64,000 nt of DNA, taken from the NCBI GenBank assembly GCA_037783545.1, contig JBBELK010000401.1, forward strand, positions 119,981 through 183,980, written 5' to 3'. Shown here one piece after another: positions 1 through 64,000 of this stretch (the first letter of the stretch is position 1; the number at the start of each line of letters is the position of its first letter). The notes under the pieces are model-generated. The model did no database searches. It saw nothing but the letters and a program-made list of their open reading frames with translations, and was not told the origin of the DNA. The DNA comes from Henricia sp. BOLD:AAB3569. Lineage: Eukaryota > Echinodermata > Asteroidea > Spinulosida > Echinasteridae. The translations under genes were made by a program, and so were the position numbers.

Positions 1-273
1 TGTCATGCAAAATTGACAGATTTTCGCTGGGAAAAGACGGAGAAATTTCAGAGTTTAGGGAAAACGGAGCTCGGCTGCGTGGTTATTCCCCTAACCGTGG
101 CTGTTGGGACACCCCGCGCCGCGCTGGTGTACATTTGTACGGCCGTTGACTCACCCCAGATTGTGACGGGAATTAGGTCAAAGTGTGTCCCAAATGCCGG
201 CAAATTTGGAAATCAAGGAATTTTCCAACCAACTTTAAATTTTGCATGCTCCAAACTGTATATATTCCGCACT
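1..273 (+). repeat. Reference satellite monomer (273-bp class)
   Basis: This copy is used to number monomer positions. Inverted repeat 1 has arms aattttgcatg (238-248) and catgcaaaatt (277-287, crossing into the next monomer) around a 28-nt loop (249-276). Inverted repeat 2 has arms ttggaaa (206-212) and tttccaa (222-228) with a 9-nt loop. An AT run gtatatatt lies in the loop of repeat 1. The LINE of domain B inserted between positions 268 and 269 of this numbering. This copy has ccccgcgccgcg near 112-121 where most copies have ccctgcgccgcg, and aaaagacgg where most have aaatgacgg. Confidence 0.9.
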
Positions 274-287
274 TGTCATGCAAAATT
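238..287. repeat. 11-bp perfect inverted repeat in each monomer
   Basis: The arms aattttgcatg and catgcaaaatt are exact reverse complements separated by 28 nt that contain gtatatatt. The loop is the insertion site of the domain B LINE. A common variant (aattgtgcatg, for example near 1622 and 1901) mispairs one base of the stem. Whether the structure forms in DNA or RNA is inference. Confidence 0.8.
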
Positions 288-388
288 GACAGATTTTCGC
301 TGGGAAATGACGGAGAAATTTCAGAGTTTAGGGAAAAAGGAGCTCGGCTGCGTGGTTATTCCCCTAACCGTGGCTGTTGCGACACCCT

Positions 389-398
389 GCGCATGCGC
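389..398. repeat. 10-bp palindrome gcgcatgcgc of the 279-bp monomer class
   Basis: The sequence equals its own reverse complement. It is created by the 6-bp difference between the 279- and 273-bp monomers. The 274-bp class can be derived from the 279-bp class by deleting 5 bp (ccgcg), and the 273-bp class by deleting 6 bp (atgcgc). Both changes lie between short gcgc/cgcg direct repeats, consistent with replication slippage. The palindrome is present in every 279-bp monomer; this is the first one. Confidence 0.85.
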
Positions 399-689
399 CG
401 CGCTGGTGTACATTTGTACGGCCGTTGACTCACCCCAGATTGTGACGGGAATTAGGTCAAAGTGTGTCCCAAATGCCGGCAAATTTGGAAATCAAGGAAT
501 TTTCCAACCAACTTCAAATTTTGCATGCTCCAAATTGTATATATTCCGCACTTGTCATGCAAAATTGACAGATTTTCGCTGGGAAATGAAGGAGAAATTT
601 CAGAGTTTAGGGAAAACGGAGCTCGGCTGCGTGGTTATTCCCCTAACCGTGGCTGTTGGGACACCCTGCGCCGCGCTGGTGTACATTTG

Positions 690-3600
690 TACGGCCGTTG
701 ACTCACCCCAGATTGTGACGGGAATTAGGTCAAAGTGTGTCCCAAATGCCGGCAAATTTGGAAATCAAGGAATTTTCCAACCAACTTCAAATTTTGCATG
801 CTCCAAACTGTATATATTCCGCACTTGTCATGCAAAATTGACAGATTTTCGCTGGGAAATGACGGAGAAATTTCAGAGTTTAGGGAAAACGGAGCTCGGC
901 TGCGTGGTTATTCCCCTAACTGTGGCTGTTGGGACACCCTGCGCCGCGCTGGTGTACATTTGTACGGCCGTTGACTCACCCCAGATTGTGACGGGAATTA
1001 GGTCAAAGTGTGTCCCAAATGCCGGCAAATTTGGAAATCAAGGAATTTTCCAACCAACTTTAAATTTTGCATGCTCCAAACTGTATATATTCCGCACTTG
1101 TCATGCAAAATTAACAGATTTTCGCTGGGAAATGACGGAGAAATTTCAGAGTTTAGGGAAAACGGAGCTCGGCTGCGTGGTTATTCCCCTAACCGTGGCT
1201 GTTGGCGACACCCTGCGCATGCGCCGCGCTGGTGTACATTTGTACGGCCGTTGACTCACCCCAGATTGTGACGGGAATTAGGTCAAAGTGTGTCCCCAAA
1301 TGCCGGCAAATTTGGAAATCAAGGAATTTTCCAACCAACTTCAAATTTTGCATGCTCCAAACTGTATATATTCCGCACTTGTCATGCAAAATTGACAGAT
1401 TTTCGCTGGGAAATGACGGAGAAATTTCAGAGTTTAGGGAAAACGGAGCTCGGCTGCGTGGTTATTCCCTAACCGTGGCTGTTGGATACCCTGCGCATGC
1501 GCCGCGCTGGTGTACATTTGTACGGCCGTTGACTCACCCCAGATTGTGACGGGAATTAGGTCAAAGTGTGTCCCAAATGCCGGCAAATTTGGAAATCAAG
1601 GAATTTTCCAACCAACTTCAAATTGTGCATGCTCCAAACTGTATATATTCCGCACTTGTCATGCAAAATTGACAGATTTTCGCTGGGAAATGACGGAGAA
1701 ATTTCAGAGTTTAGGGAAAACGGAGCTCGGCTGCATGGTTATTCCCCTAACCGTGGCTGTTGGGATACCCTGCGCATGCGCCGCGCTGGTGTACATTTGT
1801 ACGGCCGTTGACTCACCCCAGATTGTGACGGGAATTAGGTCAAAGTGTGTCCCAAATGCCGGCAAATTTGGAAATCAAGGAATTTTCCAACCAACTTCAA
1901 ATTGTGCATGCTCCAAACTGTATATATTCCGCACTTGTCATGCAAAATTGACAGATTTTCGCTGGGAAATGACGGAGAAATTTCAGAGTTTAGGGAAAAC
2001 GGAGCTCGGCTGCGTGGTTATTCCCCTAACCGTGGCTGTTGGGACACCCTGCGCCGCGCTGGTGTACATTTGTACGGCCGTTGACTCACCCCAGATTGTG
2101 ACGGGAATTAGGTCAAAGTGTGTCCCAAATGCCGGCAAATTTGGAAATCAAGGAATTTTCCAACCAACTTCAAATTTTGCATGCTCCAAACTGTATATAT
2201 TCCGCACTTGTCATGCAAAATTAACAGATTTTCGCTGGGAAATGACGGAGAAATTTCAGAGTTTAGGGAAAACGGAGCTCGGCTGCGTGGTTATTCCCCT
2301 AACCGTGGCTGTTGCGACACCCTGCGCATGCGCCGCGCTGGTGTACATTTGTACGGCCGTTGACTCACCCCAGATTGTGACGGGAATTAGGTCAAAGTGT
2401 GTCCCAAATGCCGGCAAATTTGGAAATCAAGGAATTTTCCAACCAACTTCAAATTTTGCATGCTCCAAACTGTATATATTCCGCACTTGTCATGCAAAAT
2501 TGACAGATTTTCGCTGGGAAATGACGGAGAAATTTCAGAGTTTAGGGAAAACGGAGCTCGGCTGCGTGGTTATTCCCCTAACCGTGGCTGTTGGGATACC
2601 CTGCGCATGCGCCGCGCTGGTGTACATTTGTACGGCCGTTGACTCACCCCAGATTGTGACGGGAATTAGGTCAAAGTGTGTCCCAAATGCCGGCAAATTT
2701 GGAAATCAAGGAATTTTCCAACCAACTTCAAATTTTGCATGCTCCAAACTGTATATATTCCGCACTTGTCATGCAAAATTGACAGATTTTCGCTGGGAAA
2801 TGACGGAGAAATTTCAGAGTTTAGGGAAAACGGAGCTCGGCTGCGTGGTTATTCCCCTAACTGTGGCTGTTGGGACACCCTGCGCCGCGCTGGTGTACAT
2901 TTGTACGGCCGTTGACTCACCCCAGATTGTGACGGGAATTAGGTCAAAGTGTGTCCCAAATGCCGGCAAATTTGGAAATCAAGGAATTTTCCAACCAACT
3001 TTAAATTTTGCATGCTCCAAACTGTATATATTCCGCACTTGTCATGCAAAATTAACAGATTTTCGCTGGGAAATGACGGAGAAATTTCAGAGTTTAGGGA
3101 AAACGGAGCTCGGCTGCGTGGTTATTCCCCTAACCGTGGCTGTTGCGACACCCTGCGCATGCGCCGCGCTGGTGTACATTTGTACGGCCGTTGACTCACC
3201 CCAGATTGTGACGGGAATTAGGTCAAAGTGTGTCCCAAATGCCGGCAAATTTGGAAATCAAGGAATTTTCCAACCAACTTCAAATTTTGCATGCTCCAAA
3301 CTGTATATATTCCGCACTTGTCATGCAAAATTGACAGATTTTCGCTGGGAAATGACGGAGAAATTTCAGAGTTTAGGGAAAACGGAGCTCGGCTGCGTGG
3401 TTATTCCCCTAACCGTGGCTGTTGGGATACCCTGCGCATGCGCCGCGCTGGTGTACATTTGTACGGCCGTTGACTCACCCCAGATTGTGACGGGAATTAG
3501 GTCAAAGTGTGTCCCAAATGCCGGCAAATTTGGAAATCAAGGAATTTTCCAACCAACTTCAAATTGTGCATGCTCCAAACTGTATATATTCCGCACTTGT

Positions 3601-4120
3601 CATGCAAAATTGACAGATTTTCGCTGGGAAATGACGGAGAAATTTCAGAGTTTAGGGAAAACGGAGCTCGGCTGCATGGTTATTCCCCTAACCGTGGCTG
3701 TTGGGATACCCTGCGCATGCGCCGCGCTGGTGTACATTTGTACGGCCGTTGACTCACCCCAGATTGTGACGGGAATTAGGTCAAAGTGTGTCCCAAATGC
3801 CGGCAAATTTGGAAATCAAGGAATTTTCCAACCAACTTCAAATTGTGCATGCTCCAAACTGTATATATTCCGCACTTGTCATGCAAAATTGACAGATTTT
3901 CGCTGGGAAATGACGGAGAAATTTCAGAGTTTAGGGAAAACGGAGCTCGGCTGCGTGGTTATTCCCCTAACCGTGGCTGTTGGGACACCCTGCGCCGCGC
4001 TGGTGTACATTTGTACGGCCGTTGACTCACCCCAGATTGTGACGGGAATTAGGTCAAAGTGTGTCCCAAATGCCGGCAAATTTGGAAATCAAGGAATTTT
4101 CCAACCAACTTCAAATTTTG
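690..4120 (+). repeat. Segmental duplication inside the array, offset 1941 bp
   Basis: Monomers from about 690 to 2180 share private variants, in the same order, with about 2631 to 4120. Examples are ctaactgtggc (917 and 2858), aaattaacag (1108 and 3049), and gctgcatgg with aattgtgcatg (1566-1811 and 3507-3752). The 1941-bp offset is seven monomers, five of them 279 bp. The first copy has four single-base indels between about 1204 and 1485 that the second lacks. Boundaries are approximate. Confidence 0.75.
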
Positions 4121-5397
4121 CATGCTCCAAACTGTATATATTCCGCACTTGTCATGCAAAATTGACAGATTTTCGCTGGGAAATGACGGAGAAATTTCAG
4201 AGTTTAGGGAAAACGGAGCTCGGCTGCGTGGTTATTCCCCTTACCGTGGCTGTTGGGACACCCTGCGCCGCGCTGGTGTACATTTGTACGGCCGTTGACT
4301 CACCCCAGATTGTGACGGGAATTAGGTCAAAGTGTGTCCCAAATGCCGGCAAATTTGGAAATCAAGGAATTTTCCAACCAACTTCACATTTGGCATGCTC
4401 CAAACTGTATATATTCTGCACTTGTCATGCAAAATTGACAGATTTTCGCTGGGAAATGACGGAGAAATTTCAGAGTTTAGGGAAAACGGAGCTCGGCTGC
4501 ATGGTTATTCCCCTAACCGTGGCTGTTGGGACACCCTGCGCCGCGCTGGTGTACATTTGTACGGCCGTTGACTCACCCCAGATTGTGACGGGAATTAGGT
4601 CAAAGTGTGTCCCAAATGCCGGCAAATTTGGAAATCAAGGAATTTTCCAACCAACTTCAAATGTTGCATGCTCCAAACTGTATATATTCCGCACTTGTCA
4701 TGCAAAATTGACAGATTTTCGCTGGGAAATGACGGAGAAATTTCAGAGTTTAGGGAAAACGGAGCTCGGCTGCGTGGTTATTCCCCTAACCGTGGCTGTT
4801 GGGACACCCTGCGCATGCGCCGCGCTGGTGTACATTTGTACGGCCGTTGACTCACCCCAGATTGTGACGGGAATTAGGTCAAAGTGTGTCCCAAATGCCG
4901 GCAAATTTGGAAATCAAGGAATTTTCCAACCAACTTCAAATTTTGCATGCTCCAAACTGTATATACTCCGCACTTGTCATGCAAAATTGACAGATTTTTG
5001 CTGGGAAATGACGGAGAAATTTCAGAGTTTAGGGAAAACGGAGCTCGGCTGCGTGGTTATTCCCCTAACCGTGGCTGTTGGGACACCCTGCGCCGCGCTG
5101 GTGTACATTTGTACGGCCGTTGACTCATCCCAGATTGTGACGGGAATTAGGTCAAAGTGTGTCCCAAAATGCCGGCAAATTTGGAAATCAAGGAATTTTC
5201 CAACCAACTTCAAATTTTGCATGCTCCAAACTGTATATATTCCGCACTTGTCATGCAAAATTGACAGATTTTCGCTGGGAAATGACGGAGAAATTTCAGA
5301 GTTTAGGGAAAACGGAGCTCGGCTGCGTGGTTATTCCCCTTACCGTGGCTGTTGGGACACCCTGCGCCGCGCTGGTGTACATTTGTACGGCCGTTGA
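1510..5397 (+). other. Long satellite open frame, 1295 codons, probably non-coding
   Basis: The stop-free forward frame of the monomer repeats 91- or 93-residue blocks with about six Cys and one hydrophobic stretch (a G-C-V-V-I-P-L-T-V-A-V core). The frame moves into the second satellite frame at the extra a near 5166 and then ends. No start context, intron pattern or domain supports a gene. Confidence 0.7.
4332..4571 (+). repeat. Monomer resembling the LINE target but without insertion
   Basis: This monomer carries cttcacatttggcatgc, a variant otherwise found only in monomers that host the LINE in domain B (for example 30501-30516 and 32045-32060). At the insertion position it reads tatattctgcac with no insert. 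It may be a relative of the pre-insertion monomer. It differs from the host type in having gccggc rather than gcccgc. Confidence 0.6.
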
Positions 5398-5548
5398 CTC
5401 ACCCCAGATTGTGACGGGAATTAGGTCAAAGTGTGTCCCAAATGCCGGCAAATTTGGAAATCAAGGAATTTTCCAACCAACTTCAAATTTTGCATGCTCC
5501 AAACTGTATATATTCCGCACTTGTCATGCAAAATTGACAGATTTTCGC

Positions 5549-5616
5549 CTTTAAATTTTGCATGCTCCAAACTGTATATATTCCGCACTTGTCATGCAAA
5601 ATTGACAGATTTTCGC
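5549..5616 (+). repeat. 68-bp partial monomer, copy 1
   Basis: Right after gattttcgc the array jumps back to ctttaaattttgc and repeats 68 bp of the same monomer, giving a 347-bp unit. The junction ends the long forward frame at 5554. About 380 bp upstream the same unit carries an extra a (cccaaaatgcc at 5163-5172). Confidence 0.9.
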
Positions 5617-6994
5617 TGGGAAATGACGGAGAAATTTCAGAGTTTAGGGAAAACTGAGCTCGGCTGCGTGGTTATTCCCCTAACCGTGGCTGTTGGGACA
5701 CCCTGCGCATGCGCCGCGCTGGTGTACATTTGTACGGCCGTTGACTCACCCCAGATTGTGATGGGAATTAGGTCAAAGTGTTTCCCAAATGGCGGCAAAT
5801 TTGGAAATCAAGGAATTTTCCAACCAACTTCAAATTTTGCATGCTCCAAACTGTATATATTCCGCACTTGTCATGCAAAATTGACAGATTTTCGCTGGGA
5901 AATGACGGAGAAATTTCAGAGTTTAGGGAAAACGGAGCTCGGCTGCGTGGTTATTCCCCTAACCGTGGCTGTTGAGACACCCTGCGCATGCGCCGCGCTG
6001 GTGTACATTTGTACGGCCGTTGACTCACCCCAGATTGTGACGGGAATTAGGTCAAAGTGTGTCCCAAATGCCGGCAAATTGGGAAATCAAGGAATTTTCC
6101 AACCAACTTCAAATTTTGCATGCTCCAAACTGTATATATTCCGCACTTGTCATGCAAAATTGATAGATTTTCGCTGGGAAATGACGGAGATATTTCAGAG
6201 TTTAGGGAAAACGGAGCTCGGCTGCGTGGTTATTCCCCTAACCGTGGCTGTTGGGACACCCTGCGCCGCGCTGGTGTACATTTGTACGGCCGTTGACTCA
6301 CTCCAGATTGTGACGGGAATTAGGTCAAAGTGTGTCCCAAATGCCGGCAAATTTGAAAATCAAGGAATTTTCCAACCAACTTCAAATTTTGCATGCTCCA
6401 AACTGTATATACTCCGCACTTGTCATGCAAAATTGACAGATTTTTGCTGGGGAATGACGGAGAAATTTCAGAGTTTAGGGAAAACGGAGCTCGGCTGCGT
6501 GGTTATTCCCCTAACCGTGGCTGTTGGGACACCCTGCGCCGCGCTGGTGTACATTTGTACGGCCGTTGACTCATCCCAGATTGTGACGGGAATTAGGTCA
6601 AAGTGTGTCCCAAAATGCCGGCAAATTTGGAAATCAAGGAATTTTCCAACCAACTTCAAATTTTGCATGCTCCAAACTGTATATATTCCGCACTTGTCAT
6701 GCAAAATTGACAGATTTTCGCTGGGAAATGACGGAGAAATTTCAGAGTTTAGGGAAAACGGAGCTCGGCTGCGTGGTTATTCCCCTTACCGTGGCTGTTG
6801 GGACACCCTGCGCCGCGCTGGTGTACATTTGTACGGCCGTTGACTCACCCCAGATTGTGACGGGAATTAGGTCAAAGTGTGTCCCAAATGCCGGCAAATT
6901 TGGAAATCAAGGAATTTTCCAACCAACTTCAAATTTTGCATGCTCCAAACTGTATATATTCCGCACTTGTCATGCAAAATTGACAGATTTTCGC

Positions 6995-7062
6995 CTTTAA
7001 ATTTTGCATGCTCCAAACTGTATATATTCCGCACTTGTCATGCAAAATTGACAGATTTTTGC
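6995..7062 (+). repeat. 68-bp partial monomer, copy 2
   Basis: Same junction as copy 1, 1446 bp downstream. It is followed by tttttgctggg instead of tttttcgctggg-type sequence, a private base change. The extra a is present upstream near 6612-6615. Confidence 0.9.
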
Positions 7063-8167
7063 TGGGAAATGACGGAGAAATTTCAGAGTTTAGGGAAAAC
7101 GGAGCTCGGCTGCGTGGTTATTCCCCTAACCGTGGCTGTTGGGACACCCTGCGCATGCGCCGCGCTGGTGTACATTTGTACGGCCGTTGACTCACCCCAG
7201 ATTGTGACGGGAATTAGGTCAAAGTGTGTCCCAAATGGCGGCAAATTTGGAAATCAAGGAATTTTCCAACCAACTTCAAAATTTGCATGCTCCAAACTGT
7301 ATATATTCCGCACTTGTCATGCAAAATTGACAGATTTTCGCTGGGAAATGACGGAGAAATTTCAGAGTTTAGGGAAAACGGAGCTCGGCTGCGTGGTTAT
7401 TCCCCTAACCGTGGCTGTTGAGACACCCTGCGCATGCGCCGCGCTGGTGTACATTTGTACGGCCGTTCACTCACCCCAGATTGTGACGGGAATTAGGTCA
7501 AAGTGTGTCCCAAATGCCGGCAAATTTGGAAATCAAGGAATTTTCCAACCAACTTCAAATTTTGCATGCTCCAAACTGTATATATTCCGCACTTGTCATG
7601 CAAAATTGACAGATTTTCGCTGGGAAATGACGGAGAAATTTCAGAGTTTAGGGAAAACGGAGCTCGGCTGCGTGGTTATTCCCCTAACCGTGGCTGTTGG
7701 GACACCCTGCGCCGCGCTGGTGTACATTTGTACGGCCGTTGACTCATCCCAGATTGTGACGGGAATTAGGTCAAAGTGTGTTCCAAAATGCCGGCAAATT
7801 TGGAAATCAAGGAATTTTCCAACCAACTTCAAATTTTGCATGCTCCAAACTGTATATATTCCGCACTTGTCATGCAAAATTGACAGATTTTCGCTGGGAA
7901 ATGACGGAGAAATTTCAGAGTTTAGGGAAAACGGAGCTCGGCTGCGTGGTTATTCCCCTTACCGTGGCTGTTGGGACACCCTGCGCCGCGCTGGTGTACA
8001 TTTGTACGGCCGTTGACTCACCCCAGATTGTGACGGGAATTAGGTCAAAGTGTGTCCCAAATGCCGGCAAATTTGGAAATCAAGGAATTTTCCAACCAAC
8101 TTCAAATTTTGCATGCTCCAAACTGTATATATTCCGCACTTGTCATGCAAAATTGACAGATTTTCGC

Positions 8168-8235
8168 CTTTAAATTTTGCATGCTCCAAACTGTATATAT
8201 TCCGCACTTGTCATGCAAAATTGACAGATTTTCGC
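8168..8235 (+). repeat. 68-bp partial monomer, copy 3
   Basis: Same junction, 1173 bp after copy 2. The upstream extra-a monomer here reads gttccaaaatg (near 7780), a subtype shared with copies 4, 7, 8 and 10. It is followed by a monomer with aaatgtcag. Confidence 0.9.
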
Positions 8236-9898
8236 TGGGAAATGACGGAGAAATGTCAGAGTTTAGGGAAAACGGAGCTCGGCTGCGTGGTTATTCCCCT
8301 AACCGTGGCTGTTGGGACACCCTGCGCATGCGCCGCGCTGGTGTACATTTGTACGGCCGTTGACTCACCCCAGATTGTGACGGGAATTAGGTCAAAGTGT
8401 GTCCCAAATGGCGGCAAATTTGGAAATCAAGGAATTTTCCAACCAACTTCAAATTTTGCATGCTCCAAACTGTATATATTCCGCACTTGTCATGCAAAAT
8501 TGACAGATTTTCGCTGGGAAATGACGGAGAAATGTCAGAGTTTAGGGAAAACGGAGCTCGGCTGCGTGGTTATTCCCCTAACCGTGGCTGTTGGGACACC
8601 CTGCGCATGCGCCGCGCTGGTGTACATTTGTACGGCCGTTGACTCTCTCCAGATTGTGACGGGAATTAGGTCAAAGTGTGTCCCAAATGCCGGCAAATTT
8701 GGAAATCAAGGAATTTTCCAACCAACTTCAAATTTTGCATGCTCCAAACTGTATATATTCCGCACTTGTCATGCAAAATTAACAGATTTTCGCTGGGAAA
8801 TGACGGAGAAATTTCAGAGTTTAGGGAAAACGGAGCTCGGCTGCGTGGTTATTCCCCTAACCGTGGCTGTTGGGACACCCTGCGCATGCGCCGCGCTGGT
8901 GTACATTTGTACGGCCGTTGACTCACCCCAGATTGTGACGGGAATTAGGTCAAAGTGTGTCCCAAATGGCGGCAAATTTGGAAATCAAGGAATTTTCCAA
9001 CCAACTTCAAATTTTGCATGCTCCAAACTGTATATATTCCGCACTTGTCATGCAAAATTGACAGATTTTCGCTGGGAAATGACGGAGAAATTTCAGAGTT
9101 TAGGGAAAACGGAGCTCGGCTGCGTGGTTATTCCCCTAACCGTGGCTGTTGAGACACCCTGCGCATGCGCCGCGCTGGTGTACATTTGTACGGCCGTTCA
9201 CTCACCCCAGATTGTGACGGGAATTAGGTCAAAGTGTGTCCCAAATGCCGGCAAATTTGGAAATCAAGGAATTTTCCAACCAACTTCAAATTTTGCATGC
9301 TCCAAACTGTATATATTCCGCACTTGTCATGCAAAATTGACAGATTTTCGCTGGGAAATGACGGAGAAATTTCAGAGTTTAGGGAAAACGGAGCTCGGCT
9401 GCGTGGTTATTCCCCTAACCGTGGCTGTTGGGACACCCTGCGCCGCGCTGGTGTACATTTGTACGGCCGTTGACTCATCCCAGATTGTGACGGGAATTAG
9501 GTCAAAGTGTGTTCCAAAATGCCGGCAAATTTGGAAATCAAGGAATTTTCCAACCAACTTCAAATTTTGCATGCTCCAAACTGTATATATTCCGCACTTG
9601 TCATGCAAAATTGACAGATTTTCGCTGGGAAATGACGGAGAAATTTCAGAGTTTAGGGAAAACGGAGCTCGGCTGCGTGGTTATTCCCCTTACCGTGGCT
9701 GTTGGGACACCCTGCGCCGCGCTGGTGTACATTTGTACGGCCGTTGACTCACCCCAGATTGTGACGGGAATTAGGTCAAAGTGTGTCCCAAATGCCGGCA
9801 AATTTGGAAATCAAGGAATTTTCCAACCAACTTCAAATTTTGCATGCTCCAAACTGTATATATTCCGCACTTGTCATGCAAAATTGACAGATTTTCGC

Positions 9899-9966
9899 CT
9901 TTAAATTTTGCATGCTCCAAACTGTATATATTCCGCACTTGTCATGCAAAATTGACAGATTTTCGC
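9899..9966 (+). repeat. 68-bp partial monomer, copy 4
   Basis: Same junction, 1731 bp after copy 3. The extra a lies upstream near 9515. The downstream monomer carries cagattttgacgg. Confidence 0.9.
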
Positions 9967-10797
9967 TGGGAAATGACGGAGAAATGTCAGAGTTTAGGGA
10001 AAACGGAGCTCGGCTGCGTGGTTATTCCCCTAACCGTGGCTGTTGGGACACCCTGCGCATGCGCCGCGCTGGTGTACATTTGTACGGCCGTTGACTCACC
10101 CCAGATTTTGACGGGAATTAGGTCAAAGTGTGTCCCAAATGGCGGCAAATTTGGAAATCAAGGAATTTTCCAACCAACTTCAAATTTTGCATGCTCCAAA
10201 CTGTATATATTCCGCACTTGTCATGCAAAATTGACAGATTTTCGCTGGGAAATGACGGAGAAATTTCAGAGTTTAGGGAAAACGGAGCTCGGCTGCGTGG
10301 TTATTCCCCTAACCGTGGCTGTTGGGACACCCTGCGCATGCGCCGCGCTGGTGTACATTTGTACGGCCGTTGACTCTCTCCAGATTGTGACGGGAATTAG
10401 GTCAAAGTGTGTCCCAAATGCCGGCAAATTTGGAAATCAAGGAATTTTCCAACCAACTTCAAATTTTGCATGCTCCAAACTGTATATATTCCGCACTTGT
10501 CATGCAAAATTGACAGATTTTCGCTGGGAAATGACGGAGAAATTTCAGAGTTTAGGGAAAACGGAGCTCGGCTGCGTGGTTATTCCCCTTACCGTGGCTG
10601 TTGGGACACCCTGCGCCGCGCTGGTGTACATTTGTACGGCCGTTGACTCACTCCAGATTGTGACGGGAATTAGGTCAAAGTGTGTCCCAAATGCCGGCAA
10701 ATTTGGAAATCAAGGAATTTTCCAACCAACTTCAAATTTTGCATGCTCCAAACTGTATATATTCCGCACTTGTCATGCAAAATTGACAGATTTTCGC

Positions 10798-10865
10798 CTT
10801 TAAATTTTGCATGCTCCAAACTGTATATATTCCGCACTTGTCATGCAAAATTGACAGATTTTCGC
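10798..10865 (+). repeat. 68-bp partial monomer, copy 5
   Basis: Same junction, 899 bp after copy 4. The preceding monomer lacks the extra a, so this subtype (shared with copies 9 and 11) shows that the junction and the +1 change are separable. Confidence 0.9.
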
Positions 10866-13800
10866 TGGGAAATGACGGAGAAATTTCAGAGTTTAGGGAA
10901 AACGGAGCTCGGCTGCGTGGTTATTCCCCTAACCGTGGCTGTTGGGACACCCTGCGCATGCGCCGCGCTGGTGTACATTTGTACGGCCGTTGACTCACCC
11001 CAGATTGTGACGGGAATTAGGTCAAAGTGTGTCCCAAATGCCGGCAAATTTGGAAATCAAGGAATTTTCCAACCAACTTCAAATTGTGCATGCTCCAAAC
11101 TGTATATATTCCGCACTTGTCATGCAAAATTGACAGATTTTCGCTGGGAAATGACGGAGAAATTTCAGAGTTTAGGGAAAACGGAGCTCGGCTGCGTGGT
11201 TATTCCCCTAACCGTGGCTGTTGGGACACCCTGCGCATGCGCCGCGCTGGTGTACATTTGTACGGCCGTTGACTCACCCCAGATTGTGACGGGAATTAGG
11301 TCAAAGTGTGTCCCAAATGCCGGCAAATTTGGAAATCAAGGAATTTTCCAACCAACTTCAAATTGTGCATGCTCCAAACTGTATATATTCCGCACTTGTC
11401 ATGCAAAATTGACAGATTTTCGCTGGGAAATGACGGAGAAATTTCAGAGTTTAGGGAAAACGGAGCTCGGCTGCGTGGTTATTCCCCTAACCGTGGCTGT
11501 TGGGACACCCTGCGCATGCGCCGCGCTGGTGTACATTTGTACGGCCGTTGACTCACCCCAGATTGTGACGGGAATTAGGTCAAAGTGTGTCCCAAATGCC
11601 GGCAAATTTGGAAATCAAGGAATTTTCCAACCAACTTCAAATTTTGCATGCTCCAAACTGTATATATTCCGCAATTGTCATGCAAAATTGACAGATTTTC
11701 CCTGGGAAATGACGGAGAAATTTCAGAGTTTAGGGAAAACGGAGCTCGGCTGCGTGGTTATTCCCCTAACCGTGGCTGTTGGGACACCCTGCGCCGCGCT
11801 GGTGTACATTTGTACGGCCGTTGACTCACCCCATATTGTGACGGGAATTAGGTCAAAGTGTGTCCCAAATGCCGGCAAATTTGGAAATCAAGGAATTTTC
11901 CAACCAACTTTAAATGTTGCATGCTCCAAACTGTATATATTCCGCACTTGCCATGCAAAATTGACAGATTTTCGCTGGGAAATGACGGAGAAATTTCAGA
12001 GTTTAGGGAAAACGGAGCTCGGCTGCGTGGTTATTCCCCTAACTGTGGCTGTTGAGACACCCTGCGCATGCGCCGCGCTGGTGTACATTTGTACGGCCGT
12101 TGACTCACCCCAGATTGTGACGGGAATTAGGTCAAAGTGTGTCCCAAATGCCGGCAAATTTGGAAATCAAGGAATTTTCCAACCAATTACTTCAAATTTT
12201 GCATGCTCCAAACTGTATATATTCCGCACTTGTCATGCAAAATTGACAGATTTTCGCTGGGAAATGACGGAGAAATTTCAGAGTTTAGGGAAAACGGAGC
12301 TCGGCTGCGTGGTTATTCCCCTAACCGTGGCTGTTGGGACACCCTGCGCCGCGCTGGTGTACATTTGTACGGCCGTTGACTCACCCCAGATTGTGACGGG
12401 AATTAGGTCAAAGTGTGTCCCAAATGCCGGCAAATTTGGAAATCAAGGAATTTTCCAACCAACTTCAAATTGTGCATGCTCCAAACTGTATATATTCTGC
12501 ACTTGTCATGCAAAATTGACAGATTTTCGCTGGGAAATGACGGAGAAATTTCAGAGTTTAGGGAAAACGGAGCTCGGCTGCGTGGTTATTCCCCTAACCG
12601 TGGATGTTGGGACACCCTGCGCCGCGCTGGTGTACATTTGTACGGCCGTTGACTCACCCCAGATTGTGATGGGAATTAGGTCAAAGTGTGTCCCAAATGG
12701 CGGCAAATTTGGAAATCAAGGAATTTTCCAACCAACTTCAAATTTTGCATGCTCCAAACTGTATATATTCCGCACTTGTCATGCAAAATTGACAGATTTT
12801 CGCTGGGAAATGACGGAGAAATTTCAGAGTTTAGGGAAAACGGAGCTCGGCTGCGTGGTTATTCCCCTAACCGTGGCTGTTGAGACACCCTGCGCATGCG
12901 CCGCGCTGGTGTACATTTGTACGGCCGTTGACTCACCCCAGATTGTGACGGGAATTAGGTCAAAGTGTGTCCCAAATGCCGGCAAATTGGGAAATCAAGG
13001 AATTTTCCAACCAACTTCAAATTTTGCATGCTCCAAACTGTATATATTCCGCACTTGTCATGCAAAATTGATAGATTTTCGCTGGGAAATGACGGAGATA
13101 TTTCAGAGTTTAGGGAAAACGGAGCTCGGCTGCGTGGTTATTCCCCTAACCGTGGCTGTTGGGACACCCTGCGCCGCGCTGGTGTACATTTGTACGGCCG
13201 TTGACTCACTCCAGATTGTGACGGGAATTAGGTCAAAGTGTGTCCCAAATGCCGGCAAATTTGAAAATCAAGGAATTTTCCAACCAACTTCAAATTTTGC
13301 ATGCTCCAAACTGTATATACTCCGCACTTGTCATGCAAAATTGACAGATTTTTGCTGGGGAATGACGGAGAAATTTCAGAGTTTAGGGAAAACGGAGCTC
13401 GGCTGCGTGGTTATTCCCCTAACCGTGGCTGTTGGGACACCCTGCGCCGCGCTGGTGTACATTTGTACGGCCGTTGACTCATCCCAGATTGTGACGGGAA
13501 TTAGGTCAAAGTGTGTCCCAAAATGCCGGCAAATTTGGAAATCAAGGAATTTTCCAACCAACTTCAAATTTTGCATGCTCCAAACTGTATATATTCCGCA
13601 CTTGTCATGCAAAATTGACAGATTTTCGCTGGGAAATGACGGAGAAATTTCAGAGTTTAGGGAAAACGGAGCTCGGCTGCGTGGTTATTCCCCTTACCGT
13701 GGCTGTTGGGACACCCTGCGCCGCGCTGGTGTACATTTGTACGGCCGTTGACTCACCCCAGATTGTGACGGGAATTAGGTCAAAGTGTGTCCCAAATGCC

Positions 13801-13902
13801 GGCAAATTTGGAAATCAAGGAATTTTCCAACCAACTTCAAATTTTGCATGCTCCAAACTGTATATATTCCGCACTTGTCATGCAAAATTGACAGATTTTC
13901 GC

Positions 13903-13970
13903 CTTTAAATTTTGCATGCTCCAAACTGTATATATTCCGCACTTGTCATGCAAAATTGACAGATTTTCGC
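13903..13970 (+). repeat. 68-bp partial monomer, copy 6
   Basis: Counterpart of copy 2 at the 6908-bp offset. The extra a is upstream near 13520. The following monomer has gatttaggctggg near 14242. Confidence 0.9.
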
Positions 13971-15075
13971 TGGGAAATGACGGAGAAATTTCAGAGTTTA
14001 GGGAAAACGGAGCTCGGCTGCGTGGTTATTCCCCTAACCGTGGCTGTTGGGACACCCTGCGCATGCGCCGCGCTGGTGTACATTTGTACGGCCGTTGACT
14101 CACCCCAGATTGTGACGGGAATTAGGTCAAAGTGTGTCCCAAATGGCGGCAAATTTGGAAATCAAGGAATTTTCCAACCAACTTCAAAATTTGCATGCTC
14201 CAAACTGTATATATTCCGCACTTGTCATGCAAAATTGACAGATTTAGGCTGGGAAATGACGGAGAAATTTCAGAGTTTAGGGAAAACGGAGCTCGGCTGC
14301 GTGGTTATTCCCCTAACCGTGGCTGTTGAGACACCCTGCGCATGCGCCGCGCTGGTGTACATTTGTACGGCCGTTCACTCACCCCAGATTGTGACGGGAA
14401 TTAGGTCAAAGTGTGTCCCAAATGCCGGCAAATTTGGAAATCAAGGAATTTTCCAACCAACTTCAAATTTTGCATGCTCCAAACTGTATATATTCCGCAC
14501 TTGTCATGCAAAATTGACAGATTTTCGCTGGGAAATGACGGAGAAATTTCAGAGTTTAGGGAAAACGGAGCTCGGCTGCGTGGTTATTCCCCTAACCGTG
14601 GCTGTTGGGACACCCTGCGCCGCGCTGGTGTACATTTGTACGGCCGTTGACTCATCCCAGATTGTGACGGGAATTAGGTCAAAGTGTGTTCCAAAATGCC
14701 GGCAAATTTGGAAATCAAGGAATTTTCCAACCAACTTCAAATTTTGCATGCTCCAAACTGTATATATTCCGCACTTGTCATGCAAAATTGACAGATTTTC
14801 GCTGGGAAATGACGGAGAAATTTCAGAGTTTAGGGAAAACGGAGCTCGGCTGCGTGGTTATTCCCCTTACCGTGGCTGTTGGGACACCCTGCGCCGCGCT
14901 GGTGTACATTTGTACGGCCGTTGACTCACCCCAGATTGTGACGGGAATTAGGTCAAAGTGTGTCCCAAATGCCGGCAAATTTGGAAATCAAGGAATTTTC
15001 CAACCAACTTCAAATTTTGCATGCTCCAAACTGTATATATTCCGCACTTGTCATGCAAAATTGACAGATTTTCGC

Positions 15076-15143
15076 CTTTAAATTTTGCATGCTCCAAACT
15101 GTATATATTCCGCACTTGTCATGCAAAATTGACAGATTTTCGC
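15076..15143 (+). repeat. 68-bp partial monomer, copy 7
   Basis: Counterpart of copy 3 at the 6908-bp offset, with the gttccaaaatg subtype upstream and aaatgtcag downstream. Confidence 0.9.
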
Positions 15144-16806
15144 TGGGAAATGACGGAGAAATGTCAGAGTTTAGGGAAAACGGAGCTCGGCTGCGTGGTT
15201 ATTCCCCTTACCGTGGCTGTTGGGACACCCTGCGCATGCGCCGCGCTGGTGTACATTTGTACGGCCGTTGACTCACCCCAGATTGTGACGGGAATTAGGT
15301 CAAAGTGTGTCCCAAATGGCGGCAAATTTGGAAATCAAGGAATTTTCCAACCAACTTCAAATTTTGCATGCTCCAAACTGTATATATTCCGCACTTGTCA
15401 TGCAAAATTGACAGATTTTCGCTGGGAAATGACGGAGAAATGTCAGAGTTTAGGGAAAACGGAGCTCGGCTGCGTGGTTATTCCCCTAACCGTGGCTGTT
15501 GGGACACCCTGCGCATGCGCCGCGCTGGTGTACATTTGTACGGCCGTTGACTCTCTCCAGATTGTGACGGGAATTAGGTCAAAGTGTGTCCCAAATGCCG
15601 GCAAATTTGGAAATCAAGGAATTTTCCAACCAACTTCAAATTTTGCATGCTCCAAACTGTATATATTCCGCACTTGTCATGCAAAATTAACAGATTTTCG
15701 CTGGGAAATGACGGAGAAATTTCAGAGTTTAGGGAAAACGGAGCTCGGCTGCGTGGTTATTCCCCTAACCGTGGCTGTTGGGACACCCTGCGCATGCGCC
15801 GCGCTGGTGTACATTTGTACGGCCGTTGACTCACCCCAGATTGTGACGGGAATTAGGTCAAAGTGTGTCCCAAATGGCGGCAAATTTGGAAATCAAGGAA
15901 TTTTCCAACCAACTTCAAATTTTGCATGCTCCAAACTGTATATATTCCGCACTTGTCATGCAAAATTGACAGATTTTCGCTGGGAAATGACGGAGAAATT
16001 TCAGAGTTTAGGGAAAACGGAGCTCGGCTGCGTGGTTATTCCCCTAACCGTGGCTGTTGAGACACCCTGCGCATGCGCCGCGCTGGTGTACATTTGTACG
16101 GCCGTTCACTCACCCCAGATTGTGACGGGAATTAGGTCAAAGTGTGTCCCAAATGCCGGCAAATTTGGAAATCAAGGAATTTTCCAACCAACTTCAAATT
16201 TTGCATGCTCCAAACTGTATATATTCCGCACTTGTCATGCAAAATTGACAGATTTTCGCTGGGAAATGACGGAGAAATTTCAGAGTTTAGGGAAAACGGA
16301 GCTCGGCTGCGTGGTTATTCCCCTAACCGTGGCTGTTGGGACACCCTGCGCCGCGCTGGTGTACATTTGTACGGCCGTTGACTCATCCCAGATTGTGACG
16401 GGAATTAGGTCAAAGTGTGTTCCAAAATGCCGGCAAATTTGGAAATCAAGGAATTTTCCAACCAACTTCAAATTTTGCATGCTCCAAACTGTATATATTC
16501 CGCACTTGTCATGCAAAATTGACAGATTTTCGCTGGGAAATGACGGAGAAATTTCAGAGTTTAGGGAAAACGGAGCTCGGCTGCGTGGTTATTCCCCTTA
16601 CCGTGGCTGTTGGGACACCCTGCGCCGCGCTGGTGTACATTTGTACGGCCGTTGACTCACCCCAGATTGTGACGGGAATTAGGTCAAAGTGTGTCCCAAA
16701 TGCCGGCAAATTTGGAAATCAAGGAATTTTCCAACCAACTTCAAATTTTGCATGCTCCAAACTGTATATATTCCGCACTTGTCATGCAAAATTGACAGAT
16801 TTTCGC

Positions 16807-16874
16807 CTTTAAATTTTGCATGCTCCAAACTGTATATATTCCGCACTTGTCATGCAAAATTGACAGATTTTCGC
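16807..16874 (+). repeat. 68-bp partial monomer, copy 8
   Basis: Counterpart of copy 4 at the 6908-bp offset and of copy 10 at the 7848-bp offset. Confidence 0.9.
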
Positions 16875-17587
16875 TGGGAAATGACGGAGAAATGTCAGAG
16901 TTTAGGGAAAACGGAGCTCGGCTGCGTGGTTATTCCCCTAACCGTGGCTGTTGGGACACCCTGCGCATGCGCCGCGCTGGTGTACATTTGTACGGCCGTT
17001 GACTCACCCCAGATTTTGACGGGAATTAGGTCAAAGTGTGTCCCAAATGGCGGCAAATTTGGAAATCAAGGAATTTTCCAACCAACTTCAAATTTTGCAT
17101 GCTCCAAACTGTATATATTCCGCACTTGTCATGCAAAATTGACAGATTTTCGCTGGGAAATGACGGAGAAATTTCAGAGTTTAGGGAAAACGGAGCTCGG
17201 CTGCGTGGTTATTCCCCTAACCGTGGCTGTTGGGACACCCTGCGCATGCGCCGCGCTGGTGTACATTTGTACGGCCGTTGACTCTCTCCAGATTGTGACG
17301 GGAATTAGGTCAAAGTGTGTCCCAAATGCCGGCAAATTTGGAAATCAAGGAATTTTCCAACCAACTTCAAATTTTGCATGCTCCAAACTGTATATATTCC
17401 GCACTTGTCATGCAAAATTGACAGATTTTCGCTGGGAAATGACGGAGAAATTTCAGAGTTTAGGGAAAACGGAGCTCGGCTGCGTGGTTATTCCCCTTAC
17501 CGTGGCTGTTGGGACACCCTGCGCCGCGCTGGTGTACATTTGTACGGCCGTTGACTCACTCCAGATTGTGACGGGAATTAGGTCAAA

Positions 17588-20500
17588 GTGTGTCCCAAAT
17601 GCCGGCAAATTTGGAAATCAAGGAATTTTCCAACCAACTTCAAATTTTGCATGCTCCAAACTGTATATATTCCGCACTTGTCATGCAAAATTGACAGATT
17701 TTCGCCTTTAAATTTTGCATGCTCCAAACTGTATATATTCCGCACTTGTCATGCAAAATTGACAGATTTTCGCTGGGAAATGACGGAGAAATTTCAGAGT
17801 TTAGGGAAAACGGAGCTCGGCTGCGTGGTTATTCCCCTAACCGTGGCTGTTGGGACACCCTGCGCATGCGCCGCGCTGGTGTACATTTGTACGGCCGTTG
17901 ACTCACCCCAGATTGTGACGGGAATTAGGTCAAAGTGTGTCCCAAATGCCGGCAAATTTGGAAATCAAGGAATTTTCCAACCAACTTCAAATTGTGCATG
18001 CTCCAAACTGTATATATTCCGCACTTGTCATGCAAAATTGACAGATTTTCGCTGGGAAATGACGGAGAAATTTCAGAGTTTAGGGAAAACGGAGCTCGGC
18101 TGCGTGGTTATTCCCCTAACCGTGGCTGTTGGGACACCCTGCGCATGCGCCGCGCTGGTGTACATTTGTACGGCCGTTGACTCACCCCAGATTGTGACGG
18201 GAATTAGGTCAAAGTGTGTCCCAAATGCCGGCAAATTTGGAAATCAAGGAATTTTCCAACCAACTTCAAATTTTGCATGCTCCAAACTGTATATATTCCG
18301 CACTTGTCATGCAAAATTGACAGATTTTCGCTGGGAAATGACGGAGAAATTTCAGAGTTTAGGGAAAACGGAGCTCGGCTGCGTGGTTATTCCCCTTACC
18401 GTGGCTGTTGGGACACCCTGCGCCGCGCTGGTGTACATTTGTACGGCCGTTGACTCACTCCAGATTGTGACGGGAATTAGGTCAAAGTGTGTCCCAAATG
18501 CCGGCAAATTTGGAAATCAAGGAATTGTCCAACCAACTTCAAATGTTGCATGCTCCAAACTGTATATATTCCGCACTTGTCATGCAACATTGACAGATTT
18601 TCGCTGGGAAATGACGGAGAAATTTCAGAGTTTAGGGAAAACGGAGCTCGGCTTCGTGGTTATTCCCCTAACCGTGGCTGTTGGGACACCCTGCGCCGCG
18701 CTGGTGTACATTTGTACGGCCGTTGACTCATCCCAGATTGTGACGGGAATTAGGTCAAAGTGTGTCCCAAATGCCGGCAAATTTGGAAATCAAGGAATTT
18801 TCCAACCAACTTCAAATTTTGCATGCTCCAAACTGTATATATTCCGCAATTGTCATGCAAAATTGACAGATTTTCCCTGGGAAATGACGGAGAAATTTCA
18901 GAGTTTAGGGAAAACGGAGCTCGGCTGCGTGGTTATTCCCCTAACCGTGGCTGTTGGGACACCCTGCGCCGCGCTGGTGTACATTTGTACGGCCGTTGAC
19001 TCACCCCAGATTGTGACGGGAATTAGGTCAAAGTGTGTCCCAAATGCCGGCAAATTTGGAAATCAAGGAATTTTCCAACCAACTTCAAATTGTGCATGCT
19101 CCAAACTGTATATATTCCGCACTTGTCATGCAAAATTGACAGATTTTCGCTGGGAAATGACGGAGAAATTTCAGAGTTTAGGGAAAACGGAGCTCGGCTG
19201 CGTGGTTATTCCCCTAACCGTGGCTGTTGGGACACCCTGCGCATGCGCCGCGCTGGTGTACATTTGTACGGCCGTTGACTCACCCCAGATTGTGACGGGA
19301 ATTAGGTCAAAGTGTGTCCCAAATGCCTGCAAATTTGGAAATCAAGGAATTTTCCAACCAACTTCAAATTTTGCATGCTCCAAACTGTATATATTCCGCA
19401 CTTGTCATGCAAAATTGACAGATTTTCGCTGGGAAATGACGGAGAAATTTCAGAGTTTAGGGAAAACGGAGCTCGGCTGCGTGGTTATTCCCCTTACCGT
19501 GGCTGTTGGGACACCCTGCGCCGCGCTGGTGTACATTTGTACGGCCGTTGACTCACTCCAGATTGTGACGGGAATTAGGTCAAAGTGTGTCCCAAATGCC
19601 GGCAAATTTGGAAATCAAGGAATTGTCCAACCAACTTCAAATGTTGCATGCTCCAAACTGTATATATTCCGCACTTGTCATGCAACATTGACAGATTTTC
19701 GCTGGGAAATGACGGAGAAATTTCAGAGTTTAGGGAAAACGGAGCTCGGCTGCGTGGTTATTCCCCTAACCGTGGCTGTTGGGACACCCTGCGCCGCGCT
19801 GGTGTACATTTGTACGGCCGTTGACTCATCCCAGATTGTGACGGGAATTAGGTCAAAGTGTGTCCCAAATGCCGGCAAATTTGGAAATCAAGGAATTTTC
19901 CAACCAACTTCAAATTTTGCATGCTCCAAACTGTATATATTCCGCAATTGTCATGCAAAATTGACAGATTTTCCCTGGGAAATGACGGAGAAATTTCAGA
20001 GTTTAGGGAAAACGGAGCTCGGCTGCGTGGTTATTCCCCTAACCGTGGCTGTTGGGACACCCTGCGCCGCGCTGGTGTACATTTGTACGGCCGTTGACTC
20101 ACCCCATATTGTGACGGGAATTAGGTCAAAGTGTGTCCCAAATGCCGGCAAATTTGGAAATCAAGGAATTTTCCAACCAACTTTAAATGTTGCATGCTCC
20201 AAACTGTATATATTCCGCACTTGCCATGCAAAATTGACAGATTTTCGCTGGGAAATGACGGAGAAATTTCAGAGTTTAGGGAAAACGGAGCTCGGCTGCG
20301 TGGTTATTCCCCTAACCGTGGCTGTTGAGACACCCTGCGCATGCGCCGCGCTGGTGTACATTTGTACGGCCGTTGACTCACCCCAGATTGTGACGGGAAT
20401 TAGGTCAAAGTGTGTCCCAAATGCCGGCAAATTTGGAAATCAAGGAATTTTCCAACCAATTACTTCAAATTTTGCATGCTCCAAACTGTATATATTCCGC

Positions 20501-23404
20501 ACTTGTCATGCAAAATTGACAGATTTTCGCTGGGAAATGACGGAGAAATTTCAGAGTTTAGGGAAAACGGAGCTCGGCTGCGTGGTTATTCCCCTAACCG
20601 TGGCTGTTGGGACACCCTGCGCCGCGCTGGTGTACATTTGTACGGCCGTTGACTCACCCCAGATTGTGACGGGAATTAGGTCAAAGTGTGTCCTAAATGC
20701 CGGCAAATTTGGAAATCAAGGAATTTTCCAACCAACTTCAAATTGTGCATGCTCCAAACTGTATATATTCTGCACTTGTCATGCAAAATTGACAGATTTT
20801 CGCTGGGAAATGACGGAGAAATTTCAGAGTTTAGGGAAAACGGAGCTCGGCTGCGTGGTTATTCCCCTAACCGTGGATGTTGGGACACCCTGCGCCGCGC
20901 TGGTGTACATTTGTACGGCCGTTGACTCACCCCAGATTGTGACGGGAATTAGGTCAAAGTGTGTCCCAAATGCCGGCAAATTTGGAAATCAAGGAATTTT
21001 CCAACCAACTTCAAATTTTGCATGCTCCAAACTGTATATATTCCGCACTTGTCATGCAAAATTGACAGATTTTCGCTGGGAAATGACGGAGAAATTTCAG
21101 AGTTTAGGGAAAACGGAGCTCGGCTGCGTGGTTATTCCCCTAACCGTGGCTGTTGGGACACCCTGCGCCGCGCTGGTGTACATTTGTACGGCCGTTGACT
21201 CACCCCAGATTGTGACGGGAATTAGGTCAAAGTGTGTCCCAAATGCCGGAAAATTTGGAAATCAAGGAATTTTCCAACCAACTTCAAATTTTGCATGCTC
21301 CAAACTGTATATATTCCGCACTTGTCATGCAAAATTGACAGATTTTCGCTGGGAAATGACGGAGAAATTTCAGAGTTTAGGGAAAACGGAGCTCGGCTGC
21401 GTGGTTATTCCCCTAACCGTGGCTGTTGGGACACCCTGCGCATGCGCCGCGCTGGTGTACATTTGTACGGCCGTTGACTCACCCCAGATTGTGACGGGAA
21501 TTAGGTCAAAGTGTGTCCCAAATGCCTGCAAATTTGGAAATCAAGGAATTTTCCAACCAACTTCAAATTTTGCATGCTCCAAACTGTATATATTCCGCAC
21601 TTGTCATGCAAAATTGACAGATTTTCGCTGGGAAATGACGGAGAAATTTCAGAGTTTAGGGAAAACGGAGCTCGGCTGCGTGGTTATTCCCCTTACCGTG
21701 GCTGTTGGGACACCCTGCGCCGCGCTGGTGTACATTTGTACGGCCGTTGACTCACTCCAGATTGTGACGGGAATTAGGTCAAAGTGTGTCCCAAATGCCG
21801 GCAAATTTGGAAATCAAGGAATTGTCCAACCAACTTCAAATGTTGCATGCTCCAAACTGTATATATTCCGCACTTGTCATGCAAAATTGACAGATTTTCG
21901 CTGGGAAATGACGGAGAAATTTCAGAGTTTAGGGAAAACGGAGCTCGGCTGCGTGGTTATTCCCCTAACCGTGGCTGTTGAGACACCCTGCGCATGCGCC
22001 GCGCTGGTGTACATTTGTACGGCCGTTCACTCACCCCAGATTGTGACGGGAATTAGGTCAAAGTGTGTCCCAAATGCCGGCAAATTTGGAAATCAAGGAA
22101 TTTTCCAACCAACTTCAAATTTTGCATGCTCCAAACTGTATATATTCCGCACTTGTCATGCAAAATTGACAGATTTTCGCTGGGAAATGACGGAGAAATT
22201 TCAGAGTTTAGGGAAAACGGAGCTCGGCTGCGTGGTTATTCCCCTAACCGTGGCTGTTGGGACACCCTGCGCCGCGCTGGTGTACATTTGTACGGCCGTT
22301 GACTCACCCCAGATTGTGACGGGAATTAGGTCAAAGTGTGTCCCAAATGCCGGCAAATTTGGAAATCAAGGAATTTTCCAACCAATTACTTCAAATTTTG
22401 CATGCTCCAAACTGTATATATTCCGCACTTGTCATGCAAAATTGACAGATTTTCGCTGGGAAATGACGGAGAAATTTCAGAGTTTAGGGAAAACGGAGCT
22501 CGGCTGCGTGGTTATTCCCCTAACCGTGGCTGTTGGGACACCCTGCGCCGCGCTGGTGTACATTTGTACGGCCGTTGACTCACCCCAGATTGTGACGGGA
22601 ATTAGGTCAAAGTGTGTCCCAAATGCCGGCAAATTTGGAAATCAAGGAATTTTCCAACCAACTTCAAATTGTGCATGCTCCAAACTGTATATATTCTGCA
22701 CTTGTCATGCAAAATTGACAGATTTTCGCTGGGAAATGACGGAGAAATTTCAGAGTTTAGGGAAAACGGAGCTCGGCTGCGTGGTTATTCCCCTAACCGT
22801 GGATGTTGGGACACCCTGCGCCGCGCTGGTGTACATTTGTACGGCCGTTGACTCACCCCAGATTGTGACGGGAATTAGGTCAAAGTGTGTCCCAAATGCC
22901 GGCAAATTTGGAAATCAAGGAATTTTCCAACCAACTTCAAATTTTGCATGCTCCAAACTGTATATATTCCGCACTTGTCATGCAAAATTGACAGATTTTC
23001 GCTGGGAAATGACGGAGAAATTTCAGAGTTTAGGGAAAACGGAGCTCGGCTGCGTGGTTATTCCCCTAACCGTGGCTGTTGGGACACCCTGCGCCGCGCT
23101 GGTGTACATTTGTACGGCCGTTGACTCACCCCAGATTGTGACGGGAATTAGGTCAAAGTGTGTCCCAAATGCCGGAAAATTTGGAAATCAAGGAATTTTC
23201 CAACCAACTTCAAATTTTGCATGCTCCAAACTGTATATATTCCGCACTTGTCATGCAAAATTGACAGATTTTCGCTGGGAAATGACGGAGAAATTTTCAG
23301 AGTTTAGGGAAAACGGAGCTCGGCTGCGTGGTTATTCCCCTAACCGTGGCTGTTGGGACACCCTGCGCATGCGCCGCGCTGGTGTACATTTGTACGGCCG
23401 TTGA
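17588..23404 (+). other. Longest open frame, 1938 codons, probably non-coding
   Basis: It runs through about 21 monomers. It begins in the second forward frame and passes into the stop-free frame across the 68-bp partial unit at 17706. It ends after the extra t near 23293. Copy-to-copy changes in this frame are mostly amino-acid altering (Phe/Cys, Arg/Cys, Asp/His, Gly/Glu, Pro/Ser), which argues against purifying selection on a protein. I keep it as an observation rather than a gene. Confidence 0.7.
17706..17773 (+). repeat. 68-bp partial monomer, copy 9
   Basis: Counterpart of copy 5; no extra a in the preceding monomer. The longest open frame of the window (17588-23404) starts in this unit. 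Confidence 0.9.
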
Positions 23405-24210
23405 CTCACCCCAGATTGTGACGGGAATTAGGTCAAAGTGTGTCCCAAATGCCTGCAAATTTGGAAATCAAGGAATTTTCCAACCAACTTCAAATTTTGC
23501 ATGCTCCAAACTGTATATATTCCGCACTTGTCATGCAAAATTGACAGATTTTCGCTGGGAAATGACGGAGAAATTTCAGAGTTTAGGGAAAACGGAGCTC
23601 GGCTGCGTGGTTATTCCCCTTACCGTGGCTGTTGGGACACCCTGCGCCGCGCTGGTGTACATTTGTACGGCCGTTGACTCACTCCAGATTGTGACGGGAA
23701 TTAGGTCAAAGTGTGTCCCAAATGCCGGCAAATTTGGAAATCAAGGAATTGTCCAACCAACTTCAAATGTTGCATGCTCCAAACTGTATATATTCCGCAC
23801 TTGTCATGCAAAATTGACAGATTTTCGCTGGGAAATGACGGAGAAATTTCAGAGTTTAGGGAAAACGGAGCTCGGCTGCGTGGTTATTCCCCTAACCGTG
23901 GCTGTTGAGACACCCTGCGCATGCGCCGCGCTGGTGTACATTTGTACGGCCGTTCACTCACCCCAGATTGTGACGGGAATTAGGTCAAAGTGTGTCCCAA
24001 ATGCCGGCAAATTTGGAAATCAAGGAATTTTCCAACCAACTTCAAATTTTGCATGCTCCAAACTGTATATATTCCGCACTTGTCATGCAAAATTGACAGA
24101 TTTTCGCTGGGAAATGACGGAGAAATTTCAGAGTTTAGGGAAAACGGAGCTCGGCTGCGTGGTTATTCCCCTAACCGTGGCTGTTGGGACACCCTGCGCC
24201 GCGCTGGTGT
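20350..24210 (+). repeat. Tandem segmental duplication, offset 1926-1927 bp
   Basis: The monomers at 20410, 20686, 20959, 21511, 21784 and 22063 correspond to 22336, 22612, 22885, 23438, 23711 and 23990. They share the 276-bp variant, ggatgttgg, tgcctgcaa and gttcactc. The offset changes from 1926 to 1927 because the second copy has one extra t (gaaattttcag near 23293). The first copy alone has tcctaaatg near 20693. Confidence 0.75.
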
Positions 24211-24654
24211 ACATTTGTACGGCCGTTGACTCATCCCAGATTGTGACGGGAATTAGGTCAAAGTGTGTTCCAAAATGCCGGCAAATTTGGAAATCAAGGA
24301 ATTTTCCAACCAACTTCAAATTTTGCATGCTCCAAACTGTATATATTCCGCACTTGTCATGCAAAATTGACAGATTTTCGCTGGGAAATGACGGAGAAAT
24401 TTCAGAGTTTAGGGAAAACGGAGCTCGGCTGCGTGGTTATTCCCCTTACCGTGGCTGTTGGGACACCCTGCGCCGCGCTGGTGTACATTTGTACGGCCGT
24501 TGACTCACCCCAGATTGTGACGGGAATTAGGTCAAAGTGTGTCCCAAATGCCGGCAAATTTGGAAATCAAGGAATTTTCCAACCAACTTCAAATTTTGCA
24601 TGCTCCAAACTGTATATATTCCGCACTTGTCATGCAAAATTGACAGATTTTCGC

Positions 24655-24722
24655 CTTTAAATTTTGCATGCTCCAAACTGTATATATTCCGCACTTGTCA
24701 TGCAAAATTGACAGATTTTCGC
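24655..24722 (+). repeat. 68-bp partial monomer, copy 10
   Basis: Counterpart of copy 8 at the 7848-bp offset, with gttccaaaatg upstream and cagattttgacgg downstream. A private change, cgctggaaaatg, follows near 25009. Confidence 0.9.
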
Positions 24723-25435
24723 TGGGAAATGACGGAGAAATGTCAGAGTTTAGGGAAAACGGAGCTCGGCTGCGTGGTTATTCCCCTAACCGTGGCTGTT
24801 GGGACACCCTGCGCATGCGCCGCGCTGGTGTACATTTGTACGGCCGTTGACTCACCCCAGATTTTGACGGGAATTAGGTCAAAGTGTGTCCCAAATGGCG
24901 GCAAATTTGGAAATCAAGGAATTTTCCAACCAACTTCAAATTTTGCATGCTCCAAACTGTATATATTCCGCACTTGTCATGCAAAATTGACAGATTTTCG
25001 CTGGAAAATGACGGAGAAATTTCAGAGTTTAGGGAAAACGGAGCTCGGCTGCGTGGTTATTCCCCTAACCGTGGCTGTTGGGACACCCTGCGCATGCGCC
25101 GCGCTGGTGTACATTTGTACGGCCGTTGACTCTCTCCAGATTGTGACGGGAATTAGGTCAAAGTGTGTCCCAAATGCCGGCAAATTTGGAAATCAAGGAA
25201 TTTTCCAACCAACTTCAAATTTTGCATGCTCCAAACTGTATATATTCCGCACTTGTCATGCAAAATTGACAGATTTTCGCTGGGAAATGACGGAGAAATT
25301 TCAGAGTTTAGGGAAAACGGAGCTCGGCTGCGTGGTTATTCCCCTTACCGTGGCTGTTGGGACACCCTGCGCCGCGCTGGTGTACATTTGTACGGCCGTT
25401 GACTCACTCCAGATTGTGACGGGAATTAGGTCAAA

Positions 25436-28400
25436 GTGTGTCCCAAATGCCGGCAAATTTGGAAATCAAGGAATTTTCCAACCAACTTCAAATTTTGCAT
25501 GCTCCAAACTGTATATATTCCGCACTTGTCATGCAAAATTGACAGATTTTCGCCTTTAAATTTTGCATGCTCCAAACTGTATATATTCCGCACTTGTCAT
25601 GCAAAATTGACAGATTTTCGCTGGGAAATGACGGAGAAATTTCAGAGTTTAGGGAAAACGGAGCTCGGCTGCGTGGTTATTCCCCTAACCGTTGCTGTTG
25701 GGACACCCTGCGCATGCGCCGCGCTGGTGTACATTTGTACGGCCGTTGACTCACCCCAGATTGTGACGGGAATTAGGTCAAAGTGTGTCCCAAATGCCGG
25801 CAAATTTGGAAATCAAGGAATTTTCCAACCAACTTCAAATTGTGCATGCTCCAAACTGTATATATTCCGCACTTGTCATGCAAAATTGACAGATTTTCGC
25901 TGGGAAATGACGGAGAAATTTCAGAGTTTAGGGAAAACGGAGCTCGGCTGCGTGGTTATTCCCCTAACCGTGGCTGTTGGGACACCCTGCGCATGCGCCG
26001 CGCTGGTGTACATTTGTACGGCCGTTGACTCACCCCAGATTGTGACGGGAATTAGGTCAAAGTGTGTCCCAAATGCCGGCAAATTTGGAAATCAAGGAAT
26101 TTTCCAACCAACTTCAAATTTTGCATGCTCCAAACTGTATATATTCCGCACTTGTCATGCAAAATTGACAGATTTTCGCTGGGAAATGACGGAGAAATTT
26201 CAGAGTTTAGGGAAAACGGAGCTCGGCTGCGTGGTTATTCCCCTTACCGTGGCTGTTGGGACACCCTGCGCCGCGCTGGTGTACATTTGTACGGCCGTTG
26301 ACTCACTCCAGATTGTGACGGGAATTAGGTCAAAGTGTGTCCCAAATGCCGGCAAATTTGGAAATCAAGGAATTGTCCAACCAACTTCAAATGTTGCATG
26401 CTCCAAACTGTATATATTCCGCACTTGTCATGCAACATTGACAGATTTTCGCTGGGAAATGACGGAGAAATTTCAGAGTTTAGGGAAAACGGAGCTCGGC
26501 TTCGTGGTTATTCCCCTAACCGTGGCTGTTGGGACACCCTGCGCCGCGCTGGTGTACATTTGTACGGCCGTTGACTCATCCCAGATTGTGACGGGAATTA
26601 GGTCAAAGTGTGTCCCAAATGCCGGCAAATTTGGAAATCAAGGAATTTTCCAACCAACTTCAAATTTTGCATGCTCCAAACTGTATATATTCCGCAATTG
26701 TCATGCAAAATTGACAGATTTTCCCTGGGAAATGACGGAGAAATTTCAGAGTTTAGGGAAAACGGAGCTCGGCTGCGTGGTTATTCCCCTAACCGTGGCT
26801 GTTGGGACACCCTGCGCCGCGCTGGTGTACATTTGTACGGCCGTTGACTCACCCCAGATTGTGACGGGAATTAGGTCAAAGTGTGTCCCAAATGCCGGCA
26901 AATTTGGAAATCAAGGAATTTTCCAACCAACTTCAAATTGTGCATGCTCCAAACTGTATATATTCCGCACTTGTCATGCAAAATTGACAGATTTTCGCTG
27001 GGAAATGACGGAGAAATTTCAGAGTTTAGGGAAAACGGAGCTCGGCTGCGTGGTTATTCCCCTGACCGTGGCTGTTGGGACACCCTGCGCATGCGCCGCG
27101 CTGGTGTACATTTGTACGGCCGTTGACTCACCCCAGATTGTGACGGGAATTAGGTCAAAGTGTGTCCCAAATGCCTGCAAATTTGGAAATCAAGGAATTT
27201 TCCAACCAACTTCAAATTTTGCATGCTCCAAACTGTATATATTCCGCACTTGTCATGCAAAATTGACAGATTTTCGCTGGGAAATGACGGAGAAATTTCA
27301 GAGTTTAGGGAAAACGGAGCTCGGCTGCGTGGTTATTCCCCTTACCGTGGCTGTTGGGACACCCTGCGCCGCGCTGGTGTACATTTGTACGGCCGTTGAC
27401 TCACTCCAGATTGTGACGGGAATTAGGTCAAAGTGTGTCCCAAATGCCGGCAAATTTGGAAATCAAGGAATTGTCCAACCAACTTCAAATGTTGCATGCT
27501 CCAAACTGTATATATTCCGCACTTGTCATGCAACATTGACAGATTTTCGCTGGGAAATGACGGAGAAATTTCAGAGTTTAGGGAAAACGGAGCTCGGCTG
27601 CGTGGTTATTCCCCTAACCGTGGCTGTTGGGACACCCTGCGCCGCGCTGGTGTACATTTGTACGGCCGTTGACTCATCCCAGATTGTGACGGGAATTAGG
27701 TCAAAGTGTGTCCCAAATGCCGGCAAATTTGGAAATCAAGGAATTTTCCAACCAACTTCAAATTTTGCATGCTCCAAACTGTATATATTCCGCAATTGTC
27801 ATGCAAAATTGACAGATTTTCCCTGGGAAATGACGGAGAAATTTCAGAGTTTAGGGAAAACGGAGCTCGGCTGCGTGGTTATTCCCCTAACCGTGGCTGT
27901 TGGGACACCCTGCGCCGCGCTGGTGTACATTTGTACGGCCGTTGACTCACCCCATATTGTGACGGGAATTAGGTCAAAGTGTGTCCCAAATGCCGGCAAA
28001 TTTGGAAATCAAGGAATTTTCCAACCAACTTTAAATGTTGCATGCTCCAAACTGTATATATTCCGCACTTGCCATGCAAAATTGACAGATTTTCGCTGGG
28101 AAATGACGGAGAAATTTCAGAGTTTAGGGAAAACGGAGCTCGGCTGCGTGGTTATTCCCCTAACCGTGGCTGTTGAGACACCCTGCGCATGCGCCGCGCT
28201 GGTGTACATTTGTACGGCCGTTGACTCACCCCAGATTGTGACGGGAATTAGGTCAAAGTGTGTCCCAAATGCCGGCAAATTTGGAAATCAAGGAATTTTC
28301 CAACCAATTACTTCAAATTTTGCATGCTCCAAACTGTATATATTCCGCACTTGTCATGCAAAATTGACAGATTTTCGCTGGGAAATGACGGAGAAATTTC

Positions 28401-30583
28401 AGAGTTTAGGGAAAACGGAGCTCGGCTGCGTGGTTATTCCCCTAACCGTGGCTGTTGGGACACCCTGCGCCGCGCTGGTGTACATTTGTACGGCCGTTGA
28501 CTCACCCCAGATTGTGACGGGAATTAGGTCAAAGTGTGTCCCAAATGCCGGCAAATTTGGAAATCAAGGAATTTTCCAACCAACTTCAAATTGTGCATGC
28601 TCCAAACTGTATATATTCTGCACTTGTCATGCAAAATTGACAGATTTTCGCTGGGAAATGACGGAGAAATTTCAGAGTTTAGGGAAAACGGAGCTCGGCT
28701 GCGTGGTTATTCCCCTAACCGTGGATGTTGGGACACCCTGCGCCGCGCTGGTGTACATTTGTACGGCCGTTGACTCACCCCAGATTGTGACGGGAATTAG
28801 GTCAAAGTGTGTCCCAAATGCCGGCAAATTTGGAAATCAAGGAATTTTCCAACCAACTTCAAATTTTGCATGCTCCAAACTGTATATATTCCGCACTTGT
28901 CATGCAAAATTGACAGATTTTCGCTGGGAAATGACGGAGAAATTTCAGAGTTTAGGGAAAACGGAGCTCGGCTGCGTGGTTATTCCCCTAACCGTGGCTG
29001 TTGGGACACCCTGCGCCGCGCTGGTGTACATTTGTACGGCCGTTGACTCACCCCAGATTGTGACGGGAATTAGGTCAAAGTGTGTCCCAAATGCCGGAAA
29101 ATTTGGAAATCAAGGAATTTTCCAACCAACTTCAAATTTTGCATGCTCCAAACTGTATATATTCCGCACTTGTCATGCAAAATTGACAGATTTTCGCTGG
29201 GAAATGACGGAGAAATTTCAGAGTTTAGGGAAAACGGAGCTCGGCTGCGTGGTTATTCCCCTAACCGTGGCTGTTGGGACACCCTGCGCATGCGCCGCGC
29301 TGGTGTACATTTGTACGGCCGTTGACTCACCCCAGATTGTGACGGGAATTAGGTCAAAGTGTGTCCCAAATGCCTGCAAATTTGGAAATCAAGGAATTTT
29401 CCAACCAACTTCAAATTTTGCATGCTCCAAACTGTATATATTCCGCACTTGTCATGCAAAATTGACAGATTTTCGCTGGGAAATGACGGAGAAATTTCAG
29501 AGTTTAGGGAAAACGGAGCTCGGCTGCGTGGTTATTCCCCTTACCGTGGCTGTTGGGACACCCTGCGCCGCGCTGGTGTACATTTGTACGGCCGTTGACT
29601 CACTCCAGATTGTGACGGGAATTAGGTCAAAGTGTGTCCCAAATGCCGGCAAATTTGGAAATCAAGGAATTGTCCAACCAACTTCAAATGTTGCATGCTC
29701 CAAACTGTATATATTCCGCACTTGTCATGCAACATTGACAGATTTTCGCTGGGAAATGACGGAGAAATTTCAGAGTTTAGGGAAAACGGAGCTCGGCTGC
29801 GTGGTTATTCCCCTAACCGTGGCTGTTGGGACACCCTGCGCCGCGCTGGTGTACATTTGTACGGCCGTTGACTCATCCCAGATTGTGACGGGAATTATGT
29901 CAAAGTGTGTCCCAAATGCCGGCAAATTTGGAAATCAAGGAATTTTCCAACCAACTTCAAATTTTGCATGCTCCAAACTGTATATATTCCGCAATTGTCA
30001 TGCAAAATTGACAGATTTTCCCTGGGAAATGACGGAGAAATTTCAGAGTTTAGGGAAAACGGAGCTCGGCTGCGTGGTTATTCCCCTAACCGTGGCTGTT
30101 GGGACACCCTGCGCCGCGCTGGTGTACATTTGTACGGCCGTTGACTCACCCCATATTGTGACGGGAATTAGGTCAAAGTGTGTCCCAAATGCCGGCAAAT
30201 TTGGAAATCAAGGAATTTTCCAACCAACTTTAAATGTTGCATGCTCCAAACTGTATATATTCCGCACTTGCCATGCAAAATTGACAGATTTTCGCTGGGA
30301 AATGACGGAGAAATTTCAGAGTTTAGGGAAAACGGAGCTCGGCTGCGTGGTTATTCCCCTAACCGTGGCTGTTGGGACACCCTGCGCCGCGCTGGTGTAC
30401 ATTTGTACGGCCGTTGACTCACCCCAGATTGTGACGGGAATTAGGTCAAAGTGTGTCCCAAATGCCCGCAAATTTGGAAATCAAGGAATTTTCCAACCAA
30501 CTTCACATTTGGCATGCTCCAAACTGTATATATTCCATTTAATTTCAATGGGTATGAGGACAGCCTTCATATTTGTAAACTAG
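25436..30583 (+). other. Open frame of 1715 codons reading from satellite into LINE copy 1
   Basis: The satellite frame continues past the insertion point at 30537 and stops at 30581-30583 inside the LINE, out of phase with the RT remnant. The ending shows the frame is set by the monomer rather than by a gene boundary. Probably non-coding. Confidence 0.65.
25554..25621 (+). repeat. 68-bp partial monomer, copy 11
   Basis: Last copy of the partial monomer; counterpart of copy 9. No further copy occurs in the remaining 38 kb. Confidence 0.9.
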
Positions 30584-30795
30584 AATCCCTGGCCGATAGG
30601 AGATTAAGCCATTGCATTAAATTTGCCAAAACACTTGGTAAAAACATTCGCACTTCTTCCTTGTTGCCTCCAACCAGATTTGAGAACCATGGAAGACGTC
30701 TTAGAAACAGTCACACAATTTCTCAGCTTTCTGTCAGAACCACACGGTTTAAGAAAAGTCTCATTCCCTTTTTTATTGATATTCTGAATAAGTAA
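30538..30795 (+). pseudogene. LINE reverse transcriptase C-terminal remnant
   Basis: An open run of 85 codons ends in taa (30793-30795). Visible family hallmarks, in order, are a Y-E-D-S-L segment, an L-A-D-R-R motif followed by C-x2-K-F-A-K, an S-L-L-P-P segment, then an S-V-R-T-T-R-F-K-K-S run followed by I-P-F-F and a terminal I-L-N-K. This layout (RR, C..FA, arT.R..kSaIP..lLN) is known from the end of CR1/L2 and related Jockey-group LINE polymerases. The catalytic domain is absent. The satellite frame starting at the atg at 30451 runs in phase into it, giving a 114-codon fused frame. The same remnant lies in every LINE copy from insert start +1 to +258; I infer no function. Confidence 0.85.
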
Positions 30796-30921
30796 ATTTC
30801 AGCACTTTTAAACTTTGAATAGGGATTACCCTTGTCAGGTTATTATTATTATGTTAGGATGTGATGTGGTTATATGGTGTCTTATCTTCTGATGTATTAT
30901 TTCTGTAACATACATGTAATT

Positions 30922-30935
30922 TGGCCGTTTGGCCA
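30922..30935 (+). other. LINE 3' tail hairpin
   Basis: The arms tggcc and ggcca pair around a gttt loop, 12 bp before the polyadenylation-like signal. 3' stem-loops recognised by the element's own reverse transcriptase are known for several L2-clade LINEs. That this one has that role is inference. It is conserved in all 16 copies. Confidence 0.55.
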
Positions 30936-30947
30936 CGAGGTGTATGA

Positions 30948-30953
30948 AATAAA
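30948..30953 (+). promoter_or_regulatory. Polyadenylation-like signal aataaa in LINE tail
   Basis: The hexamer lies about 16 bp before the LINE end, in tgaaataaaatacc. It recurs at +411 from each LINE start, for example 32492, 33757 and 35022. Plus-strand satellite transcripts crossing domain B would meet one at each unit. Use of the site is inference. Confidence 0.5.
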
Positions 30954-31047
30954 ATACCAATACTAAACAATATTCCGCACTTGTCATGCAAAATTGACAG
31001 ATTTTCGCTGGGAAATGACGGAGAAATTTCAGAGTTTAGGGAAAACG

Positions 31048-31053
31048 GAGATC
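31048..31053 (+). other. gagatc marker of monomers downstream of LINE
   Basis: The monomer directly after every LINE has gagatc where nearly all others have gagctc, removing the SacI site. Two units carry it in the next monomer as well (31327 and 35401). It is a linked marker of the LINE-bearing haplotype and the likely 3' partner monomer at the time of insertion. Confidence 0.85.
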
Positions 31054-32080
31054 GGCTGCGTGGTTATTCCCCTAACCGTGGCTGTTGGGACACCCTGCGC
31101 ATGCGCCGCGCTGGTGTACATTTGTACGGCCGTTGACTCACACCAGATTGTGACGGGAATTAGGTCAAAGTGTGTCCCAAATGCCGGCAAATTTGGAAAT
31201 CAAGGAATTTTCCAACCAACTTCAAATTGTGCATGCTCCAAACTGTATATATTCCGCACTTGTCATGCAAAATTGACAGATTTTCGCTGGGAAATGACGG
31301 AGAAATTTCAGAGTTTAGGGAAAACGGAGATCGGCTGCGTGGTTATTCCCCTAACCGTGGCTGTTGGGACACCCTGCGCATGCGCCGCGCTGGTGTACAT
31401 TTGTACGGCCGTTGACTCACCCCAGATTGTGACGGGAATTAGGTCAAAGTGTGTCCCAAATGCCGGCAAATTTGGAAATCAATGAATTTTCCAACCAACT
31501 TCAAATTGTGCATGCTCCAAACTGTATATATTCCGCACTTGTCATGCAAAATTGACAGATTTTCGCTGGGAAATGACGGAGAAATTTCAGAGTTTAGGGA
31601 AAACGGAGCTCGGCTGCGTGGTTATTCCCCTAACCGTGGCTGTTGGGACACCCTGCTCCGCGCTGGTGTACATTTCTACGGCCGTTGACTCACCCCAGAT
31701 TGTGACGGGAATTAGGTCAAAGTGTGTCCCAAATGCCGGCAAATTTGGAAATCAAGGAATTTTCCAACCAACTTCAAATTTTGCATGCTCCAAACTGTAT
31801 ATATTCCGCACTTGTCACGCAAAATTGACAGATTTTCGCTGGGAAATGACGGAGAAATTTCAGAGTTTAGGGAAAACGGAGCTCGGCTGCGTGGTTATTC
31901 CCCTAACCGTGGCTGTTGGGACACCCTGCGCCGCGCTGGTGTACATTTGTACGGCCGTTGACTCACCCCAGATTGTGACGGGAATTAGGTCAAAGTGTGT
32001 CCCAAATGCCCGCAAATTTGGAAATCAAGGAATTTTCCAACCAACTTCACATTTGGCATGCTCCAAACTGTATATATTCC

Positions 32081-32513
32081 ATTCAATTTCAATGGGTATG
32101 AGGACAGCCTTCATATTTGTAAACTAGAATCCCTGGCCGATAGGAGATTAAGCCATTGCATTAAATTTGCCAAAACACTTGGTAAAAACATTCGCACTTC
32201 TTCCTTGTTGCCTCCAACCAGATTTGAGAACCATGGAAGACGTCTTAGAAACAGTCACACAATTTCTCAGCTTTCTGTCAGAACCACACGGTTTAAGAAA
32301 AGTCCCATTCCCTTTTTTATTGATATTCTGAATAAGTAAATTTCAGCACTTTTAAACTTTGAATAGGGATTACCCTTGTCAGGTTATTATTATTATGTTA
32401 GGATGTGATGTGGTTATATGGTGTCTTATCTTCTGATGTATTATTTCTGTAACATACATGTAATTTGGCCGTTTGGCCACGAGGTGTATGAAATAAAATA
32501 CCAATACTAAACA
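32081..32513 (+). mobile_element. LINE 3' end, copy 2
   Basis: Majority form, starting attcaatttc and with agtcccatt in place of copy 1's agtctcatt. RT remnant at 32082-32339, aataaa at 32492. Duplicated target atattcc at 32514-32520. The four monomers upstream include two with gagatc. Confidence 0.9.
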
Positions 32514-33345
32514 ATATTCCGCACTTGTCATGCAAAATTGACAGATTTTCGCTGGGAAATGACGGAGAAATTTCAGAGTTTAGGGAAAACGGAGATCGGC
32601 TGCGTGGTTATTCCCCTAACCGTGGCTGTTGGGACACCCTGCGCATGCGCCGCGCTGGTGTACATTTGTACGGCCGTTGACTCACCCCAGATTGTGACGG
32701 GAATTAGGTCAAAGTGTGTCCCAAATGCCGGCAAATTTGGAAATCAAGGAATTTTCCAACCAACTTCAAATTGTGCATGCTCCAAACTGTATATATTCCG
32801 CACTTGTCATGCAAAATTGACAGATTTTCGCTGGGAAATGACGGAGAAATTTCAGAGTTTAGGGAAAACGGAGCTCGGCTGCGTGGTTATTCCCCTAACC
32901 GTGGCTGTTGGGACACCCTGCGCCGCGCTGGTGTACATTTCTACGGCCGTTGACTCACCCCAGATTGTGACGGGAATTAGGTCAAAGTGTGTCCCAAATG
33001 CCGGCAAATTTGGAAATCAAGGAATTTTCCAACCAACTTCAAATTTTGCATGCTCCAAACTGTATATATTCCGCACTTGTCACGCAAAATTGACAGATTT
33101 TCGCTGGGAAATGACGGAGAAATTTCAGAGTTTAGGGAAAACGGAGCTCGGCTGCGTGGTTATTCCCCTAACCGTGGCTGTTGGGACACCCTGCGCCGCG
33201 CTGGTGTACATTTGTACGGCCGTTGACTCACCCCAGATTGTGACGGGAATTAGGTCAAAGTGTGTCCCAAATGCCCGCAAATTTGGAAATCAAGGAATTT
33301 TCCAACCAACTTCACATTTGGCATGCTCCAAACTGTATATATTCC

Positions 33346-33778
33346 ATTCAATTTCAATGGGTATGAGGACAGCCTTCATATTTGTAAACTAGAATCCCTG
33401 GCCGATAGGAGATTAAGCCATTGCATTAAATTTGCCAAAACACTTGGTAAAAACATTCGCACTTCTTCCTTGTTGCCTCCAACCAGATTTGAGAACCATG
33501 GAAGACGTCTTAGAAACAGTCACACAATTTCTCAGCTTTCTGTCAGAACCACACGGTTTAAGAAAAGTCCCATTCCCTTTTTTATTGATATTCTGAATAA
33601 GTAAATTTCAGCACTTTTAAACTTTGAATAGGGATTACCCTTGTCAGGTTATTATTATTATGTTAGGATGTGATGTGGTTATATGGTGTCTTATCTTCTG
33701 ATGTATTATTTCTGTAACATACATGTAATTTGGCCGTTTGGCCACGAGGTGTATGAAATAAAATACCAATACTAAACA
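33346..33778 (+). mobile_element. LINE 3' end, copy 3
   Basis: Majority form, 1265 bp after copy 2. RT remnant 33347-33604 is intact. Confidence 0.9.
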
Positions 33779-34610
33779 ATATTCCGCACTTGTCATGCAA
33801 AATTGACAGATTTTCGCTGGGAAATGACGGAGAAATTTCAGAGTTTAGGGAAAACGGAGATCGGCTGCGTGGTTATTCCCCTAACCGTGGCTGTTGGGAC
33901 ACCCTGCGCATGCGCCGCGCTGGTGTACATTTGTACGGCCGTTGACTCACCCCAGATTGTGACGGGAATTAGGTCAAAGTGTGTCCCAAATGCCGGCAAA
34001 TTTGGAAATCAAGGAATTTTCCAACCAACTTCAAATTTTGCATGCTCCAAACTGTATATATTCCGCACTTGTCATGCAAAATTGACATATTTTCGCTGGG
34101 AAATGACGGAGAAATTTCAGAGTTTAGGGAAAACGGAGCTCGGCTGCGTGGTTATTCCCCTAACCGTGGCTGTTGGGACACCCTGCGCCGCGCTGGTGTA
34201 CATTTGTACGGCCGTTGACTCACCCCATATTGTGACGGGAATTAGGTCAAAGTGTGTCCCAAATGCCGGCAAATTTGGAAATCAAGGAATTTTCCAACCA
34301 ACTTTAAATGTTGCATGCTCCAAACTGTATATATTCCGCACTTGCCATGCAAAATTGACAGATTTTCGCTGGGAAATGACGGAGAAATTTCAGAGTTTAG
34401 GGAAAACGGAGCTCGGCTGCGTGGTTATTCCCCTAACCGTGGCTGTTGGGACACCCTGCGCCGCGCTGGTGTACATTTGTACGGCCGTTGACTCACCCCA
34501 GATTGTGACGGGAATTAGGTCAAAGTGTGTCCCAAATGCCCGCAAATTTGGAAATCAAGGAATTTTCCAACCAACTTCACATTTGGCATGCTCCAAACTG
34601 TATATATTCC

Positions 34611-35043
34611 ATTTAATTTCAATGGGTATGAGGACAGCCTTCATATTTGTAAACTAGAATCCCTGGCCGATAGGAGATTAAGCCATTGCATTAAATTTGC
34701 CAAAACACTTGGTAAAAACATTCGCACTTCTTCCTTGTTGCCTCCAACCAGATTTGAGAACCATGGAAGACGTCTTAGAAACAGTCACACAATTTCTCAG
34801 CTTTCTGTCAGAACCACACGGTTTAAGAAAAGTCCCATTCCCTTTTTTATTGATATTCTGAATAAGTAAATTTCAGCACTTTTAAACTTTGAATAGGGAT
34901 TACCCTTGTCAGGTTATTATTATTATGTTAGGATGTGATGTGGTTATATGGTGTCTTATCTTCTGATGTATTATTTCTGTAACATACATGTAATTTGGCC
35001 GTTTGGCCACGAGGTGTATGAAATAAAATACCAATACTAAACA
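34611..35043 (+). mobile_element. LINE 3' end, copy 4 (hybrid with copy 1 left side)
   Basis: It begins atttaatttc as only copy 1 does, but has the majority agtcccatt. The two monomers before it (ccatattg, tttaaatgttgc, cttgccatg) match those before copy 1 and not those before other copies. This suggests exchange with the left edge of domain B. RT remnant 34612-34869 is intact. Confidence 0.9.
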
Positions 35044-36154
35044 ATATTCCGCACTTGTCATGCAAAATTGACAGATTTTCGCTGGGAAATGACGGAGAAA
35101 TTTCAGAGTTTAGGGAAAACGGAGATCGGCTGCGTGGTTATTCCCCTAACCGTGGCTGTTGGGACACCCTGCGCATGCGCCGCGCTGGTGTACATTTGTA
35201 CGGCCGTTGACTCACCCCAGATTGTGACGGGAATTAGGTCAAAGTGTGTCCCAAATGCCGGCAAATTTGGAAATCAAGGAATTTTCCAACCAACTTCAAA
35301 TTGTGCATGCTCCAAACTGTATATATTCCGCACTTGTCATGCAAAATTGACAGATTTTCGCTGGGAAATGACGGAGAAATTTCAGAGTTTAGGGAAAACG
35401 GAGATCGGCTGCGTGGTTATTCCCCTAACCGTGGCTGTTGGGACACCCTGCGCATGCGCCGCGCTGGTGTACATTTGTACGGCCGTTGACTCACCCCAGA
35501 TTGTGACGGGAATTAGGTCAAAGTGTGTCCCAAATGCCGGCAAATTTGGAAATCAAGGAATTTTCCAACCAACTTCAAATTGTGCATGCTCCAAACTGTA
35601 TATATTCCGCACTTGTCATGCAAAATTGACAGATTTTCGCTGGGAAATGACGGAGAAATTTCAGAGTTTAGGGAAAACGGAGCTCGGCTGCGTGGTTATT
35701 CCCCTAACCGTGGCTGTTGGGACACCCTGCTCCGCGCTGGTGTACATTTCTACGGCCGTTGACTCACCCCAGATTGTGACGGGAATTAGGTCAAAGTGTG
35801 TCCCAAATGCCGGCAAATTTGGAAATCAAGGAATTTTCCAACCAACTTCAAATTTTGCATGCTCCAAACTGTATATATTCCGCACTTGTCACGCAAAATT
35901 GACAGATTTTCGCTGGGAAATGACGGAGAAATTTCAGAGTTTAGGGAAAACGGAGCTCGGCTGCGTGGTTATTCCCCTAACCGTGGCTGTTGGGACACCC
36001 TGCGCCGCGCTGGTGTACATTTGTACGGCCGTTGACTCACCCCAGATTGTGACGGGAATTAGGTCAAAGTGTGTCCCAAATGCCCGCAAATTTGGAAATC
36101 AAGGAATTTTCCAACCAACTTCACATTTGGCATGCTCCAAACTGTATATATTCC

Positions 36155-36587
36155 ATTCAATTTCAATGGGTATGAGGACAGCCTTCATATTTGTAAACTA
36201 GAATCCCTGGCCGATAGGAGATTAAGCCATTGCATTAAATTTGCCAAAACACTTGGTAAAAACATTCGCACTTCTTCCTTGTTGCCTCCAACCAGATTTG
36301 AGAACCATGGAAGACGTCTTAGAAACAGTCACACAATTTCTCAGCTTTCTGTCAGAACCACACGGTTTAAGAAAAGTCCCATTCCCTTTTTTATTGATAT
36401 TCTGAATAAGTAAATTTCAGCACTTTTAAACTTTGAATAGGGATTACCCTTGTCAGGTTATTATTATTATGTTAGGATGTGATGTGGTTATATGGTGTCT
36501 TATCTTCTGATGTATTATTTCTGTAACATACATGTAATTTGGCCGTTTGGCCACGAGGTGTATGAAATAAAATACCAATACTAAACA
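36155..36587 (+). mobile_element. LINE 3' end, copy 5
   Basis: Majority form; counterpart of copy 2 at the 4074-bp offset. RT remnant 36156-36413. Confidence 0.9.
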
Positions 36588-37419
36588 ATATTCCGCACTT
36601 GTCATGCAAAATTGACAGATTTTCGCTGGGAAATGACGGAGAAATTTCAGAGTTTAGGGAAAACGGAGATCGGCTGCGTGGTTATTCCCCTAACCGTGGC
36701 TGTTGGGACACCCTGCGCATGCGCCGCGCTGGTGTACATTTGTACGGCCGTTGACTCACCCCAGATTGTGACGGGAATTAGGTCAAAGTGTGTCCCAAAT
36801 GCCGGCAAATTTGGAAATCAAGGAATTTTCCAACCAACTTCAAATTGTGCATGCTCCAAACTGTATATATTCCGCACTTGTCATGCAAAATTGACAGATT
36901 TTCGCTGGGAAATGACGGAGAAATTTCAGAGTTTAGGGAAAACGGAGCTCGGCTGCGTGGTTATTCCCCTAACCGTGGCTGTTGGGACACCCTGCGCCGC
37001 GCTGGTGTACATTTCTACGGCCGTTGACTCACCCCAGATTGTGACGGGAATTAGGTCAAAGTGTGTCCCAAATGCCGGCAAATTTGGAAATCAAGGAATT
37101 TTCCAACCAACTTCAAATTTTGCATGCTCCAAACTGTATATATTCCGCACTTGTCACGCAAAATTGACAGATTTTCGCTGGGAAATGACGGAGAAATTTC
37201 AGAGTTTAGGGAAAACGGAGCTCGGCTGCGTGGTTATTCCCCTAACCGTGGCTGTTGGGACACCCTGCGCCGCGCTGGTGTACATTTGTACGGCCGTTGA
37301 CTCACCCCAGATTGTGACGGGAATTAGGTCAAAGTGTGTCCCAAATGCCCGCAAATTTGGAAATCAAGGAATTTTCCAACCAACTTCACATTTGGCATGC
37401 TCCAAACTGTATATATTCC

Positions 37420-37852
37420 ATTCAATTTCAATGGGTATGAGGACAGCCTTCATATTTGTAAACTAGAATCCCTGGCCGATAGGAGATTAAGCAATTGCAT
37501 TAAATTTGCCAAAACACTTGGTAAAAACATTCGCACTTCTTCCTTGTTGCCTCCAACCAGATTTGAGAACCATGGAAGACGTCTTAGAAACAGTCACACA
37601 ATTTCTCAGCTTTCTGTCAGAACCACACGGTTTAAGAAAAGTCCCATTCCCTTTTTTATTGATATTCTGAATAAGTAAATTTCAGCACTTTTAAACTTTG
37701 AATAGGGATTACCCTTGTCAGGTTATTATTATTATGTTAGGATGTGATGTGGTTATATGGTGTCTTATCTTCTGATGTATTATTTCTGTAACATACATGT
37801 AATTTGGCCGTTTGGCCACGAGGTGTATGAAATAAAATACCAATACTAAACA
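37420..37852 (+). mobile_element. LINE 3' end, copy 6
   Basis: Majority form with one private change, agcaattgc for agccattgc, which turns His to Asn in the RT remnant (37421-37678). Confidence 0.9.
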
Positions 37853-40064
37853 ATATTCCGCACTTGTCATGCAAAATTGACAGATTTTCGCTGGGAAATG
37901 ACGGAGAAATTTCAGAGTTTAGGGAAAACGGAGATCGGCTGCGTGGTTATTCCCCTAACCGTGGCTGTTGGGACACCCTGCGCATGCGCCGCGCTGGTGT
38001 ACATTTGTACGGCCGTTGACTCACCCCAGATTGTGACGGGAATTAGGTCAAAGTGTGTCCCAAATGCCGGCAAATTTGGAAATCAAGGAATTTTCCAACC
38101 AACTTCAAATTTTGCATGCTCCAAACTGTATATATTCCGCACTTGTCATGCAAAATTGACATATTTTCGCTGGGAAATGACGGAGAAATTTCAGAGTTTA
38201 GGGAAAACGGAGCTCGGCTGCGTGGTTATTCCCCTAACCGTGGCTGTTGGGACACCCTGCGCCGCGCTGGTGTACATTTGTACGGCCGTTGACTCACCCC
38301 AAATTGTGACGGGAATAAGGTCAAAGTGTGTCCCAAATGCCGGCAAATTTGGAAATCAAGGAATTTTCCAACCAACTTCAAATTTTGCATGCTCCAAACT
38401 GTATATATTCCGCACTTGTCATGCAAAATTGACAGATTTTCGCTTGGAAATGACGGAGAAATTTCAGAGTTTAGGGAAAACGGAGCTCGGCTGCGTGGTT
38501 ATTCCCCTAACCGTGGCTGTTGGGACACCCTGCGCATGCGCTGGTGTACATTTGTACGGCCGTTGACTCACCCCTGATTGTGACGGGAATTAGGTCAAAG
38601 TGTGTCCCAAATGCCGGCAAATTTGGAAATCAAGGAATTTTCCAACCAACTTCAAATTGTGCATGCTCCAAACTGTATATATTCCGCACTTGTCATGCAA
38701 AATTGACAGATTTTCGCTGGGAAATGACGGAGAAATTTCAGAGTTTAGGGAAAACGGAGCTCGGCTGCGTGGTTATTCCCCTAACCGTGGCTGTTGGGAC
38801 ACCCTGCGCATGCGCCGCGCTGGTGTACATTTGTACGGCCGTTGACTCACCCCAGATTGTGACGGGAATTAGGTCAAAGTGTGTCCCAAATGCCGGCAAA
38901 TTTGGAAATCAAGGAATTTTCCAACCAACTTCAAATTTTGCATGCTCCAAACTGTATATATTCCGCACTTGTCATGCAAAATTGACATATTTTCGCTGGG
39001 AAATGACGGAGAAATTTCAGAGTTTAGGGAAAACGGAGCTCGGCTGAGTGGTTATTCCCCTAACCGTGGCTGTTGGGACACCCTGCGCATGCGCTGGTGT
39101 ACATTTGTACGGCCGTTGACCCATCCCAGATTGTGACGGGAATTAGGTCAAAGTGTGTCCCAAATGCCGGCAAATTTGGAAATCAAGGAATTTTCCAACC
39201 AACTTCAAATTGTGCATGCTCCAAACTGTATATATTCCGCACTTGTCATGCAAAATTGACAAATTTTCGCTGGGAAATGACGGAGAAATTTCAGAGTTTA
39301 GGGAAAACGGAGCTCGGATGCGTGGTTATTCCCCTAACCGTGGCTGTTGGGACACCCTGCGCCGCGCTGGTGTACATTTCTACGGCCGTTGACTCACCCC
39401 AGATTGTGACGGGAATTAGGTCAAAGTGTGTCCCAAATGCCGGCAAATTTGGAAATCAAGGAATTTTCCAACCAACTTCAAATTTTGCATGCTCCAAACT
39501 GTATATATTCCGCACTTGTCATGCAAAATTGACAGATTTTCGCTGGGAAATGACGGAGAAATTTCAGAGTTTAGGGAAAACGGAGCTCGGCTGCGTGGTT
39601 ATTCCCCTAACCGTGGCTGTTGGGACACCCTGCGCATGCGCCGCGCTGGTGTACATTTGAACGGCCGTTGACTCACCCCAGATTGTGACGGGAATTAGGT
39701 CAAAGTGTGTCCCAAATGCCGGCAAATTTGGAAATCAAGGAATTTTCCAACCAACTTCAAATTTTGCATGCTCCAAACCTGTATATATTCCGCACTTGTC
39801 ATGCAAAATAGACAGATTTTCGCTAGGAAATGACGGAGAAATTTCAGAGTTTAGGGAAAACGGAGCTCGGCTGCGTGGTTATTCCCCTAACCGTGGCTGT
39901 TGGGACACCCTGCGCCGCGCTGGTGTACATTTGTACGGCCGTTGACTCACCCCAGATTGTGACGGGAATTAGGTCAAAGTGTGTCCCAAATGCCCGCAAA
40001 TTTGGAAATCAAGGAATTTTCCAACCAACTTCACATTTGGCATGCTCCAAACTGTATATATTCC

Positions 40065-40497
40065 ATTCAATTTCAATGGGTATGAGGACAGCCTTCATAT
40101 TTGTAAACTAGAATCCCTGGCCGATAGGAGATTAAGCCATTGCATTAAATTTGCCAAAACACTTGGTAAAAACATTCGCACTTCTTCCTTGTTGCCTCCA
40201 ACCAGATTTGAGAACCATGGAAGACGTCTTAGAAACAGTCACACAATTTCTCAGCTTTCTGTCAGAACCACACGGTTTAAGAAAAGTCCCATTCCCTTTT
40301 TTATTGATATTCTGAATAAGTAAATTTCAGCACTTTTAAACTTTGAATAGGGATTACCCTTGTCAGGTTATTATTATTATGTTAGGATGTGATGTGGTTA
40401 TATGGTGTCTTATCTTCTGATGTATTATTTCTGTAACATACATGTAATTTGGCCGTTTGGCCACGAGGTGTATGAAATAAAATACCAATACTAAACA
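40065..40497 (+). mobile_element. LINE 3' end, copy 7
   Basis: Majority form. It follows the longest interval (2645 bp, eight monomers), whose last satellite monomers carry several disrupted sites: catttgaacgg, ccaaacctgta and cgctaggaa. RT remnant 40066-40323. Confidence 0.9.
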
Positions 40498-41329
40498 ATA
40501 TTCCGCACTTGTCATGCAAAATTGACAGATTTTCGCTGGGAAATGACGGAGAAATTTCAGAGTTTAGGGAAAACGGAGATCGGCTGCGTGGTTATTCCCC
40601 TAACCGTGGCTGTTGGGACACCCTGCGCATGCGCCGCGCTGGTGTACATTTGTACGGCCGTTGACTCACCCCAGATTGTGACGGGAATTAGGTCAAAGTG
40701 TGTCCCAAATGCCGGCAAATTTGGAAATCAAGGAATTTTCCAACCAACTTCAAATTGTGCATGCTCCAAACTGTATATATTCCGCACTTGTCATGCAAAA
40801 TTGACAGATTTTCGCTGGGAAATGACGGAGAAATTTCAGAGTTTAGGGAAAACGAAGCTCGGCTGCGTGGTTATTCCCCTAACCGTGGCTGTTGGGACAC
40901 CCTGCGCCGCGCTGGTGTACATTTCTACGGCCGTTGACTCACCCCAGATTGTGACGGGAATTAGGTCAAAGTGTGTCCCAAATGCCGGCAAATTTGGAAA
41001 TCAAGGAATTTTCCAACCAACTTCAAATTTTGCATGCTCCAAACTGTATATATTCCGCACTTGTCACGCAAAATTGACAGATTTTCGCTGGGAAATGACG
41101 GAGAAATTTCAGAGTTTAGGGAAAACGGAGCTCGGCTGCGTGGTTATTCCCCTAACCGTGGCTGTTGGGACACCCTGCGCCGCGCTGGTGTACATTTGTA
41201 CGGCCGTTGACTCACCCCAGATTGTGACGGGAATTAGGTCAAAGTGTGTCCCAAATGCCCGCAAATTTGGAAATCAAGGAATTTTCCAACCAACTTCACA
41301 TTTGGCATGCTCCAAACTGTATATATTCC

Positions 41330-41762
41330 ATTCAATTTCAATGGGTATGAGGACAGCCTTCATATTTGTAAACTAGAATCCCTGGCCGATAGGAGATTAA
41401 GCCATTGCATTAAATTTGCCAAAACACTTGGTAAAAACATTCGCACTTCTTCCTTGTTGCCTCCAACCAGATTTGAGAACCATGGAAGACGTCTTAGAAA
41501 CAGTCACACAATTTCTCAGCTTTCTGTCAGAACCACACGGTTTAAGAAAAGTCCCATTCCCTTTTTTATTGATATTCTGAATAAGTAAATTTCAGCACTT
41601 TTAAACTTTGAATAGGGATTACCCTTGTCAGGTTATTATTATTATGTTAGGATGTGATGTGGTTATATGGTGTCTTATCTTCTGATGTATTATTTCTGTA
41701 ACATACATGTAATTTGGCCGTTTGGCCACGAGGTGTATGAAATAAAATACCAATACTAAACA
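41330..41762 (+). mobile_element. LINE 3' end, copy 8
   Basis: Majority form; counterpart of copy 6 at the 3910-bp offset but without its private change. RT remnant 41331-41588. Confidence 0.9.
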
Positions 41763-42868
41763 ATATTCCGCACTTGTCATGCAAAATTGACAGATTTTCG
41801 CTGGGAAATGACGGAGAAATTTCAGAGTTTAGGGAAAACGGAGATCGGCTGCGTGGTTATTCCCCTAACCGTGGCTGTTGGGACACCCTGCGCATGCGCC
41901 GCGCTGGTGTACATTTGTACGGCCGTTGACTCACCCCAGATTGTGACGGGAATTAGGTCAAAGTGTGTCCCAAATGCCGGCAAATTTGGAAATCAAGGAA
42001 TTTTCCAACCAACTTCAAATTTTGCATGCTCCAAACTGTATATATTCCGCACTTGTCATGCAAAATTGACATATTTTCGCTGGGAAATGACGGAGAAATT
42101 TCAGAGTTTAGGGAAAACGGAGCTCGGCTGCGTGGTTATTCCCCTAACCGTGGCTGTTGGGACACCCTGCGCCGCGCTGGTGTACATTTGTACGGCCGTT
42201 GACTCACCCCAAATTGTGACGGGAATTAGGTCAAAGTGTGTCCCAAATGCCGGCAAATTTGGAAATCAAGGAATTTTCCAACCAACTTCAAATTTTGCAT
42301 GCTCCAAACTGTATATATTCCGCACTTGTCATGCAAAATTGACAGATTTTCGCTTGGAAATGACGGAGAAATTTCAGAGTTTAGGGAAAACGGAGCTCGG
42401 CTGCGTGGTTATTCCCCTAACCGTGGCTGTTGGGACACCCTGCGCATGCGCTGGTGTACATTTGTACGGCCGTTGACTCACCCCTGATTGTGACGGGAAT
42501 TAGGTCAAAGTGTGTCCCAAATGCCGGCAAATTTGGAAATCAAGGAATTTTCCAACCAACTTCAAATTGTGCATGCTCCAAACTGTATATATTCCGCACT
42601 TGTCATGCAAAATTGACAGATTTTCGCTGGGAAATGACGGAGAAATATCAGAGTTTAGGGAAAACGGAGCTCGGATGCGTGGTTATTCCCCTAACCGTGG
42701 CTGTTGGGACACCCTGCGCCGCGCTGGTGTACATTTCTACGGCCGTTGACTCACCCCAGATTGTGACGGGAATTAGGTCAAAGTGTGTCCCAAATGCCCG
42801 CAAATTTGGAAATCAAGGAATTTTCCAACCAACTTCACATTTGGCATGCTCCAAACTGTATATATTCC

Positions 42869-43301
42869 ATTCAATTTCAATGGGTATGAGGACAGCCTTC
42901 ATATTTGTAAACTAGAATCCCTGGCCGTTAGGAGATTAAGCCATTGCATTAAATTTGCCAAAACACTTGGTAAAAACATTCGCACTTCTTCCTTGTTGCC
43001 TCCAACCAGATTTGAGAACCATGGAAGACGTCTTAGAAACAGTCACACAATTTCTCAGCTTTCTGTCAGAACCACACGGTTTAAGAAAAGTCCCATTCCC
43101 TTTTTTATTGATATTCTGAATAAGTAAATTTCAGCACTTTTAAACTTTGAATAGGGATTACCCTTGTCAGGTTATTATTATTATGTTAGGATGTGATGTG
43201 GTTATATGGTGTCTTATCTTCTGATGTATTATTTCTGTAACATACATGTAATTTGGCCGTTTGGCCACGAGGTGTATGAAATAAAATACCAATACTAAAC
43301 A
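42869..43301 (+). mobile_element. LINE 3' end, copy 9
   Basis: One private change, ggccgttagg, replaces Asp by Val just before the RR motif of the remnant (42870-43127). Confidence 0.9.
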
Positions 43302-44133
43302 ATATTCCGCACTTGTCATGCAAAATTGACAGATTTTCGCTGGGAAATGACGGAGAAATTTCAGAGTTTAGGGAAAACGGAGATCGGCTGCGTGGTTATT
43401 CCCCTAACCGTGGCTGTTGGGACACCCTGCGCATGCGCCGCGCTGGTGTACATTTGTACGGCCGTTGACTCACCCCAGATTGTGACGGGAATTAGGTCAA
43501 AGTGTGTCCCAAATGCCGGCAAATTTGGAAATCAAGGAATTTTCCAACCAACTTCAAATTGTGCATGCTCCAAACTGTATATATTCCGCACTTGTCATGC
43601 AAAATTGACAGATTTTCGCTGGGAAATGACGGAGAAATTTCAGAGTTTAGGGAAAACGGAGCTCGGCTGCGTGGTTATTCCCCTAACCGTGGCTGTTGGG
43701 ACACCCTGCGCCGCGCTGGTGTACATTTCTACGGCCGTTGACTCACCCCAGATTGTGACGGGAATTAGGTCAAAGTGTGTCCCAAATGCCGGCAAATTTG
43801 GAAATCAAGAAATTTTCCAACCAACTTCAAATTTTGCATGCTCCAAACTGTATATATTCCGCACTTGTCACGCAAAATTGACAGATTTTCGCTGGGAAAT
43901 GACGGAGAAATTTCAGAGTTTAGGGAAAACGGAGCTCGGCTGCGTGGTTATTCCCCTAACCGTGGCTGTTGGGACACCCTGCGCCGCGCTGGTGTACATT
44001 TGTACGGCCGTTGACTCACCCCAGATTGTGACGGGAATTAGGTCAAAGTGTGTCCCAAATGCCCGCAAATTTGGAAATCAAGGAATTTTCCAACCAACTT
44101 CACATTTGGCATGCTCCAAACTGTATATATTCC

Positions 44134-44566
44134 ATTCAATTTCAATGGGTATGAGGACAGCCTTCATATTTGTAAACTAGAATCCCTGGCCGATAGGAGA
44201 TTAAGCCATTGCATTAAATTTGCCAAAACACTTGGTAAAAACATTCGCACTTCTTCCTTGTTGCCTCCAACCAGATTTGAGAACCATGGAAGACGTCTTA
44301 GAAACAGTCACACAATTTCTCAGCTTTCTGTCAGAACCACACGGTTTAAGAAAAGTCCCATTCCCTTTTTTATTGATATTCTGAATAAGTAAATTTCAGC
44401 ACTTTTAAACTTTGAATAGGGATTACCCTTGTCAGGTTATTATTATTATGTTAGGATGTGATGTGGTTATATGGTGTCTTATCTTCTGATGTATTATTTC
44501 TGTAACATACATGTAATTTGGCCGTTTGGCCACGAGGTGTATGAAATAAAATACCAATACTAAACA
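44134..44566 (+). mobile_element. LINE 3' end, copy 10
   Basis: Majority form. The preceding monomer has caagaaattttcc near 43806. RT remnant 44135-44392. Confidence 0.9.
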
Positions 44567-45398
44567 ATATTCCGCACTTGTCATGCAAAATTGACAGATT
44601 TTCGCTGGGAAATGACGGAGAAATTTCAGAGTTTAGGGAAAACGGAGATCGGCTGCGTGGTTATTCCCCTAACCGTGGCTGTTGGGACACCCTGCGCATG
44701 CGCCGCGCTGGTGTACATTTGTACGGCCGTTGACTCACCCCAGATTGTGACGGGAATTAGGTCAAAGTGTGTCCCAAATGCCGGCAAATTTGGAAATCAA
44801 GGAATTTTCCAACCAACTTCAAATTGTGCATGCTCCAAACTGTATATATTCCGCACTTGTCATGCAAAATTGACAGATTTTCGCTGGGAAATGACGGAGA
44901 AATTTCAGAGTTTAGGGAAAACGGAGCTCGGCTGCGTGGTTATTCCCCTAACCGTGGCTGTTGGGACACCCTGCGCCGCGCTGGTGTACATTTCTACGGC
45001 CGTTGACTCACCCCAGATTGTGACGGGAATTAGGTCAAAGTGTGTCCCAAATGCCGGCAAATTTGGAAATCAAGGAATTTTCCAACCAACTTCAAATTTT
45101 GCATGCTCCAAACTGTATATATTCCGCACTTGTCACGCAAAATTGACAGATTTTCGCTGGGAAATGACGGAGAAATTTCAGAGTTTAGGGAAAACGGAGC
45201 TCGGCTGGGTGGTTATTCCCCTAACCGTGGCTGTTGGGACACCCTGCGCCGCGCTGGTGTACATTTGTACGGCCGTTGACTCACCCCAGATTGTGACGGG
45301 AATTAGGTCAAAGTGTGTCCCAAATGCCCGCAAATTTGGAAATCAAGGAATTTTCCAACCAACTTCACATTTGGCATGCTCCAAACTGTATATATTCC

Positions 45399-45831
45399 AT
45401 TCAATTTCAATGGGTATGAGGACAGCCTTCATTATTGTAAACTAGAATCCCTGGCCGATAGGAGATTAAGCCATTGCATTAAATTTGCCAAAACACTTGG
45501 TAAAAACATTCGCACTTCTTCCTTGTTGCCTCCAACCAGATTTGAGAACCATGGAAGACGTCTTAGAAACAGTCACACAATTTCTCAGCTTTCTGTCAGA
45601 ACCACACGGTTTAAGAAAAGTCCCATTCCCTTTTTTATTGATATTCTGAATAAGTAAATTTCAGCACTTTTAAACTTTGAATAGGGATTACCCTTGTCAG
45701 GTTATTATTATTATGTTAGGATGTGATGTGGTTATATGGTGTCTTATCTTCTGATGTATTATTTCTGTAACATACATGTAATTTGGCCGTTTGGCCACGA
45801 GGTGTATGAAATAAAATACCAATACTAAACA
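45399..45831 (+). mobile_element. LINE 3' end, copy 11
   Basis: Private change cattattgt for catatttgt near 45430, altering one residue in each overlapping frame. RT remnant 45400-45657 remains open. Confidence 0.9.
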
Positions 45832-46936
45832 ATATTCCGCACTTGTCATGCAAAATTGACAGATTTTCGCTGGGAAATGACGGAGAAATTTCAGAGTTTA
45901 GGGAAAACGGAGATCGGCTGCGTGGTTATTCCCCTAACCGTGGCTGTTGGGACACCCTGCGCATGCGCCGCGCTGGTGTACATTTGTACGGCCGTTGACT
46001 CACCCCAGATTGTGACGGGAATTAGGTCAAAGTGTGTCCCAAATGCCGGCAAATTTGGAAATCAAGGAATTTTCCAACCAACTTCAAATTGTGCATGCTC
46101 CAAACTGTATATATTCCGCACTTGTCATGCAAAATTGACAGATTTTCGCTGGGAAATGACGGAGAAATTTCAGAGTTTAGGGAAAACGGAGCTCGGCTGC
46201 GTGGTTATTCCCCTAACCGTGGCTGTTGGGACACCCTGCGCCGCGCTGGTGTACATTTCTACGGCCGTTGACTCACCCCAGATTGTGACGGGAATTAGGT
46301 CAAAGTGTGTCCCAAATGCCGGCAAATTTGGAAATCAAGGAATTTTCCAACCAACTTCAAATTTTGCATGCTCCAAACTGTATATATTCCGCACTTGTCA
46401 CGCAAAATTGACAGATTTTCGCTGGGAAATGACGGAGAAATTTCAGAGTTTAGGGAAAACGGAGCTCGGCTGCGTGGTTATTCCCCTAACCGTGGCTGTT
46501 GGGACACCCTGCGCCGCGCTGGTGTACATTTCTACGGCCGTTGACTCACCCCAGATTGTGACGGGAATTAGGTCAAAGTGTGTCCCAAATGCCGGCAAAT
46601 TTGGAAATCAAGGAATTTTCCAACCAACTTCAAATTTTGCATGCTCCAAACTGTATATATTCCGCACTTGTCACGCAAAATTGACAGATTTTCGCTGGGA
46701 AATGACGGAAAAATTTCAGAGTTTAGGGAAAACGGAGCTCGGCTGCGTGGTTATTCCCCTAACCGTGGCTGTTGGGACACCCTGCGCCGCGCTGGTGTAC
46801 ATTTGTACGGCCGTTGACTCACCCCAGATTGTGACGGGAATTAGGTCAAAGTGTGTCCCAAATGCCCGCAAATTTGGAAATCAAGGAATTTTCCAACCAA
46901 CTTCACATTTGGCATGCTCCAAACTGTATATATTCC

Positions 46937-47369
46937 ATTCAATTTCAATGGGTATGAGGACAGCCTTCATATTTGTAAACTAGAATCCCTGGCCGATAGG
47001 AGATTAAGCCATTGCATTAAATTTGCCAAAACACTTGGTAAAAACATTCGCACTTCTTCCTTGTTGCCTCCAACCAGATTTGAGAACCATGGAAGACGTC
47101 TTAGAAACAGTCACACAATTTCTCAGCTTTCTGTCAGAACCACACGGTTTAAGAAAAGTCCCATTCCCTTTTTTATTGATATTCTGAATAAGTAAATTTC
47201 AGCACTTTTAAACTTTGAATAGGGATTACCCTTGTCAGGTTATTATTATTATGTTAGGATGTGATGTGGTTATATGGTGTCTTATCTTCTGATGTATTAT
47301 TTCTGTAACATACATGTAATTTGGCCGTTTGGCCACGAGGTGTATGAAATAAAATACCAATACTAAACA
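46937..47369 (+). mobile_element. LINE 3' end, copy 12
   Basis: Majority form, preceded by four monomers, two of which repeat the cacgcaaaa/ttctacgg type. RT remnant 46938-47195. Confidence 0.9.
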
Positions 47370-49020
47370 ATATTCCGCACTTGTCATGCAAAATTGACAG
47401 ATTTTCGCTGGGAAATGACGGAGAAATTTCAGAGTTTAGGGAAAACGGAGATCGGCTGCGTGGTTATTCCCCTAACCGTGGCTGTTGGGACACCCTGCGC
47501 ATGCGCCGCGCTGGTGTACATTTGTACGGCCGTTGACTCACCCCAGATTGTGACGGGAATTAGGTCAAAGTGTGTCCCAAATGCCGGCAAATTTGGAAAT
47601 CAAGGAATTTTCCAACCAACTTCAAATTGTGCATGCTCCAAACTGTATATATTCCGCACTTGTCATGCAAAATTGACAGATTTTCGCTGGGAAATGACGG
47701 AGAAATTTCAGAGTTTAGGGAAAACGGAGCTCGGCTGCGTGGTTATTCCCCTAACCGTGGCTGTTGGGACACCCTGCGCCGCGCTGGTGTACATTTCTAC
47801 GGCCGTTGACTCACCCCAGATTGTGACGGGAATTAGGTCAAAGTGTGTCCCAAATGCCGGCAAATTTGGAAATCAAGGAATTTTCCAACCAACTTCAAAT
47901 TTTGCATGCTCCAAACTGTATATATTCCGCACTTGTCACGCAAAATTGACAGATTTTCGCTGGGAAATGACGGAGAAATTTCAGAGTTTAGGGAAAACGG
48001 AGCTCTGCTGCGTGGTTATTCCCCTAACCGTGGCTGTTGGGACACCCTGCGCCGCGCTGGTGTTCATTTGTACGGCCGTTGACTCACCCCAGATTGTGAC
48101 GGGAATTAGGTCAAAGTGTGTCCCAAATGCCGGCAAATTTGGAAATCAAGGAATTTTCCAACCAACTTCAAATTTTGCATGCTCCAAACTGTATATATTC
48201 CGCACTTGTCATGCAAAATTGACAGATTTTCGCTGGGAAATGACGGAGAAATTTCAGAGTTTAGGGAAAACGGAGCTCGGCTGCGTGGTTATTCCCCTAA
48301 CCGTGGCTGTTGGGACACCCTGCGCCGCGCTGGTGTACATTTCTACGGCCATTGACTCACCCCAGATTGTGACGGGAATTAGGTCAAAGTGTGTCCCAAA
48401 TGCCGGCAAATTTGGAAATCAAGGAATTTTCCAACCAACTTCAAATTTTGCATGCTCCAAACTGTATATATTCCGCACTTGTCATGCAAAATTGACAGAT
48501 TTTCGCTGGGAAATTACGTAGAAATTTCAGAGTTTAGGGAAAACGGAGCTCGGCTGCGTGGTTATTCCCCTAACCGTGGCTGTTGGGACACCCTGCGCCG
48601 CGCTGGTGTACATTTCTACGGCCGTTGACTCACCCCAGATTGTGACGGGAATTAGGTCAAAGTGTGTCCCAAATGCCGGCAAATTTGGAAATCAAGGAAT
48701 TTTCCAACCAACTTCAAATTTTGCATGCTCCAAACTGTATATATTCCGCACTTGTCATGCAAAATTGACAGATTTTCGCTGGGAAATTACGTAGAAATTT
48801 CAGAGTTTAGGGAAAACGGAGCTCGGCTGCGTGGTTATTCCCCTAACCGTGGCTGTTGGGACACCCTGCGCCGCGCTGGTGTACATTTGTACGGCCGTTG
48901 ACTCACCCCAGATTGTGACGGGAATTAGGTCAAAGTGTGTCCCAAATGCCCGCAAATTTGGAAATCAAGGAATTTTTCAACCAACTTCACATTTTGCATG
49001 CTCCAAACTGTATATATTCC

Positions 49021-49453
49021 ATTCAATTTCAATGGGTATGAGGACAGCCTTCATATTTGTAAACTAGAATCCCTGTCCGATAGGAGATTAAGCCATTGCA
49101 TTAAATTTGCCAAAACACTTGGTAAAAACATTCGCACTTCTTCCTTGTTGCCTCCAACCAGATTTGAGAACCATGGATGACGTCTTAGAAACAGTCACAC
49201 AATTTCTCAGCTTTCTGTCAGAACCACACGGTTTAAAAAAAGTCCCATTCCCTTTTTTATTGATATTCTGAATAAGTAAATTTCAGCACTTTTAAACTTT
49301 GAATAGGGATTACCCTTGTCAGGTTATTATTATTATGTTAGGATGTGATGTGGTTATATGGTGTCTTATCTTCTGATGTATTATTTCTGTAACATACATG
49401 TAATTTGGCCGTTTGGCCACGAGGTGTATGAAATAAAATACCAATACTAAAAA
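49021..49453 (+). mobile_element. LINE 3' end, copy 13, RT remnant with premature stop
   Basis: The most changed copy. It has ctgtccgat, a catggatgac change that makes an in-frame tga (fused frame ends at 49180), and tttaaaaaaag. Its 3' end is ctaaaaaat rather than ctaaacaat. The host monomer reads cacattttgc. It follows six monomers, two with an added stop in the long frame (aaattacgtag). Confidence 0.9.
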
Positions 49454-50285
49454 ATATTCCGCACTTGTCATGCAAAATTGACAGATTTTCGCTGGGAAAT
49501 GACGGAGAAATTTCAGAGTTTAGGGAAAACGGAGATCGGCTGCGTGGTTATTCCCCTAACCGTGGCTGTTGGGACACCCTGCGCATGCGCCGCGCTGGTG
49601 TACATTTGTACGGCCGTTGACTCACCCCAGATTGTGACGGGAATTAGGTCAAAGTGTGTCCCAAATGCCGGCAAATTTGGAAATCAAGGAATTTTCCAAC
49701 CAACTTCAAATTTTGCATGCTCCAAACTGTATATATTCCGCACTTGTCATGCAAAATTGACAGATTTTCGCTGGGAAATGACGGAGAAATTTCAGAGTTT
49801 AGGGAAAACGGAGCTCGGCTGCGTGGTTATTCCCCTAACCGTGGCTGTTGGGACACCCTGCGCCGCGCTGGTGTACATTTCTACGGCCGTTGACTCACCC
49901 CAGATTGTGACGGGAATTAGGTCAAAGTGTGTCCCAAATGCCGGCAAATTTGGAAATCAAGGAATTTTCCAACCAACTTCAAATTTTGCATGCTCCAAAC
50001 TGTATATATTCCGCACTTGTCACGCAAAATTGACAGATTTTCGCTGGGAAATGACGGAGAAATTTCAGAGTTTAGGGAAAACGGAGCTCGGCTGCGTGGT
50101 TATTCCCCTAACCGTGGCTGTTGGGACACCCTGCGCCGCGCTGGTGTTCATTTGTACGGCCGTTGACTCACCCCAGATTGTGACGGGATTTAGGTCAAAG
50201 TGTGTCCCAAATGCCCGCAAATTTGGAAATCAAGGAATTTTCCAACCAACTTCACATTTTGCATGCTCCAAACTGTATATATTCC

Positions 50286-50718
50286 ATTCAATTTCAATGG
50301 GTATGAGGACAGCCTTCATATTTGTAAACTAGAATCCCTGGCCGATAGGAGATTAAGCCATTGCATTAAATTTGCCAAAACACTTGGTAAAAACATTCGC
50401 ACTTCTTCCTTGTTGCCTCCAACCAGATTTGAGAACCATGGAAGACGTCTTAGAAACAGTCACACAATTTATCAGCTTTCTGTCAGAACCACACGGTTTA
50501 AGAAAAGTCCCATTCCCTTTTTTATTGATATTCTGAATAAGTAAATTTCAGCACTTTTAAACTTTGAATAGGGATTACCCTTGTCAGGTTATTATTATTA
50601 TGTTAGGATGTGATGTGGTTATATGGTGTCTTATCTTCTGATGTATTATTTCTGTAACATACATGTAATTTGGCCGTTTGGCCACGAGGTGTATGAAATA
50701 AAATACCAATACTAAAAA
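50286..50718 (+). mobile_element. LINE 3' end, copy 14
   Basis: It shares the ctaaaaaat 3' end and the cacattttgc host with copy 13, but has no premature stop. Private change atttatcagc (Ser to Tyr). RT remnant 50287-50544. Confidence 0.9.
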
Positions 50719-51552
50719 ATATTCCGCACTTGTCATGCAAAATTGACAGATTTTCGCTGGGAAATGACGGAAAAATTTCAGAGTTTAGGGAAAACGGAGA
50801 TCGGCTGCGTGGTTATTCCCCTAACCGTGGCTGTCGGGACACCCTGCGCATGCGCCGCGCTGGTGTACATTTGTACGGCCGTTGACTCACCCCAGATTGT
50901 GACGGGAATTAGGTCAAAGTGTGTCCCAAATGCCGGCAAATTTGGAAATCAAGGAATTTTCCAACCAACTTCAAATTTTGCATGCTCCAAACTGTATATA
51001 TTCCGCACTTGTCATGCAAAATTGACAGATTTTCGCTGGGAAGTGACGGAGAAATTTCAGAGTTTAGGGAAAACGGAGCTCGGCTGCGTGGTTATTCCCC
51101 TAACCGTGGCTGTTGGGACACCCTGCGCATGCGCTGGTGTACATTTCTACGGCCGTTGACTCACCCCAGATTGTGACGGGAATTAGGTCAAAGTGTGTCC
51201 CAAATGCCGGCAAATTTGGAAATCAAGGAATTTTCCAACCAACTTCAAATTTTGCATGCTCCAAACTGTATATATTCCGCACTTGTCATGCAAAATTGAC
51301 AGATTTTCGCTGGGAAATGACGGAGAAATTTCAGAGTTTAGGGAAAACGGAGCTCGGCTGCGTGGTTATTCCCCTAGCCGTGGCTGTTGGGACACCCTGC
51401 GCATGCGCTGGTGTACATTTCTACGGCCGTTGACTCACCCCAGATTGTGACGGGAATTAGGTCAAAGTGTGTCCCAAATGCCGGCAAATTTTGAAATCAA
51501 GGAATTTTCCAACCAACTTCACATTTGGCATGCTCCAAACTGTATATATTCC

Positions 51553-51985
51553 ATTCAATTTCAATGGGTATGAGGACAGCCTTCATATTTGTAAACTAGA
51601 ATCCCTGGCCGATAGGAGATTAAGCCATTGCATTAAATTTGCCAAAACACTTGGTAAAAACATTCGCACTTCTTCCTTGTTGCCTCCAACCAGATTTGAG
51701 AACCATGGAAGACGTCTTAGAAACAGTCACACAATTTCTCAGCTTTCTGTCAGAACCACACGGTTTAAGAAAAGTCCCATTCCCTTTTTTATTGATATTC
51801 TGAATAAGTAAATTTCAGCACTTTTAAACTTTGAATAGGGATTACCCTTGTCAGGTTATTATTATTATGTTAGGATGTGATGTGGTTATATGGTGTCTTA
51901 TCTTCTGATGTATTATTTCTGTAACATACATGTAATTTGGCCGTTTGGCCACGAGGTGTATGAAATAAAATACCAATACTAAAAA
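51553..51985 (+). mobile_element. LINE 3' end, copy 15
   Basis: 3' end ctaaaaaat. The two monomers before the host are 274 bp, and the host monomer has aaattttgaaatc. RT remnant 51554-51811. Confidence 0.9.
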
Positions 51986-53366
51986 ATATTCCGCACTTGT
52001 CATGCAAAATTGACAGATTTTCGCTGGGAAATGACGGAGAAATTTCAGAGTTTAGGGAAAACGGAGATCGGCTGCGTGGTTATTCCCCTAACCGTGGCTG
52101 TTGGGACACCCTGCGCATGCGCCGCGCTGGTGTACATTTGTACGGCCGTTGACTCACCCCAGATTGTGACGGGAATTAGGTCAAAGTGTGTCCCAAATGC
52201 CGGCAAATTTGGAAATCAAGGAATTTTCCAACCAACTTCAAATTTTGCATGCTCCAAACTGTATATATTCCGCACTTGTCACGCAAAATTGACAGATTTT
52301 CGCTGGGAAATGACGGAGAAATTTCAGAGTTTAGGGAAAACGGAGCTCGGCTGCGTGGTTATTCCCCTAACCGTGGCTGTTGGGACACCCTGCGCCGCGC
52401 TGGTGTACATTTCTACGGCCGTTGACTCACCCCAGATTGTGACGGGAATTAGGTCAAAGTGTGTCCCAAATGCCGGCAAATTTGGAAATCAAGGAATTTT
52501 CCAACCAACTTCAAATTTTGCATGCTCCAAACTGTATATATTCCGCACTTGTCATGCAAAATTGACAGATTTTCGCTGGGAAATGACGGAGAAATTTCAG
52601 AGTTTAGGGAAAACGGAGCTCGGCTGCGTGGTTATTCCCCTAACCGTGGCTGTTGGGACACCCTGCGCATGCGCTGGTGTACATTTCTACGGCCGTTGAC
52701 TCACCCCAGATTGTGACGGGAATTAGGTCAAAGTGTGTCCCAAATGCCGGCAAATTTTGAATTCAAGGAATTTTCCAACCAACTTCAAATTTTGCATGCT
52801 CCAAACTGTATATATTCCGCACTTGTCATGCAAAATTGACAGATTTTCGCTGGGAAATGACGGAGAAATTTCAGAGTTTAGGGAAAACGGAGCTCGGCTG
52901 CGTGGTTATTCCCCTAACCGTGGCTGTTGGGACACCCTGCGCATGCGCTGGTGTACATTTCTACGGCCGTTGACTCACCCCAGATTGTGACGGGAATTAG
53001 GTCAAAGTGTGTCCCAAATGCCGGCAAATTTTGAAATCAAGGAATTTTCAAACCAACTTCAAATTTTGCATGCTCCAAACTGTATATATTCCGCACTTGT
53101 CATGCAAAATTGACAGATTTTCGCTGGGAAATGACGGAGAAATTTCAGAGTTTAGGGAAAACGGAGCTCGGCTGCGTGGTTATTCCCCTAACCGTGGCTG
53201 TTGGGACACCCTGCGCATGCGCTGGTGTACATTTCTACGGCCGTTGACTCACCCCAGATTGTGACGGGAATTAGGTCAAAGTGTGTCCCAAATGCCGGCA
53301 AATTTTGAAATCAAGGAATTTTCCAACCAACTTCACATTTGGCATGCTCCAAACTGTATATATTTC

Positions 53367-53799
53367 ATTCAATTTCAATGGGTATGAGGACAGCCTTCAT
53401 ATTTGTAAACTAGAATCCCTGGCCGATAGGAGATTAAGCCATTGCATTAAATTTGCCAAAACACTTGGTAAAAACATTCGCACTTCTTCCTTGTTGCCTC
53501 CAACCAGATTTGAGAACCATGGAAGACGTCTTAGAAACAGTCACACAATTTCTCAGCTTTCTGTCAGAACCACACGGTTTAAGAAAAGTCCCATTCCCTT
53601 TTTTATTGATATTCTGAATAAGTAAATTTCAGCACTTTTAAACTTTGAATAGGGATTACCCTTGTCAGGTTATTATTATTATGTTAGGATGTGATGTGGT
53701 TATATGGTGTCTTATCTTCTGATGTATTATTTCTGTAACATACATGTAATTTGGCCGTTTGGCCACGAGGTGTATGAAATAAAATACCAATACTAAAAC
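53367..53799 (+). mobile_element. LINE 3' end, copy 16 (right edge of domain B)
   Basis: The left flank reads tatatttc instead of tatattcc, so its target duplication carries one mismatch. The 3' end is ctaaaacat. It is the last LINE copy; 10.2 kb of LINE-free satellite follow. RT remnant 53368-53625. Confidence 0.9.
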
Positions 53800-53889
53800 A
53801 TATTCCGCACTTGTCATGCAAAATTGACAGATTTTCGCTGGGAAATGACGGAGAAATTTCAGAGTTTAGGGAAAACGGAGATCGGCTGC

Positions 53890-56800
53890 GTGGTTATTCC
53901 CCTAACCGTGGCTGTTGGGACACCCTGCGCATGCGCCGCGCTGGTGTACATTTGTACGGCCGTTGACTCACCCCAGATTGTGACGGGAATTAGGTCAAAG
54001 TGTGTCCCAAATGCCGGCAAATTTGGAAATCAAGGAATTTTCCAACCAACTTCAAATTGTGCATGCTCCAAACTGTATATATTCCGCACTTGTCATGCAA
54101 AATTGACAGATTTTCGCTGGGAAATGACGGAGAAATTTCAGAGTTTAGGGAAAACGGAGCTCGGCTGCGTGGTTATTCCCCTAACCGTGGCTGTTGGGAC
54201 ACCCTGCGCATGCGCCGCGCTGGTGTACATTTCTACGGCCGTTGACTCACCCCAGATTGTGACGGGAATTAGGTCAAAGTGTGTCCCAAATGCCGGCAAA
54301 TTTTGAAATCAAGGAATTTTCCAACCAACTTCAAATTTTGCATGCTCCAAACTGTATATATTCCGCACTTGTCATGCAAAATTGACAGATTTTCGCTGGG
54401 AAATGACGGAGAAATTTCAGAGTTTAGGGAAAACGGAGCTCGGCTGCGTGGTTATTCCCCTAACCGTGGCTGTTGGGACACCCTGCGCATGCGCTGGTGT
54501 ACATTTGTACGGCCGTTGACTCACCCCAGATTGTGACGGGAATTAGGTCAAAGTGTGTCCCAAATGCCGGCAAATTTTGAAATCAAGGAATTTTCCAACC
54601 AACTTCAAATTTTGCATGCTCCAAACTGTATATATTCCGCACTTGTCATGCAAAATTGACAGATTTTCGCTGGGAAATGACGGAGAAATTTCAGAGTTTA
54701 GGGAAAACGGAGCTCGGCTGCGTGGTTATTCCCCTAACCGTGGCTGTTGGGACACCCTGCGCATGCGCTGGTGTACATTTCTACGGCCGTTGACTCACCC
54801 CAGATTGTGACGGGAATTAGGTCAAAGTGTGTCCCAAATGCCGGCAAATTTTGAAATCAAGGAATTTTCCAACCAACTTCAAATTTTGCATGCTCCAAAC
54901 TGTATATATTCCGCACTTGTCATGCAAAATTGACAGATTTTCGCTGGGAAATGACGGAGAAATTTCAGAGTTTAGGGAAAACGGAGCTCGGCTGCGTGGT
55001 TATTCCCCTAACCGTGGCTGTTGGGACACCCTGCGCATGCGCCGCGCTGGTGTACATTTGTACGGCCGTTGACTCACCCCAGATTGTGACGGGAATTAGG
55101 TCAAAGTGTGTCCCAAATGCCGGCAAATTTGGAAATCAAGGAATTTTCCAACCAACTTCAAATTTTGCATGCTCCAAACTGTATATATTCCGCACTTGTC
55201 ATGCAAAATTGACAGATTTTCGCTGGGAAATGACGGAGAAATTTCAGAGTTTAGGGAAAACGGAGCTCGGCTGCGTGGTTATTCCCCTAACCGTGGCTGT
55301 TGGGACACCCTGCGCATGCGCCGCGCTGGTGTACATTTGTACGGCCGTTGACTCACCCCAGATTGTGACGGGAATTAGGTCAAAGTGTGTCCCAAATGCC
55401 GGCAAATTTGGAAATCAAGGAATTTTCCAACCAACTTCAAATTTTGCATGCTCCAAACTGTATATATTCCGCACTTGTCATGCAAAATTGACAGATTTTC
55501 GCTGGGAAATGACGGAGAAATTTCAGAGTTTAGGGAAAACGGAGCTCGGCTGCGTGGTTATTCCCCTAACCGTGGCTGTTGGGACACCCTGCGCCGCGCT
55601 GGTGTACATTTGTACGGCCGTTGACTCACCCCAGATTGTGACGGGAATTAGGTCAAAGTGTGTCCCAAATGCCGGTAAATTTGGAAATCAAGGAATTTTC
55701 CAACCAACTTCAAATTTTGCATGCTCCAAACTGTATATATTCCGCACTTGTCATGCAAAATTGACAGATTTTCGCTGGGAAATGACGGAGAAATTTCAGA
55801 GTTTAGGGAAAACGGAGCTCGGCTGCGTGGTTATTCCCCTAACCGTGGCTGTTGGGACACCCTGCGCATGCGCCGCGCTGTTGTACATTTGTACGGCCGT
55901 TGACTCACCCCAGATTGTGACGGGAATTAGGTCAAAGTGTGTCCCAAATGCCGGCAAATTTGGAAATCAAGGAATTTTCCAACCAACTTCAAATTTTGCA
56001 TGCTCCAAACTGTATATATTCCGCACTTGTCATGCAAAATTGACAGATTTTCGCTGGGAAATGACGGAGAAATTTCAGAGTTTAGGGAAAACGGAGCTCG
56101 GCTGCGTGGTTATTCCCATAACCGTGGCTGTTGGGACACCCTGCGCCGCGCTGGTGTACATTTGTACGGCCGTTGACTCACCCCAGATTGTGACGGGAAT
56201 TAGGTCAAAGTGTGTCCCAAATGCCGGCAAATTTGGAAATCAAGGAATTTTCCAACCAACTTCAAATTGTGCATGCTCCAAACTGTATATATTCCGCACT
56301 TGTCATGCAAAATTGACAGATTTTCGCTGGGAAATGACGGAGAAATTTCAGAGTTTAGGGAAAACGGAGCTCGGCTGCGTGGTTATTCCCCTAACCGTGG
56401 CTGTTGGGACACCCTGCGCCGCGCTGGTGTACATTTGTACGGCCGTTGACTCACCCCAGATTGTGACGGGAATTAGGTCAAAGTGTGTCCCAAATGCCGG
56501 CAAATTTGGAAATCAAGGAATTTTCCAACCAACTTCAAATTGTGCATGCTCCAAACTGTATATATTCCGCACTTGTCATGCAAAATTGACAGATTTTCGC
56601 TGGGAAATGACGGAGAAATTTCAGAGTTTAGGGAAAACGGAGCTCGGCTGCGTGGTTATTCCCCTAACCGTGGCTGTTGGGACACCCTGCGCATGCGCCG
56701 CGCTGGTGTACATTTCTACGGCCGTTGACTCACCCCAGATTGTGACGGGAATTAGGTCAAAGTGTGTCCCAAATGCCGGCAAATTTTGAAATCAAGGAAT

Positions 56801-57780
56801 TTTCCAACCAACTTCAAATTTTGCATGCTCCAAACTGTATATATTCCGCACTTGTCATGCAAAATTGACAGATTTTCGCTGGGAAATGACGGAGAAATTT
56901 CAGAGTTTAGGGAAAACGGAGCTCGGCTGCGTGGTTATTCCCCTAACCGTGGCTGTTGGGACACCCTGCGCATGCGCTGGTGTACATTTGTACGGCCGTT
57001 GACTCACCCCAGATTGTGACGGGAATTAGGTCAAAGTGTGTCCCAAATGCCGGCAAATTTTGAAATCAAGGAATTTTCCAACCAACTTCAAATTTTGCAT
57101 GCTCCAAACTGTATATATTCCGCACTTGTCATGCAAAATTGACAGATTTTCGCTGGGAAATGACGGAGAAATTTCAGAGTTTAGGGAAAACGGAGCTCGG
57201 CTGCGTGGTTATTCCCCTAACCGTGGCTGTTGGGACACCCTGCGCATGCGCTGGTGTACATTTCTACGGCCGTTGACTCACCCCAGATTGTGACGGGAAT
57301 TAGGTCAAAGTGTGTCCCAAATGCCGGCAAATTTTGAAATCAAGGAATTTTCCAACCAACTTCAAATTTTGCATGCTCCAAACTGTATATATTCCGCACT
57401 TGTCATGCAAAATTGACAGATTTTCGCTGGGAAATGACGGAGAAATTTCAGAGTTTAGGGAAAACGGAGCTCGGCTGCGTGGTTATTCCCCTAACCGTGG
57501 CTGTTGGGACACCCTGCGCATGCGCCGCGCTGGTGTACATTTGTACGGCCGTTGACTCACCCCAGATTGTGACGGGAATTAGGTCAAAGTGTGTCCCAAA
57601 TGCCGGCAAATTTGGAAATCAAGGAATTTTCCAACCAACTTCAAATTTTGCATGCTCCAAACTGTATATATTCCGCACTTGTCATGCAAAATTGACAGAT
57701 TTTCGCTGGGAAATGACGGAGAAATTTTAGAGTTTAGGGAAAACGGAGCTCGGCTGCGTGGTTATTCCCCTAACCGTGGC
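53890..57780 (+). repeat. Segmental duplication, offset 2483 bp
   Basis: The monomers at 54000, 54279, 54553, 54827 and 55106 correspond to 56483, 56762, 57036, 57310 and 57589. They share the order of 279- and 274-bp classes and the aaattttgaaatc variant. The second copy has one private change, gaaattttagag, near 57727. Confidence 0.7.
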
Positions 57781-59240
57781 TGTTGGGACACCCTGCGCCG
57801 CGCTGGTGTACATTTGTACGGCCGTTGACTCACCCCAGATTGTGACGGGAATTAGGTCAAAGTGTGTCCCAAATGCCGGTAAATTTGGAAATCAAGGAAT
57901 TTTCCAACCAACTTCAAATTTTGCATGCTCCAAACTGTATATATTCCGCACTTGTCATGCAAAATTGACAGATTTTCGCTGGGAAATGACGGAGAAATTT
58001 CAGAGTTTAGGGAAAACGGAGCTCGGCTGCGTGGTTATTCCCCTAACTGTGGCTGTTGGGACACCCTGCGCATGCGCCGCGCTGTTGTACATTTGTACGG
58101 CCGTTGACTCACCCCAGATTGTGACGGGAATTAGGTCAAAGTGTGTCCCAAATGCCGGCAAATTTGGAAATCAAGGAATTTTCCAACCAACTTCAAATTT
58201 TGCATGCTCCAAACTGTATATATTCCGCACTTGTCATGCAAAATTGACAGATTTTCGCTGGGAAATGACGGAGAAATTTCAGAGTTTAGGGAAAACGGAG
58301 CTCGGCTGCGTGGTTATTCCCATAACCGTGGCTGTTGGGACACCCTGCGCCGCGCTGGTGTACATTTGTACGGCCGTTGACTCACCCCAGATTGTGACGG
58401 GAATTAGGTCAAAGTGTGTCCCAAATGCCGGCAAATTTTGAAATCAAGGAATTTTCCAACCAACTTCAAATTTTGCATGCTCCAAACTGTATATATTCCG
58501 CACTTGTCATGCAAAATTGACAGATTTTCGCTGGGAAATGACGGAGAAATTTCAGAGTTTAGGGAAAACGGAGCTCGGCTGCGTGGTTATTCCCCTAACC
58601 GTGGCTGTTGGGACACCCTGCGCCGCGCTGGTGTACATTTGTACGGCCGTTGACTCACCCCAGATTGTGACGGGAATTAGGTCAAAGTGTGTCCCAAATG
58701 CCGGTAAATTTGGAAATCAAGGAATTTTCCAACCAACTTCAAATTTTGCATGCTCCAAACTGTATATATTCCGCACTTGTCATGCAAAATTGACAGATTT
58801 TCGCTGGGAAATGACGGAGAAATTTCAGAGTTTAGGGAAAACGGAGCTCGGCTGCGTGGTTATTCCCCTAACCGTGGCTGTTGGGACACCCTGCGCATGC
58901 GCCGCGCTGTTGTACATTTGTACGGCCGTTGACTCACCCCAGATTGTGACGGGAATTAGGTCAAAGTGTGTCCCAAATGCCGGCAAATTTGGAAATCAAG
59001 GAATTTTCCAACCAACTTCAAATTTTGTATGCTCCAAACTGTATATATTCCGCACTTGTCATGCAAAATTGACAGATTTTCGCTGGGAAATGACGGAGAA
59101 ATTTCAGAGTTTAGGGAAAACGGAGCTCGGCTGCGTGGTTATTCCCATAACCGTGGCTGTTGGGACACCCTGCGCCGCGCTGGTGTACATTTGTACGGCC
59201 GTTGACTCACCCCAGATTGTGACGGGAATTAGGTCAAAGT
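55300..59240 (+). repeat. 825-bp three-monomer higher-order repeat, three copies
   Basis: A trio of 273+279+273 bp is marked by gccggtaaat, gctgttgtac and attcccataacc. It occurs at about 55385-56209, 57589-58413 and 58414-59238. The last two are directly adjacent and the first is 2204 bp upstream. This is the clearest short higher-order repeat without LINE. Confidence 0.75.
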
Positions 59241-61350
59241 GTGTCCCAAATGCCGGCAAATTTGGAAATCAAGGAATTTTCCAACCAACTTCAAATTTTG
59301 CATGCTCCAAACTGTATATATTCCGCACTTGTCATGCAAAATTGACAGATTTTCGCTGGGAAATGACGGAGAAATTTCAGAGTTTAGGGAAAACGGAGCT
59401 CGGCTGCGTGGTTATTCCCCTAACCGTGGCTGTTGGGACACCCTGCGCATGCGCTGGTGTACATTTGTACGGCCGTTGACTCACCCCAGATTGTGACGGG
59501 AATTAGGTCAAAGTGTGTCCCAAATGCCGGCAAATTTGGAAATCAAGGAATTTTCCAACCAACTTCAAATTTTGCATGCTCCAAACTGTATATATTCCGC
59601 ACTTGTCATGCAAAATTGACAGATTTTCGCTGGGAAATGACGGAGAAATTTCAGAGTTTAGGGAAAACGGAGCTCGGCTGCGTGGTTATTCCCCTAACCG
59701 TGGCTGTTGGGACACCCTGCGCATGCGCCGCGCTGGTGTACATTTGTACGGCCGTTGACTCACCCCAGATTGTGACGGGAATTAGGTCAAAGTGTGTCCC
59801 AAATGCCGGCAAATTTGGAAATCAAGAAATTTTCCAACCAACTTCAAATTTTGCATGCTCCAAACTGTATATATTCCGCACTTGTCATGCAAAATTGACA
59901 GATTTTCGCTAGGAAATGACGGAGAAATTTCAGAGTTTAGGGAAAACGGAGCTCGGCTGCGTGGTTATTCCCCTAACCGTGGCTGTTGGGACACCCTGCG
60001 CCGCGCTGGTGTACATTTGTACGGCCGTTGACTCACCCCAGATTGTGACGGGAATTAGGTCAAAGTGTGTCCCAAATGCCGGCAAATTTGGAAATCAAGG
60101 AATTTTCCAACCAACTTCAAATTGTGCATGCTCCAAACTGTATATATTCCGCACTTGTCATGCAAAATTGACAGATTTTCGCTGGGAAATGACGGAGAAA
60201 TTTCAGAGTTTAGGGAAAACGGAGCTCGGCTGCGTGGTTATTCCCCTAACCGTGGCTGTTGGGACACCCTGCGCCGCGCTGGTGTGACATTTGTACGGCC
60301 GTTGACTCACCCCAGATTGTGACGGGAATTAGGTCAAAGTGTGTCCCAAATGCCGGCAAATTTGGAAATCAAGGAATTTTCCAACCAACTTCAAATTTTG
60401 CATGCTCCAAACTGTATATATTCCGCACTTGTCATGCAAAATTGACAGATTTTCGCTGGGAAATGACGGAGAAATTTCAGAGTTTAGGGAAAACGGAGCT
60501 CGGCTGCGTGGTTATTCCCCTAACCGTGGCTGTTGGGACACCCTGCGCATGCGCTGGTGTACATTTGTACGGCCGTTGACTCACCCCAGATTGTGACGGG
60601 AATTAGGTCAAAGTGTGTCCCAAATGCCGGCAAATTTGGAAATCAAGGAATTTTCCAACCAACTTCAAATTTTGCATGCTCCAAACTGTATATATTCCGC
60701 ACTTGTCATGCAAAATTGACAGATTTTCGCTGGGAAATGACGGAGAAATTTCAGAGTTTAGGGAAAACGGAGCTCGGCTGCGTGGTTATTCCCCTAACCG
60801 TGGCTGTTGGGACACCCTGCGCATGCGCCGCGCTGGTGTACATTTGTACGGCCGTTGACTCACCCCCAGATTGTGACGGGAATTAGGTCAAAGTGTGTCC
60901 CAAATGCCGGCAAATTTGGAAATCAAGAAATTTTCCAACCAACTTCAAATTTTGCATGCTCCAAACTGTATATATTCCGCACTTGTCATGCAAAATTGAC
61001 AGATTTTCGCTAGGAAATGACGGAGAAATTTCAGAGTTTAGGGAAAACGGAGCTCGGCTGCGTGGTTATTCCCCTAACCGTGGCTGTTGGGACACCCTGC
61101 GCCGCGCTGGTGTACATTTGTACGGCCGTTGACTCACCCCAGATTGTGACGGGAATTAGGTCAAAGTGTGTCCCAAATGCCGGCAAATTTGGAAATCAAG
61201 GAATTTTCCAACCAACTTCAAATTGTGCATGCTCCAAACTGTATATATTCCGCACTTGTCATGCAAAATTGACAGATTTTCGCTGGGAAATGACGGAGAA
61301 ATTTCAGAGTTTAGGGAAAACGGAGCTCGGCTGCGTGGTTATTCCCCCCC
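59240..61350 (+). repeat. Segmental duplication, offset 1100-1101 bp
   Basis: The monomers at 59239, 59513 and 59792 correspond to 60339, 60613 and 60893. They share a 274-bp monomer, caagaaatttt and cgctaggaaatg (stop codon in the long frame at about 59911 and 61012). The extra base in the second copy is in a C run (cacccccaga near 60862). Confidence 0.7.
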
Positions 61351-61361
61351 CTAACCCCCCG
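61342..61361 (+). other. Monomer with two C-run expansions
   Basis: Where other monomers read attcccctaaccgtgg, this one has eight C before taa and six C after it, four extra in each run. The spacing to the next monomer is 281 bp, exactly 273 plus 8. It may be a real slippage event or a consensus error. Confidence 0.6.
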
Positions 61362-64000
61362 TGGCTGTTGGGACACCCTGCGCCGCGCTGGTGTACATTT
61401 GTACGGCCGTTGACTCACCCCAGATTGTGACGGGAATTAGGTCAAAGTGTGTCCCAAATGCCGGCAAATTTGGAAATCAAGGAATTTTCCAACCAACTTC
61501 AAATTTTGCATGCTCCAAACTGTATATATTCCGCACTTGTCATGCAAAATTGACAGATTTTCGCTGGGAAATGACGGAGAAATTTCAGAGTTTAGGGAAA
61601 ACGGAGCTCGGCTGCGTGGTTATTCCCCTAACCGTGGCTGTTGGGACACCCTGCGCCGCGCTGGTGTACATTTGTACGGCCGTTGACTCACCCCAGATTG
61701 TGACGGGGAATTAGGTCAAAGTGTGTCCCAAATGCCGGCAAATTTGGAAATCAAGGAATTTTCCAACCAACTTCAAATTTTGCATGCTCCAAACTGTATA
61801 TATTCCGCACTTGTCATGCAAAATTGACAGATTTTCGCTGGGAAATGACGGAGAAATTTCAGAGTTTAGGGAAAACGGAGCTCGGCTGCGTGGTTATTCC
61901 CCTAACCGTGGCTGTTGGGACACCCTGCGCCGCGCTGGTGTACATTTGTACGGCCGTTGACTCACCCCAGATTGTGACGGGAATTAGGTCAAAGTGTGTC
62001 CCAAATGCCGGCAAATTTGGAAATCAAGGATTTTTCCAACCAACTTCAAATTTTGCATGCTCCAAACTGTATATATTCCGCACTTGTCATGCAAAATTGA
62101 CAGATTTTCGCTGGGAAATGACGGAGAAATTTCAGAGTTTATGGAAAACGGAGCTCGGCTGCGTGGTTATTCCCCTAACCGTGGCTGTTGGGACACCCTG
62201 CGCCGCGCTGGTGTACATTTGTACGGCCGTTGACTCACCCCAGATTGTGACGGGAATTAGGTCAAAGTGTGTCCCAAATGCCGGCAAATTTGGAAATCAA
62301 GGAATTTTCCAACCAACTTCAAATTGTGCATGCTCCAAACTGTATATATTCCGCACTTGTCATGCAAAATTGACAGATTTTCGCTGGGAAATGACGGAGA
62401 AATTTCAGAGTTTAGGGAAAACGGAGCTCGGCTGCGTTGTTATTCCCCTAACCGTGGCTGTTGGGACACCCTGCGCATGCGCCGCGCTGGTGTACATTTG
62501 TACGGCCGTCGACTCACCCCAGATTGTGACGGGAATTAGGTCAAAGTGTGTCCCAAATGCCGGCAAATTTGGAAATCAAGGAATTTTCCAACCAACTTCA
62601 AATTTTGCATGCTTCCAAACTGTATATATTCCGCACCTTGTCATGCAAAATTGACAGATTTTCGCTGGAAATGACGGAGAAATTTCAGAGTTTAGGGAAA
62701 ACGGAGCTCGGCTGCGTGGTTATTCCCCTAACCGTGGCTGTTGGGACACCCTGCGCCGCGCTGGTGTACATTTGTACGGCCGTTGACTCACCCCAGATTG
62801 TGACGGGAATTAGGTCAAAGTGTGTCCCAAATGCCGGCAAATTTGGAAATCAAGGAATTTTCCAACCAACTTCAAATTTTGCATGCTCCAAACTGTATAT
62901 ATTCCGCACTTGTCATGCAAAATTGACAGATTTTCGCTGGGAAATGACGGAGAAATTTCAGAGTTTAGGGAAAACGGAGCTCGGCTGCGTGGTTATTCCC
63001 CTAACCGTGGCTGTTGGGACACCCTGCGCCGCGCTGGTGTACATTTGTACGGCCGTTGACTCACCCCAGATTGTGACGGGAATTAGGTCAAAGTGTGTCC
63101 CAAATGCCGGCAAATTTGGAAATCAAGGAATTTTCCAACCAACTTCAAATTTTGCATGCTCCAAACTGTATATATTCCGCACTTGTCATGCAAAATTGAC
63201 AGATTTTCGCTGGGAAATGACGGAGAAATTTCAGAGTTTAGGGAAAACGGAGCTCGGCTGCGTGGTTATTCCCCTAACCGTGGCTGTTGGGACACCCTGC
63301 GCCGCGCTGGTGTACATTTGTACGGCCGTTGACTCACCCCAGATTGTGACGGGAATTAGGTCAAAGTGTGTCCCAAATGCCGGCAAATTTGGAAATCAAG
63401 GATTTTTCCAACCAACTTCAAATTTTGCATGCTCCAAACTGTATATATTCCGCACTTGTCATGCAAAATTGACAGATTTTCGCTGGGAAATGACGGAGAA
63501 ATTTCAGAGTTTAGGGAAAACGGAGCTCGGCTGCGTGGTTATTCCCCTAACCGTGGCTGTTGGGACACCCTGCGCATGCGCCGCGCTGGTGTACATTTGT
63601 ACGGCCGTTGACTCACCCCAGATTGTGACGGGAATTAGGTCAAAGTGTGTCCCAAATGCCGGCAAATTTGGAAATCAAGGAATTTTCCAACCAACTTCAA
63701 ATTGTGCATGCTCCAAACTGTATATATTCCGCACTTGTCATGCAAAATTGACAGATTTTCGCTGGGAAATGACGGAGAAATTTCAGAGTTTAGGGAAAAC
63801 GGAGCTCGGCTGCGTTGTTATTCCCCTAACCGTGGCTGTTGGACACCCTGCGCATGCGCCGCGCTGGTGTACATTTGTACGGCCGTTGACTCACCCCAGA
63901 TTGTGACGGGAATTAGGTCAAAGTGTGTCCCAAATGCCGGCAAATTTGGAAATCAAGGAATTTTCCAACCAACTTCAAATTGTGCATGCTCCAAACTGTA

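Follow-up and report, generated by a model that had tools for sequence, protein, structure and literature searches.

The 64,000-nucleotide stretch of Henricia sp. DNA analysed here (the window) consists throughout of a satellite array in which 16 copies of a 433-bp insert, probably the tail of a LINE, occupy one and the same monomer position. We consider it likely (probability about 0.86) that this tail was inserted once, that the block containing it was then multiplied in phase and that its flanks were later exchanged. In such a history, a 5'-truncated non-LTR retrotransposon, consisting of the last 85 codons and the 3' UTR, would have entered one monomer of an existing satellite and left a 7-bp target duplication. 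The host monomer, the insert and the downstream monomer, together with further monomers, would then have been multiplied in phase in blocks of ~1.3 to 4 kb, by unequal homologous exchange or by replication-based tandem duplication, and later exchange would have replaced parts of the flanks. The features of the window are listed in Table 1.

The extent of the satellite was determined by TRF, which gave a single row spanning positions 1-64,000 with a period of 273, and by alignment of one monomer to the window with BLAST. The latter returned 226 pieces, all on the + strand and tiled in phase, comprising 204 near-full monomers, with a mean identity of 97.0% to the query monomer, and 22 partial pieces, which are accounted for by a 68-bp duplication present in 11 copies. 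Monomer length was 273 or 279 bp in 161 of the 204 near-full monomers. The tiling is broken by more than 4 bp at just 16 points, each of them at an insert; 15 of these breaks measure 440 bp and one measures 442 bp, the latter because a mismatched end was trimmed by BLAST. The 68-bp duplication is an independent structural mark that has been amplified within the same array. The monomer sequence bears no visible relation to the insert.

A BLAST search of the window with the first insert identified 16 copies, all on the + strand between 30,537 and 53,799, with 98.84-100% identity to the query over 433 bp in 12 copies and over 431 bp in the last four, which differ close to the 3' end; no copy was found elsewhere in the 64-kb window. 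In addition, a 46-bp piece of the insert gave 16 matches, as against 0 expected from 100 dinucleotide shuffles. Alignment of the inserts together with their flanks revealed a single 5' junction in all 16 copies, at which TATATATTCC is followed directly by ATTYAATTTC, and a single 3' junction, at which ...ACTAAA[A/C][A/C]... is followed by TATTCCGCAC. The insertion lies after TATATATTCC, which is monomer position 268 if counted along the TRF consensus starting TGTCATGC, and is flanked by a 7-bp target duplication, ATATTCC, the left copy of which is exact in 15 of 16 cases and carries one substitution (ATATTTC) at the copy beginning at 53,367. Empty copies of the target (TATATATTCCGCAC) number 184 in the window. 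An earlier note on this DNA had described 16 inserts of 433 bp with one monomer position (268/269), one orientation and one target duplication, all of which is confirmed by the BLAST search and the flank alignment; it had also called for the inserts to be aligned with their flanks, and this alignment yielded one junction pair, with neither differing breakpoints nor independent target duplications among the copies.

Table 1. Coordinates of the satellite array, the insert copies and related features in the window
Feature	Position	Strand	Basis or remarks
Satellite array, ~273/279-bp monomers	1..64000	+	TRF, BLAST tiling; continues past both window ends
Insert-free monomer with both host markers, 266C and 271G	4145..4417	+	Monomer alignment; candidate empty-site relative of the host
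Zone of 68-bp partial-monomer duplication, 11 copies	5481..25621	+	TRF, BLAST tiling
Tandem duplication, offset 4,074 bp	30022..38301	+	30022-34227 versus 34096-38301, 4 mismatches in 4,206; three inserts per copy
Block of 16 insert-bearing units	30264..54085	+	Host monomer, insert and 279-bp monomer with 75A, plus spacer monomers
Insert copy 1	30537..30969	+	433 bp; 85 codons of an ORF tail with stop, then 3' UTR and A-rich end
Insert copy 2	32081..32513	+	
Insert copy 3	33346..33778	+	
Insert copy 4	34611..35043	+	Site 4 = T and host marker -265 = C, in common with copy 1
Insert copy 5	36155..36587	+	
Insert copy 6	37420..37852	+	
Insert copy 7	40065..40497	+	
Insert copy 8	41330..41762	+	
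Insert copy 9	42869..43301	+	
Insert copy 10	44134..44566	+	
Insert copy 11	45399..45831	+	
Insert copy 12	46937..47369	+	Last with C at site 432
Insert copy 13	49021..49453	+	A at site 432; host without T271G
Insert copy 14	50286..50718	+	A at site 432; host without T271G
Insert copy 15	51553..51985	+	Site 432 = A; host monomer with an upstream portion from another class
Insert copy 16	53367..53799	+	Site 432 = A; host monomer classed with that of copy 15; left target duplicate reads ATATTTC

The monomers around the inserts carry markers of their own, numbered here by the columns of the 204-monomer alignment. A266C is present in 16 of 16 host monomers and in one of the 188 others. T271G is found in 14 of 16 hosts (the exceptions being those of copies 13 and 14) and likewise in one of 188 others, and G224C in 14 of 16 hosts (the exceptions being those of copies 15 and 16) and in none of the 188. 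C75A marks the monomer next downstream of the insert in all 16 cases; elsewhere just two monomers have it, each directly after one of these. Breakpoints, target duplication and flank-specific variants are hence common to the copies (T271G and G224C to 14 of 16 each), as would be looked for in a transposable element of single origin that was amplified together with its surroundings. A single insertion followed by local amplification, as the earlier note had proposed, is well supported by the one breakpoint pair, the one target duplication and the co-travelling flank markers, and also by the position-grouped insert variant and the block duplication described below. A site-specific LINE that had entered this position of the satellite repeatedly and independently would also have left all 16 copies at one site, and some non-LTR elements are indeed site-specific; however, the 5' truncation point is identical in all 16 copies, the host markers are nearly all, and the downstream marker always, common to them, an insert variant is grouped by array position, and no copy lies outside 30.5-53.8 kb despite the 184 empty targets. 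We regard independent targeted insertion as extremely improbable and rejected it on the common truncation and flank markers. As these 184 targets remain empty, the site was available many times and, on present evidence, was used once.

Only one insert-free monomer, ~26 kb away, carries both 266C and 271G (Table 1). It may descend from the pre-insertion host or may stem from a later exchange, and it was not accepted as proof of a pre-insertion allele but kept as a candidate only, since exchange after insertion could produce it.

Read in frame 2, the insert presents 85 open codons between its 5' edge and a stop, and the remaining ~174 bp include a hairpin region near the 3' end (z -2.05; 6 of 200 shuffles as stable), followed by an A-rich tail; three of the insert copies have the end ACTAAAAAA. 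In mononucleotide shuffles (20,000 each), that frame was open in 0.3-0.4% and any of the six frames in 1.5%, and the 85-codon frame is therefore suggestive but by itself not decisive. In addition to the frame open at its 5' edge, the insert shows two other marks of a LINE copy, namely the 7-bp ATATTCC duplication and the A-rich 3' end. The protein tail seems to resemble the C-termini of CR1/L2-group reverse transcriptases, and the CR1/L2-like label of the earlier note would agree with this, but is putative. The insert is presumably truncated at its 5' end. The reverse transcriptase domain lies outside the insert fragment.

No relative of the 85 amino acids was detected in Pfam, the PDB, a protein database or viral contigs, none of which is a eukaryotic repeat library; the queries for the last two were the 85 codons of insert copy 2 (32082-32336), and in the viral contigs 16 stretches fitted a short pattern, none of them confirmed by tblastn. 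A search of Rfam covering 30-34 kb and one scan of bacterial/archaeal genomes likewise gave no matches. As no relative was found, the LINE identity rests on anatomy, and on this basis the insert is probably a LINE tail. The earlier designation as such can thus be kept as probable, given the 85-codon frame running to a stop, the hairpin and A-rich 3' UTR and the target duplication, although it gained no relative from the searches made. It is unlikely that the insert is a SINE, another element or a captured genomic segment that was inserted once and amplified: such an origin would agree with the absence of a recognisable relative in any search made and with the occurrence of an equally long open frame in 1.5% of shuffles (six frames), but the 85-codon frame with its stop, the hairpin/A-rich 3' UTR and the short target duplication are, taken together, consistent with a truncated LINE that arrived by target-primed reverse transcription.

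The spacing of the inserts follows the phase of the array. The numbers of near-full monomers per spacing are, in order, 4, 3, 3, 4, 3, 8, 3, 4, 3, 3, 4, 6, 3, 3 and 5, and each spacing equals whole monomers plus 440 bp (15 of 15, as had been claimed), with three monomers in eight spacings, four in four, and five, six or eight in one each. Monomers of 273, 274 and 279 bp give an exact fit to 13 of the 15 spacing lengths, the spacings of 2,645 and 1,814 requiring other monomer lengths. The commonest spacing is 1,265 bp (7 of 15), in addition to which there is one of 1,267, and exact 1,265-bp spacings form runs no longer than two. The insert-bearing units carry common private markers, and their inserts differ by 0.435% on average. 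The description of these units as a new higher-order repeat overstates the order, with three monomers in just over half of the spacings and four to eight in the others; the insert block is irregular and not a regular higher-order repeat.

That seven spacings measure 1,265 bp exactly might point to extrachromosomal circles, from which a unit of ~1,265 bp, copied by rolling-circle amplification, returned to the array through homology; PMC8122249 outlines this kind of amplification, followed by reinsertion, among the mechanisms proposed for satellites. We nevertheless hold this to be quite unlikely: the short runs of exact 1,265-bp spacings are interspersed with 4-, 5-, 6- and 8-monomer spacings, and the contiguous 4,074-bp duplication and the insert-free repeats (7,848 and 6,908 bp) are most simply explained as chromosomal duplication, although larger circles may have served as a source.

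Long self-matches were examined with one best match reported per offset. In addition to the tandem duplication at an offset of 4,074 bp (Table 1), there is a self-match at an offset of 3,910 bp, with 3 mismatches in 2,821. Near-exact direct repeats also occur outside the insert block and without the insert, at offsets of 7,848 bp (5 mismatches in 6,059) and 6,908 bp (5 in 5,706); in both cases the match does not extend over the whole offset, and the two are therefore not seamless tandem copies. Assembling long arrays is difficult, and certain of the duplications come close to being exact, with 4-5 mismatches in 4-6 kb, as might result if long tandem units had been duplicated or misjoined by the assembler, but the units have many substitutions of their own and varied spacings, unlike assembler duplication of one unit; we judge such an artefact to be very improbable, and the copy number of individual blocks could be wrong.

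At insert site 432 the copies fall into two groups along the array, the 12 on the left having C and the four on the right having A. Divergence increases weakly with distance, both for the insert (rank correlation 0.28, permutation p 0.008) and for the whole unit (rank correlation 0.29, p 0.006). The 16 units vary at 12 sites of the insert and at 23 of the leftmost 291 alignment columns. By the four-gamete test, 10 of the 55 informative site pairs are incompatible, and site -262 or site 693 takes part in nine of these 10; the units must therefore have undergone sequence exchange or parallel mutation. No clean tree results, because copies 13 and 14 are without T271G and copies 15 and 16 without G224C. 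Copies 15 and 16 were considered as the oldest units, their hosts having no G224C, but this was rejected: the upstream parts of these hosts have 140A and 141T (each in 3 of 188 non-hosts), 159C (22) and 233T (9), variants also seen in other monomer classes, and the hosts therefore look recombinant. Both the tree-incompatible site pairs and these upstream parts of another class suggest that flanks were still being exchanged once the insert was in place. The spread of the insert is explained by in-phase unequal exchange or replication-based tandem duplication, which fit equally well, and we infer that one of these, and not another in-phase process, was at work.

As to whether the insert drove its own amplification, its copy number is not above that of ordinary variants in the array. 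In a control that treats every variant as single-origin, 3 of 68 substitutions outside the insert block (143 monomers) reach at least 16 copies and 7 of 68 reach at least 11; the count over all 204 monomers, 6 of 103 with at least 16 copies, is less fair because 266C and 75A, the insert's own flank markers, are among the six. Monomers differ on average by 8.2 columns inside the block (61 monomers) versus 7.9 outside (143), and the 68-bp duplication, which is unrelated to the insert, reached 11 copies. Insert-driven amplification is not supported by the control, as the 3 of 68 variants outside the block also attain 16 copies. The insert looks like a passive passenger, because similar repeats exist without it and these variants are equally numerous; nothing requires it to promote its own spread, and it may have had an active role. 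It would be a different matter if the insert-bearing unit were an early new satellite family, advantaged by the LINE tail (e.g. through transcription, or through recombination promoted by the insert) and replacing older monomers, with the empty host relative, the first units and the multi-unit blocks as stages kept in one array. We think this improbable.

Fragments of LINEs are known from other satellites, and several LINE-related ones are listed in the reviews PMC6947457 and PMC9659126. The closest parallel is the chicken HinfI (SCR1) satellite with an embedded CR1 (Li & Leung 2006, as cited in passages of PMC6947457 and PMC9659126), in which, according to those passages, the 3' UTR and partial coding end of a CR1-type LINE lie within the tandem unit, as here. 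In contrast with the chicken satellite so described, the present insert, with its target duplication, sits inside a pre-existing satellite and is confined to a local block, so that just 16 of the 204 near-full monomers carry it; it is not part of every tandem unit, and the two arrays are alike in kind but of different families. The cetacean common satellite, related to the L1 3' end, and Phodopus PROsat, related to L1 ORF2, also have LINE 3' or ORF2 fragments in tandem repeats, but in the account given in part of PMC9659126 the monomer itself resembles part of a LINE, whereas here it is not visibly related to the insert. Human alpha satellite has multi-monomer units multiplied in phase, as here, and the pertinent section of PMC9859433 describes its higher-order repeats as shaped by unequal crossing-over and mentions interruptions by mobile elements; compared with what is set out there, the present unit lacks regularity, with 3 to 8 monomers for each insert, and has a transposon insert as its mark. 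Among the titles listed in the literature, where searching by sequence or species was not possible, none names this satellite, and the available part of the review PMC5857280 contains nothing decisive on this array.

The amplification of a transposon fragment within a satellite is thus a known phenomenon, of which the present array is a new and very clear case with its transitional anatomy kept. The array amounts to a clean natural marker experiment, in which the multiplication of 1 to 4 kb blocks, the spread of a marker and the swapping of flanks can be followed. It represents a middle step, itself already accepted, between the landing of a transposon in a satellite and a composite satellite family.

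The main monomer lengths of the satellite array in 1–64000 form two classes of 273 and 279 bp, which differ by a 6-bp insertion (TGCGCA) close to the monomer middle, and the first monomer downstream of the 433-bp insert, a probable truncated LINE end, belonged to the longer class (279 bp) in all 16 copies. The monomer interrupted by the insert has two private variants, 266C and 271G (alignment columns); only one monomer lacking the insert, at 4145–4417, carries both in the window. Because of the variants found in their upstream parts (see the table), the hosts of the last two inserts suggest that exchange occurred inside a monomer, near the insert.

Monomers interrupted by insert copies 15 and 16
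Feature	Position	Upstream part
Host of copy 15	51279–51552	variants of other monomer classes
Host of copy 16	53093–53366	variants of other monomer classes

The array also contains duplications of several kilobases without the insert, i.e. a near-exact repeat at an offset of 7848 bp (15922–29828; five mismatches in 6059 bp) and a comparable one at 6908 bp, starting at 5783. Besides the insert, a second structural mark has been multiplied within the array, namely a 68-bp duplication (32 + 36 bp pieces in each copy) spanning a monomer junction, with 11 copies in the window (5481–25621), all preceded by a monomer of one and the same class.
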